A DNA stretch of 64,000 nt from Zygnema cylindricum (lineage: Eukaryota; Streptophyta; Zygnematophyceae; Zygnematales; Zygnemataceae), in assembly GCA_037447655.1 (NCBI GenBank), contig JBBHKE010002882.1:215612-279611 (forward strand), in the 5' to 3' direction. Shown piece after piece: positions 1 to 64,000 of the stretch. Every line of letters begins with the position of its first letter. The first letter of the stretch is position 1. The notes beneath the pieces are model-generated. The model ran no database searches and had not been told where the DNA came from. It was given only the letters and a program-made list of their open reading frames with translations. The translations under genes and the position numbers were made by a program.

Positions 1-254
1 GAACAGTAGTCTGTCGGGGATAACCGCCTCTCGAAGTTGGAAGTTTTCACGCAGTGTGCGTGACTGAAACCCGAACCAGTTGTAGGTACTCGCTCTTCAC
101 ATGTCTCACTTAGCGGCCATCACATTTCTTTGTTTTTGACCACGATGTCATTGAGATAAGACCCAAATTCCCGGATTGCGGCAGTCTTGTAACGATTAAA
201 CCTATGTGTAAGGGTACTACATCTTACCATGTGGCGCGTAGCAACATAGATTAA

Positions 255-425
255 TGTGTACAATCGTACGGAGAATATTCCATTTTTGCTGTCCCCAAAT
301 TAGCGTTAACGCCGAAATTAGAATAAACCTTTTTTTTTCAAAAATTCAAATTCTTAATTAGAGTCAATGACGGTATATTTACTTACACACTATTTAAACT
401 TTGACACTAATAACGATGCGCGGTG
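255..425 (+). repeat. Right-hand fragment of a TA-flanked TIR element
   Basis: This stretch matches 1430-1598 with moderate divergence and ends in the same terminal motif (GATGCGCGGTG followed by TA). No matching left end precedes it, so it is a truncated copy of the element at 1062-1598. Nothing codes for protein here. Bases 1-254 hold no feature I can support. Confidence 0.55.
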
Positions 426-747
426 TACCATTCTACATCATGGGAATGTGTATCCAAATTAGCAATGTTCTGACGGCGTTAGGCCCTTAAACCCAGAATA
501 GAGTTACTGTAGCACCAGTTTTTGTTTCTTTACACTACCGGCGATTCACTCTGTACACTTCTCGCTCATGGATGTTGACCAAGCCCAAAGTCAGTGCGTG
601 TGACGCACTTTTGAAGGTTGAAGCTCTCCGCCAATAGGGGCTGTCTGATGACAAGCAAAAGGATGCCACGCGGTTTTGCTACGCGGTTTGCATAGTTTCT
701 TCGCCGACGCGCCGACCTTAATGATGATTGGTCAAACTCGAGGGACT

Positions 748-1010
748 GCACCGTTGTGATTTGGTTCGGGTGAGGATCTCCACGGAGGGAAGCTTCCCAC
801 CGAGGGGACTCCCGTTTATTGAGATCCCGACACGTACGGAATTTGACGGCTGTCCGCCCATCGGAATCAGAGAAGCACTTTTTGCGAGCGTCACTTTCGA
901 TGCAAGCGCCTACGTCATAAGGTACCTCAAAGAACAAAAACCGTGCAAACTTGAACGGGGAAGTCGGTTGACCCTTGTTGACTGCCGAATTTAAAAGTTA
1001 AATCGACGTC
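748..1010. repeat. Dispersed direct repeat, copy 1
   Basis: A block of about 265 bp that recurs in the same orientation at 2013-2285 with scattered substitutions. Both copies are followed at once by a TAA or TTA and a GGGT(G/C)AA motif, the end of a TIR transposon. It is probably part of an older repeat that served twice as an insertion target. Short ORFs on both strands differ between the copies and look non-coding. Confidence 0.6.
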
Positions 1011-1061
1011 TAAGGGTGAACCTCCATCAGGTACACCGTGAATCGTTATTAGCCTTATGTA

Positions 1062-1598
1062 CACCGCGCATCGTTATTAGTGTCAAAGTCACTAATTTGG
1101 GTTCTTAAAATTTTAATTTTTTTCCTCAAATAGGATACATGATTTTAATTTTTCCTTGACGTTAATTGAGGAACCGTACAAAATAGCGTAAAGAACTAAA
1201 GTTCAATAAGATCTAAATAGCGTGGTGTATGGTCGATGTCAGACCGTACATAAATGTACCTTTTCAAGTGAAAATTGTACAAAATATGAATTAAATCGGA
1301 CGCGTTCGCATACGAACGTGCGCTAAAAAAGGGGATTGGTCTGACATGTAAATTAGTCTGACATGTACGGATATTTAAATTTCACTACGGTGTACGATAT
1401 TTTATATTTTGTACGGACACATATAATAATGTATATATTCGTACATAAAATTTTCCATTTTTGCTGTTCCAAATTAGCGTTAACACTGAAATTATAATAA
1501 ACCATTTTTATTTAATTTTCAAATTCCTAATTAGCGTCAATGACGGTATATTTACTTACACACTATTTAAACTTTGACACTAATAAAGATGCGCGGTG
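1062..1598. mobile_element. MITE-like TIR element, TA flanks
   Basis: The left end begins CACCGCGCATCGTTATTAG and the right end closes with its inverted repeat, with about one mismatch over 28 bp. A TA dinucleotide flanks both sides (1060-1061 and 1599-1600), as expected of a TA target duplication. The 537-bp interior is AT-rich with no coding potential. Related ends occur at 425, 23561-25233, 27899-28116, 53118-53317 and 54656-54842. A TA duplication suggests the Tc1/mariner group, but no transposase is present to prove it. Confidence 0.7.
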
Positions 1599-1600
1599 TA

Positions 1601-2012
1601 CTCTATATCGGCACCCCAAAGTTTGACATTGATACCTTAAATAGAATAAATTATGCTATTTGAGGACGTGTACCGTAATCTGCCACATCTCCTAACACTA
1701 AATTAGAACGAATGACGGTAATTTTTTCTTTACACTAATAATTTCTAGACGCTAATAATGATTCAAGGTGTAGTGTTGGGCATCGGGTAAATTCATATCG
1801 CGATAAAATCAATATTCGATATATCGAATATCGATCGAGCAGAATCCTCGATATCGTACCGAGACCAACATAAAATATCGCGATATATAGTATTTTTTAA
1901 ATTTTATATTTTATATTTTTAAATAATAAGTTATTTTAGCGAAAAAGACAAATTGTCTGATACGCCACGTACAACGTGATTTCCATTCCGTGACTTAAAG
2001 GTAGACGACGCA
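1601..2012. other. AT-rich relic DNA with ATCGATAT-type motifs
   Basis: No gene is visible. From about 1771 the sequence is dense in short self-complementary CGATAT and ATCGA motifs and opens with GTGTTGGGCATCG, the same terminus seen on the element at 11205-11940. It is most likely a fragment of that family. Confidence 0.4.
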
Positions 2013-2285
2013 AAATGCAACGTCGTGATTTGGTTCGTGTGAGAATCTCCAGGGAGGGAAGATTCCCACCGAGGAGATTTTCGTTTGTGAGATTCCGACA
2101 AGTACGGTATTTGACGGTTGCCCGCCATCGGGATCAGGGAAGCACTTTTTGCAAACGTCACTCTCGCTGCAAGCGCCTACGTCAAAAGGTACCTCAAAGA
2201 ACAAAAACAGTACAAGCTTGAACAGGGAAGTCGGTTGACCCTTGTTGAGTGCCGAATCTAAAAGTTTAAACGACAAAACCACGTC
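2013..2285. repeat. Dispersed direct repeat, copy 2
   Basis: Second copy of the block at 748-1010. It ends directly at the TTA target duplication (2286-2288) of the TIR element that follows, so the repeat predates that insertion. Confidence 0.6.
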
Positions 2286-3977
2286 TTAGGGTCAAGTTCC
2301 ATCAGTCGAATAGTGAGGTAGTTTACAGAATTCCGCGACTATTATTACCAAACCGTACCGCTTATTTTGTTTTTATAAGCAAAATAACATTACAGATAAT
2401 CTTGCCAATTCTCTTTGAAGGTCTTGGAAGCAATACTGACCGTCAGATGTTCATCCGCGAGGAGTTCGCTTCATTTTTCTCTGTAGCTGCCAACGTACGT
2501 GTAGGAGGTGGGTTGGCAGATACAAAAAAAAAATAATAGCGATAAGCTGGACTAATAAGTTACGTGTCACGATATAAAACCAACGAAAACTGACGAAATT
2601 TACACATGTTATGTACTTTTTAAAATGCAACTGAAAATAAGAAAAGTAATCACGAAATGGTCCTTCGTCGCGCAATTTCTTTCGGCACACTATTTCCAGC
2701 AAAGGATTTTCGTCATGTTCAAAAACAGGAACCCTAAAAAATGAGTTGGCGTAAAAGACTGTCGTTTGAAGAACGCACAAAAGTTGTGTCGTATTATGAC
2801 TTGGTACGCAGGTACTGTTGAGTTTGAAAGCTTTAGTCCTCAGTAGATGATGCTGTGAGGGGAGTTTTTAGGACTTAGAATATTTTTGGTATAAGTCTTT
2901 GTAATACTTACCTTTAACAGTGTGACAGTTACTCAGGTACAAAAGAGTGTAATTTACTTCCTTGGGACACGCGGCGCGGAACGAATGTATCCGTACGAGA
3001 TTGATCAAGTACGGAATCCGAAACAATGACACACGACAAATTGTACGATACAAGAATGAACGGCGGATACGAATCGATTCGACGGATGCGATTCGAAGTG
3101 AGTCCACATTGGGACAATGTTGCTGGACGCGTGTCGTCCATCGCGAATATATATGTAGCATCTTACGGCGATCCGTATATTTCGGAATAGTCCTGCACGG
3201 ACGCTAATACAATCGTTCGATTGCGCCTACATCGACGGCGGAGAAAATCTGACGGGACCACAGTTGACTAAGCAAGTCGCGTCGCTTTGCGAGACCGACT
3301 TGCTACCACGAGATTTCAGTTTTGCAGGTATAGTCATTTGGACGGATTCGCCAATTGCTGACTAAGCAAGTGGCACAGCGTATGTACGGTACCTATTTGT
3401 AAATATCTGAAGCAACATAAATTTGTATATAGTGAATTAGTTTTTAGTGTTACCATATTGAAATAGGATAGAAGTAATAGTTAGGGTTTGGACGTACTTC
3501 CGGTACAGTAAACGTACTGTTGACGTACACTGTCGTTATTCGAGTACAGTACTTAGTTAGCGTGTAGTTAGTTGATTAGTGTAGATTAGTAGACTGTTTT
3601 TCTGCATCTTTGACCTGTCAGTGTGATCACTCTGATTGATATCTTGATTTGAAACTTCGTGTGTATGTTTTATGATATAGAAACTATATGGTTGTGAAAT
3701 TTCATTCTGTTCTGCTGTTTCTGTAGAATTATGTGAGAGATTTAATTGGTTAGTTTGATAAGTTGTCAGCTGGTTTTGGGAAACTCTCGAGCTCATATCT
3801 TTTGGATTCATTTGTGGATCAGGCTGTATCTTTGGGAGGTTATAGTGTCAAGTACATAGTGCATACTGGTGCAGTTTGTGTTGCTTTTGTATATTGTGGA
3901 GTAATTTGTGTTGTCTGAAATACAACTGTTTTGGGGTAGTCTGTGGGTGTTTTCCGTGAGTAATCCATGGTTGAAAT

Positions 3978-4850
3978 TGTAGAAACTAATGGTTTTATTA
4001 GTATTTTCTAGGTCTGAAAAGAATTATAGAAGTCGAGGCAGTCTATCTCTAACTTCTCTCTCCAACTCTCAAACTTGTCGCAGTCACTGAGAAGTTGGAG
4101 AGGAAGCTAGAGCCATGGCTACCTTGGCTATCCTGAGGTTTACGAGAATTTTATATTAGGATTTATTTATTTATTTAAAGGTATGCGCCGGCGGCAGGAT
4201 TTGATCCCTGTACCTATCGGCCGGCAGATAGGAAGTAGCCGGTAGCCTTAGCCGTTAGGTCTAGAATCAGTGTTAAGTACTATATAGTTTGATAATTAAT
4301 TATATGCGTATACGCACGATAATTCATTTAACTATAAATAGATTACGGGATACATAGATCCAGTAATATGTAGAGTACGGATTACGGTACGGACTCGAAA
4401 TCAATACCGCGCATTTGTTTCGTAAGTGAAACAAATATCGCGCATGTATTTATTACGGCTACGATTAAATCCGAATTTAATCGGACGGCCGGGATTAGCG
4501 CCGAGATCGCGGAGGTTGATTTCGGCGGTTTGTGGCCATCGCCACATCGGATGACGCGTGGCGAAATTCCGTTGGATCGTGGAATCTCCGGAGATTATGG
4601 TACCGAATCCGGATATGACATGTGTCGACATTTAGGCCATGTCGTACAATGTCCGTACCTAAAGTACACCGGCAGCTGTACTTTTGCGTACGGAACTCAA
4701 TTCTGATTGGTTCCGTACATCAGTAGATAGAGTCTGTGAGAGAGATAGGACTTAGAAAAATTTAGAAGATAGGACCCTCTCTCCCAGAGAGCTTCTGTAT
4801 AAAAGGTCAACTTTGACCCTCCATAACTTACTGCTCAGGGGAGCAAATTA
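3978..4850 (+). repeat. Truncated 5' LTR
   Basis: First 870 bp or so of the LTR, nearly identical to 7515-8387. It retains a TATAAAA box (4798-4804) and a minus-strand tRNA-like segment near 4193-4263. The last 180 bp, the LTR 3' end, are deleted. Confidence 0.9.
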
Positions 4851-7501
4851 GCCACCTATAAGGGAGAAAAAATTCTAGATCTAGTACACACAGATATTTG
4901 GGGACCGGCTAAAGTGCCCTCACCGAGGGGGAAGAGATTTATGATGACTATAACTGATGATTGGTCTCGGTATTCCCGGGTATATTTTTTGAAAAACAAG
5001 TCCGAAGTTGAGGATTGTTTTAGACAATAAAAAACATGGAGCGAAAAACTCCATGAAACTCCAATCAAGAGAGTAAGGAGTGACAATGGTGGAGAGTATA
5101 CTTCTAACCAGTTTGAGGATTTTCTGAGGGAAGATGGGGTCCAACACCAAAAGACAGTCCCATAAAACCCGGAACAGAATGGGGTAGCTGAAAGGTTAAA
5201 TAGAACACTAAGTGATAATGCTAGAAGTATGTTGTCAGACAAGAAGATAGGAAAAAGGTTTTGGGCAGAAGCAATGAACTGTGCTAATTACCTCAAGAAT
5301 AGAGTTCTTACTTCAGCTATAAAAGATCAAACACCTTATGAGAGATGGACAAGCCGGAAACCAGACATATCTCACTTAAAGGTTTTCGGCAGTCAAGTGT
5401 TCAGTCTAGATACTGATCGGTCCAATTGGAAGCTAGATCCTAAAGGAAAACCGGGATACTTATTAGGATATGATGAAGATGTTAAAGGATATAGAGTTTA
5501 TGATCTAAAAAGGGAAGATATAATCTTAGTAAAGCATCTAGTAGTTATGGATGAAGGAAAGTCTGTGGATCCTTTCAAATATACGAAGTTTGTAAAAATC
5601 AGATTGAGTAAGAAAATTCTGATGACTTTGAGCTTCCTAACTATCCAGGTTTTAGAGAAGATGACATTCTTGCAGGAACAAATCAGACCGAAAAGGACTC
5701 GGCTGTGGAAACTCCAGTGACAACTCTACTCGAAGCGGAAGACGTGGTGGAAATTGATTCGGAATCAAAAGATAGGGGAGAAGCCGAGTTTGTTCGAAAG
5801 AATCCACGAGAACCATCTATTCCGGCCTCAGATTTTGAGGGGGGGAGGAGAAGTAGCAATAGACTGCAACAAAAACAGGTTAATAACAAGGTAACTAAAC
5901 TATCTCATCAAGATGAACCTCAAACTTATGGAGAGGCGATGACTTGTCCAGAAAGAAACCGGTGGAAGACAGCCATCAATGAGGAGATGGCTTCAATCAT
6001 GGCAGCCGATACTTGGGAGCTGGTGGACTGTCCACCTAACCGAAAACCAATCGGTTGTAAGTGGGTTTTCAAACTAAAACTGAACCCAGATAACACAATC
6101 GAGCGCTACAAGGCCAGATTAGTGGCAAAGGGATTTACACAAAAGGAAGGAATTGACTACGAGGAAACCTTTGCCCCGGTGGTCAGATTTCCCTCCGTCC
6201 GCATACTTCTCAGTTTAGCAGCGGCGGAAGACATGGAAGTGCATCAGATGGACATCAAGACAGCCTTTTTGCATGGAGAATTGGAAGAGGAGATCTTCAT
6301 GCGACAACCCGAAGGTTTTGTGGAGGAAGGAGAGGAGAGTAAGGTATGCCGGCTGATTAAATCTCTTTATGGTTTGAAACAGGCACCTCGACAATGGAAT
6401 AAGAAGCTTGATGAGTTTCTTACCGGTCTGGGATATATTCGGATCAGCTCAGATCACTCAATCTATGTCTTTGAAGATGAGGAAGGTTTGATATTTATTG
6501 TAATTTATGTTGATGATTTGCTTGTATTAAGTAAATCAATGTAAAAAATTAACAAACTGAAAACCGATCTTAAGGGGAGATTTGAAATGAAGGATATGGG
6601 AGAAGCAAGATATATTTTGGGAATTCAAGTAGAGAGAGACCGAAAAAGGAAAATTATAAGATTGACTCAAAAGGAAGCAATAGGGAACATGCTTGAAAAA
6701 ATTCAAATGGATAAAGCTAATAGTTGTACAACTCCAATGGAGTTGAAGAAGGGAAGTGAGGGGATTGAGGAAGAAGGAGTCATAGTCTTAGAGGAGGAAT
6801 TATCTCCTGATGAACAGAAGTTCATGCAGACTATTCCTTACAGGCAAGTAGTAGGAAGTCTTATCTATTTTATGAATTGTACCCGGCCGGATTTAGCTGC
6901 AGCTGTAGGAGTGCTGAGTAGAAGTCTAAATGCTCCCACTAAGAAGGATTGGGAGGCAGCTAAGAGAGTCCTTAGATATTTGGTAGGAACTAGAGATCTA
7001 TGGTTGCATTTGGGTGGGGAGAATACTGACATCACTACTTGGAGTGATGCCAGTTATGGTGATGCTCCGATGAGGAGATGTACTTCTGGATATGTATTAT
7101 ATGTGGGTGATGGGGCTTGCTGTTGGAGTAGCAAACAACAAAAGGTTATTGCTCAAACCACCATGGAGGCTGAGTATATGGCCTCTTGCTCTGCTGTAAA
7201 AGAATTGATGTGGGTCAAGTCTCTGCTTGGTGAGCTTGGTCACCTTAAGAGTGGTGTGCAGAAAATATTTTGTGATAATCAGGCAGCAATCGCTATTTCT
7301 GCCAATCCTAAACACCATTTTAAAGCCAAACACATGGACATCAGACTAAGCTTTGTTAGAGAGAAAGTAGAAAACAAAATAATCAGTTTAGAGTACAGAC
7401 CAGATAGTGAGATGGTAGCAGATATGATGACCAAACCTTTGCCTTCCCCTAAGCTAATTTTTTGCAGGGAGAAGTGTGGTCTGAAATTAAAGATTGACTA
7501 G
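4851..7501 (+). pseudogene. copia pol fragment: integrase, reverse transcriptase, RNase H
   Basis: The reading frame begins just downstream of the HHCC part of integrase. Acidic catalytic positions are visible in HTDIWG, RSDNGG and GVAERLN. Reverse transcriptase follows with YVDDLL near 6508, then an RNase H with TTWSDASYGD. Breaks are a TAA at 5028-5030, a TAA at 5163-5165, a 1-bp deletion near 5604 and a TAA at 6542-6544. The last open segment (6587-7501) covers the end of RT and RNase H. The product cannot be complete. The stop at 5163 is shared with the copy at 15406. Confidence 0.92.
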
Positions 7502-7514
7502 AAAATAAGGGGAG
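7502..7514 (+). other. Polypurine tract
   Basis: AAAATAAGGGGAG lies directly before the 3' LTR. This is the expected plus-strand primer site, and the same tract precedes the 3' LTRs at 20509 and 22037. Confidence 0.85.
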
Positions 7515-8568
7515 TGTAGAAACTAATGGTTTTATTAGTATTTTCTAGGTCTGAAAAGAAATATAGAAGTCGAGGCAGTCTATCTCTAACTTCTCTCTCC
7601 AACTCTCAAACTTGTCGCAGTCACTGAGAAGTTGGAGAGGAAGCTAGAACCATGGCTACCTTGGCTATCCTGAGGTTTACGGGAATTTTATATTAGGATT
7701 TATTTATTTATTTAAAAGGTATGCGCCGGCGGCAGGATTTGATCTCTCTGTACCTACCGGCCGGCAGATAGGAAGTAGCCGGTAGCCTTAGCCGTTAGGT
7801 CTAGAATTAATGTTAAGTACTATATAGTTTGATAATTAATTATATGCGTATACGTACGATAATTCATTTAACTATAAATAGATTACGGGATACATAGATC
7901 TAGTAATATGTAGAGTACGGATTACGGTACGGACTCGAAATCAATACCGCGCATTTGTTTCGTAAGTGAAACAAATATCGCGCATGTATTTATTACGGCT
8001 ACGATTAAATCCGAATTTAATCGGACGGCCGGGATTAGCGCCGAGATCGCGGAGGAAGATTTCGGCGGTTTGTGGCCATCGCCACATCGGATGACGCGTG
8101 GCGAAATTCCGTTGGATCGTGGAATCTCCGGAGATTATGGTACCGAATCCGGATATGACATGTGTCGACATTTAGGCCATGTCGTACAATGTCCGTACCT
8201 AAAGTACACCGGCAGCTGTACTTTTGCGTACGGTACTCAATTCTGATTGGTTCCGTACATCAGTAGATAGAGTCTGTGAGAGAGATAGGACTTAGAAAAA
8301 TTTAGAAGATAGGACCCTCTCTCCCAGAGAGCTTCTGTATAAAAGGTCAACTTTGACCCTCCATAACTTACTGCTCAGGGGAGCAAATTCAGAGATTCTT
8401 TTTGCTACCGACTCAGGGGAGTCTTGCCTTCACAGAGGTGCAAGTGGTCAGTGTTTTTGTCTGCCAGAATGGCAGTTATTTTTGCTGGAACACAAAGGGG
8501 TCAGGATTATCCTAGAGGCTTCTTGGAAGCTGTCTACTCTGAGGACTTATGGAGGTCTCAGAGTTTCA
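7515..8568 (+). repeat. 3' LTR of the copia element
   Basis: Complete 1054-bp LTR, TGTAGAAA to GTTTCA. It carries a TATAAAAG promoter box at 8338-8345 and the minus-strand tRNA-like segment near 7729-7803. The short ORFs inside are chance. Confidence 0.92.
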
Positions 8569-8799
8569 GAAATAGGCCAAGGACAACAGGTACATGGTAC
8601 GCAAGTGAAGATTTGAATTGAAATTTGTCAGTGTGAAGATTTTTAAAATATTTTAAATATCCGGTCAAAACTCACGTGGTACCACTCAATGTAGAACACG
8701 TGGATTACAAACTTTTCGTGATGGAACATCGACTCAATTACCCTGACATGTAGAGTTGGCTGTACGATTACAAAAACGACTGATGGAACTTGACCCTTA

Positions 8800-9676
8800 G
8801 GGTGAACCTCCATCAGGTACACCGTGAATCGCTATTAGCGTAATGAAATAAATAGCCTAATCAGCAAACGGTCCTCGATACACACTACCATCAGGCAAAA
8901 AGTGAGGTTCATAACTTCAAAAAGCGTATTTTCGTACAGGTCCAACTCATTTTTGTACCTGGCCGTACGGTTCTTTTTTTATATATATAAAACATGTTTA
9001 CTGGAGATTAGTTAAGATTTTCCAAGGTTTTTGGCGAAAACTTCGACCATCCGATTTTGATTTTTTGATGCAAACACCCCTTCTATTCAGTTTGTGGCGA
9101 GTCTCCTCAACTGTCCTCGAGAGGAGACTTGCCAAGTACTAGACGTGTCTATTGGTCCACTTGGAAACAAAAATGTATCATCCACGACGAACAAGCGATG
9201 ACGACCTCACAATTGGCAAAGGCCACGTGCCTTCGTAGAGGGCGGATTTGAATGAAACGAAAAAATCTTTGCCGCCGGATATCTCTCTGGCGTCTTTTTC
9301 CCTTCGTCGAAAGGACTTTGCGGACAAAATATAACGGCAAACGATAAAAGTACAAATTTTCATTTTGAAAAGGGTTTCCAAAAGGTCGGTACAACAAAAT
9401 GACAAGATCGTACAAATAGTACATTCGCGTAGCGCTGCTAGATATTTAAACTTGTATTCTTCTGAATATACACCGTTCAGATTTTGTGATTTTCGAATCT
9501 TTTAATATTCCCGGCTGGCTGAACAAGATCCGACGTGGTTCTAATCCCAATTCAGCACGTCTACAACTGGTGCCTCGATGGCACGACCTGATGGAGAAGT
9601 GATACAAAGTGATACAAATTTACTGCCAGTAAACGTGTCCGTATGATTAAAGGGAACGTTTGATAGAGGTTCACCC
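8800..9676. mobile_element. TIR element of the TTA/TAA-targeting family
   Basis: It starts GGGTGAACCTCCATCAG right after the TTA that ends the previous element and finishes with an imperfect inverted copy (GAGGTTCACCC). Flanks are TTA on the left and TAA on the right, so the duplication is one base off. Just inside the left end it also contains a CACCGTGAATCGCTATTAG motif of the TA-flanked family. No coding capacity is evident. Confidence 0.55.
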
Positions 9677-9679
9677 TAA

Positions 9680-10391
9680 GGGTTAAGTTCCATTAGACAA
9701 AAGTGAGGTTGCTTACAGAAATTCGAACCTCTCCGTACAATGTTGTACCTCTTATTCTGTTTTTATGTGGAAAACAAGATTATCGAGAATCTTGCCAATA
9801 TTCTCAAAAATTCTAAGAGTTAACATTAACCGTTGGATATTTTTTCGTGAAGCATTCGCTTCAAAAGTTTATGTAATTGGTGATGTACCTCGCGAGGTAC
9901 ATCACAAATTACATAAACTTTTGAGCCACGACACGTTAGATAATGAGCATACGTGTCAAGGTGGCAACCAACGAAAATCAAAAATATTCGCACACAATAT
10001 ACGCATTCAAAAACCCAACAGAAAATACAAACGAAATCTCGTAGCGCACTTTTGTCACGCTCTTTTTGCAAATGCCCATTCGTCACACTATTTCTGCTAA
10101 TGCTCATTCGTCACGCGTAGAAACAAGAACTCTAAAAAAATGAGGTGGTATCTGACAAAGCGTGAGTTGTGTTGAACAATGACATGGTACGCATGTACAT
10201 GGTATGCAAATAAAGATGTTTGGTCGGTGTGAAAATCATTGACGGTTTTCAGTATCGAATGAGTAATTACGTGGCACCACTTTTTTGTTAACACGTGGAT
10301 TATAAACTAGGCGCAATGGAACTTCGTTGAAGTTGTAGCATTTTATATTGTTGGTCCTACAATTACAAAATGTCATAATGGAACTTCACCC
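9680..10391. mobile_element. TIR element of the TTA/TAA-targeting family
   Basis: The ends are GGGTTAAGTTCCATTAGA and its inverted partner GGAACTTCACCC. TAA flanks both sides (9677-9679 and 10392-10394). The 712-bp interior resembles the element at 2289-8796 once that element's LTR insertions are removed. It also contains a near-perfect 64-bp palindrome. No transposase is visible. Confidence 0.7.
9861..9924. repeat. 64-bp palindrome with no spacer
   Basis: Two 32-bp arms meet at CG/CG with one mismatch. The related element at 2289 has no palindrome at the matching place, so it was probably gained within this copy. It would extrude as a perfect hairpin. Confidence 0.85.
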
Positions 10392-10394
10392 TAA

Positions 10395-11098
10395 GGGCAA
10401 ACTTCCATTAGAGGAAAAGTGGGGTTGTTTACTAGATGCTGTACAATTTTGTACAAATTTGTACCACTTTTTTTTTTGTCAAATGAAGCATGACGAAACA
10501 TATTAACTGGATGGCTCCAATATTATAGGCATAAGCATTGATCGTTGGATGTTTCACCTTTTCAAATTCGCGAAACAATCCCGCAAATCGTCTAGTGTAA
10601 AGAGACTTTCCTCTGCGAGTAGAGTTTCTTCATACTGGTCGCGTACCGTTGGTACACGTGAAAAGTAAAAAAAAAAAATACCTTGAACATGCGATGAGAA
10701 ACGAACACGACGTACACGCCATGTGCCTGCCGCCACGGCGTATGCAGGTAGAGCGAAATACCCTCGCACGCTCCTTCTAACTTCCGCTGACCTTCAAAGT
10801 TTGCGGCGCCTTTTTGTCTTTCCGTTTCAAAAGTTTGATTTTCATTTTCAAAATGAAAATATGGTCGCAAAATTTTCATACAAAACATTAACTACCTCCC
10901 CTCGTACAAATATTACGTACATATTTTTAGTTTGAAGAATATTTTTAGATTTTGAGAATCTGAAAAATAACGTACGTTGCGCCAATCGAAATTGAGAACC
11001 AATGTTTAGTGGCACGACATAATGGAATGCCGTGCCTGTAAACACTAAAAATAGACGCCCTTGCATGTTTACGGGGACCACCTAATGGAGAACAAGCT
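10395..11098. mobile_element. TIR element of the TTA/TAA-targeting family, decayed right end
   Basis: The left end GGGCAAACTTCCATTAGAG follows directly on the TAA at 10392-10394. The right end has decayed (CTAATGGAGAACAAGCT) and is followed by TAA at 11099-11101. It carries no gene. Confidence 0.5.
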
Positions 11099-11204
11099 TA
11101 ATAGAGTAGAGGACTAATTACGTTTGGTTGTGTTGTGTATCGAAGGCCTCTTGCTGATATTTGAAATGTACCTCATTTTGGTTACCCAAAAATCTACAGT
11201 ACAA

Positions 11205-11940
11205 TAGTGTTGGGTATCGAGGGCCCCGTGCCAATATTCAACATGTATTGAATTTTTGGTACCCGATAATCGATGTATCGCTTCGATATATCGAGAAGAC
11301 GAATATCGTGATATTTATGCGATTTATTAGCTGATAATTTGATATGTTTACTACCGTGATATATAGAAGTGGACGCTAAGTCAAAATAAAATTCAAAAGC
11401 TCCCCCACCCTTGGCGTGCTCTCAGTGGCGGCAAGGGGGGGGGAGGGGTTGTCGTATGTTTTTTTGTACATTTTCTGTTGGATTTCCCGTATGATTTTCC
11501 GTACCATATGGAGGCCCCTGACTGATGGATATTCAATATATCGAATATCGAAAATATCGCGATATGATTTTACCTGATACCCTATTTTCAAAAAATCAAT
11601 ATGTCGCATCTAAATATGGACAATAGTAATATCGCGATATTATCGACCGATAATTAAATATATTTCTTTCATGATATATCGAAATGACGTAAGGTCAAAA
11701 AGTGGCACACGCTCAATTGGGGCGGGGAGGGTTAAAAGATTCTTAGTATGATTAATTGAATTCGCCACGCTATGCACCATATGATTTACCGCAATAAATT
11801 TGTATAGGCGCCCTTTTTTTACGAAATTTATCGCGTTAGTTTTTGTTATTCTCGAAGCGATATATAACCATTCAACCGTTCGATTTTTGATACATCGAAT
11901 ATTGAATTTATCACGATAATTATTTACCCGATGCACAACA
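11205..11940. mobile_element. ATCGATAT-rich TIR element
   Basis: The left end is (TA)GTGTTGGGTATCG and the right end is CGATGCACAACAC(TA). These are inverted copies of one another with a few mismatches and TA flanks. The interior is rich in CGATAT and ATCGAT motifs and has no long ORF. Partial relatives start near 1771, 11132 and 11952. Confidence 0.5.
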
Positions 11941-12385
11941 CTACTAATAACTTAGTGTTGTGTATCGGTAAGAGACTTATCGAGATAAAGCCGATAAGGA
12001 TAGTTATCGGTTATCGAACGTTGAAGGGACGTCAAGTCGACACTCTGAATGTACTTCATGTTTGTCGTTATGTGAACACATTTTGGCGTTTTCCTTTTTT
12101 TCACCCCCAGGGAAGAGAATCCAGCCCGTCAATAAACTTTATTAAAAACCACCTCGCGACTTGATTTTAGGGAAAGTACCGCCCAAACAACAAATGAAAA
12201 ACGGTCCAAGCACGCGCCACACGAGTGGGAAAATTTTAGGACGAGGGAGAGTACCCGCTTATGTTTTCCCTGCCCGTCACGCGCATGTACGAAAAAGACG
12301 AGGATGTACGGAAAACAATCTGCAGGGGTCTCAGACCTCCACATCCTTTTAATGGGTCCTCAGTAGAATTTTGTGTCATCTTCGC
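11941..12385. other. Unassigned intergenic DNA
   Basis: It starts with another GTGTTGTGTATCG terminus of the preceding family. The remainder has no recognisable gene or element and ends at the LTR start. Confidence 0.4.
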
Positions 12386-13416
12386 TGTAGAAAATAATGG
12401 TCCATTTTTAGTATTTTCTAGGTCTAAATAGAAATATAGAAAGAAGCCGAGGCAGTCTACCTCTAACTTCTCTCTCCAACTCTCAAACTTGTCGCAGTCA
12501 CTGAGAAATTGGAGAGGGAGCTAGAGCCATGGCTACCTAGGCTATCCAGAGGTTTACGGGAAATTTATATTAGTTAGGGGTTTATTTTATCTAAAAGGTA
12601 TATGCCGGCCACAGGATTTGATCCCTGTACCTACCGGCCGGCAGACAGTAGATAGCCGGTAGCCTTAGCCGTTAAGTCTAGAACTAGTGTTACGTACTAT
12701 ATAGTTTGATATTTATTTAAACATGTATACGTAGGATAAATCATTTAACTGTAATTGTTTACGGGATACATAGATCCGGTAATGTATAAGTACGGATTAC
12801 GGTACGGACAAGAAATCAATACCGCGCATTTATTTCTTAAGTGAAACGAATACCGCGCATGTATTTATTACGGCTACGATAAAATTTGAATTTAATCGGA
12901 CGGCCGGAAAATAGCGCCGAGATCGCGGAAGAAGATTTCGGCGGTTTGTGGCCATCGCCACATCGGATGACACGTGGCGATGTTACATTGGAGAGCGTCA
13001 TCTCCGAGGATTAAAGGAGCGAATCCGGACATACCACGTGTGGACATTTAGGCCATGTCGTACAGTGTCCGTACATAAAGTACACCTGCAACAGTACTTT
13101 TGCGTACGGAGCTGTAATTTGATTGGTTCCGTACATCAAAAGATAGAGTCTGTGAGAGAGATAAGACTTAGAAAAATTAGGAGATAGGAGCCTCTCTCCC
13201 AGAGAGCTTCTGTACAAAAGGTCAACTTTGACCCTCCATAACTTACTGCTCAGGGGAGCAAATTCAGAAATTCTCATTGCTATAGGCTCAGGGGAGTCTT
13301 GCCTTCATAGGGGTGCAGGTGGTTAGAGTTTTTGTCTGTCAGGGAGGTAGTTGTTTTTGCTGAAACACAAAGGGGTCAGAGTTAACCTAGAGGCTTCTTG
13401 GAAGCTCACAGTTTCA
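12386..13416 (+). repeat. 5' LTR of the composite copia element
   Basis: About 1031 bp, TGTAGAAA to GTTTCA. The TATA box has decayed to TACAAAAG. A minus-strand tRNA-like segment lies near 12615-12680. A short deletion near the 3' end removes the CTGTCCACTCTGAGGAC-type stretch kept in the 3' LTR. Confidence 0.9.
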
Positions 13417-13431
13417 GGTTATGGGCCCACA
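13417..13431 (+). promoter_or_regulatory. Primer-binding site for the initiator tRNA-Met half molecule
   Basis: GGTTATGGGCCCACA lies directly after the LTR. It is complementary to the anticodon stem and loop of plant initiator tRNA-Met rather than to the tRNA 3' end. This is the half-tRNA priming used by Drosophila copia. The ATG inside it is also the Gag start codon. Confidence 0.8.
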
Positions 13432-14615
13432 CTCTAGGGTACCAATCTTTAATGGAACTGGCTTCATATACTGGGAAAGTATGATGATAGGAGCTTTATA
13501 CGAAAAAAGGTTTTGGGGGATAGTGAATGGACAGTTGGGGCGTCCATCAAGTCTTAGAATCCCCCCAGGGTTTGGAGGAAGCAGATTCACCAGGAAAGAG
13601 GATTCACTTTCAATGGAGGAAACAAAGGAAGGAGAAGTGGTGGACAAAGGAAAAGAGAAGGAGGCGACCACACCAATAGCAACTGGTTCGGCATTCATGT
13701 CACCTATTTCGAGGAACGAGGAGAATGATACTGAAACCTGGGACTTCAACAATATGGCGGCAAAACACTTCATCCTACGCCATCTCACTCAAGGACTTGC
13801 ATGTCCTCATTTGCAGGTAGAAAGGGCATCCGATCTTTGGATGGCTCTCATAGAGATGTACCGAAGTGGTACGATTCAGCAACAACAATTAGATGATCAG
13901 AAAGTTAAGGACTATGTATACAAAGGGGGGAAGATGTTGGATTTTTGCAATGAGCTTGCTACACTCTTCATGGAGCTAGAGAGTGCGGGAAAAGATTTTA
14001 GTGAAAAGGAAAAGGTTAACTGTTTACTGATGAAGTTACCCGATGAGTTCGAAAACATAGTCAACCGTGTGCAGGTATTGCCGGACTCAAGGTGGATATG
14101 GAACTCAGTGGTAGGGATGATTCTCGTTCGGGGGAATATGATTGAGATCCGAAGGGGAGGAAAGAGTGGCAAAGCCTTGGCAACTGCGACCGATTGGAGG
14201 AACAAGGATTCGCGGAAACTATAGGGGGAGGGAGCAAAAAGATCAGACCGATGAGTTTGGACCAAGGGCTCCCAAAGGTTTATGTCATTTTTGTAAGAAA
14301 CCTGGGCAGTATATGTCAGAGTGCACTAAGATAACCGAGCTTCGGTTAAAGGAGGGGCAGACCGGTGGTACCCCGAGAGGAAAGAAAAAGGCCCTTATGA
14401 CACAGGTACATGAGGTGGAATCGGAGGACGAGGACGATGAGCTCCTTTTAGATGAGGAGTTGGAGGCGAAAAACGAGGTCGCAATTCCACGAAGGCAGAA
14501 ATGTGCTTACGGTGGATTAAAAGGTGAAGCAGGCTGGATTGTAGATTCAGGTGCCTCCATGCACATGTGTAAGGATAGGCACCTGTTCACTAAGATAAGA
14601 TTTATTCCCACCGTA
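13421..14615 (+). pseudogene. copia gag with zinc knuckle, running into protease
   Basis: Starts at the ATG within the primer site (MGPHSRVPIF). The Gag body follows (YWES, LMKLPDEFE), stopped by a TAG at 14222 after a 1-nt frame slip. It continues in another frame with a zinc knuckle CHFCKKPGQYMSEC, in which the histidine is glutamine, and an acidic stretch. The protease motif WIVDSGASMHMC comes next, and a TAG lies at about 14616. Gag is homologous to that of the nested element at 18625. Confidence 0.9.
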
Positions 14616-17426
14616 TAGATAGAGTACGGGGATGGGAGGATAGTCACCACTACTCTTGTAGTATCGGTAGATTTGAAAGTGTTAGTAGAAGGAAAGACAT
14701 CCATAGTAACATTCTCTGATGTATTGTTTCTTCCGGAGCTGAACAGAAACCTCATATCTACATCCGTATTAGATGATAAGGGTTTTTTTACTAACACTAA
14801 GGAAGGAGTCTTTACTGCTAGTTTTGAGGAGGATGTCTATTTCATTGCTGAGAAAGGTAGCCATGGGATGTTTAGGCTGATCTTAAGTAATGAAAAGAAG
14901 AAACTTTATTATGCTCGTGTTCATCATATTATGATGTGGCATAAGAGTCTTGGGCATGTGAATCTAGACAAGATAAGAGAGATGAAAAAGATGAGAGTGG
15001 TGGAAGGGATTAAGTTCAGTGAGAATGATAATATAAGTGATTGTAGTGGATGTGCTCAAGGTAAACCACACAGATTACCTTTTCCTAAATCAGCCACCTA
15101 TAAGTGAGAAAAAATTATAGATCTAGTACACACAGATATTTGGGGACCGGCTAAAGTGCCCTCACTGGTGGGGAAGAGATTTATAATGACTATCACTAAT
15201 GATTGGTCTCGGTATTCATGAGTGTATTTTTTGAAAAAACAAGTCCGAAACTCACGATTGTTTTAGACAATATAAAGCATGGAGCGAAAAACTCCATGAA
15301 ACTCCAATCAAGAGAATACGGAGTGACAATGGTGGAGAGTATACTTCTAACCAGTTTGAGGATTTTCTGAGGGAAGATGGGGTCCAACACCAAAAGACAG
15401 TCCCATAAAACTCGGAACAGAATGGGGTAGCTGAAAGGTTAAATAGAACACTAAGTGATAATGCTAGAAGTATGTTGTCAGACAAGAAGATAGGAAAAAG
15501 GTTTTGGGCAGAAGAAATGAACTGTGCTAATTACCTCAAAAATATAGTTCTTACTTCAGCTATAAAAGATCAAACACCTTATGAGAGATGGACAGGCAGG
15601 AAACCAGACATATCTCACTTAAAGGTTTTCGGCAGTCAAGTAATCAATCTAGATACTGGTCGGTCCAATTGGAAGCTAGATCCTAAAGGAAAACCGGGAT
15701 ACTTATTAGGATATGATGAAGATGTTAAAGGATATAGAGTTTATGATCTAAAAAGGGAAGATATAATCTTAGTAAAGCATCTAGTAGTTATGGATGAAGG
15801 AAAGTCTGTGGATCCCTTCAAATATACGAAGTCAGTAAAAATCAGATTTGAGTCAGAAAATTCCGATGACTTTGAGCTTCCTAACTATCCTGGTTTTAGA
15901 GAAGATGACATTCTTGCAGGAACAAATCAGACCGAAATGGACTCGGCTGTGGAAACTCCAGTGACAACTCTACTCGAAGCGGAAGACGTGGTGGAAATTG
16001 ATTCGGAATCAAAAGATAGGGGAGAAGCCGAGTTTGTTCGAAATAATCCACGAGAACCATCTATTCTGGCCTCAGATTTTAAGGGGGGGAGGAGAAGTAG
16101 CAAAAGACTGCAAGAAAAACAGGTTAATAACAAGGTAACTAAACTATCTCATCAAGATGAACCTCAAACTTAGAGGCGATGACTTGTCCAGAAAGAAACC
16201 GGTAGAAGATAGCCATCAAAGAGGAGATGGCTTCAATCATGGCAGCCGATACTTGGGAGCTGGTGGATTGTCCACCTAATCGAAAACCAATCGGTTGTAA
16301 GTGGGTTTTCAAATTAAAACTGAACCCAGATAACATAATCGAGCGCTACAAGGCCAAATTAGTGGCAAAGGGATTTACACAAATGGAGGGAATTGACTAC
16401 GAGGAAACCTTTGCCCCGGTGGTCAGATTTCCCTCCGTCCGCATACTTTTCAGTTTAGCAGCAGCGCAAGACATGGAAGTGCACCAGGTGGACATCAAGA
16501 CAGCCTTTTTGCATGGAGAATTGGAAGAGGAGATCTTCATGCGACAACCCGAAGGTTTTGTGGAGGAAGGAGAGGAGAGTAAGGTATGCCGGCTGATTAA
16601 ATCTCTTTATGGTTTGAAACAGGCGCCTCGACAATGGAATAAGAAGCTTGATGAGTTTCTTACCTGTCTGGGATATATTCGGATCAGCTCAGATCACTCA
16701 ATCTATGTTTTCGAAGATGAGGAAGGTTTTATATTTATTGCAATTTATGTTGATGATTTGCTTGTTTTAAGTAAATCAATTGAAAAAATTAATAAACTGA
16801 AAACCAATCTTAAGGGGAGATTTGAAATGAAGGATATGGGAGAAGCAAAATATATTTTGGGAATTTAAGTAGAGAGAGACCGAAAAAGGAAAATTATAAG
16901 ACTGACTCAAAAGGAAGCAATAGGGAACATGCTTGAAAAAATTCAAATGGATAAAGCTAATAGTTGTACAACTCCAATGGAGTTGAAGAAGGGAAGTGAG
17001 GGGAGTGAGGAAGAAGGAGTCATAGTCTTAGACGAGGAATTATCTCCTGATGAACAGAAGTTCATGCAGACTATTCCTTACAGGCAAGTAGTGGGAAGTC
17101 TAATCTATTTTATGAATTGTACCCGACCGGATTTAGCTGCAGCTGTAGGAGTACTGAGTAGAAGTCTAAATGCTCCCACTAAGAAGGATTGGGAGGCAGC
17201 TAAGAGAGTCCTTAGATATTTGATAGGAACTAGGGATCTATGGTTGCATTTGGGTGGGGAGAATACTGACATCACTACTTGGAGTGATGCCAGTTATGGT
17301 GATGCTCCGATGAGGAGATGCACTTCTGGATATGTATTATATATGGGTGACGGGGCTTGCTGTTGGAGTAGCAAACAGCAAAAGGTTATTGCTCAGTCCA
17401 CCATGAAGGCTAAGTATATGGCCTCT
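14616..17426 (+). pseudogene. copia pol, 5' portion: protease end, integrase, RT, RNase H start
   Basis: The pre-integrase HHCC domain is seen at 14673-15107 (MWHKSLGH, CSGCAQGK). The integrase core follows with the acidic triad in place but broken by stops, including TAA at 15406-15408. RT is open at 16227-16868 and RT/RNase H from 16929. A 4-bp deletion near 16171 and a TAA at about 16867 break the frame. The reading frame ends where the nested LTR begins, inside an RNase H helix (MASC), and resumes at 21709. Confidence 0.92.
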
Positions 17427-18620
17427 TGTTGGAACTCAAGTATTTCTAGGTCTAGAGATTGCAAAATAAAAAGCAAAATAGTAGATATTGACAGCCTGCC
17501 TCTAACTCCTCCTCAAGTCCCCACACTTGTCGCAGTCACTGAAGACTGGAGGAGGAGTTAGCCATGGCTGCCTGTGCTGTCTAGAAGGAGACAGACAGTT
17601 GTTTTATAGGGGGTTTTTCTCTAAAAGGTAGTTTTGACATAGCCAGGATTTGATCCTGGTACCTGCCACTTATCACAACCGCAACAGCCGGTAGTCTTAT
17701 CCAGATAGTCTAAATTGTATTAGATATTACGGGGTATGATGTTTATTTAAACAGTTACAACAATACTAATTCATTTAACTAGAACTATATGCATACTGCA
17801 TAGAAACAGTTGTGTAAAGTACAACATACGGTACTAATACGAAATAAATACCGCGCAGTTTGTTTGACGCCGGAAAGAATATTGCGCAGGTATTTATGAC
17901 GGCCACGATTGAAATCCAAATTTGTTCGGACGGCCGCGAAGGATGCCGAGATCGCGGCGTACGATTTTAGCGGTTTGCGATCACCGCCACATTGCGTGAC
18001 ACGTGGTAACACTACGTTGGATTGCGGCAACTCCGGAGATTACGGGAACAAATCGGGATATGACACGTGTCGACATTTTGGCCATGTCGTACAATGGCCG
18101 TACAGAAAGTACACCGGCACCTGTACTTTTTTCTACGACACAGTAATTTGATTGGTGCCGTACTTCAGTAGATAGAGTTTTAGAGAGGGAATAGGACTTA
18201 GATAAATTTTGGATAGGCAGCTGCCTCTCCCAGAGAGCACCCTGTATAAATGGCAAACTTTGGGCAGCCATAACTATCAATTTACTTGACCATTTTCAGT
18301 GATTCTTTTTGCTGCGGACTCAGGGGAGTCTAGGCTACACAGGGGTGTAGTCGGTCAGAGTTTTTCTCAGCCAGGGTGGCTCTATTTCTAAGGGAAAGTC
18401 AAAGTGGGTGAATGTGTACATATCTCATATTCTAACTTTGCATTCTGTGGTGGAACTGAACACACAGAAAGTGTTATTTCACAGGGGTGAATCTATATTG
18501 GGGTTCTGACTGTCAAGGGGTCAGTCATTTGGGTTTATATCAACTTGGAGTCGGCACTATCTAGATTGGCTTCTTTTGGATCTGCATACTCTGAGGGCCA
18601 ATGGAGGTCTCAGAGTTTCA
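17427..18620 (+). repeat. 5' LTR of the nested non-autonomous element
   Basis: 1194 bp, TGTTGGAA to GTTTCA. It has a TATAAAT promoter box at 18245-18251. It is related to the LTRs at 12386 and 3978 but forms a distinct subfamily. It contains the clearest minus-strand tRNA-like segment (17643-17710). Confidence 0.92.
17643..17710 (-). other. tRNA-like segment inside the LTR
   Basis: Read on the minus strand, this ends in a perfect T-arm: a 5-bp stem CCAGG/CCTGG around the loop ATCAAAT. It contains a D-arm-like CTGGATAAGACTACCGG and an anticodon-arm-like ACCG...CGGT hairpin, in tRNA order and resembling tRNA-Arg. No paired acceptor stem is visible, so it is not a functional tRNA gene. The same segment lies in the other LTRs at 4193, 7729, 12615 and 20726. 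Confidence 0.55.
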
Positions 18621-18635
18621 GGTTATGGGCCCACC
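18621..18635 (+). promoter_or_regulatory. Primer-binding site, initiator tRNA-Met anticodon arm
   Basis: GGTTATGGGCCCACC follows the LTR without a gap. All 15 bases are complementary to GGTGGGCCCATAACC of the plant initiator tRNA-Met. The Gag ATG (18625-18627) lies within it. Confidence 0.82.
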
Positions 18636-20490
18636 ATCTAGGGTGCCTATGTTTGATGGAACAGACTTCACTTATTGGGAGTTTACAATGGCGGGAGTGC
18701 TTTTCGAGAAGCACTTATGGGGAATTGTTTCGGGACAAGTGAGATGTCCGCCACCTGGCTTTGGAGGAGCTTACTATGGAGATTCATCTGAGGCTGCCCA
18801 GAATATCATCCGGAGCTCAGATGCAATGGAAGGTGAAGGGAAGAATCTTTCCGTGGATGGGGAAATAGGGGAGAAGGAAAAAGGGACACCTATGGTGAGG
18901 CGAGCTAGGCTCTCAGCTATGGTACCACATGTAAGGATTAAAACTGAAGAAAATGACAGAAAAGTATGGGAATACAAAAACACTATAGCAAAACATCTCA
19001 TACTTAGATATGTGTCTAAGTCGATAGCTATCACTCTTTTAAGTCTAACCAAGTCTTCAGAGATATGGGAAGTACTAATTCATATTTATAAGAGTGAGAC
19101 TATTCAGAGGCAGCAATTAGTAAAACAGGAAATGGATGCCTATGTTTATAAAGGCGGTAGCATGATAGAGTTTTGCAATGATATTGCTGCGTTATATGTT
19201 GAGCTAGCTAGTGCGGGATATGTAGAATCTGAGGAGAGTAAGATTTATACATTACTTATGAAACTCCCAAGTGAGTACGAAAACATTATTTATCGTATGC
19301 AGGCAATGGATGGCTCCTCATGGACTTGGAGCTTTACCATGGGGATAATTCTTGTGAGGGAAAGCACTTTGGAGCTTCGTAGGGGAAAGGACAGGGTCAA
19401 TGCTTTTTCAGCTGGTGGTGATTGGCGGAAGCGTGATGAGAGGAACGGCGGTGACGAGCGGAAGCGTGATGAGAGGAACGGTGGTGACGAGCGGAAGCGT
19501 GATGAGAGGAAGAAAGACAAAGGTAAACCTTATCGGAACTTTGGTGGAAAAAGAGGGAGAAGAAAAGACACGGGAGCTTTGAAAAAAGGGGTTTGCTTCT
19601 TTTGTAGGGAACCGGGTCATTATATGGAGGAATGCCCTTGTTTGGAAAAACTTAGAAGTTGGAATGTGGATGAGGAGGACGAAGAGGAAGAGGAGAAAGA
19701 GGATGAAGAAAAATTGGAGCTTCTTCACATCGGTAGAATGGGGAAGAGAGAAAAGTACACAGAAATTGGACGAAGGCAACAGTGTGCTTTTGGAGGTATA
19801 AGGGAAGTAAAGAGAGAGGAGATACTTGAAGAAGTTCAAAATATTGAGGATAGTTTCATAGATATTTTGGAAACAAAAAACTGGTCGGAAAGGGAGACTT
19901 CAATGGATTCCGAGGAAAGGGGAGAATTAATTCTAGAGGGGGTTTTAAAGGATAGGGGAGAAAAGAAATATTTATTGGGAATTAAAATAGAAAGTGATAG
20001 TGGAAAGAATCCCATGGGAGACAGTGAGGGAAGTTCAGAAAATGGGGTAATTATCATGGATAAAAATATGATTACGGAAGATGTAGATCTTATGAGGAAC
20101 TTAGTGGGGACTAGTGGTTTTTGGGAATATTTGGAGGTGGATGGATTTGACATCACTACTTGGTGTGATGTCTCTTGTGAAGATGTGCCTGTAAAATGGT
20201 TATCATCCGGGTATGTGTTGAAGGTTGGGGATGGGGCTGGTTGTTTGAATTTCAAGAGGGAAAGTGGATTTAGTGTGGATGGAAAAGGGAAGAGGTGGAT
20301 AAAATCTTCGCTCGGATTTAAGAAAAATGGGATGTTAAATAAAATGTGTGATACAATTATTTTTTCAGTTCATTTAATGCACTGTGTTAAATACTTAAGT
20401 TTTATGAAAGGAAAAGGAAGAAGGAAAAAGAAAAGGAAAAAGGGGAGGGGATGTTTGTTTACTTGTTTGTGGAAGTTGAAAGGAAGATAG
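18625..20490 (+). CDS. Gag fused to Pol remnants, single 621-codon ORF
   Basis: The start is taken as the ATG in the primer site, giving MGPPSRVPMF as in the related Gag at 13421. The Gag body is followed by two and a half copies of an 11-residue repeat (DERKRDERNGG) at about 262-295. An intact zinc knuckle CFFCREPGHYMEEC and a run of Asp/Glu come next. Beyond that the frame carries shrunken, diverged pieces of Pol in the right order: KYLLGIK from RT, DITTWCDVSC and SGYVLKVGDGAG from RNase H, and a later WIKSSLG. No catalytic core is complete. The ORF ends in a basic tail four bases before the polypurine tract. The protein probably packages RNA and borrows enzymes from relatives. Confidence 0.85.
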   Translation: MGPPSRVPMFDGTDFTYWEFTMAGVLFEKHLWGIVSGQVRCPPPGFGGAYYGDSSEAAQNIIRSSDAMEGEGKNLSVDGEIGEKEKGTPMVRRARLSAMVPHVRIKTEENDRKVWEYKNTIAKHLILRYVSKSIAITLLSLTKSSEIWEVLIHIYKSETIQRQQLVKQEMDAYVYKGGSMIEFCNDIAALYVELASAGYVESEESKIYTLLMKLPSEYENIIYRMQAMDGSSWTWSFTMGIILVRESTLELRRGKDRVNAFSAGGDWRKRDERNGGDERKRDERNGGDERKRDERKKDKGKPYRNFGGKRGRRKDTGALKKGVCFFCREPGHYMEECPCLEKLRSWNVDEEDEEEEEKEDEEKLELLHIGRMGKREKYTEIGRRQQCAFGGIREVKREEILEEVQNIEDSFIDILETKNWSERETSMDSEERGELILEGVLKDRGEKKYLLGIKIESDSGKNPMGDSEGSSENGVIIMDKNMITEDVDLMRNLVGTSGFWEYLEVDGFDITTWCDVSCEDVPVKWLSSGYVLKVGDGAGCLNFKRESGFSVDGKGKRWIKSSLGFKKNGMLNKMCDTIIFSVHLMHCVKYLSFMKGKGRRKKKRKKGRGCLFTCLWKLKGR

Positions 20491-20493
20491 ACT

Positions 20494-20508
20494 AGAAAAT
20501 AAGGGGAG
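20494..20508 (+). other. Polypurine tract
   Basis: GAAAATAAGGGGAG precedes the 3' LTR, matching the tracts at 7502 and 22024. Confidence 0.8.
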
Positions 20509-21703
20509 TGTTGGAATTCAAGTATTTTCTAGGTCCAGAGATTGCAAAATAAAAAGCAAAATAGTAGATATTGACAGCCTGCCTCTAACTCCTCCTCAAG
20601 TCCCCACACTTGTCGCAGTCACTGAAGACTGGAGGAGGAGTTAGCCATGGCTGCCTGTGCTGTCTAGAAGGAGACAGACAGTTGTTTTATAGGGGGTTTT
20701 TCTCTAAAAGGTAGTTTTGACAGAGCCAGGATTTGATCCTGGTACCTGCCACTTGTCACAACCGCAACAGCCGGTAGTCTTATCCAGATAGTCTAAATTG
20801 TATTAGATATTAAGGAGTATGATGTTTATTTAAACAGTTACAATAATACTAATTCATTTAACTAGAACTATATGCATAGTGCATAGAAACAGTTGTGTAA
20901 AGTACGACGTACGGTACTAATACGAAATAAATACCGCGCAGTTTGTTTGACGCCGGAAAGAATATTGCGCAGGTATTTATGACGGCCACGATTGAAATCC
21001 AAATTTGATCCGACGGCCGCGAAGGATGCCGAGATCGCGGCGTACGATTTTGGCGGTTTGCGATCACCGCCACATTGCGTGACACGTGGTAACACTACGT
21101 TGGATTGCGGCAACTCCGGAGATTACGGGAACAAATCCGGATATGACACGTGTCGACATTTTGGCCATGTCGTACAATGGCCGTACAGAAAGTACACCGA
21201 CACCTGTACTTTTCTGTACGACACAGTAATTTGATTGGTGCCGTACTTCAGTAGATAGAGTTTTAGAGAGGGAATTGGACTTAGATAAATTTCGGATAGG
21301 CAGCTGCCTCTCCCAGAGAGCACCCTGTATAAATGGCAAACTTTGGGCAGCCATAACTATCAATTTACTTGACCATTTTCAGTGATTCTTTTTGCTGCGG
21401 ACTCAAGGGAGTCTAGGCTACACAAGGGTGTAGTCGGTCAGAGTTTTTGTCTGCCAGGGTGGCTCTATTTCTAAGGGAAAGTCAAAGTGGGTGAATGTGT
21501 CCAAATCTCATATTCTAACTTTGCATTCTGTGGTGGAACTGAGCACACAAAAAGTGTTATTTCAGAGGGGTGAATCTATATTGGGGTTCTGACTGTCAAG
21601 GGGTCAGTTATTTGGGTTTATATCAACTTGGAGTCGGCACTATCTAGATTAGCTTCTTTTGGATCTGCATACTCTGAGGGCCAATGGAGGTCTCAGAGTT
21701 TCA
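20509..21703 (+). repeat. 3' LTR of the nested non-autonomous element
   Basis: 1195 bp, close to the 5' copy. TATAAA lies at 21328-21333. The tRNA-like segment lies at about 20726-20793 on the minus strand. Confidence 0.92.
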
Positions 21704-21708
21704 CCTCT

Positions 21709-22023
21709 TGCTGTGCTGTAAAAGAATTGATGTGGGTCAGGTCTTTGCTTGGTGAGCTTGGTCACCTTAAGAGTGGTGTGCAGAATTTTTTTTGTGAAAA
21801 TCAGGCAGCAATCGCTATTTCTGTCAATCCTAAACATCATTTTAAAGCCAAACACATGGACATCAAACTCAGCTTTGTTAGAGAGAAAGTAGAAAACAAA
21901 ATAATATGTTTAGAGTACAGACCATATAGTGAGATGGTAGCAGATATGATGACCAAACCTATGACTTCCCCTAATCTAATTTTCTGTAGAGAGAAGTGCG
22001 GTCTGAAATTAAATATTGACTAG
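21709..22023 (+). pseudogene. Remainder of copia RNase H after the nested insertion
   Basis: It resumes the frame interrupted at 17426 with AVKELMWVRSLLGELGHL and ends in the conserved KCGLKLNID before a TAG. It matches 7196-7501 closely. Removing the nested element and one CCTCT copy restores the alignment. Confidence 0.92.
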
Positions 22024-22036
22024 AAAATAAGGGGAG

Positions 22037-23092
22037 TGTAGAAACTAATGGTTTTTGTTAGTATTTTCTAGGTCTAAATAGATATATAGAAAGAAGCCGA
22101 GGCAGTCTACCTCTAACTTCTCTCTCCAACTCTCAAACTTGTCGCAGTCACTGAGAAATTGGAGAGGGAGCTAGAGCCATGGCTACCTAGGCTATCCAGA
22201 GGTTTACGGGAAATTTATTTTAGTTAGGGGTTTATTTTATCTAAAAGGTATGTGTCGGCCACAAGATTTGATCCCTGTACCTACGGGCCGACAGACAGTG
22301 GATAGCCGGTAGTCTTTGCCGTTAAGTCTATAACTAGTGTTACGTACTATATAGTTTGATATTTATTTAAACATGTATACGTAGGATAAATCATTTAACT
22401 GTAATTGTTTACGGGATACATAGATCCGGTAATGTATAAGTACGGATTACGGTACGGACAAGAAATCAATACCGCGCATTTATTTCTTAAGTGAAACGAA
22501 TACAACGCATGTATTTATTACGACTACAATTAAATTCGAATTTAATCAGACGGGCGGAAGTAGCGTTGAGATCGCGGAAGAAGATTTTGGCGGTTTGTGG
22601 CCATCGCCACATCGGATGACACGTGGCAAAATTACATTGGATCGTGGAATCTCCGGAGATTATGGCACCGAATCCGGATATGACATGTGTCGACATTTAG
22701 GCCATGTCGTACAATGTCCGTACATAAAGTACACCGCCAGCTGTACTTTTGCGTACGAAACTATAACCTGATTGGTTCCGTACATCAGTAGATAGAGTCT
22801 GTGAGAGAGATAGGACTTAGAAAAATTAGGAGATAGGAGCCTCTCTCCCAGAGAGCTTCTGTACAAAAGGTCAACTTTGACCCTCCATAACCTATTGCTC
22901 AGGGGAGCAAATTCACAGATTCTTTTTGCTATAGACTCAGGGGAGTCTTGCCTTCACAAGGGTGCAGGTGGTCAGAGTTTTTCTCTGCCAAGGAGGCAGT
23001 TGTTTTTGCTGAAACACAAAAGGGTCAGAGTTATCCTAGAGGCTTCTTGGAAGCTGTCCACTCTGAGGACTTATAGAGGTCTCAGAGTTTCA
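22037..23092 (+). repeat. 3' LTR of the composite copia element
   Basis: About 1056 bp, TGTAGAAA to GTTTCA, preceded by the polypurine tract at 22024-22036. The TATA box is TACAAAAG, as in its 5' partner. Confidence 0.92.
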
Positions 23093-23560
23093 GTCGCCTC
23101 TCCCCTCTCCCTCTCACACTTATTCTTTTGACTACTTTTATGAATATTTTTATGCCAAGTAGAGCGAAACAAGTAGAGAAAACGAAATCGAGTTACCATG
23201 GCCGAAAGTTCTTGAATTCGTGACATCCACGTTGTTACAAGTGAGCGTGATGTCACAATGTTACAAAACCCTAAACATCTGCTATGTCACAAAAATACAA
23301 AAATCTAAACGTCACCAATTTTGTTGTCGTCATCAACCGTCACAAAGTTGTACCTACGACTACAACCGTCACATGCCAAAGTTCCGATTTCATTTTCGCA
23401 CATAGGACCGCTTTTCAAAGTAATACGTAACACTTCATTACAGTCAAAATTACTTTTTCAAAGTATCGCTGACATAGGGACGTACCCTTACAGCAAGATA
23501 AAAAACTTCGTTTACACTTCTCTGCAATAATGCGTGTGCGACAATTTATTATCACCATTA
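23093..23560. other. Unassigned intergenic DNA
   Basis: A short pyrimidine run (CTCTCCCCTCTCCCTC) at the left is followed by AT-rich sequence with no recognisable gene or element. Small ORFs are not supported. Confidence 0.4.
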
Positions 23561-25233
23561 CACTGTGAACCGCTATTAACGTGTTGAACGCTAATTGAGA
23601 TTCCCTTCTTTTTTTAGAAAATTCTCAAACATATTTAAACATTCTAAATGTTTCTACAAGTTATTTGAGGTAGCCCATTAAATAAGATTCATGACTCTAA
23701 TATAGTGCCATTTTAAATAGTGTGGTGAACGGACTATCAAAAACGTACTATTTGTACCTTTTCAAGTAGAAAAGTATAGAAAAAACATTCACGCTGTCCC
23801 GTAGTCGCGCTAATATGTAATTGCGTAAATATTTTCCGGCATACGCGGATGTAAAAAAAACGTGACGGTGACAAAAAAAACATTCACGCTGTCTTGTAGT
23901 CGCGCTAACATGTAATTGCGTAATTTTTTTTCGGCATACGCGGATGTAAAAAAACGCGACAGCGTACGATTTGAACAATTTCGTACACGAACATATTTTA
24001 GTGTGGAGATATTATGATCCGACTTTTTTTACAAAGTAGTGTACAAATCAGAGTATACGAAAAATTGGAATCAAAATTATTTCCTTAAAAAACGACATTC
24101 TCAAATATCGTAAATGTTGCTAATTGTTTTAGGGAATTGATCATGATAGTGACTGTTTTGGTTGCGCAATGTCACTTACGTCATTTTGTCAAAAATTGTA
24201 CGTTTGAGGTACACATTGGTACAAATAAAGTACCGCTGAGTGCAAAGTTGACGGTCAATCGGTTGGACAACTTTGACTTTCAAAAAATTGTTTCAACAAC
24301 TTAAAATTTTGCCGCGCTTGCGAACGTCGACCGTCATAATAAAATTAGAAATTCACACGGCCGATGAACGTTTACGGTAACAAAACTGCGGCAACCACAT
24401 GTAAATAAAAGTGTTGTAGACAGTCACTTTTTGTCGTTACGTGAGCTCTACGGTGAGAGCACTTAGCCCCAAAATTGAAATTCAATCGTCTAAGCGTTAC
24501 ATTGAACCTAGACGCAAAGTGAAACGAAACCTCTTTAAAGTGAAGTACTATAAGTCTTGTACGGAAATATTAAAACGTACGAAACGAAATAAACTTTGAA
24601 CGCTATAATAAAATGAACCGGCGTAAAAATATAAATTGAAATTAAATGAAAAAAATGTGGTCGTCACGCGCGACGAAATCGAGCCACACTATCTACGAAC
24701 CAACATTCTTACATTGACAAGGAAACTTTCGTTTCGTGCGTTTTGATATTTCCGTACAAGACTTATAGTACTTCACTTTAACGAGGTTTTGTTTCACGTT
24801 GCGGCTAACTTCAATGTAACGCTTACACAATTGAATTTAAATTTTGCGGCTAAGTGCTCTCGCCGTGGAGCTCACGTAACGACAAAAAGTGATTGTCTGC
24901 AACACTTTTATTAACATGTGGTTGCCTCAGTGTTGTTACCGTAAACGTTCGCCGGCCGTGTGAATTTCTAATTTTATTATGACGGTCGACGTTCGCAAAC
25001 GCGGCAAAATTATAAGCGGTCGAAACAATATTTTGAAAGTCAAAGTTGTCCAACCAATTGACTGTCAAATTTGTACTCAACGGTACTTTATTTGTACCAA
25101 TGTGTACTTCAAATGTACACTTTTTGACAAAATGACGTAAGTGACTGTGCTCAACCAAAACATTCACTGTCATGATCAATTCCTTTGTTTTATTACGCTA
25201 TTTATTTCATTACGCTAATAGTGATTCACAGTG
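23561..25233. mobile_element. Foldback element with TA flanks
   Basis: The outer ends are CACTGTGAA(C/T)C(G/A)CTATTA repeats in inverted order, with TA at 23559-23560 and 25234-25235. Inside, about 24124-24640 is an inverted, diverged copy of about 24690-25184. The arms are therefore some 500 bp long around a short centre. The left side has roughly 540 extra bp with a tandem duplication. The ORF in the right arm has no intact partner in the left arm and is not a gene. Confidence 0.75.
23783..23965. repeat. Two tandem copies of a unit of about 95 bp
   Basis: The segment from ACATTCACGCTGTC to GCGGATGTAAAAAAA occurs twice in succession with small differences, inside the left part of the foldback element. 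Confidence 0.7.
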
Positions 25234-25280
25234 TAGTTAATATTAGGACTTGCGGTGTGTTCCCATGTAACGTTAACTTA

Positions 25281-25949
25281 GGGTATGTTTACATGGGAAT
25301 AAAAGTGAGGTTTAATATAGAATTTTGTACTTGCCGTACCATGCCGTACCATGTTTTTGTGAGTTTATTGAAAACAACAATACAGAAAATAAGATTACGA
25401 TTCTCTAAGTATACAGGAGAAGACATCGGTCGTCCGATTACATTATGGTCTTCATTTGCGAATCAATCGCTCCATCCGCCTCTGTATTGGTGAACACCCA
25501 CCTCGCGGAGGTGGGCTCACCAATACAGAACCACTAAATTAGATACTCTTGGACAAAAGACACGTGCGTCAATGAAAAATGAAAATTTTCACACGTCTCC
25601 AAAGTCATGTGCCTTTGGACAACGTGATCGTAAAATCTTTGCCGAAAAGAAATATGGTTTTTATCTTGAAAATCAGCAGAGTGGAGGAGATCTCTGAGGT
25701 ACATTGACGCGGAACATTTGCGATGTACACGTACGTAATATGCAAGTACGGATTTCCATTCGAAAATGGTCGGTTTCCAAATCTTTGATGATTTTAGAGA
25801 TTTGATAGTCAACTTACGTGGAGCCACTCAAATCAAAACACGTGTGTAAAAACTTATTTACAGACGCTACGTGATGTAACCGAGGCCTCTGTAATATATA
25901 ATTTTTCTTGTTTGTACTATTACAAAGACCTCTTGATCTAACCATACCC
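25281..25949. mobile_element. TTA-flanked TIR element
   Basis: The left end GGGTATGTTTACATGG and the right end (complement GGGTATGGTTAGATC) form short inverted repeats. TTA lies on both sides (25278-25280 and 25950-25952). The 669-bp interior has no gene. It is probably another branch of the family at 2289-11098. Confidence 0.5.
25481..25529. repeat. Hairpin inverted repeat
   Basis: TCTGTATTGGTGA pairs with TCACCAATACAGA around an inner CCCACCTC/GAGGTGGG stem and a CGCG turn. The arms differ by a 2-base indel. Confidence 0.8.
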
Positions 25950-25952
25950 TTA

Positions 25953-27898
25953 GCCATGCTACTTTTGTTTTTTTGTTGAAGATTCTCCCTGACTGACCTT
26001 CACTAAGGGTATGGCCCCATATGGCTAAGTTCGGGTTTTTTTTGTCGTTTTCGTTTATGACTTAGCGCCGTATTGCCTAAGTTGGGACCGTACGAAGAAA
26101 ACGCAATTTTGTGAAGTACAATTTGCGTCTTTCTCGAACTTACGATGTACGAAAATTTGTCGTCTTGTGTTTTTTCGACCCACTGTCACGTCATCTTCAA
26201 ACTTATCATAAACCACATTGGCAATGTATTTTAAGCTAAGTAAAACCGATTACAAGAATAGAAAAACATATTTCCACGTGTGAAAAGTTTTCAAAATGTT
26301 TTGACAACTGAAAAGAGTACGGGGCTGTTCATTTTTGTCCGCATGCACCTTGTGCGGTTTATTTTTCTCGAGGTTGCAGTCTCATTTCACACAAAGTTGA
26401 AAAATCTGCGAAGGGGAAAGATTTGCGAAGTCATGGCGACCGGACAGGAGAGGTTTACGCAAAGGCATTTCGTACAGCCACGGATGCAAGGCTGTACGTC
26501 TACGATGTCACGCAATGACATGCGACATGCCAAATCGTTTCAAAAATTATAAACCGTTGGTCGTCCGTTTGAAAATCTTTAAATAGGCAGACTTTCTGTT
26601 CGTCTGCACCCGTAAACGGCGTGTCCCTCTGCATACGTCAACGAACAAGTAACTTTGTCCCTCAACCCACGTCAGCAAATGGGTAGCGTTGTCCCTCGGC
26701 CTACGTAGGCAAACGGGTAGCTTTGTCTTTATGCTTACGTCAACAAACGGGTAACTTTCAAAGTACTCCCTCGACAATCGTTCTTCACCGTCAGATCTTG
26801 GATGTTCGACCCCTTAAAACATTTTTTCTCCGTAGACACTTGTTGGTTTTTCAATTTGAGACCGCCAATCGAAAGCTGAGAATGTTGCCTTTCAATCGCA
26901 ACCGTATCGTAAAGAAAAAAAGTAAAAGTATTCATTCTATTTTTGGTTCGAGGGTCGAAACAAAGGGGCGCCGAATTAGTGATAACTAACAATTCCACAC
27001 TAATAGTAGTTCACATTGTTGTACTAATAATGTGAATTTCGAATTTTCTCAATAACACAAATTAATCCTTAACGTTACTAACGATGGGTGGTGTATGCGT
27101 CCATTTTCACAAAACGACAAAAATCATTTGCGTGAGTGACGCTGAAAATATCTCAGATCGGATGATAAGTTTTCAGAAAGCGACAATTTTTTTTTTTTTG
27201 TGTGAATTGCAAAATATTTGCTGAAATCCACGTCATCATTTCGCCAACGCGACAGATCGTAATTTCTTGTTTGGGACGCAGAAAAATAGGACGCAGAATC
27301 TATGAGTACGGTTTTACTACGAGACAAAATTTGCACGTTTTCACTACGAGACAAAATATTATTTGTTTTTGAGGACCCAAACGAGCTGGCAGGTTGTCAG
27401 AACGCATGGATTGCGCTCCATTGGCCCAGCTTGCGACTTCAAAAAAATCCCGATTTTAATATATTTTCATATTATTTTTAAAATAAATAATAGAGACTGC
27501 CAAAGCGAAACGGTGGATACCCGTGGGAGTACTACTGTACTTTTTGACTGGCCTACTATTCTTATATTTGTCGGTTAGCTAAAAGACAAATCTATCTCCG
27601 CAGTCGAGCGACCAACTTCCGACGTACAGATATTTTCCAGAATCTATGTGTACGGTTTTAGAACGTGCCAGAAGTGTACTTTTTATTTAAGACGCAAACT
27701 ACCTGCAAGGTTGTCAAAATGTACGGACAGGGCTCCATTGGGTCAACCTGCGGTTCAAAAATGCTCGTAGATAAAAAAAAATTGACCCCGCAAAATGCCA
27801 AAAATAGAGATCCAAATATTGAAAAATAGAATTGCTAAAATAGAGGCGCAATGATTGGTAGCCGTGGGAAACCTCATTGACTAAGGGTTTGTGCTGTA
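25953..27898. other. AT-rich transposon relics, no gene
   Basis: A further CTAAGGGTATGG terminus lies at about 26004. A block at 26820-26910 reappears at 27950-28030 in direct orientation. A GTACTAATAA...GGTGGTGTA end of the TA-flanked family is seen near 27095. ORFs here are short and share no residue pattern between repeat copies. Confidence 0.4.
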
Positions 27899-28116
27899 CA
27901 CCTCGTATCGCTATTAGTGTTAATATTTTTTTTTCCAGTTAAAGCATATTTTCTCTGTACACACTCGTTCATTTTAAAATTTGAGGCCGCCAATCGAAAG
28001 CTGAGAATCTTACCTTTCAATCGCAACCGTCAGATCTACAATCCAACATTTGTGTACGGAGAAAAGATGCTTTTAGTGGCAAAAAAAACATTTAACCCTA
28101 ATAGCGATACACGGTG
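27899..28116. mobile_element. MITE of the TA-flanked family
   Basis: The left end CACCTCGTATCGCTATTAG and the right end CTAATAGCGATACACGGTG are inverted copies, with TA on both sides. The element is 218 bp and non-coding. Confidence 0.75.
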
Positions 28117-28118
28117 TA

Positions 28119-29635
28119 GCGTTGTGTATCGAGAGCCTTTTTCCGATATTACATATGTACTTTTCTTTGAACTACCGATATCCGTTATATGTTTCCGTTA
28201 TATTCACAAAGGGCTCATGTATGAGAGACATACCATGAGAACCAATGAGAGAACGACAAGCTTCTGTGTGTATCTTTGTACTCACAGCCAGTACGGAACT
28301 GGACTGCACTTCACAGATCTCGAAAGTACAGAAGCTCTATGTTTCTCACGCTTTTACTTGCCGTACAATTGCCAAAAAAACTTGTACCGTTACGCCAATA
28401 GTACAGTACAGGTCAGGCATATCTGAATTAGTACGGAAAACGTTCAATTTGCTGATTCCTGCACGCTTTAAACCAAATTGCAATGACGTCACCTTTTTCG
28501 CCGGCTAAACCTAAGTTTCGCCGGCTGCGAAAATATCAAAATACGTATTTTGCGACACATTTGGTGTCGCATAATTATGACGACTTTTATTGGCCTATAC
28601 CTACCCAGGGCGGATCTCATTTTTGCGCGATTCGCCTATGCACTAGGATCAGCCTATCACGATCGTGTTTCTCACGTGTTGGTTTACAGTTTACACCCTC
28701 CCTTGGAGCTCGAAGAGTGCGAGCGAAAGGGTTTTTGTAGGGCTTTTGAGGATTTTTTCGGGTTTTTGACGGTTTTTGTGTCCACGATTATGTGTTCGCA
28801 TTTGAAAAGGAAATCGGACGGCCCAGATTTGTTGTAAGGTTTTCCCGCAGCTTTTTTTTTTGTCGGACGGACGGTCGTCCTGTACGCCGTCAATATTTTA
28901 CCGGTGAGATTTTTATACGACGGGACTGTCCGACGGCCGTCCCCCCATTCGCCGTTTTGAAAAATATCTTAACGCAAAGAAAACTGGAAAGAGTACACGT
29001 GTCCCCTTCGGATTTTGTTCCAAGATTTTTTAAGAAAAATTGTCGCAAACGTGGCACCCTTAATGGAACGAATCGAACAGAATCGGGATTTTGTGTCAGG
29101 GTCTGTACGGCTCCATGTGACAAATTAAATATCCTCCGTCACAGAATCATCCTCCGTACATAATATCCCACTACAGTACAGTACCACAAATAAAAAGTAC
29201 GCACAGTCTGGAATTTCGTATCATCATCAAATTTGTTCGCGTCCGCACTAAAGCCGAGGATTGCGAGGGACACGTGGCGCCTAATCGAACGAGTCGATCA
29301 AATTACATAATTTTTTGTCAAGCGGTGTACTGTTTCAAGTTACAGCGAGGCAAAATCTATGGAAAAGTACAGTACCCGCCTTCTAATCCAGACATCGTGT
29401 CAGATGTCTGTACGGCGTTTTGTCAAATGAGAATAAGTACCGTTTTGCAACGTGTTACATCAAAAAGCTTGTCATGTGCCGTAGGATCTCGACTTCGTTT
29501 TGTCGCTTCCGTGTTACATGTTTGTCTTGTACGGCCTTTATCAAATCAGAATTAGTACCTTCTGCCACGTCTTACATAGTAAAGCTTGTCGTTTGACGCA
29601 AAATTCTGCTTTCCTGTTGACTAAAAGAATTGCTG
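28119..29635. other. Unassigned intergenic DNA rich in TAC motifs
   Basis: It begins with a GCGTTGTGTATCG terminus of the ATCGATAT-rich family. ORFs of up to about 170 codons occur, but none shows a domain, codon bias or conserved partner. I see no host gene. Confidence 0.35.
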
Positions 29636-29720
29636 TTTTTTTTTTTACATTTACCTTTTTTTTTACATTTATCTTTTTTTTTACATTCTCCTTTTTTTTT
29701 TCATTTACTTTTTTTTTATT
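29636..29720 (+). repeat. T-rich minisatellite
   Basis: Four to five tandem units of about 20 bp, each a run of T followed by ACATTTA/TC or a variant. Confidence 0.75.
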
Positions 29721-30060
29721 ATTATTCTACGTTCTCTCTCTTTTTTTTGTCCCCTTCTAAATATGCAAGTGTTTTTTTTTCGAGCTCTGTACGGAACTGA
29801 TTCTTTTTCCACTAAAAGTAGCAACAATACGACATAAATTTGAAAGGGTAGCTAAGATTAAATTAATAAAAAAAGTTTTTTTTTTATTTCAGTGATCCAC
29901 ACTAATTTCGGTAGGACTTCCCTTCCTCTCTCCTTTTGTTCTATTTATTAAGTGTTTTTCGTAAAGAATTGATATATATATATATTTTTAATTATTGAAA
30001 TCTGCTTTAACGAAAGAAGCTAAGAAGAAGAAAAAAAAAGGAGGAAAATATAAAAAATAT

Positions 30061-30470
30061 AAATTCTAGTTAACAAGAGGGAGAGAAAAAGGGGAATGGG
30101 GGGTGAACGGTGAGGGAAGAGAGAGGAAGATAATTTGGGAGAAGGGAGAGAGGGGAGAAAAATGGAAAATGAAAAAGCGCAAAATAAAGGCAGGAGAGAG
30201 ATAAAAATGGAGAAATTGGATAGACATTAGAGGGAGGTAGGGACAGAGGGAATGGGAGACGGGGAGAGGGAAAGGGACGTAGGAAGGGAGCGAGAGAAAG
30301 GGGGAGAGGGTGAGGGAGAGGAAGGGTGGGGGAGGTGGGAGGTAGGGCGGGAGAAAGAGATGAATAGAGTCGGGAGGCTAGGAGGGAGGAAGAGAGGGAA
30401 AGGACGGAGGTGGGAAGATAGGGAGAGGGGGAGAGGGGACAGGAGGACAGGGGAAGACATCAATGTTCTT
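30061..30470 (+). repeat. Polypurine tract upstream of the host gene
   Basis: About 400 bp consist almost wholly of G and A on the plus strand. It ends roughly 300 bp before the start codon of the modular protease gene. It is similar in kind to the long tracts in intron 3. ORFs on either strand are artefacts of composition. Confidence 0.85.
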
Positions 30471-30770
30471 GTTCCCTTGTCTTAAATTATATTTTGAGTT
30501 TCTTTTCACTATTTAATTTCTCGTTTTTCCGTTTACATTTATTCTGTTGGATTTTTTTTTTTTTTTTTAATGACATACATTCGCAAAAAGAGTGCAAGGT
30601 GGGAACTTTTCTTAATTCTGCGCCATTCCCGAAACTAATTATATATAAATTGACTAGCATTACTTTGAATATGGTTTTGAGGTTCTAAGGGGTCCACTAT
30701 TTTATGTGTGTTTGATTATTTTTGTCATTTCCTATTTTTATTTAGTTAGTTTATTTTTTTTAGGTGACAT

Positions 30771-30909
30771 ATGAAACGACAACTCATGATGGAATTCAAC
30801 AAGGGTGTCGTTTTCAATGGAAACAAGAGAAATCGAAATTCGCAAGGAATTTTGTTAATTTTCTCTCTTTTTTTGTTCGTTTCGAGTTTCAAGTCAATTC
30901 AAGGTGAAG
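30771..30909 (+). CDS. Exon 1: signal peptide
   Basis: Codons 1-46. A hydrophobic core (ILLIFSLFLFVSSF, residues 27-40) follows a long basic N-region, with a likely cleavage site near IQGEG. In-frame ATGs at codons 6 and 7 are alternative starts. Two donors fit in the same phase, GT at 30904 and GT at 30910; I prefer the second. An AG at 30762-30763 after a T-run could end a 5'UTR intron. Confidence 0.65.
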
Positions 30910-33900
30910 GTATGCCATACAAATATCCATTTTGTTTTTTTGGAAATTCTATGATGGTTGAAGGTTCTAGAGAGAAGTTATTGGAATGTAGCATTTAATT
31001 TCTCTTCGATGTAATTTTACTGCTTTGCTTAATGTACTATTTACTTTACTAGTTAAACACAATTTATTGTACTATGTAAATGTACTGTTTATCATCATGT
31101 ACTTTTTTAACTTACTGTTAAAGATGTTAAAGATTTTATTTGCAGTGCAAAATTCTAAACTATTTAATTTTATAAACCATTTTATGTACTATTCAATATA
31201 CTAAGTAGCGATAGCCATTCGTAAAACTACATTTTAATTCTAGACCTGCGACATATTGGGTTACTTCATTGTCTTGTTAGTCAAGTTACTAAATGGTCTC
31301 CAACTCCTGTTTTTCTCTCTTTCCCTTCTCTTTCTTTGCCCCTTTTCACTTTCTCTCAACCCCTTCTCCCCTATCTCTTTGTATCTCCCCTATTTGTTTC
31401 TTCATCTTTCTCTCTCTCTCCCTCTCGCTCTCTCTCTCTCTCTCCTTTTTTCCCTCTCTCTCTTTCTCTTGAGCGCTGCTATCAGGTTGTTGGTTGTCTC
31501 CCAATAGTACTTCCCCCCCAAAGTACTTCGTTTATAACTACGGCTTTGTTTCAAGTCTCACCACGAGCTGGTTTGTTAAGACGGCTATACAATGTTATTA
31601 CAGATGTGCTGGACACTATGGTTTCCTGATGTCAAAACAAGAAGAACGTTGGGTTTGTTATTGCTACTATAACCAAATTACATACGGAGATGAAAGGAGG
31701 GGACCAAATGAAGAAATATCATATGTTACTCTTTGTCCTAATGTGCCTTTTCCTCCCCCTCCTTTAGTCGCTCCTCCTCCTCCTTGTTGGGTTCAACCAA
31801 ATAGTACAAATCCATCCAACTTTTATCAATACCCATATTATTTTCGTTATGCTGATAATGGTAATTTGGGTTACAACATAAGTTCAACAGGTGTTCCTGG
31901 ATGTGTTCGATTATGTGAACGAGTTGGGTTTGGATTTTTTATTCAAGTATCACGTTATTCTTTAACGCCATATTGTTTTTGTTATGTGCGAAACGTAGAT
32001 TATAATTTTGCCGTGTTTCTTAATGCCCCAACAACGTCCTATATTAGCTCATGTCCTCCAATAGATTACGGCCCTTCTCCCTCTCAAAATTTTACTCCTT
32101 GTAGTATCCCAGCTAATAGTACAAATCCCTCAGGATTTTATTATTACAATTATGGCTTCAACACATACGAATATGTGTTGTTTGACCAGATTTCAACTCC
32201 CGTGGATTGCTTAAAATCATGCATGTTTCCTTTCGGGTTTATGACAAATGGATCAACTTGTTATTGCTTCACTAGAAAAGTTGACTATTCTAAAATATTT
32301 TATTCGCCATATGTTAAATCATATGTGCCGACTTGTCCCGTTATGTCCTCCCCTTCTCCCTTAACCTCTCCTCCTCCAAGCCCACCTCCCAATCCTCCTC
32401 CTAATCCGCCCCCCTCTTCTACCTTAAATCCTCCTCTAAGTCCTCCCTCTCTTCCTACCCCACCTCCTCCACTTAGCCCTCCCCCTCCTCTTAGCCCACG
32501 TCCTCCAAACCGTCAACCATCCCTCTCTCTATGGCCCCCTCCCCCAAAGAGCCCACCTTTATGGCCTCCTCCATGGGCACCTCCTCCTTCTCCCCCCCAA
32601 AGGCCTCCTCCTAAAAGGGCACCTCCTTCCCCCCCAACTCCGCCCCCGTCTAGCCCACCTCCTTTTCCTCCTCCTCCCAGCCCACCTCCCTCTCCTCCTC
32701 CCAAACCACCTCCTTCACCTCCTCGGAGCCCTCCTTCACCTCCTCGGAGCCCTCCTCCCTCTCCTCCTTATCCACCTCCTCCAATTCCACCTCCCCCACC
32801 ACCCAATCCTCCTCCAAACCCTCCTGTTGGGCCCCCTCCTCGTCCACCACCTATTCGGCCACCTCCAAAAGGTGATCACATTTACATCTTTTCTCAAATT
32901 CCTTCGACGTGTTGCTATTTTTTTTTCAGGGAGGGGGAGGGAAGAGCGTTAGGAGAGAAGCAAGGGAGGGGGAAACAAAGGAGAGGGGGAGGACATTTTC
33001 CACTAGAGTAAAAATGCATATGCAACGGTGTCTAAGCCACGGTGTTTGCTTTTTAATTTGATACGGGGAGAGGGAGAGGAAAAGAGGAGGGGAAGATAAA
33101 GATTGAAAGGGTGAAGGAAGGAGTTTCCCTTTTAAATGCCTCTTTTTTTTGTATATATTTTCTTCTTTTGAATTCCCTTGTGTTCTTTCCCCTTTTTTGT
33201 CTTCTATGGCATAATGTCTTCATTTTACTCTTACTATTGTCTCTTTTTGCTATCGTATTTAAAAAGTATGATTTTTCTCTTCTTTTGTGTTTGTATTTAC
33301 ATGTTGTTTGCAATCTTTATAAGGCTTTAGGTAATAATATTCAATAACATTTCCTTATTGTTTTTTGTTTCTACTTTTGACAATGTTTTTTCCTAACCGT
33401 TTTTTTATGTCCAGCCAATGTTTTCTTGTGATTTCATAATTTTTTTACTATTTACTTGCTAGTTGATTTCTTATATTTGAAAACGATTTTTTGTCAAGTG
33501 GCTTTATTGCTTTTTGTCCTCTTTTCTCCACTTTGTATTGTCTCAACTTCTCTTTAAATCTCTCCCATTCTACCTCCTACTTTTTACCCTTGTTTTTTTT
33601 CTACTTTCTTCTTTTCTTTATTTTTATCTCATATTGTCTTACTACCTTCTCTTTATATTTTTTTGTTGTCTTTCAATATTATTCTCTTTTTTAGCTTCTC
33701 TCTCTTGCCAATTATTTGTTCTCTTTTGTGCTTCATTCCTTCTCCTTCTCTTTATGCAATTCGGAGACCTCTATAGGCCCTCAGAGAAGGCAGCTCACAC
33801 GAAGCTCCTAGGATAGCCATGACCCCCTTTTGTTTGATCAAGACTTGACTGCCAACTTGACAGACAATAGGTTGAACTGACTTCACCTCAGTGAAGGCAA

Positions 33901-36900
33901 GACTCCCCTGAGTCTGCCACAAAAAGAATCAAGCAATTTGCTTCCTGAGTCTGTCACAAAAAGAATCAAGCAATTTGATCCCTGAGCAGTATATTATGAA
34001 TAGAATCAAGCAATTTGATCCCTGAGCAGTATATTATGAATGGTCAAAGATGACCCTCTTATACAGGAGCTCTTTGGGAGAGAGGCGGCTATCTAAGAAT
34101 TTGTCTAAGTCCTAAACCCCTCTCTAAACCCTCTACTACTAGATTACGACACCGATCAAATAACTGTAAAGTACAGAAAGATATTGGTGTTGGAGTTCTT
34201 TCTATACGGTCATCGTACGGCATGGCCAAGGAGGTGACGCCTGTCTCATCCGGACTTGTTCTGGTGCTCTCCGGAAATGCCGCAAACCAATGAGACAGCG
34301 CCACGTGTCACCTGGTGTGGCTATGACCAAAAATCGCCAAAGCGGCCATTCCGCGATGTCGGCTCACACCGTGGCCGTCCGATCCAAACCGGCATTTAAT
34401 ACTATCCATTGAAACAAATGTTCATAACATTTGTTTCGTGTGCTACCTTTGTTCGCACTATGTGTACAACTGAGTCTATGCTCTAAAGTCAGTTTGCTCA
34501 ATTAAATGGAATCCTTTAGAAATACATTTTTAAATAATTATCCAACCTTATATGTCTCAACACAAGTACTAGACTTACAGGATATGAACTAACGGCTATC
34601 GGCTACTCTAACGAACACAGTAGGTACCAAGTCCGTCAACCCTTTTTGGTATCTCTAACCTTAACTGCTCCCTGTCTCCTTGGACAACCTAGGCAGCCAT
34701 GGCTCTAATTCCCTCTCCAGTTGGACAACCTAGGCAGCCATGGCTCTAATTCCCTCTCCAGTCTTTAATGAATGCGACAAGTGTGGGGGCTTTAGAGAGG
34801 AGTAAGATTCAGGCTGTCTTTGCTTCTTCTTTGCCTTTTGTTTTACATATTTCCGACCTAGAAAATACCTAACAGAAACCTCTAATTTCTACACTTTACT
34901 CTCTCTTAGTACCATCATTTCTATATATATTTTTCATTGTTTTTCTGCTTCAATTCTTCTATTTTCTTCATCGTCTTTTTTTTGAATTTTCTTTCTATTT
35001 TTAATTCCCTGTATTCCTTTTTCATTCGAATAATTTTCACGTTCACATAGTCTTGACACTTTAACAAATGATTTATTTTGTATTTTGTGTTTCAAATTCT
35101 TCCATTTAAATTTCCGGAACTCATTTTTTTTTTGTTTTATTATTGTTCTTTTTTCGTTTTTCATCGCTATAGCCTCTCCTCCTTTTAAGCCGCCTCCTCC
35201 AATTCGTCCTCCTCCCCCACCTAAAAGCCCTCCTCCCTTGCCTCCCCCTTCTCCTCCTCCTTCCCCTCCCCCCCGACCGCCTCCTCCTCCACCAATAGTG
35301 TTTCCACCAAACTCCCCAGGTTCGATTTATGACCTCTTACTTTTAAAGGTTTACAAAAACGAGAGAATGAGAGGAGGGGGAGAGAGAGGGAGAGAGAGAG
35401 AGAGAAAGAAACAAAGAGAAGGAACAAAAAAATGGGGGGAAATAGACAAAAAGTAGGGAAAGGAGACGGAAAGAGGAGGAGAGAAAGAGGCGGAGAAGGG
35501 AGGTAGAGAGTGTGGGGCAAGGAGGGGGAAAAGAAAAGGAAAGAGGGAGGAAGGAGAGAAGGGAAGAAACATAGGAGGGAGGAAAAAATAAGGGACAAAA
35601 AGGGGGGAAAGAAGAGGGAAAAGAGGTGAGAGAGGTGGAAGAAAAGGGAGAGGGGGATGGCTAGAGTGTGATGGAGATCGAGGGAAAGGAGAGTAAGTGA
35701 GAGAGGAGAGAAAAAACTAGAATAAAGGAGAGGGAGAGGGGGGAGAAGGAGAGGGGGGAGAGGGAGAGCGGGAGGTTTGGGAGGTGAGTCGGAGGTGAGG
35801 AGGAGAGAGGGGAGTGAGAATTGGAGAGTGTGAGAGTGGATGGGAAAGAGGGAGGTAAGGGAGGAGAGGAGAAAAAAGGGATGCACAAGAGGGGAGTAGA
35901 GAGAGTGAGCAAGGAGAGAAAGACAAGCGGGAAGGAGGGGCAAAGAGAGGGAGGGTGATGGAGGGGAGAGAAAGGGAGAAAAGAGGGCGAGGTAGAAAGG
36001 AAGAGGGAAAGGTAAAGAGGTGGTGGTAGAGGTAAAGGGAGAGGGAGGAACTGGGGGGGAGAGTGAGAGATGTGGGAAGTAGGATAGAGGTGGGGACTGG
36101 TTGGGTAGATGGTATGGGGAGGGAGAGGGAAAAGGGAAAGGAGAGTGAGGGAAGAGGGTGCGAGAGTGGGAGTGGACGGGAGGAGGGAGGAGGAAAAGAG
36201 GAAGTTTTAAAGGGGAGAGAGGAAAAAATATGCGCAAAAAAGGGGGGAAGAGGGGCGAGAGTCGCCAGAGCGAGGGTTAAAAGAGGGGTAAGATAAAAAG
36301 CGAGAGGGAGGGCAAGAGGAGTGGGGAAGTTGAAAAAGGGGTGGGGAAGAGGGGAAGGTGCGAGAGAGGGGGAGGGAAGTGGAGGGTGGGAGACGGAGGG
36401 GAAGATGAAAAGATCCAAAATAAATAATTATTACACACATTGGAGGTACAAAATATAAGAAATGCAAACCAATTTCCCTTCACTCTTACACTTCTCACTC
36501 CTTTCTACTTCAACGATCCAATCAACTTAAACATATAGATTTTACATCTGGTCTAAAAAAAATTAAACGCGTGATGTAAGCACACGTAACTCTACTTTAA
36601 TTGTATGATAATCCAAACCTACGTACCGTAACTTGAGTCTTCGTGCCTCAAGGCCGAAAAGTACATCAGATCTATGGCGACTCTGAGACATCGCAAAAAC
36701 AAACTAGGAATCGAATCTTGCCCCGCTGACCAAAAAATGTCAAATTAGCGCTACCATACTGGACGGTGAACATACGAATCCCCCTCTTAGTGTCAAAATC
36801 GCTTAAACTTCACGTCAACCCACATTTGGGTCATCCTCTCTAATTGTGAAAAGAATCACCAGTTTGATTACAAGCCAATATTTAGTTTATCCACGCTTTG

Positions 36901-39900
36901 GCCACATGGGCATGTCGCTGTGTTTTTATATCGATGTCAATATTTACTTAATTAAAATGCGTATTGAGAGTCGAACTTTTTTAGACTAAGACGAAAGTTT
37001 TTGTCTCCCAATTACATTTCTAATATTTTTAACATTCCCCAATTTCCATAATATCGGAAATTGATGCTCCGTACATAGACTACTTTAAGTACCAGAATTT
37101 TGTTTAACATCTTAACTAAAATATGTCGCTTGATAATATCGATAAACGATCGAAACAACCTCTAAATGTTCGTCCTTATTCCAACACGTAACGCCAACAT
37201 ATATTGAGAAGATTGAATGGTCCTTAAATTTTGTCGCCTCAAATCCTCTACAAACATCTTTCACATTCTCCAATTTTTGTCCGAAATTAAAGTTTTTTAC
37301 ACATGCTACTTAGTACCATAATTTTGTTTAGTTGCTCAACCATAATTTGTCGCCTTAGAATACCAGTAGACGAAGAATGTTCGGCCTCACTCAAACACGC
37401 AACGTCAACATAAAATGAGAAGATTAAATTGTCTTCTCTATCTTCCTAATATAAACGCCTCAATCAATATTTGTACGTAAAATTCCAAATAAACGTAATG
37501 TGTGTATCTCTTTACACGATGATTTCAATGATTGTCACACCATTACGGGAGGTTATACTGCTATCACCTTGCGAACATTTCTTCTATTTTAAGTCTTGAA
37601 TTGTTTTGTCTTACTTCAACATTTTCTCGATTTCGTATAATCGACAACGAAATTCATATTTTGAACCATCTATCTCAATTTGAATTCTCAAATCGATATA
37701 GCGGTTCAAGTTGTCGTACCAGTCACAGAGCAAATCCTCGGAACTTCTTGCACCTCCTAATCTATCATGATCAAAGGGAATAGTAGAAAGGGATGCTTCA
37801 TCTTAAGCCCTTTTTAATCGAATGTTTATTTCTCACTAGGCACATTGGAAAGCATATCGAGAGAAAATACTTGTCTTGGCTGCTAGGAAAAGAGTATCGT
37901 TCTCCTTCCTTCACATTGCTCCAACTCTCTCACTTACTATTGTACTTAGGCTAAAGTAATAATCAGCCTCAATTGCTATTTTCTAAAAATTAGGGTTAAG
38001 GGCTAGCGAATGGGAAGGAGTTGTAGACATTTTTTTTGCCCCCCCTATGATTGCCGTTTACACTTGTCACGCCCGTCAATCCGAAGCACAACCTGCTCTA
38101 ATTCCCAATTGAAATGATCGATGAATAATCACCACACACGAGGGAAGCACAAACTATAAGATGGACAATTGGTCAAAAGGGAACTTTTATCAAAGTAGTC
38201 AAAGATAAAGACTCTTTCTTACAAATTATTGTACTTCACTCTTACACTCCTCACTCTTTTTTACACCGAGGAACCAATTAACCTAAAAGGATAGATTTTG
38301 TAACTAGTCTACTACAGCTAGATAATTGGCTATCTAATATGCTGTGCACGACTAGCAAAATAGGTAGGTGGTGTGTTTCAAACAAAGTACGTAGGAAGAC
38401 ACATGAAGAAAAGCAAAAAGATAGATGGTGCCACATGATTAAGGTTCATTAAAAGACACAATAAAAAGAAGGCGCGCTACAAATAGACAGACATGTTTTC
38501 TTTTTTGAAACAAAACTTAAAAGAATAATTCTTACACGCGAGTTGTACGCACACGTAATTCTAAAGCTACATCAATCGTACGGTACTGTAGACACATGTA
38601 AACATATCGTAAAACCATACTCGAAATCAAATTGTGCCACGCGAATCAAAACATTTCAAATTCGCTGACGGATGAGTCTCCACAGTGAACCTCACTAGAG
38701 AGGGGGAGGGTTGGTTAAAGGGTTGGTGGGAGCAAGAGAGGGGGGGAGGGAAACGGAGGAATGGAGTGAGAGTGAGGGAGAGGGAGGGGAAGAGGGTGTA
38801 CTAAGGAGGAAGCTTAAAAGAGGGAGCATGAATGAACAGAGGCATGAAAAGGCGAGGAGGACAGTGGCAAGGGAGAGGTAGTGGGGGAGGAAGGGAGAGA
38901 TGGTAAGAGAGAGGGACGAAAGGAGTACGAGAGGTCACTAAAAATAGGTGGGATAGAGGAACAGAGACATGAAGATAGGGTTAGAGAGAGATACAAGGGG
39001 AGGGGGAGAGAGATGAAAGATGCAAGGGAGAGGAAGAGGGAGAGATAAGAGAGAGCGAGTGAGAGTGGTGTAGAGGAAGAAAAAGAGGGAGAGGGGAAAA
39101 ATGGGTGGAAAGGCGAGAGAGGAGAAGAAAAGGGGAGAGAAGGGAAGGGAGAAGGATGGCGAGGTTTGGAGGTGGAAAGAGGGTGGGGAGGGAGTAAATG
39201 CAAGAGGGCCTACAAAAGGGGGGGGAGAGGGGTAGATGGGAAAATAGGGGAAGCAAAAGGGGGAAGAGAGGAGGAAAGAAAGGGGATGCGAGCGAAGGAG
39301 GGGAGGAGGGAGGAAGAAAACGTTGCTGAAAGAGAGGGAAAGTTGGAAGGAGGGGGTGAGAGAGAGAGAGAGGGAGGAATAGGGAGAAAGGCGGAATAGA
39401 AGGAAGAAATTAGGGATGTAGAGAGGGAAATAAAGAGGGATGTAGAGATAGAGATTGAGAGGGGCAAGGGAGAAGAGAGAGGGGAAGAGAGAGAAAGAAA
39501 GAGGGTAGGGGAGGGCGAGAGGGAAGGAGCGAGAGAGGGAAATAGGAGATAAGGGAAGAGTGATTGATTAAGAAATGAAGGTTGAAAGAAGGGATGAAGA
39601 TTGAGAAAGAGGGAGGGAGTAAGAGAATGACGGAAAGAGGGAGAGAGTAAAAGAGACAAACAAGAGTGGGATAGGGCGAGAGAGTGCGAGGGAAGAAAAG
39701 AGGAGAATAGGGAGGATTCAAGAAGAAGAGGGAGAGAATGGAAACGTAGAGGGGGGGGAGAGAGGGAGTGAGGGAGGCTGCAAGGGACAAATGGAGAGGG
39801 AGAGGACGAGAGAGGTTTGTACGGGGATAAGCGTAGAAATAAAAAAGAGGGGGGAAAAGAAAGGGAGAAGGGGAAGAGAGGGAGAGAGAGGTAGAGGGGG

Positions 39901-42900
39901 AGAAGTGGGAGAGGGAGAAGTCGTTGAGAAGGAAAGGGAGAGGACAAGAGAGGGGTCGAGGGAGAGACAAAATGGGAGGGGGAGACCATATAGAGAATGA
40001 GAGGGAGAGGGGATGGAGAGGGAGAGGAAGAGGGAAAGGTAGAGGGGGAGAAGCATAGAAGTGGTGGAGAAGCAGAGGGCTAAGGAAAGACAGTAGGATA
40101 GAGCGAGGGAGAGAAAGAGGGAATGGGAGAGGTAGAAAGAGAGGGAGAGGAAAAAGAGAAAAAGAGGTGAAGGGAGAACAGGTGGGAGAAGTAAGGGAGA
40201 AAAGAAGAAGAGAAGAGAAGAAGAGGGAAAGTGAGGGAAGGAGCGGGTGTAAGGGAAAGGAGAGAAGTAGAGTGAGAGCAAGAGTGTGCGAGGAGGGGAG
40301 TAAACGAGAGAGAGGGAGAGTGGGAGATGGAGAAGAAAAGAGTCAGGATAAGATAGAGAGAGGGAGAGGTGTGGGGAGAGGGTGGGAGGAAGAAAGGGAG
40401 AAAGGGAAGGAGAGGAGAAGGAGAAGGAGAGTAGAAGAAGACGAAGAGAGTGAGAGCTAAAGGGTAAAGGGAGAAGGAGAGGGACAAATAAAGATGGAGG
40501 GAGGGAGTGGAAGAGCGAACAAGGGAAGAAAAGGATGGAAGGAGGGAGAGGGAGAGGAAGAAGGATAGGTATAGAGAGAGGAAGAGGGAGAGGAAAAAAG
40601 ACAGGCAAAGGCAGATGTAAACGCAGAGGAGTGGGGAAGAAATAGAGGTCTATGGATAGGGAGATATATAGGGAGAGAGAGGTAAAGGGAGATGGAGAGG
40701 GAGAGGGAGAAGGGAGAGCGAGAGGGAGAAGGAGAGGGAGAAGGAGGAGAGGGAGGGAGACAGAGGGAGACAGAGGGAGAGAGAGGGAGAGAGAGGGAGA
40801 GAGAGAGAGAGAGAGCCGAAGACATGTTTTTTTTATTGACTTTTATTTTTATAACCTTTATTAATTTTTCTTTTCCATCAATAGTGTTCTATGTTTTTTT
40901 CGATTTTTCAAAGTACACGGCAGTTTGTTCTAATCAGAACCCACTTACATTGTATTGACTTTTATATTTCAGGTGGTATTTTGTTGGAATTTCAAAAAGG
41001 ATTTACTGTTAGCCAGTTGGATTATTGGGGGAGAACCGTAAACATAAATTCATGGCGTGGAGTAACAGTTAATGAGTTTGGTAACGTCACCAAGTTGTAC
41101 GCTCATATCTATGAAGCCCTCAACCCAAGTTTTCTTAGTTTTGAATTTGCCTAGACATTCTAATCAGCTGATGATTGCAATTACATCAGCTTGTATGTAA
41201 AATTGAGCTCACTTTATTTCGTATCCTTTTTGGAACTTGATTTGAAGTGCCTTTTTTTGAGTAGCACTCAAATGAAATATATCTTTTGAATTCTATCTTA
41301 ATTGCAATCTACTTCCTACTTTCAGGAAACATATTTCACAGGATCGCATTTCTCTCTCCCTCTCACTCTCTCTCTCCCCCTCTCTTTCTCCCTTTCCCTC
41401 TCTCTCTCACTCGCGCTCTCTCTCTGTCTCCCTCTTGGTCTCTCCCTTCCACTCTTTCTCACTATGTATTTGTATAATTTTCTTTCAGAGAACTGTCCCG
41501 GCTTAAAATTAAAGGAATCATTTCGCCTGCAATTGGTAGACTGACAAGTCTTGAAGTGCTGTAAGTCGATCATTCTAATGATTTCTGACATCGATTAAAA
41601 TGGCCACCAAATGTTTAAGTTTTTCAAGAAGCTAATGTCATTTGCATCCAGTGTCAAGACAGAAATGGTCAGCATTTGCTAAGTTAGCGAAAACGGATAG
41701 TTACCGAAATTCATTTTATTTTCAAACATATGTAGAACATTCAGACCCGTCCAAATATTTTTTCCTAAATTCTTGATTTTCTAAGGTTTTTATGGTTTTA
41801 CCAGTAACTTCCATATTTTTTTAGTGAGAGTAATTATTAGGCTGTAACATTAACCTTTTACTGCATACAATACCCTCTTTTGTTTCAGAATAAAACACTG
41901 GAAGTAAAATATCCCATGTTTTTGGTCAGAAAATCTAACAAAATCATCATAAAATATGGGAAACAAATGAGGGAAACAAATGTGGGTTTGGTCCTTTCCT
42001 AACATTTTTGTTGAATATCCATTGATTGTGATTTTTTTCTGAAAAATTGTGACTACTATGATTTTCAAGGTTTAGTTTTAGTTACGATATCCAATTTGGG
42101 GTCAAAACAATCAGCTGGTGTTAAAATATTTTACGAGCCAATTCTAGCGAAAATGTCCAACGACAATATCAAAAATAAAAAACAACTTTTGAAAATATTC
42201 AAACATTTTCTCGCTCTGATTGAGGTTTAATAAGTTTAATGAGGTGTTCAAAAAATTCCGAAATTTATATACATTATAAACGGATTTGAGCGTTCAAAGC
42301 AAATGTGTGTTTTCTCCATACAAAGAGCAGTTTTAATTTCTTAATCTATCCCTCCCTTCTGTTTTTCTCTCAGGGACTTGTCCACCAATTTACTATCCGG
42401 AACTCTTCCTGCTTCCTTAGGAAACTTGACGAAACTCAAAACCATGTAAGTATAATTTTTAAATAATTTTCCTTTTGAACTTTTAATTGTCGATTCTCAC
42501 TTCCCCTTTGCCTCTCACCCCACCTCAATCGCCTCCTCTCCCTCTCTTGCTTCATTAGTTAAAATGAGGTGATACTTATTGATGGCCAAGGCAATTTTCT
42601 GTTGCTTATAAATGTCATATGCGTTTAAGTTTTTTTGGGTTTTTGATTTTCTCTTGGCTAGTACTTTTATTTCGATGACGGCAGGACATTATCATCCAAT
42701 ACTATTGGAGGAGAATTGCCTAAAGAGTTGGTGATGCTGACAAGTATTCAGCAAATGTGAGTATTTTCACTTTTATTTAAAATGGTACAAAAAGTAAAAT
42801 CCCATAGCATGGTTTTGTGAGTTTAACAAATGTGTTGAGTGGAGGTGTTACAGTTTGTTTTAATTGTTTATTTGTTCTTTTTTTCTCTTGTTTTCAAACC

Positions 42901-45900
42901 AAAGTCAAAATGCATGTTTACATTCTTTGTTGTTTAATTTCATTTCTTTTTGTGTTTGAAATCATTGAGAACAAATGTGGGTGGGAAGCTATTTCTTTGT
43001 GATGTTTTTTTTTCTATTTGAAATCAGGAATGCATGTGTCAAATGTTGTCCATAGCCTATTTCAGCCATGGACTACGCTCAGAAGCACCACAGACTACCC
43101 CTGAAACAGCTGTGTTTCAGACAACACAGATTACTCCACAAGAAATAAAATCCCCCCGTACTGCACCAATAGGCAATATACTATAGACACTATAAGATCC
43201 CAAAGTTACAGCCAAATCCACCAAGGAATCTAGAAGATATAAGCTCCTGAGTTTCACAAAAACAGCTGACAACTTCACAAACTAACCACTTAGACCTCTC
43301 ACAGTATCTTACAAAAATAACAGAATAGAATGAAACTGCACACACATATAGATTCTATATCATAAAATAACTTCACAAAGTTTCACATGAAAACACCAAA
43401 CAGGGTGATCACACCAACAGGTCAAAGATGCAGAAAACAGTCTGCCATTGCTTTGATAAACTTGACTGTGATAATCACAATAATCTAAGTCCTACAAGTT
43501 ATACTCAAAGAGTTCACTACTGTATTTACGGAGGCATACCAGTCGTACGGTATCTATCATCTACACTAATAAACTAATTAGCAAAAAGACAAACCTATGT
43601 TGTACATAATATTTACACCGACATCCACACAATCTTCCTACGTCAAAAACCAAGCTACCACTAAGTAACCACTAAACAAATATCATTACTCAAAATCTAT
43701 TCTATTCATATTTTCCGTAGCTCTGACAGCTGCTTTGTCTGTACGGATCATGTCAAATTATCGGCAACTGCGTTGACTTTTGTCTGCATCGCAGATGCTC
43801 CGTATCGGCGGCGTGTATTTAACCAAAATAACTGCAGTTGCGTTGTCCTGTCTGCGTCGCAATTGCGCCGCACCGACGATGCCTATTTCAACATTTCGTT
43901 TACTCCACATCGGATTGCTTTGCGATCCGCCGTCCATTTGTCAATGCTTGTTCACGCCACTCAATGAGTCTTTTACATCACTTAAATTATATCCGTTCGT
44001 TCGCTCCCCCAATCCATGAATCCATTCGAACCTCCACATTAAATTTGATTGCGCACGAACTGTCACAAGCGCACAAAATGTCGCGTACGCACGAAACAAA
44101 CTTTTCAAAACAACACTCCCCCGAAAATTTAGTTTCATGCACCGGAATAAAATTTGCACTGTTTTAAGTGTCAAACGCCACCACTGCTTTCGCTGCGTTG
44201 CTATACTTTGTTGCTGAGTTGCTATGTTGCGTTGCTACGTTGCGATGCGAACTGCTTCAGCTAATTCACCACTGCTTCTGCTGCGTTGCTATGCTGCGTT
44301 GCGACGCGAACTGCTTCCGCTGATTCACCACTGCTTCCGCTGCGTTCCTGCCATGTCTTCCAAACTTCCTCTTCTTGACCACTGCTTCCTTGCCGAGTTA
44401 GTCATTTAATATTCAAAGCACTCTTTGTCTTCTATGAAAAACTTTATCAACCATTTCCTTAATTTCTGTGAATTTTACAGACTAACAAAATTTGAATATC
44501 GTCCCGTAATAGCTCCCCCAATGCCATAAACGCCAAATTGTCCTTTCACTAATGATATAACACCTCTCCAGTAAATCTGAATTTCCACCCGTAATCGTCA
44601 CTTAGTCATATGATCAGTATTTGTCGAAAATATCTCGTCTCTACACACTTTTATTGAACAGTTGCTGCACCTTCTCTCCTATTAGATACTTCCACGCCTT
44701 CCGCTTCATTCGATATTTGTTGCCTCCGTTACTACACCAAATTCCCTTATATCTTGCTAAAAAGTCGTTCAAGTCTCTCTATTTTCCTGTCAGACATCCT
44801 CTAATCGTTGCTGGTCGCGTTCTCCTGTGTGATCGATTTTTTAACTTGTTTCTTCTCCAACTATTTTTCCTTAATTTGTATCTTTTTCTTTCTTTCTTAC
44901 TTGATTCTGGTCTGTTCGTAGAATTTATACTTCTGCAATTATTTGCCTTACCATTACCTCTATAAAGTGTGGTTTTTCTTACTAGGTTTTGTTATTTTCC
45001 ATAGATCTACCACTTCCCGTAAGTGTATGCATCCTGAATAGTTTTATTTTGACCCCCCTTTCATTTAGCTGTTTTTTCCTCTTCCTAATATTCCTTATTA
45101 ATATCCAAATTTCTCCAATTTTATGACCTTCTTTTCTTAACCTCATTTTCTTATCAACATCTCTTGATCCTTCGCTGAATTCATTAACTTTTGAAGCCAC
45201 ATTATTTTCCACCTCCGATGTCAATTCCCCATCTTGTGTGAATTCACCATTTTCTCTCTCATCATCTTCCTCCCTTACTCTAAGTTTTGTTTTTAGTTCA
45301 GTTTTCTCCATATCTAAAGAATATTCTGTTGCCACTTTTAAGTTTACTTCTCTAACTCTCCTTTCTTCAAGCATCTCGTCCCCTCGTAAGTCATTTACAC
45401 ACACCACTCTATCAAAAGAAAGAGTCACAACAACCGAATCTTTTTCACTCTCTTCTTTCTCCACACTATCTTCGATGACCACACTATTTTCAGTTCCTTC
45501 CACTTCCACTTCTGGTTGCCCTTTAATTCCTTCAACTCCTATTTCAATAACCCCTTTCTTTTGTAAGTTTGTATCACTCACCAATCTATCACAGGAAACA
45601 TTGATAATAACCGAATCCTTTTTTGTCACCTCTTTCTCCACCTCATTCCGAACAACATAGAAGGTCGGCAAGTAAATAAATTCGTTAACACATGGTGTAT
45701 GCCTTTTGTCATTGGTCGAGTCTTGTCTCTCACTCACGAAAGCACATGATTCTCTTCTTGTTGAGGGTCGAACTAGGTTGCTGTCCCATCCATCTCTGAA
45801 AATCCTTGTTACACATGCACTTTTATACGACGGATATACCCTGAAGATATGTCCCACATCATTACAATAAAAACAATTCTTTGGCCGATCTCTGAACTCG

Positions 45901-48900
45901 CTATTCTTTTTAATTTTTTGAAACTGAGACTTAGATTCCTTTATATTCCTCTTACTTGATAAAACCTTTCTAATAGCCTCTTCATCTAGAACAACACGTC
46001 TTGCTACAGTTAAGCTCCAATCCCTTTTATCAATTAAAGTCAATTGATCTAATGCACTTTTATATTCTTTAGGTAGACTTCTCATTAACAATATAGCTTG
46101 TTGGGCATCTGTAAAGTTTCCTCCTGCCAAATCATTTTCTGCAAATAATACTTGTAAGTCAATACAGTGTTTCTCCATACTACCTCCTACATACTTGTGT
46201 TCAACTATTTTGGTAACACTGCTAAGCCAATGATATAAAGAAGTCTTTGCATACATACATTCTAAGCACTTCCATAATTCATACGCCTTTTTAAAACTAA
46301 TGTATGACATTACGAAATCCTCAATCAAGGAGTTCTTGATAACCCTTAGACACTCATGATTTTTCCTTTTCCATCCATTTGATGTTTCGGCCAAGGTACC
46401 GTCCACCACATCCATTAGCTCCATCATCTCGAAGTAGCTCTCGAGTGCACCCTTCCAGTAGTGATATTTTGATCCATCAATTATGGGTAGCCATGGGTGT
46501 GGGCCCATAACCTGTTGTCCATAGCCTATTTCAGCCATAGACTACGCTCGGAAGCACCACAGACTACCTCTCAAACAGATGTGTTTCAGACAGCACAGAT
46601 TACTCCACAATAAATAAAATCCCCTCGTACTGCACCAATAGGCAGTATACTATAGACACTGTAAGCTCCCAAAGTTACAGCCAAATCCACCAAGGAATCT
46701 AGAAGATATAAGCTCCAGAGTTTCACAAAAACAGCTGACAACTTCACAAACTAACCACCTAGACCTCTCACAGAATCTTATAGCAATTACAGAATAGAAT
46801 AAAACTGCACACACATATAGATTCTCTATCATAAAATAACTTCACAAAGTTTCATATGAAAACACCAAACAGGGTGATCACACCAACAGGTCAAAGATGC
46901 AGAAAACAGTCTGCCATTGCTTTGATAAACTTGACTGTGATAATCACAATAATCTAAGTCCTACAAGTTATACTCAAAGAGTTCACTACTGTATGTACGG
47001 AGGCATACCAGCCGTATGGTATCTATCATCTACACTAATAAACTTATTAGCAAAAAGACAAACCTATGTTGTATAGAATATTTACACCGACATCCCCACA
47101 ATCTTCCTACGTCAAAAACCAAGCTACCACTAAGTAACCACTAAACAAATATCATTACTCAAAATCTATTCTATTCATATTTTCCGTAGCTCTGACAGCT
47201 GCTTTGTCTGTACGGATCATGTCAAATTATCGGCAACTGCGTTGACTTTTGTCTGCATCGCAGATGCTCCGTATCGGCGGCGTGTATTTAACCAAAATAA
47301 CTGCAGTTGCGTTGTCCTGTCTGCGTCGCAATTGCGCCGCACCGACGATGCCTATTTCAACATTTCGTTTACTCCACATCGGATTGCTTTGCGATCCGCC
47401 GTCCATTTGTCAATGCTTGTTCACGCCACTCAATGAGTCTTTTACATCACTTAAATTATATCCGTTCGTTCGCTCCCCCAATCCATGAATCCATTCGAAC
47501 CTCCACATTAAATTCCATTGCGCACGAATTGTCACAAGCGCACAAAATGTCGCGTACGCACGAAACAAAATTTTCAAAACAACATCAAAAGCTTATTGTA
47601 GCCGTTTCTGAGGTTTCCAAACCTCAAAAAGGGTTACCATTGGCTTTCCACTTTTGCTTGAAAAACGGAGAGAACTTTCAGAATGTTACTCTTACTAAAA
47701 TTAAGGGCATTTGATGTTGACGATTCAGGAACTTGGATGGAAACCAATTCGGTGGAAGGATTCCAAGTTTTCTCGGTGATATGACGACCCTCCAAGTTCT
47801 GTAAGAATTTTCTCCACTCTAATTCAGGTATCTTTGACTCACATATGGATATACACACACATGTATACAAAAGGAAAAACAAGAATGCATGCCTCAAGGA
47901 CTGAATGATACATGCAACCTAATTTCAGTTTGATCTAAACATATCATAAAGTTATTTTGTCGTCTGGAGCTTCTATCTCATAACTCTATCCTAGTTCGCT
48001 TTTCATTTTCTTTTTTTTATGTCAGACAACTTTCTTGGAACAATTTTATTGGAGCCATACCGGTTGAGTTGTCGAATCTTCCAAATATTCGACAATTGTA
48101 AGCTATTTTTCTTTGAAACATGTCAAATGTTAGCTTTTGTACATTCCTACATAAAAAGTGCAAAACAAAGGTACAGAAAATGTATTTTGTTTGCGTTTGT
48201 TCATAAGCAGTTATATATTTTTTTGTGATTTCTTTTTTCCTAAAAAAGATATTTCTTCCAAAAAAGATTTTACTCCACATACACAACTGCAAGGTTCATA
48301 ATGCTGATCTAAAACCTAATCTCCATTTTCAATTTTCAGTTTGAATTTTCAAGTTTCGATTTCGAGATGCCATTGTTTGCAACAGTTAAAAACAGAGGAG
48401 TCGCACCAACAAGCCTTGTCAGTGGTAAAATCGTTTTTTTTGAGCGTATCTAATAAGAATTGATAAATTTGAGAAACCAGCATCGATTTGCTTTTGGTTT
48501 GCATTTAAAATTAGTGCATGAATAAAAAATTTAAACTATCTATTGCTTTGAATACAGGAATTTAAACAACAATCGTTTAATTGGGGACCTGAACCTCAAC
48601 TTCGGGACTCTAGGAACCCCCAACGTTTCTGTCGAGCACAATTATTTGTCAGGAGAGCCAATTTTCACAGTAAATGGAAAGCCTTTATGCCAAGGTTTCG
48701 GTTTTAATTGTCTTACAATTGGAGATTCTTGGACTCAACAGTGTGTAGATCCTGTTGTTCTTGAGCAAAATCTAGATTCAGAATGTTCCGCATTTTGTTC
48801 CGCAAATAGCACGGCGGGAGCTTGTGGAGGCCATGGATATTGTACCGGTCAGGAAGGAAAGTGTGTTTGCGACGATGAATATGCAACTGTTGGTGATGAA

Positions 48901-51900
48901 CCGTACGCTTGTCTTTTCGGTACGTGGTTTTTATTCTCCTTTCTCTATTTTATTTTTCGTTCCTTTTGTCTTTTGCGTAGTCTTGTTTTTTCGTCCAATC
49001 AGATTTTGTTTAGCAGTCGGCTTTAAGTAACTGCCACAAAAAAAGTAAATAAAAAGCTTCTTATTTATTTTGTATTGGAAAAAGCCCACATTGTTTCGTT
49101 TCAATTAAACAGATTCAACTGAGTATTCAACAATTGTTTGGCTAAAGTTTCACATTTTTTTTTGTTTATGGTTTCACGATGTTTAATCTAGGAGACTGTT
49201 TAACAAAGGTTTTTGTTTGACGTTTTTTTTTTTGTTTGACGTTTTTTTTTTTGTTTGACAAGGAAATCTACAGTGGGACGAGGAACGGGTCTGGAACAGA
49301 GAGAAACACCGACGACAAAACTAAGCAGGTATTTCAGATACGCGAGTTCTGGATATCTTTTCTCCGGTGTGGGAACTCCTTCCTGGTTGGTGGCCACCAG
49401 TTGGAGTTGGGTTGACCAGGGAGCTGTCACTGCTGTCAAGGACCAGAAAAATTGCAGTAAGTAGAAGCTAGTCTGTGACGATAAGTTTAACCCATATCCA
49501 AATGTAAGATGATTATTTTAGTGTATCCGGATCTATTGCTATAGCACTAAATACATCCCAATCTAGTGGGACGAGTACAATCAATACGCCAATTTATGTA
49601 GAAAAATTACATCTTAGTCTATGAGATCTAATCTGCTATAGTAAATGCAAATAATGAAATTAATCTTCGATCGCATCAAAATAAGTTCAAGTTATAACCT
49701 AATATGTTAAGGTAGTTTATCCTAATAAGTTTAAGATAAGTACAATTTTTCACTTTGAATTACCCAACTTGTAACAAACAAAAATCATAAACTAAAATAA
49801 TAAATAGCTTGTTAGACACCATCACAAAAGTAAAACTTTGTTTGTTAAAACAGTATAAATTATAACCAAGTACACGAAAAACCTAATCCGCTATGAAACT
49901 TAATTATAAGTCAATAAGAGTACAAGTTTTTAATATAATTTTTTTTCAAGTAAAATACAATCGTATATATCTTAAACCTTTAACATTCATGAGTTTTGAT
50001 TTTAAACCTTATTCTTTTTCTTGAACGGTTATAATTTTTTTCCAGGCACATGTTGGGTATTTGCCCCCATTTCTGCAATCGAGAGCGCGGTGTATATTGG
50101 AAATGCAGGAAACAAAACCATTCCGTACATTGCCGAAAAACAAATTTACGATTGTTCCAATATAAGCCGTTATTGCGATGTTGGAGGACGGCCTTTGGAA
50201 ACTCTTGAATATGTGGCAACCAACGATGTGACGTTTTTAGATCCAAGCAATATAGAGAACTCGGATGATTGCGTACTGAAAAACGTATGTTCTGGAGATA
50301 AAAAGCTGATTAGCACAAGTAGTTTTAAAACGTGCTTAGAAAAAATTGAAGTGGATAAGGAATTCTACAATTTTACATGATGAAATGACATGATCACATT
50401 TTTTTTGATTTCGTAAGCTTTATAGGCAGGAAAACATATAGGATTAAAGTGTATTCAACTCTAAAGCCAAAACTAGTGTTTTGAGCTTCTTTCTTTTTCG
50501 ATTTGTTCTTATGAATGTTGAAGCAATGTGAATCCTATAAAATGAGATTTCACAAATTTTTCATGCCTAATTTGCCCAATCTAGTGAATGTGTTTTTTTA
50601 CGGTCTCAAATTAATATATCCACCAATAGAAATCACTTATTAACAGTCACACTTACATAAATTTATACACTCAACTCTGAAAAATGCAATTTTTTGGGAA
50701 CATACTGGCCAACCAAATGCAGGTGGTAGGTACTTTGCGCATTTTGTCCTATGAAAGGGTTCAATTTGGTGGGTGGATTGGATTACTATTGGCCGTTCAA
50801 CAACAACCAGCGATTGCAAGCATTGAAGCCAGTGGGGAAAATTTCAATAATTACAACCCGATAATGGTGAGTACTTGTGAATGAAATTTGCAAGTTTTTT
50901 GTTTAAAGTCAATATCTTTGGTCTTGAAATTAGTGGTTGCTGTTTTCATAATCCTTCAACTTTGCTACAAGCGGTCTTACAATTTTTATAAATACTTCAC
51001 TGCTCGTCGCTATTAGTGTTAATGACATGGATTTGTTCGCGGATTTTACTCTCCAAAACTCACATTATAATGTTTGTACCATTATTCAAGGGAGTGGATT
51101 ATAAGTCTTCCTAAACTAATTTTTTTGAATGCTATCTCATTTACTGTTGACACCAAGAACTTTTTTACACTCAGCGATGGGCAGTGTACTTTTAGCAGTG
51201 GATCGTTAATGCAGCAAAGTTTAGCACTAAAACATGTTATTTATCAAAGAAGTAAATGGTACCGGTTTTTAAGTGAAAGCTTGCACTTAAGAACACACCC
51301 AAATACGTTTCTCATCCTGAGTTATTGTTGCTTCCAATTATGTCTGCATGGCATTATGTTAATTGAACTATAGCTAACTTAATTGGTATATTTTTCTTGC
51401 AGGGAGTATTTGAGGATCCTGATTGTTTTTCAAATGGCCTTGATCATGCGGTTCTTGTTGTGGGATATGATCTGGTTTCTACTCCTCCATATTGGATTAT
51501 TCGAAACTCCTGGGGACCTAACTGGGGCGATAATGGGTATATGCGCTTAAAAATAACAAGTGGTGATGGAATTTGTGGAATAAACATCCTCCCAGCACTG
51601 ATACCAATTCCAAAAGCCCCAGGTTTGTCTTTTATTTCTTGAGAAGCATTTATTTTCACTTGTACTACTTTGAAAACCAAAATGCTGAACATAATTGGGA
51701 GATGGAATCACTTGTAACAGCTTACAATGTTCTCTTTCTTGGTTTTGTTATCCGTTAAAGTACAGGCAAGCGTCACTTGTCTGAGATGTCTTTATTATGA
51801 AGGGTGGAAAAAAGAAAGGCTTCAATTTCGCATAGAATCGAATAGGACATTAATCATTGTGACACTATTGTATCATCTTGACAGAGGGCGATCCGTGTCG

Positions 51901-54900
51901 AGAAACGAACTTTGCAAGTGTTGTTCTAAGTGCAAATTACGGCCTTGGTCTTATGAACCCGTGTGGAAATGGAGTTTGTACCCCATTTGGGACCACCAAC
52001 AAATGTCAATGTACTCGCAATTTTGTGGCCGTAACCAACAATGATGGGAGCGAAGCTTGTGCTCCAGGTTTTAGTCCTTTTGTTATTTTTTTTGGGGGGG
52101 GGGGTGGGGTGGGGCCGGGGAATTGAAGGTTTTTTTTCTGGGGTTTTTGAGCGTTTCTTTTTTTGGGTTGTCTGAGACTTTTCTGGAATTTTTTTATTGT
52201 GCACCGGCTGTCCTATGCAGTCTGGACACTATGTTTTCTTTAAGCTTTTCATTTTTACAAGGCTATAAAAAAATTGTAAAAAAATAAAAAAATCAATGGT
52301 TCAAAGAATTTGTGCATTGTTATAGTCGTAGTATCTTACTTGAAGCATTTCTTTGGGTTTCTTTGGTTTAGAAAGCTGCCCTATAAAACGCTTAATTCCC
52401 CTGATGTTTGATAAATAACCTTTTAAAAGATAATCCCCCAAAAATCTTTCACTGTTTTTTGAATATATGTAAGGAAAGAAACACGATCCAACTTTTCTTG
52501 CAGCACACTTAGAAAAAAAATAGAATACCATGAGTTTTTTGGTGTTTGATATGAATTTAATTGTTGATGGTGTGAAACTTTGTAATAAAACTGAAAATAA
52601 ATTCTGTTTTTGTCAGTGTCTCCTTGCACATTTTATTCGAAGAATCCATGTGGGGTGGGAACTTGCCTCAACTCTATTGCTTTTCCGGGAACATACGATT
52701 GTATTTGTCCTCTGGGATATTCCTCGGACAGCAGCGATGGAAGTCTCACTTGCCTTCCAGGTTGTTTTCTCACCTTTTCTCCTCAAATATACTTCTCGTT
52801 AGTTCATGTTTGCTTGAACCCCACAAAATAAGAGGCAACCGAAAAAATAAGCATGCATTAAAGCATTAAACTTCCTTGAAAAAAGGGCAATAAATTCTTA
52901 CTTTTGAGAGCATTGATGTAAAAAGAAAAAGCTTAAATTATTGTATATTGTACCTAAAGCATTAAACTTCCTTGAAAAAAGGGCAATAAATTCTTACTTT
53001 TGAGAGCATTTGATGTAAAAAGAAAAAGCTTAAATTATTGTATATTGTACTTTTTTTCAGTGTGTGTGCGCTATAAAGTTTTACAGACGCCTGTGTATGT
53101 GAATTTTGAATTAGGTACACGGCCCATCGTTACCAGTGTTGAAGATTTTATTATTGTTAATGCGAAATGTGAAAAATAAAACCAATTAAGTGCAGGGAGA
53201 CGTAGCAGATTGTAGTCCACGTTCTTACATAGTGTTTTCGACACAATTTTAAGGTTTTTGCCCAAAAAAAGTCGCGACCGAATTAGTGTTATTTATCTCT
53301 AATAACAATGGGCGGTTTAGTTTTGTGTTGACGATTTGTTGGATTCACCTAGTTTAATGTAGGTCTTTTTGTTTTTTTTTTGTATGTGCGTTTACATTTT
53401 TCTGAGACTACTTCTCACAATATCGTCCTTGATGTGGATTCGTTTTTTTCACAGCAATGATAACCGAAGGCCCAGCTTTTTACGCTGTTCCACCGGGAGT
53501 AAACATAACATGTTCCATGGTTTACAAGGCATATGGCATTCCAAAGTCCATATTTTTACAGCAAAATGAGGTAAAGCTAAACGAAAACCCTGAAAAACAC
53601 TTACAGATCTGTTCGCAATTAAATATCATTTTCTAAGCAAATTGTTTGACTGTCTTTGTGGTTATTATCATCAAACAAGCATCGTCTTATTGATATAATT
53701 ATTGAAATTATTGTTACTACAGAATTTGAACTGCGACGGCCTTATTGCGCAATCTACACCTTTGAATGTTACAAACGCTCATAACTGCTCGCTTCCATAT
53801 GCAGTTAATGTGGTGAGAAAATACGCCCCCTTTGGTTTTTTAATGTTTTCTTCCGGATTTGACCTGTCACTTCTTGTTTTAAACCTGCCAATATTGACAT
53901 TTGTGTCCAAGCTTCATCCAAATTATTGCAATTATCATTGAAAATTTGCTGTATACTGTTTCAGGAGTGGGTTTCTGATTTATTTCAAGTTATTTTGGCA
54001 ATATTTTACTTTTATTTTTAAATTCCGTTAATGTTCTGTTTTTAGTTTTGAAAGAGTTTTTTCTTAGGATGATGGATCAAATCCTTTGCAAATACATTTT
54101 TACAGTCAAGCAAACTTTGCGGTAAGCTAAGGGAAGACAAACATAAATTTTGGCCTTTCAGGGCGACGACTGCTCTTCCATTGCCTTGATGTTCAACATC
54201 ACAAGGTTGGATGGCCCTGATTCACCAAATCCTGATCTGGACTGCTCCGAATTAATGCCTTATCAAATGGTAATCTCACGACAAACTTTTCGCTGGTTGA
54301 CAGTCCAGTTGTATGAATACAATCCAGCATTAAAATTTGGTGCATTTTTGGCCGTCTATCTATGGAAAGAGAGGTCAATCTTTTTTGATGTGGCATGTAA
54401 CACTGACACGGAAGATTAAAAATGTCTTTCAATTACACCATTGTTCGCCCATAAAATTAAATACACATATATTTATTATTACGTACCAGAATTCAACACG
54501 CATTAAAAGAAAATTGTTGACGTCGACATTGCGGACATCAAACAAAACAAAAAGCGAAGATCACCGTCAATTTTTTTTTTTAGCGCATCACGTGTGGTTC
54601 AGTTTCAATGGCGCAAATTTTTTCAAAGAACCTTGTTTTGTTTTGCCGAGTAGTACACCGACCATCGTTATTAACGTTTCTTAGGTGTTAAAGCGAAATT
54701 AGAATATATAATACTAATTTAGTGCAAAGAGACGTGGAAGGTCTTACTACACTCCCTTCAAAGGTGTTAACTCTATTCGATGATTTTAGCCCAAAAAATC
54801 GCAACAGAATTAGTGTTATTATTCTAATAACAAAGCACGGTGTAATAGATAGATTTTTCTTAAATACGGGTGAATTGTTTATGTTAGAGCATACATTCTT

Positions 54901-57900
54901 GCAGGTTCATTAAGATTTTTGCTTTGGTACAGCAAAATGGACGGGTCTCCATTTCAATGAATAGGCCCTATATTTCATTACAAACAAATAGGAATCTAAT
55001 TCGCTGTCCTGTTTAACTTCCAATCTGTTTGCAATGGATTACTGCTTGAACTATGGGAAGTACGTTACTTTATGTTGGGCTTAGTCCTTTGTTAGAAGCT
55101 TTAGTCTTCGTTCTTTATTTAATAACGTCATCTAGCATTCTAGTTTACGTTATTTAGTTGCTTCCTCATTCTAGTTTACGTTATTTGACAGTTTTTCTTT
55201 TCTTGATACTTTCGCTTAATTTAAGCATCCAGCTTAGCATCTGGTGATAGATCCGATCTTAAATCTGTCCACCGCGTAATTAAAGATCTTCTCTCTTGCC
55301 CTTTTCGGCATTATGTGTCAGATGACCTTTCAGGTCACCTAGGGTCCCTAGACTTTGAGAAAGTCACCTGGTGACATTCTCTGCTCTACTTAAGTTCTCT
55401 ATTCTTTGTACTTTACACCAACTTTTATTAAAACTACTTTGTTTTGATTTCTCTTTTGTCTCTTTCAAATTTTCTTTCCTTCCTACATTATCTGCTGCCA
55501 TGTCATCGACTGCAATACGTTATACTACGCTAAGTATGATATGATAAAATCCCGCAGAGTTGAGGATTTTGCATATCAAAGGCTTGAACCTGGGATCTTT
55601 CACTAAAGTTGTGAATGTGCTAACCATTGCACCACCAGCTCGATGTTTGAGCCTAGCAGGGCTTTGCCCATTTATTTTGGGCAGCTTCGAGTGTCGGCGG
55701 ACCATATTACGCCCCTATATGGAAAGGCAACATCACGCCAATTTAACACCTCCCCTTATGAGGAGATCAATCAATACATCCGCAATCCCATTGGCTCTGA
55801 TACTATGTCAAAATTACATAGAATCTGGGATTGAGCGTGTCCAATACTAGGGAAAATTGAGCTGATCAGGGCTCGAACCTAGGACCTTCCACTTAAGCTA
55901 TGAATGCGCTAACCATTGTGACACCAGCTCAATGTTGAGCCTGGGGGTCCCTTTCCCATTTATTTTGGTCGGCTTCGAGTGTAAGCTAGCACATTACACC
56001 CCGATATTGAACGACAACATCGTGCCAATTCATCACGCTATTCCTGGTTTTTCGCGGCACACTGATTGTAAGGTCTTCGCTTTCTCAGGGGCCAAAAGTG
56101 GTTATTTCAAGATCGTTCTTAATTGTTGTGAAAATTTTGATAGATTCTGTTTGATGTCTACAACCATAACTTGGCGAACTGTTAGAAAAGCCATATAAAT
56201 GACCACTTTTAGACCCTATTAACCCTAGTGGAGTGGTGGTCTAAGATTCGAGTAGTTTTTATTTGAAACTCTACTAAGGTGCGCGTATGATGGTAAACCT
56301 TTATGCAAAGGAAATTGGCGGCAGTTGTCGTTTTCACACTAAATTTCCATAAAAAAAAGATAATTTTGCCATTTATTATTTTCAAATTGTGAATGTATAA
56401 AATGGAACCTAAAAAAAATTGACATGATATGAAAAAATAATCATCCATATAGAATCAATCGCGTGGTAACTATAATGCAATAAGGAGATTTCGTACGGAT
56501 TGTGTAGTCACGTCTTGAAAAAAAATTCGACGCCTTTGATGATGTCATAATACGTCAATAGTCTGGTTGACGTCGTTACAAGATTTTCATACCGTAATTT
56601 TTGTTATGTTTTCCCATCGAAGTTTGGTGTGAATACCGCAATCAAGCGTATAAGCTAGGACTAAATATAGAATGTAAGGGCATGGTGGGAAATAGAGAAA
56701 AAACAGAGAAAAAGATCACAGGGAAGAGATGATGAATCATGGCAAGTAACAATTTGGAAGCAAAAAAAAAGACAAAAGTCAACTAAGAGAACACGAAAGA
56801 GAAGCAAAGAAGAGAATAATGTAGAAAAAATAAAGGTTTAAATATTCACGAATCTAACTCTTAATTTAGAGTGGATTGGTACACTACGTCCACAAAAAAA
56901 GAGAAACCTCAAAGGTAAAACTAGTGAAGATCGATGACTTCAAAAGGGAGTATTAGAGAATATTTCGTTTTGGAATCGACAATGAAGAAATCAACTAATT
57001 GACAAAAAATACGGTGGAACTACACTTCGTCGTACGAAGACTTTTGAAAAGGCGTCAAAATGTGAACTTTATTGCAAAAACTTGCGATGGGGAGACCATC
57101 AGGGTACAAAAGGGTTAAAACAAAGAAAAATAAAACACGTAAATACTACAAAAGTCACAAAAGTCGTCTACAACCGTCACAAGTTGTACCCACGTCTACG
57201 GTCATCACATTTATTTGTAACGATTTTATTTTTACGCATTGGAACGCCTTGCAAATTAGTATGGAGAATCTTCACTAAAATACAAAGTACCAGTTCAAAT
57301 TATTGGTTACATGGGCACACCCCATTACAAGGTGTAAACGGTATCAGCAAGAGTATCGGTACACAAAAAGTATGTTTCCATGAACCGACAGAAACCAGAC
57401 GCAAAACAAAGTGCGGAATTGAAAATAAATTACGGACAAATATACAAACAGAAACATACATTTTAACTTCAACAATGTAAGCGTAAAGGCTCCGATCCGG
57501 TAGGGGCAAGAAGTGGTCATTTGATGGCGGTGTTTGTAACTGGGCAAATCCTAACCTTCCAAACCAGAATCGTCTAAATCCTACAGCCATAGACTGCCCG
57601 ATCATCGAAAATTGCCTTAAAATGACCACTTTTGGGCCCTTTCGGCCCTTGATGGAGCGGAGATCTATTAGTATAGTTGACAACACTTCATAAGCAAAAT
57701 TTTGTGTTTGCTTAGGGTTTTAACAATTCGGCAAAACTAATCAGGTTTTGGGATGTGGTTCTTCAGGTGTGCATTGAACGTGGCGAATTAATTTACAACG
57801 GTCCGTGTACAAAGCCGTACACCGCGCAACTGGATGACACATGTAACTCCATCATCGCAAACGAGTTGGATGGTGATGCCTGGCTGTTCTACTCACTAAA

Positions 57901-58704
57901 TCCGGGAATACGTTGCGACCAACTTGCCTTGTCTTTTAGGAGCCAATTTAATCTCGGGCAACAGGTAAAGTGTTATTAGGATTAATAACACTAGCAAGGC
58001 ACTAATTCTATGCTGGTTTTTTATTTGGGATTTGAAAACAATATCGGCAATAATAAGATTAATTATTTCATTAATAACAAAGCGATCATTGACAGTCGTC
58101 TCATTTGTACCAAATTAAGTTTAGTGCTTTTGTCCCAAAGTAAATTTAGTGCTTTGGTGCCCAAATTAAATTTTGTAGCACTAAATAGTCTTGGCAGTAA
58201 TAACTTCTCAGCTCTTATAACTGTTCAGGTTGTACCTTCTCACCACGTTTATTTTCTTGATGATAATACAGTGCGAAATTGTATATATAACCTATATGAC
58301 GTTAAAGCGATATCGACGATGTCATTTTCTCATTTCAAACAAAATCCAAATGGAACGAACATTTTCTTTGAATGTCATTTCACGCAATCATAAGATATTC
58401 ATTATTCACGAATTTCAAAATATGGCTTGCCATATCAAATTTGTAGATTCTCATTTGTAATAAGTTATTTTCTTGGTGTTTGTGTATTGCACAGGTCTGT
58501 CTTGAAGCCGCAGATCTAGATATGAGGCAAGAAGGTTGTGCCGGAAAGCCTTTGCTTGTGATAAAAAGTTATTCGTGTGCATCTTTGGCCAAGTATTTTA
58601 AGAAAATATCATTTAAAAAGCTAAACAAAGTTGCGTGCACTAAAAAATTCTTAGCAGCAAAATTGGCAGCTGGAAAGTCGATTTGTATTCCTAGAAAGTC
58701 GTAG
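30771..58704 (+). CDS. Multi-domain secreted cysteine protease with WSC-like, LRR, EGF and LysM modules (22 exons)
   Basis: Predicted exons: 30771-30909, 31486-32871, 35173-35319, 40973-41096, 41489-41560, 42374-42445, 42685-42756, 47729-47800, 48026-48097, 48558-48919, 49274-49456, 50046-50350, 50723-50866, 51403-51622, 51885-52067, 52617-52760, 53455-53570, 53723-53812, 54068-54121, 54162-54269, 57767-57964, 58495-58704. All introns are GT-AG, every phase matches, and the sum is 4473 nt. Layout by residue: signal peptide 1-45, three six-Cys modules 48-331, proline-rich 333-557, LRR cap and six LRRs 558-745, EGF 785-838, papain domain about 870-1115, EGF 1125-1233, LysM-like 1240-1490. It probably acts outside the cell, with the wall as substrate or anchor. 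The 5' end is the least certain part: exon 1 is linked only by its signal peptide and phase, and a 5'UTR intron may end at 30763. The model is inferred, without transcript data. Confidence 0.85.
31316..31470 (+). repeat. CT-rich tract at the end of intron 1
   Basis: A TCTC-dominated run directly precedes the exon 2 acceptor. It may serve as an extended polypyrimidine tract. Confidence 0.8.
31486..32871 (+). CDS. Exon 2: three six-cysteine WSC/PAN-like modules and proline-rich stalk
   Basis: Residues 47-509. Three tandem modules begin near residues 48, 147 and 252. Each has a PNSTNP-like motif and the cysteine order C, CxxxC, CxC, C, with aromatic-rich F/Y spacing and Gly-Phe before the CxC pair. 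The CxxxC plus CxC core resembles the WSC carbohydrate-binding fold, but overall similarity is weak. From about residue 333 the chain is Ser-Pro(2-4) repeats as in extensins and algal pherophorins, a likely site of hydroxylation and arabinosylation. The acceptor may be 31474 instead of 31486; both keep phase. Reading through the donor meets a stop at about 33009. Confidence 0.82.
33755..34893 (-). mobile_element. Solo copia LTR in intron 2
   Basis: On the minus strand it runs TGTAGAAATT to GAATTGCA, about 1139 bp, and matches the LTRs at 3978-8568 and 12386-23092 at a distance. A perfect CTTTA duplication flanks it (33750-33754 and 34894-34898). No internal sequence remains. It contains a local 50-bp duplication near 33990-34040 and another near 34690-34760. 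The old insertion left the splice sites of intron 2 untouched. Confidence 0.85.
35173..35319 (+). CDS. Exon 3: proline-rich stalk, second part
   Basis: Residues 509-558. It continues the Pro-rich region with KSPPPLPPPSPPPSPPP-type repeats and ends FPPNSPG. The acceptor follows TCGCTATAG, and the donor is CCCCAG/GTTCG. Together with exon 2 the stalk covers about 225 residues. Confidence 0.8.
35360..36410 (+). repeat. Polypurine tract in intron 3, left block
   Basis: Just over 1 kb of nearly pure G/A with GGGAGA as the recurring motif. Long ORFs on the minus strand are Ser/Pro/Leu-rich composition artefacts. Confidence 0.9.
36411..38695. mobile_element. Probable insertion with diverged direct terminal repeats
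   Basis: Normal-composition DNA splits the polypurine tract. Its left part (about 36415-36790) and right part (about 38130-38695) are diverged direct repeats. They share TTCACTCTTACAC, TATAGATTTT, CGCACACGTAA and a minus-strand tRNA-like box. This is the layout of an old LTR element about 2.3 kb long, with nothing coding between the repeats. I could not find a target duplication. Confidence 0.5.
38696..40815 (+). repeat. Polypurine tract in intron 3, right block
   Basis: About 2.1 kb of G/A-only or nearly G/A-only sequence, ending in a (GA)n run at about 40790-40815. With the left block the original tract would have been about 3.2 kb. Minus-strand ORFs of up to 296 codons are artefacts. Confidence 0.9.
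40973..41096 (+). CDS. Exon 4: LRR N-terminal cap
   Basis: Residues 558-599. The pattern GILLEFQKGF...SWRGVTVNEFGNVTKL is the plant LRRNT_2 cap (usually ...C.W.GV.C), here without its cysteines. The donor AAGTT/GTACGC is in phase 2 and joins exon 5 to give TKLELSRL. Without splicing the frame stops at about 41152. Confidence 0.82.
41345..41462 (+). repeat. CT-rich tract in intron 4
   Basis: A TCTC-rich run shortly before the exon 5 acceptor, resembling that in intron 1. Confidence 0.75.
41489..41560 (+). CDS. Exon 5: LRR unit
   Basis: 72 nt, phase 2 on both sides. It encodes LKIKGIISPAIGRLTSLEVL, a plant-type LRR with the IxG(x)I(x)P core. Confidence 0.85.
42374..42445 (+). CDS. Exon 6: LRR unit
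   Basis: 72 nt in the same phase. It reads DLSTNLLSGTLPASLGNL followed by TKLKTM, a near-consensus plant LRR. Confidence 0.9.
42685..42756 (+). CDS. Exon 7: LRR unit
   Basis: 72 nt in the same phase. It reads LSSNTIGGELPKELVML and onward, with an intact LRR core. The intron after it carries an LTR retrotransposon. Confidence 0.9.
43044..44115 (-). repeat. LTR (3' LTR in element orientation)
   Basis: 1072 bp. Short ORFs at its right end recur identically in the other LTR only because the LTRs are copies. Confidence 0.93.
44185..44360 (-). repeat. GCTGCGTTGC-rich tandem repeat
   Basis: About three imperfect copies of a unit near 60-65 bp (CACTGCTTC...GCTGCGTTGC) in the untranslated 3' part of the element, between gag and the polypurine tract. 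The rest of 44116-44981 shows no coding sequence. Confidence 0.65.
44982..46508 (-). CDS. Gag-like protein, about 508 residues
   Basis: The start is the ATG in the primer site (MGPHPWLPIIDGSKYHYW). The N-terminal half is copia-type Gag (DUF4219/UBN2-like: LWKCLECMYAK, LMRSLPKEYKSALDQL). The zinc knuckle is CFYCNDVGHIFRVY, where the last cysteine is tyrosine. The C-terminal half is acidic and contains an internal duplication (DSVIINVSCDRLV and DSVVVTLSFDRVV). It ends with a TAG; no Pol follows. The frame is fully open, unlike the decayed copia copies. An upstream in-frame ATG at 46538 lies in the LTR and is less likely. Confidence 0.85.
   Translation of the reverse strand: MGPHPWLPIIDGSKYHYWKGALESYFEMMELMDVVDGTLAETSNGWKRKNHECLRVIKNSLIEDFVMSYISFKKAYELWKCLECMYAKTSLYHWLSSVTKIVEHKYVGGSMEKHCIDLQVLFAENDLAGGNFTDAQQAILLMRSLPKEYKSALDQLTLIDKRDWSLTVARRVVLDEEAIRKVLSSKRNIKESKSQFQKIKKNSEFRDRPKNCFYCNDVGHIFRVYPSYKSACVTRIFRDGWDSNLVRPSTRRESCAFVSERQDSTNDKRHTPCVNEFIYLPTFYVVRNEVEKEVTKKDSVIINVSCDRLVSDTNLQKKGVIEIGVEGIKGQPEVEVEGTENSVVIEDSVEKEESEKDSVVVTLSFDRVVCVNDLRGDEMLEERRVREVNLKVATEYSLDMEKTELKTKLRVREEDDERENGEFTQDGELTSEVENNVASKVNEFSEGSRDVDKKMRLRKEGHKIGEIWILIRNIRKRKKQLNERGVKIKLFRMHTLTGSGRSMENNKT
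46498..46512 (-). promoter_or_regulatory. Primer-binding site, initiator tRNA-Met anticodon arm
   Basis: On the minus strand GGTTATGGGCCCACA touches the LTR end ACAACA. It is the same 15-mer as at 13417 although the LTRs are unrelated in sequence. Confidence 0.82.
46513..47584 (-). repeat. LTR (5' LTR in element orientation)
   Basis: 1072 bp, closely matching 43044-44115, with TG...CA ends. Confidence 0.93.
47729..47800 (+). CDS. Exon 8: LRR unit
   Basis: 72 nt, phase 2. LDGNQFGGRIPSFLGDM is a clear LRR. It joins exon 7 across an intron of 4972 bp. Confidence 0.9.
48026..48097 (+). CDS. Exon 9: LRR unit
   Basis: 72 nt, phase 2. LSWNNFIGAIPVELSNL matches the LRR consensus. Confidence 0.9.
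48558..48919 (+). CDS. Exon 10: last LRR and EGF-like module 1
   Basis: Residues 719-840. It starts with LNLNNNRLIGDLNLNFG, the last LRR, then SVEHNYLSGEP, which resembles an LRR end. A Cys-rich segment follows, closing with an EGF-like pattern CGGHGYCTGQEGKCVCDD. The donor is TTCG/GTACGT. Running on without splicing gives a stop near 49024. Confidence 0.87.
49274..49456 (+). CDS. Exon 11: linker and start of the papain domain
   Basis: Residues 840-901. It contains GAVTAVKDQKNC, the start of a C1A peptidase with the oxyanion glutamine (Gln897). The 30 or so residues before it are a linker (GRGTGLEQRET...). No ERFNIN/GNFD inhibitor propeptide is present between the EGF module and the protease. 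Confidence 0.85.
50046..50350 (+). CDS. Exon 12: papain domain with catalytic cysteine
   Basis: Residues 901-1002. STCWVFAPISAIES carries the nucleophile Cys903 (usual motif GSCWAFS). Further conserved parts are AEKQIYDCS and CDVGGRPLETLEYV, equivalent to LSEQ.LVDC and GC.GG in cathepsins. The donor GAA/GTGGAT is weak but keeps phase 0; without it the frame ends at a TGA about 30 nt on. Confidence 0.83.
50723..50866 (+). CDS. Exon 13: papain domain, central part
   Basis: Residues 1003-1050, phase 0. LLLAVQQQPAIASIEASGENFNNY corresponds to the cathepsin LxxAVAxQPVSVAIDA...FxxY stretch. Confidence 0.87.
50998..51186. repeat. Decayed MITE in intron 13
   Basis: It begins CACTGCTCGTCGCTATTAGTG and ends CAGCGATGGGCAGTG before TA, a worn copy of the TA-flanked family. 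Confidence 0.4.
51403..51622 (+). CDS. Exon 14: papain domain with catalytic His and Asn
   Basis: Residues 1051-1124. LDHAVLVVGYD holds the catalytic His1065, and IIRNSWGPNWGDNGY holds Asn1085. DGICGIN closes the domain. If intron 14 were retained, the frame would end at 51642 after LSFIS, giving a protease without its EGF and LysM tail. Confidence 0.9.
51885..52067 (+). CDS. Exon 15: EGF-like module 2
   Basis: Residues 1124-1185. The pattern CRETNF...NPCGNGVCTPFGTTNKCQCTRNF is EGF-like. The acceptor at 51885 (not 51887) keeps the frame and gives EGDPC. Confidence 0.85.
52617..52760 (+). CDS. Exon 16: EGF-like module 3
   Basis: Residues 1185-1233, phase 1 at both ends like exon 15. NPCGVGTCLNS...GTYDCICPLGYS is a good EGF pattern. 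Matched phases allow module duplication or skipping. Confidence 0.87.
52860..53050 (+). repeat. Tandem duplication in intron 16
   Basis: A unit of about 95 bp, beginning AAAGCATTAAACTTCC, is present twice in a row (52860-52953 and 52956-53050) with essentially one indel. It is a recent duplication. Confidence 0.9.
53118..53317. mobile_element. MITE in intron 16
   Basis: TA-flanked element of about 200 bp. The left end is CACGGCCCATCGTTACCAGTG and the right end is CTAATAACAATGGGCGGT. It resembles 54656-54842 throughout. Confidence 0.65.
53455..53570 (+). CDS. Exon 17: LysM-like module 1, first half
   Basis: Residues 1233-1271. AFYAVPPGVNITCSMVYKAYG fits the LysM start Y.V..GD..., with Cys as in plant and fungal LysM. 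It is completed by exon 18. Confidence 0.75.
53723..53812 (+). CDS. Exon 18: LysM-like module 1, second half
   Basis: Residues 1272-1301, phase 0. NLNCDGLIAQ is the N-x-x-C-x-x-L ending of a LysM. A Cys-containing linker follows. Confidence 0.75.
54068..54121 (+). CDS. Exon 19: 54-nt mini-exon of LysM-like module 2
   Basis: Residues 1302-1319, phase 0, DDGSNPLQIHFYSQANFA. It is too short to stand out alone, but the acceptor TTTTCTTAG and the donor GCG/GTAAGC are good. It supplies the first strand of the LysM that continues in exon 20. Confidence 0.72.
54162..54269 (+). CDS. Exon 20: LysM-like module 2
   Basis: Residues 1320-1355. GDDCSSIALMFN followed by NPDLDCSELMPYQ is a good LysM match, ending where VCI follows in exon 21. 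Intron 19 is only 40 nt. Confidence 0.83.
54656..54842. mobile_element. MITE in intron 20
   Basis: TA-flanked (54654-54655 and 54843-54844), 187 bp. The left end is CACCGACCATCGTTATTAACG and the right end is CTAATAACAAAGCACGGTG. It has no coding capacity. Confidence 0.72.
55571..55770 (-). repeat. Repeat unit with tRNA-like segment, copy 1
   Basis: On the minus strand it contains a box-A-like TGGTGGTGCAATGGTTAGCAC and a box-B-like GGTTCAAGCC about 40 nt apart. The flanking 120 bp resemble the copy at 55857-56050. The conserved flank lies 5' of the tRNA-like part, which is unlike a normal SINE. Confidence 0.55.
55857..56050 (-). repeat. Repeat unit with tRNA-like segment, copy 2
   Basis: On the minus strand it has TGGTGTCACAATGGTTAGCGC and GGTTCGAGCCC, closer to the pol III consensus than copy 1. 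It lies in tandem with copy 1 in intron 20. Confidence 0.6.
56088..56215. mobile_element. Short TIR element, copy 1
   Basis: GGGGCCAAAAGTGGTTATTT at the left is inverted at the right (AAATGACCACTTTTAGACCC). It is about 128 bp long and non-coding. Confidence 0.6.
57503..57639. mobile_element. Short TIR element, copy 2
   Basis: It has the same ends as the copy at 56088 (GGGGCAAGAAGTGGTCATTT and AAATGACCACTTTTGGGCCC), about 137 bp, in intron 20. The DNA between the two copies shows no gene. Confidence 0.65.
57767..57964 (+). CDS. Exon 21: LysM-like module 3
   Basis: Residues 1356-1421, phase 0. VCIERG closes module 2. TAQLDDTCNSIIANE and FYSLNPGIRCDQL then make the best LysM in the protein, and a GQQ ending joins VCL in exon 22. 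Confidence 0.87.
58495..58704 (+). CDS. Exon 22: LysM-like module 4 and stop
   Basis: Residues 1422-1490. It begins VCLEA and contains VIKSYSCASLAKYF...LNKVAC, then AGKSICIPRKS and a TAG. The C-I-P ending is typical of terminal LysM modules. No membrane anchor or GPI signal follows, so the protein is probably released or held through its stalk and LysM parts. Confidence 0.85.
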   Translation, partial: VCLEAADLDMRQEGCAGKPLLVIKSYSCASLAKYFKKISFKKLNKVACTKKFLAAKLAAGKSICIPRKS

Positions 58705-59439
58705 TAGAGAACTCGAATGTCAAACTTCTGAGGTCACTGATTGTTAAGCCCGGATTTTAGAATTAGTGTGAAAAGAAATCACGTTGTTACTGGAGTAACA
58801 TAGTTTTTGCGGTTCCTTACGGATTTTCTGGGGTTTTTGAAGGTTTTGTTTTTTGTGGTATTATAGTCATTGAAGGCTTGTTTCTGGTGGATAGATTTTA
58901 ATTGCAATACATTGTTCCTTTTTATGTACACTTATTTTTTTTGCAATAATTAGTCCATTTGTATTTATCGTTTTTTGTGGAATTGGATGTTTTTTCAATG
59001 TGTTAACCAAAATTGAACTGAAAAGCTCAGCAAGAAAGGACTTACGCTTTGATTGAAAGTAAGTGACTTCAGAAATGACATATAGATTGAAAAACGAAAA
59101 CAACCCCAACACCCCGAAAGCACATGTTTCAAAATTTGAGACGGATAATTCTTTTATTCCTTATTTTAAAATGTGAGGTCGATTTGTTAGTGTGTAGACT
59201 ACCAAATAGCCGTTATTGAGGCATGATTTTTAAAAAATTTTATAGCATATTTAACTATTTCTATGAGTTTTTTGACTACTACTAGATATTCACATTGTAT
59301 AAAATATACCTGCACAAAATAATAATAATAAATATATAAGTAAACATATACCACAATTAATGGTGGCACACTAGTTAGTAATATTGAAAACTCTATTCAG
59401 AGATCTCAGGTCTTAGCCCTAGCCGACTTATGGTTCCCT
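58705..59439. other. 3' flank of the host gene
   Basis: AT-rich untranslated and intergenic DNA with no further gene. I could not identify a convincing polyadenylation signal. Confidence 0.4.
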
Positions 59440-59850
59440 TTTGTAAAATTTTCCCACATTGACTGCTAGATTTTGGAAATCATAACTTGATATTGAACCC
59501 ATTGGGGACGTTGACCCCTAAATTTTAGAAATCTTAACAGCCAATAGGATCGTGTATTTTGACCGGCTACCTCTTGGGAGGGGGTGTTGAAATATTCCAC
59601 ATTGACCCTTGGATTTAGCACAACATGATATCAGAGCCACAAGGATTGTAGATCTCGATCGCCTAACTCTTGAGGGGGAGTGTTGAAATCGCGGGTTGTG
59701 GATCTTCACCCGTTAACTGTTGAGGAAGGGCTTTTGAAATCTCCCACATTGACCCCTACATTTTCAAAATAGTACCATGCGGTCATCACGGGGATCGTAA
59801 ATCTTAAACGCTTACCTTTAATAAGGGGTGTTGAAATCGAGAGATGTGTC
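59440..59850 (+). repeat. Tandem repeats with GGGGTGTTGAAAT and CACATTGACC motifs
   Basis: Three to four imperfect units of about 100-125 bp share CACATTGACC(C/T)(C/T)T, a central GATC(G/T)-rich part and a GAGGGGGTGTTGAAAT end. One unit holds ATGATATCAGAGCC, like the 3'-end type of methionine tRNA primer site. They are probably the remains of a different LTR family's end region. Confidence 0.5.
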
Positions 59851-60529
59851 GTTCAATACTGGGATGCGGATTCCCCACACTCGATACATAACTTTTGGAC
59901 GGGGATATGGTTTGAGGTTTAGGATATTATTGCTCGTTGGACTTTGTACCGCGGTAAAGGAATCACAAAAGCAAAAGTTCTCGAATTATGCCAAACTGTA
60001 TCCTGTAAGCCTCATTTCTCATCCTTGTAAAGTTGAAACGACTTTACTATGTTTATGGTATTCAAACCTTCCACTAATTGTGTCTTTTCACACCGCCTGT
60101 ATTAATTATTAAAAATGAACTGTTTTAGGCGCATGGTCTTGTAACCGTGTGATAAGTAGAGATCAACCAGTGACAAATTGTATTTTTACAATGAGGTAAC
60201 AAATTATGGTTTCAGATTCTTTCAAATTTGAAACTTACTAAATCAAAGGTGAGAAACATGATCTGAGCTTGTTGTCTGCCGACATGAAACTGGTCACAAG
60301 TGCTTGTTCCACAATATCCGAGAAGATGAAAGAGGCTCCACGCAACTGTCGACTTCAATAATCTCTCCACTCACGGAGGCCATATCGTACGGCCCTACTC
60401 CTGTGTTAGTCAGTCTCCCGTGTTAGTCAGTCAGACCGAATGAAATGGACCACAACTGACGCGTCAGTCGTCAGTTTTATTTGTATTTTTTGAATGAACA
60501 GTAGTATGAAACATGCACATCAATTACTA
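59851..60529. other. Unassigned intergenic DNA
   Basis: No recognisable gene or repeat apart from a small direct repeat (GTGTTAGTCAGTCTCC) near 60402-60430. Confidence 0.4.
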
Positions 60530-61540
60530 AAACATAATGCATTGACTTGCCAAAGTAGAAAGTAACATTTGATTTGTTAGTTTTGGACAATCTGTTGGCC
60601 TGTTTGCACATATCCCGATTCTTGTAAAATTGATTTCACCCATTGCAACACTTGTTGCCATGTATTCTGCCTCCATTTGTGATTGGGCGGTAACCTTTTG
60701 AACTTTGCTCCTCCAGCAGCACGTTCCATTTCCAATGTGCAACACATATCCACGTTCTATTTCCAATGTGCAACACATATCCACGTTCCATTTCCAATGT
60801 GCAACACATATCCAGTAGTTGACTTCCGGCTAGGGATGTCCCCATAACTTGCATCGCTCCATGTGCCGATTGTTACACTTGATCCTCCTGATCTAAGATG
60901 GAGATTCTTGGTCCCGACTAGGTATCTCAGAACTTGCTTTGCAACTTCCCAATATGTCTTCTTTGGATTCTGCAGACTTCTGCTAAAAACCCCTACTATT
61001 GCAACATTATCTGGACGTGTACAATTTATGAAGTAGATAAGGCTTCCCACTATTTGCCTACAAGGAATGTCAATCAAATTTTCATGATCTGACATATCTC
61101 TGACCATAACTCTTGAGCTGATTTCTAGCCATTCTGTTTTTTGTCTATTTTCCATAAGAGTTGCACTACTTTTTTGCGTCTCGCATATCAAATTTATCTA
61201 GCATATTTCCGATGGCCACATTTTGTGTTAGTCTAGTTATCATGTTTGGTCTATCTCTTTGTATTTGAATTCCCAAAACATATTTTGCCTCCCCTAAATC
61301 CTTCAGCTCAAATATGGTATTTAAGGATGTCTTGACTTTGTTGGTTTCTGTTAGGGATTTACTCATTAGGAGCAAATCATCTACATATACTCCAATATAG
61401 ATAACCCTGTTTTCTCCTTCCATTATATAGGCTGAGTGATCTAAGCTTATCCTAGTAAATCCTAACTGAGTAAGAAACTCATCTATTTTTATATTCCAGT
61501 AACGATGAGCCTGTTTCAACCAATATAGAGATTACAAGAT
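60530..61540 (-). pseudogene. copia RT and RNase H fragment
   Basis: RT motifs are visible (YVDDLLLMSKSL near 61395, KDLGEAKYVLGIQ), then SLIYFINCTRPD and the RNase H segments TWSDASYGD and AEYMAT. A frameshift lies near 61180. A 31-bp unit is triplicated at 60726-60812 inside RNase H. Confidence 0.87.
60726..60812 (-). repeat. 31-bp unit in three tandem copies
   Basis: The unit with ATTTCCAATGTGCAACACAT appears three times in succession. 31 bp is not a multiple of three, so it shifts the RNase H frame. Confidence 0.85.
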
Positions 61541-63000
61541 TTTCTTTTTGTTTTTTTTCATACATTTCTGGCTATTTTATATAAATAGCCTCCTCTAAAT
61601 CCCCATTCAAAAAAGTAATTTAATGTCCATTTGGTGGATATCCATATCTTCTATGGATGCCAAGGTGAGCAAAATTCTAACTGTGGGAAATGTGACTACT
61701 GGTGAAAAAGTTTCTTGAAAGTCCATTCCTTCCTTCTGATTTTATCCCTTGATTACTAGCCTAGCTTTGTATCTCTCAATAGTATTGTCTAAGTTGAGTT
61801 TTACTTTGAATACCCACTTATTTATGATGGCTTTCCGATAGGGTGGAAGCTCAACCAGTTCCTAAGTTTAGGCCGCCATAATAAACTTCATTTCGTCATT
61901 GGCGGCTTCTATCGAGTATTTTTTTTTTGGAACATAAAAGGCTTCTTAGATGGTTAAGGGTTCTCTGGATGCAGCTGAATGTGCGTATATTATTGTGGAA
62001 TCAATTAGTATTGAACTAATCTCTTTTCTCTTGTGCTTGTCCTTTTCCCCTCTCGGAAATTTTGACACCGAAATCGAAAGATCTCTTTTTGAGGTTCTTT
62101 TCGTATCTTGAGAAGGGTAAGAGTTACGTGTCTCTAGTTTTGTAGATCCATCCATCAATTTGTGTCCATGTAGCGGCGGGCCGCACTGGCGTGCCGCACT
62201 TCAGTCACTTGTCTTAGTTCGCCGATGATAACGTATTCCATCTTCTTTTTTCTTCTTTGGTTGGGTTTAAGAGCAAATAAGTCCGCTGAATCTGATTCAT
62301 CTTTCACTAGTACATTTCTAGCTACTACAATTTTATCACTATTTGGTAAGTTAACTATATATCATTTTGCATTAGTTGGCAAGTTAACTCTATATCCTTT
62401 TGCATTGTTATCGTATCTTAACAAGATACCAAGCATTCCTTTTGGCTCCATTTTCCATATACTTGCATCATTGCTAAAAATAAAAACTTTGCTTCCAAAT
62501 ACTCTAAAATGACTAACATCCGGTTTCTCTTTTGTCTATAGTTCATAAGGTGTTTTTCCTGGAGTTACTTTACTTTCGAACATGTATTTAGTATAAAATA
62601 CACAGTTTAAGGCTTTTGCCCAACATTTCAAACTTATTCTTTATCTGCAAGCATAGTCCACCACATTCTGTTATTGTTCTATTAAATATTTTTGCAACTT
62701 CGTTCTATTTAGGGGAATATTGTACTGTCAACTGCCGTGAAATTCCATGTTCATTGAGAAAATCTGTAAACACCATAGAGATATATACTCCGCCGTTTTT
62801 CGATCTGAGATATAAGATAGAAACTCCATGTATCTTTTCACTGCATATTTTGTATTCACGAAAGTATTCGAAAACCTCACTCTTTGTTTTCATAAAATAT
62901 ACCTTAGTATATATAGAGAAGTCATCCGTTAGTGTGAGCATATATGGAACTCCCTCCATGGAAGGTGTCTTACTAGGTCCTAACACATCTGGATGAATTA
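61541..63000 (-). pseudogene. copia integrase and RT N-terminal part
   Basis: The integrase core is recognisable at 62705-62986 (TLTDDFSIYTKVYFMKTKSEV). The second catalytic aspartate is lysine (RSKNGG). RT palm sequence is broken into short frames down to 61541. Nothing here could give an enzyme. Confidence 0.75.
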
Positions 63001-63276
63001 ATTCTAAAAATTTTTTAGCTCTATAACTACTTTTAGCTAGAAAGGGTAATTTGTGATTCTTTCCTAAAGCACATCCATCACGGACAAAATGTCCCTTGTT
63101 AGAACCAATAAAAGCAGGTCCATGTGTCCTTTTTCAGAACCGGAGAGTCTCAGACAAAATGTCCCTTGTTAGAACAGTAAAAACATGCCCATGTGTTAAT
63201 ACGTCGACCTGCCTAATTCTGATTTCTATTCTGCCTAATTCTGATTTCTATTCTGAAACTGAGTGTTAAATACTTG

Positions 63277-63883
63277 TCATATCTTACTTCCTTTCATTGC
63301 TAGATTATTAGATTCTTCTTCAAACACTAATTGAATTACAATTGTTAGATTCCATGATAACTGATCTAGTTTCTTCAGTTCAGAGGCGCCATTATATTCC
63401 TCAAACAATACTTTCACAAGTAACATGGCTTGCTTTGCAGTTGGGAAATGTCCTCTTGAGCATGCATTTTCTAGAAACAACATCCTAAGTCCGTAACAAT
63501 AATCTGAAATTCGTCCTCAATTGTACTCATATTCAAAAATATTTGTGGCATTTCTCATTTGTCGCTGAATATTGGTTTGTTTACACATTTCCTCGAATGA
63601 CGTCCAAATTTCCTTCGCCTAGTCTATCTAAATATGTGCCATTCCAATTTCCAAAGAAAGTGCCTGCATAATGCACTATTCATGCACTGACACAGTATTT
63701 ATGCACAAAAACACTGAATATCTAACACACTGAGTATTTTTCTTGCTCTAGGTCAGATCATTTTCAGCAAACGAGCCGTCCACCTCATTCATGAGCTCCC
63801 TTTGATAAAGTAGAGCTTCATGATTTTTATCCAATATAGATAGTTCTTTCATCAAATCTAGGTACTCTGGGTTGTGGGCCCAT
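63277..63883 (-). pseudogene. copia gag fragments
   Basis: It starts at the ATG in the primer site (MGPQPRVPRFDE) and soon meets stops. Later pieces, LMNEVDGSFAEN and AKQAMLLVKVLFEEYNGA, align with LMDVVDGTLAET and AQQAILLMRSLPKEYKSA of the Gag at 44982-46508. Direct repeats at about 63078-63250 add further damage. Confidence 0.75.
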
Positions 63884-63887
63884 AACC
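63873..63887 (-). promoter_or_regulatory. Primer-binding site, initiator tRNA-Met anticodon arm
   Basis: GGTTATGGGCCCACA on the minus strand, the fourth occurrence in the window and the only one whose adjoining LTR end I cannot confirm. Confidence 0.7.
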
Positions 63888-64000
63888 TATCTACAAGCAG
63901 CAGCTGCAGCAGCAAGAGAGACACTATCAAAAGCTTCAAGGTCACCCATTTAGTTGAGCAAAAGACAACCCAAGAGTACCACACGACCGACCTACTTTGA

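Follow-up and report, generated by a model that had tools for sequence, protein, structure and literature searches.

A putative secreted papain-type protease with LRR, EGF and LysM modules in Zygnema cylindricum, from a large family of streptophyte algae

Introduction

Enzymes of the papain/cathepsin L group usually carry an I29 inhibitor propeptide, a feature that is not strictly defining of C1A proteases. A pheromone- or wound-induced cysteine protease of the chlorophyte Volvox combines C1A with LysM repeats and is not known to have LRR or EGF modules; our literature searches did not turn up a record of it. LRR-extensins (LRX) are secreted proteins in which an extensin part follows a plant LRR domain, and they are not known to contain a protease or LysM.

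In general, C1A enzymes are synthesized with a prosequence that is 38-250 residues long (PMC2474614). The union of C1A and LysM in one chain is already in print as a combination not retained in vascular plants, and the same source mentions, for algae and other plants outside the angiosperms, lectin domains combined with EGF domains or peptidases; in the part of that source accessible to us, neither LRR nor the order LRR-EGF-C1A-EGF-LysM is named among the C1A-LysM combinations (PMC6362431, which we take to be Van Holle and Van Damme, 2019). The SERA proteins of Plasmodium, as far as the consulted parts of the reports go, have a papain fold with both Cys-type and Ser-type members (PMC4671257, PMC5500368, PMC2878606). 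Proteins built by class 1-1 exon shuffling are held to be practically restricted to animals, according to the portion seen of a review (PMC8001218).

Here we describe a gene in a window of 64,000 nucleotides from the Zygnema cylindricum assembly (352.8 Mb; contig C2161:215612-279611). Its product shares the catalytic domain and residues of chymopapain, ananain and actinidin but differs from papain-like plant C1A enzymes in its long flanking modules and in having no recognizable I29 propeptide. Like LRX, it is predicted to be secreted and has a plant LRR together with a Hyp-rich stalk, but its Pro-rich part precedes the LRR, which sets it apart from LRX. Its family resembles SERA in containing Cys-type and Ser-type members; the modules and host of SERA are unrelated, however, and the window copy is Cys-type rather than a SERA-like Ser protein. 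The order LRR-EGF-C1A-EGF-LysM was not found named in the literature that we searched by titles and the starts of abstracts, and the family seemingly has not yet been described there. The first-pass annotation, which knew of no described protein with this order, agrees with that search, but the order already stands unannotated in Closterium, Mesotaenium and EukProt proteomes.

Gene Model and Module Order

Reading of the window from 29 to 64 kb and fitting of splice sites gave a spliced gene at 30771-58704 on the plus strand, with 21 exons, GT-AG introns throughout and an open frame of 1450 aa. The same start, end and open spliced frame had been proposed in the first-pass annotation, whose count of 22 exons is corrected here to 21. 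The exons are as follows.

30771-30909, plus strand: exon 1, start codon and signal peptide, ends in phase 1; the sole signal-peptide-like first exon found in 30000-31500
31486-32871, plus strand: exon 2, phase 1-1; carries the three 6-Cys orphan repeats (aa 48-334) and the larger part of the Pro-rich stalk
35173-35319, plus strand: exon 3, phase 1-1; remainder of the Pro-rich stalk
40973-41096, plus strand: exon 4, LRR N-cap, LRRNT-like by eye, Cys lost; the alignment of P0003 starts from aa 576
41489-41560, plus strand: exon 5, LRR, 72 nt, phase 2-2
42374-42445, plus strand: exon 6, LRR, 72 nt, phase 2-2
42685-42756, plus strand: exon 7, LRR, 72 nt, phase 2-2
47729-47800, plus strand: exon 8, LRR, 72 nt, phase 2-2
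48026-48097, plus strand: exon 9, LRR, 72 nt, phase 2-2
48558-48919, plus strand: exon 10, last LRR, C-cap and EGF1, phase 2-1
49274-49456, plus strand: exon 11, phase 1-1; pre-catalytic segment with conserved FRYASSGY, then the beginning of C1A with oxyanion Gln897 (49444-49446)
50046-50284, plus strand: exon 12, C1A, nucleophile Cys903 (50051-50053)
50723-50866, plus strand: exon 13, C1A
51403-51622, plus strand: exon 14, C1A, His1043 (51445-51447) and Asn1063 (51505-51507)
51885-52067, plus strand: exon 15, EGF2, phase 1-1
52617-52760, plus strand: exon 16, EGF3, phase 1-1
53455-53570, plus strand: exon 17, LysM-like repeat 1
53723-53812, plus strand: exon 18, LysM-like repeats 1-2
54162-54269, plus strand: exon 19, LysM-like repeat 2
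57767-57964, plus strand: exon 20, LysM-like repeat 3
58495-58704, plus strand: exon 21, LysM-like repeat 4 and stop codon

A donor for exon 4 at 41100 and an acceptor for exon 11 at 49263 were tried and rejected, as both broke the frame, which 41096 and 49274 restore. The choice of acceptor 49274 is independently checked by paralogues from this genome, whose exon 11 starts at nearly the same residue.

The predicted chain consists of a signal peptide (aa 1-46), three 6-Cys repeats, a Pro-rich stalk, LRRs, EGF1, C1A, EGF2, EGF3 and four LysM-like repeats, so that one of the three EGF-like modules lies 5' of the protease and two lie after it. LRR, EGF, papain-type protease and LysM had been proposed in that order, and Pfam recovers all four in that order: LRR_8 (PF13855) at 3.8e-15, EGF_2 (PF07974) at 4.9e-5, Peptidase_C1 (PF00112) at 8.6e-39 and LysM (PF01476) at 2.1e-7. 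The LRR part, an N-cap without its cysteines and about six or seven LRRs, is of the plant type, with 24-residue repeats and five 72-nt phase-2 exons; an NCBIfam scan matched bacterial LRR proteins, via the LRRs alone. The LysM repeats are divergent (2.4e-8 in a dedicated scan), and four are recognized by eye and by paralogue matches, while Pfam sees three stretches; this tail is putatively a binder of GlcNAc-containing glycan. Hydrophobicity over 19 residues peaks in the signal peptide (1.74), and the next stretch elsewhere, inside C1A, reaches 1.37; the protein is therefore expected to be soluble or wall-bound and not membrane-spanning.

The N-Terminal 6-Cys Module

The N-terminus had been called WSC-like in the first-pass annotation, and this identity was not borne out. 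None of the three repeats matched PF01822 or any other Pfam family at E<=10, and the nine paralogous modules gave only PRIMA1 and Fip1 noise in Pfam. Against the PDB, the sole match of a 6-Cys repeat was a GAPDH at E 0.1, and a search of the protein database with the N-terminal module returned none of 570 candidates at E<=1. Repeats 2 and 3 are 26 and 29% identical to repeat 1, and the six cysteines are the only conserved feature. A fold predicted for one repeat (AF2) had a pLDDT of 44.7, too poor to use. The stalk is extreme in composition, with 138 Pro within a 240-aa stretch that reaches slightly past it.

In its own genome, the module has 17 further matches on eight contigs, two of them weak and perhaps due to chance. 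At one locus (G000:C270:427651-433425, minus strand), four 6-Cys matches in tandem (L036-L038 and L040; three full, one partial) precede a single C1A gene: the equivalent of exon 11, the rest of C1A and both EGFs follow the tandem 6-Cys/Pro-rich exons on the same strand. The exon 11 equivalent starts about 1.3 kb past the end of a 6-Cys match with no LRR match between, and one 6-Cys exon has a phase-1 acceptor and a phase-1 donor, like exon 2 of the window. At this locus, the 6-Cys/stalk exon occupies the place held by LRR and EGF1 at other loci. On contig C1164, the order is the same and on one strand, with the 6-Cys module at 22.5 kb, exon 11 at 30.7 kb, and then C1A, EGFs and LysM; this locus and that on C270 look like recent copies of each other and count as one case.

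Other copies have no protease exon detected nearby. On contigs C1232, C1444 and C612, no family exon was found in about 4.9 kb downstream of the 6-Cys module, and these three contigs and C1355 gave no match to the catalytic-Cys exon, for which all 129 candidates were scored. The module therefore probably also lives without this protease elsewhere in the genome. As a separate observation, a Pro-rich open frame of the SPPP type, very long at 1564 aa, comes after the 6-Cys exon on C1232 (L031, G000:C1232:92186-93031).

The Papain Domain and its Active Site

The C1A domain is nearly complete (PF00112 at 8.6e-39, profile positions 2-213 of 220), its active site is intact (Q897, C903, H1043 and N1063), and its closest PDB relatives are chymopapain and ananain, which support reading the window protein as a potentially active papain-type protease. 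The I29 propeptide (PF08246) had no match in the four scanned segments of the protein, from which the Pro-rich stretch was left out. In the Pfam columns of both homologue searches, read by hand, I29 was found in none of the 86 family relatives versus 12 of the 20 other matches, and a Pfam scan of 22 aligned members likewise found none. Where the propeptide would be, there is instead a FRYASxG[FY] segment, coded in the window by its own phase 1-1 exon (exon 11). This motif fits 37 of 87 family rows, window included, versus none of the 20 others; the limited share of the family is partly explained by the many partial gene models.

The nucleophile varies among the relatives. In the 85 family rows with a C1A match (P0047, without one, was dropped), the column holds Cys in 55, Ser in 21, both in one, Cys/Val in one and Leu in one, while six rows have no residue aligned there. 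His and Asn are kept in 85/85, and the 20 other C1A proteins all have Cys. The Ser nucleophile occurs in Closterium relatives, whose gene models are often partial, so that single Ser or Cys rows may be wrong. On a tree of 34 rows chosen by hand out of 107, 11 of them with Ser and with the Cys column masked, at least four nucleophile changes are needed. Because about a quarter of the relatives carry Ser (21/85, plus the mixed row), proteolysis cannot be essential to the whole family. The window copy is Cys-type, and all 10 readable catalytic exons from other loci of its genome keep Cys.

A predicted model of the relative P0003, made from 22 sequences, had a pLDDT of 78.9 and a pTM of 0.59. Its LRR resembles the FLS2 and MIK2 ectodomains, and its protease resembles bromelain and actinidin (target TM 0.92-0.93). 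Since the relative placement of domains is unreliable at this pTM, nothing was drawn from the model on covering of the active site.

One Gene or Two

P0003 is a EukProt transcript ORF that bears the label "complete"; it covers aa 576-1447 in a single alignment with 37% identity, and P0001 likewise aligns in one stretch from aa 583. When homologues were aligned to the residues from 558 on, each of the 17 junctions from 4/5 to 20/21 was crossed without a gap by at least one of seven homologues, junctions 10/11, 13/14 and 14/15 by one only. The genome itself shows the same linkage. Among the 150 listed LRR-cap/EGF1 exon matches, at least 54 are followed on the same strand by a C1A exon at a distance of up to 6 kb, and none has one within 6 kb upstream or on the opposite strand; with a limit of 20 kb, one listed match has a C1A match downstream on the opposite strand. 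These counts are lower bounds, as the lists are capped, with 150 of 403 candidates scored for LRR-cap/EGF1 and 150 of 303 for C1A, the latter mixed with exons of ordinary papains. We also read 10 further loci as 20 stretches. Six of them (C1505, C1662, C1414, C39, C2271 and C966) carry EGF1, four C1A exons, EGF2, EGF3 and LysM in order on one strand. The core is in order at C1991 with no LRR-cap/EGF1 match, at C1052 (L011/L012) except for two unmatched C1A exons, and at C1380 with no LysM match on the gene strand and one on the opposite strand; the tenth locus, a neighbour copy at C2161:318519, looks decayed. On the collinearity with P0003, the bridged junctions and the LRR-EGF/C1A linkage, a chance joining was rejected, and exons 4-21 are one gene.

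The attachment of exons 1-3 is less secure, and the same exons might instead be a neighbouring gene for a wall protein with 6-Cys repeats and a Pro-rich stalk, with a separate LRR-EGF-C1A-EGF-LysM gene starting at exon 4 and its first exon missed. This is what P0001 and P0003 would suggest, since both open with a signal-peptide-like stretch directly before the LRRs, and with the whole protein as query, none of 106 homologues reached junctions 1/2 and 2/3 or the 6-Cys part. Once low-complexity filtering was switched off, junction 3/4 was crossed by two alignments, which begin at aa 530 and 538 within the Pro tail. The two-gene reading keeps some weight because the 6-Cys module probably also occurs without the protease, as on the contigs described above, but neither a strict scan nor three looser ones found another signal-peptide exon ending in phase 1 in 35320-40970, a stretch length in which the loosest scan finds about two candidates elsewhere. 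The loci on C270 and C1164 also speak against it, since there, in what counts as one case, a 6-Cys module precedes C1A exons on the same strand, on C270 at short distance and with phase-1 sites. We regard two genes as unlikely, and exons 1-3 are probably joined to exons 4-21. The single chain of the first-pass annotation is thus upheld for exons 4-21 by collinear transcript ORFs and paralogous loci and is less firm for exons 1-3; similarly, its concern that transcripts might end between modules is answered from LRR to LysM by P0001 and P0003, and not for exons 1-3.

Intron Phases and Exon Shuffling

Introns at module boundaries are in phase 1 in 7 of 7 cases versus 1 of 13 inside modules (hypergeometric P 1.0e-4, or 7e-4 when the stalk intron is not counted as a boundary), with the caveat that introns were sorted into boundary and internal after their phases had been seen. 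The predicted gene, with phase-1 boundary introns and symmetric module exons, shows the pattern typical of class 1-1 exon shuffling. Part of it could stem from a bias toward phase 1 close to signal-peptide sites, judging from the part seen of the review (PMC8001218). Exons 11-17 have splice sites of matching phase in as many as 11 paralogous loci. For EGF2, same-phase acceptors were found in 11/11 and donors in 10/10, for EGF3 both in 11/11, and for exon 11 acceptors in 8/9 and donors in 9/9; four other exons had same-phase sites as well. Of 140 sites looked for, 139 were located, and 133 of these lay at the expected base, in a search of up to 24 nt on either side run without a chance control.

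Distribution of the Family

Two homologue searches, the second of which scored the 7997 candidates sharing most words, gave 106 proteins. We classed 86 as family, namely those named Closterium, Mesen1 (Mesotaenium) or TRINITY (EukProt transcripts) and P0052, and set aside 20 as ordinary or unrelated C1A proteins. The family, as sampled in this way, belongs chiefly to the closest algal relatives of land plants, and the two homologue lists contain no land-plant protein with LRR, EGF or LysM companion modules. C1A and LysM in one chain, which the first-pass annotation had suggested looking for in algal proteomes, occur in Closterium, Mesotaenium and EukProt relatives. P0001 and P0003 (EukProt), P0005 (Mesotaenium Mesen1), and P0002 and P0016 (Closterium) share the core order LRR-EGF-C1A-EGF-LysM with the window. 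These unannotated proteins are 37-42% identical to query residues 840-1450 over 70-99% of them and have no I29, but do not align to the 6-Cys N-terminus, and P0001, P0003 and P0005 have more LRRs by eye. The window protein groups in the tree with P0052, from an unnamed contig and 48% identical (100/99), and those two group with P0001 and P0003 (100/99).

Among 22 aligned members, Pfam finds C1 in 22, LysM in 15, LRR in 10, EGF in 9 and legume lectin in 7. Closterium also has a branch (P0006-P0015, P0053 and others) in which a legume lectin (PF00139) is joined to the C1A core, with or without LRRs. P0024, P0026, P0032 and P0047 are Closterium models with domains of the PF02878 type, presumably phosphoglucomutase, beside C1A and/or LysM, and are probably fused gene models. 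In the genome of Z. cylindricum, exon 11 has 98 matches including the window (all 108 candidates scored), 75 of them at E<=1e-6, and the predicted size of the family there is therefore several dozen to about a hundred.

Proposed Role

Taking these features together, we propose, with a probability of about 0.6, that the window holds one gene of a large streptophyte-algal family and that its product is a C1A cysteine protease that is secreted, does not span a membrane and is retained in the extracellular matrix. The LysM tail would bind GlcNAc-containing glycan and concentrate the enzyme there, and the LRR may capture or sense a protein partner. LRR/EGF1 and the FRYASSGY segment could replace the missing propeptide in folding and active-site gating, and the 6-Cys repeats and Pro-rich stalk might lodge the protein in the wall. 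The net role would most likely be proteolysis that is directed by recognition and takes place at a glycan surface, serving either defence or the remodelling of the alga's own wall. A secreted, wall-resident protease with glycan-binding modules, which might be targeted to chitin or peptidoglycan and act on microbes, symbionts or the alga's own wall, had been proposed in the first-pass annotation; secretion and potential activity are supported by the sequence and by conservation of the core.

The glycan surface need not be microbial, and it is quite possible, if not our preferred view, that the protein acts on the alga's own wall or in gamete release. Large families associated with the wall are compatible with either target, and a Chlamydomonas M11 peptidase is involved in cell wall degradation, according to the part of the source consulted (PMC6362431); on the other hand, LysM, LRR and lectin modules and the large copy number fit recognition of variable partners. 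Proteolysis itself could be secondary in a decoy or receptor-like binding protein, with the C1A fold as a third recognition module. The frequent Ser nucleophile beside invariant His and Asn and its repeated changes on the tree point that way, and Plasmodium SERA5, a papain-fold protein with Ser, is described as having a non-enzymatic role in the accessible parts of two reports (PMC4671257, PMC5500368). Such a role is improbable here, however, as the window copy keeps Q, C, H and N and the catalytic exons from other loci of the same genome keep Cys.

Beyond the recognition-directed protease that we favour, we raise tentatively, as a broader idea that may well not hold, that a large repertoire of extracellular proteases gated by recognition arose in streptophyte algae: LRR, legume-lectin or 6-Cys/Hyp cassettes would have been swapped before an I29-less papain domain by class 1-1 shuffling, with a LysM docking tail and repeated conversion to Ser-type. 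If so, these proteins could form a soluble system for recognition in immunity or mating, one that was lost in land plants. In our judgement, extracellular recognition is little known in the sister algae of land plants, to which the family would add a multigene sensor-protease fusion. It offers a C1A enzyme whose folding and control have to work in the absence of the usual propeptide, and a natural set of Cys-to-Ser exchanges that arose separately in a single scaffold. It also offers, from the plant lineage, an instance of phase-1 module shuffling that is relevant to the view of this mechanism as an animal speciality.

Mobile Elements and Sequence Surroundings

Intron 7 contains an LTR element that is not part of the coding gene.

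43044-47584, minus strand: LTR element in intron 7, with LTRs at 43044-44115 and 46513-47584, 97.0% identical over 1072 bp

It is flanked by a 5-bp duplication, TCAAA (43039-43043 and 47585-47589, by eye), and carries a gag-like minus-strand ORF at 44982-46541 with a zinc-knuckle-like motif by eye. Intron 3 has long purine-rich tracts at 35350-36430 and 38680-40820 (GC skew 0.58 and AT skew 0.43 at 38001-40000), and pyrimidine-rich tracts precede the 6-Cys exon both in the window and on C1232. Such purine- or pyrimidine-rich tracts might favour recombination of the 6-Cys cassette exon. Upstream of the gene, nested Copia-like elements were seen by eye at 3978-23093, with integrase/reverse-transcriptase-like ORFs at 5166-7501 and 13391-17561, a gag-like 631-aa ORF at 18595-20490, and repeats at 3978-4849 and 7515-8389 that are 98.4% identical. 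Copia-like remnants, also by eye, lie downstream of the protease gene at 60527-63140 on the minus strand.
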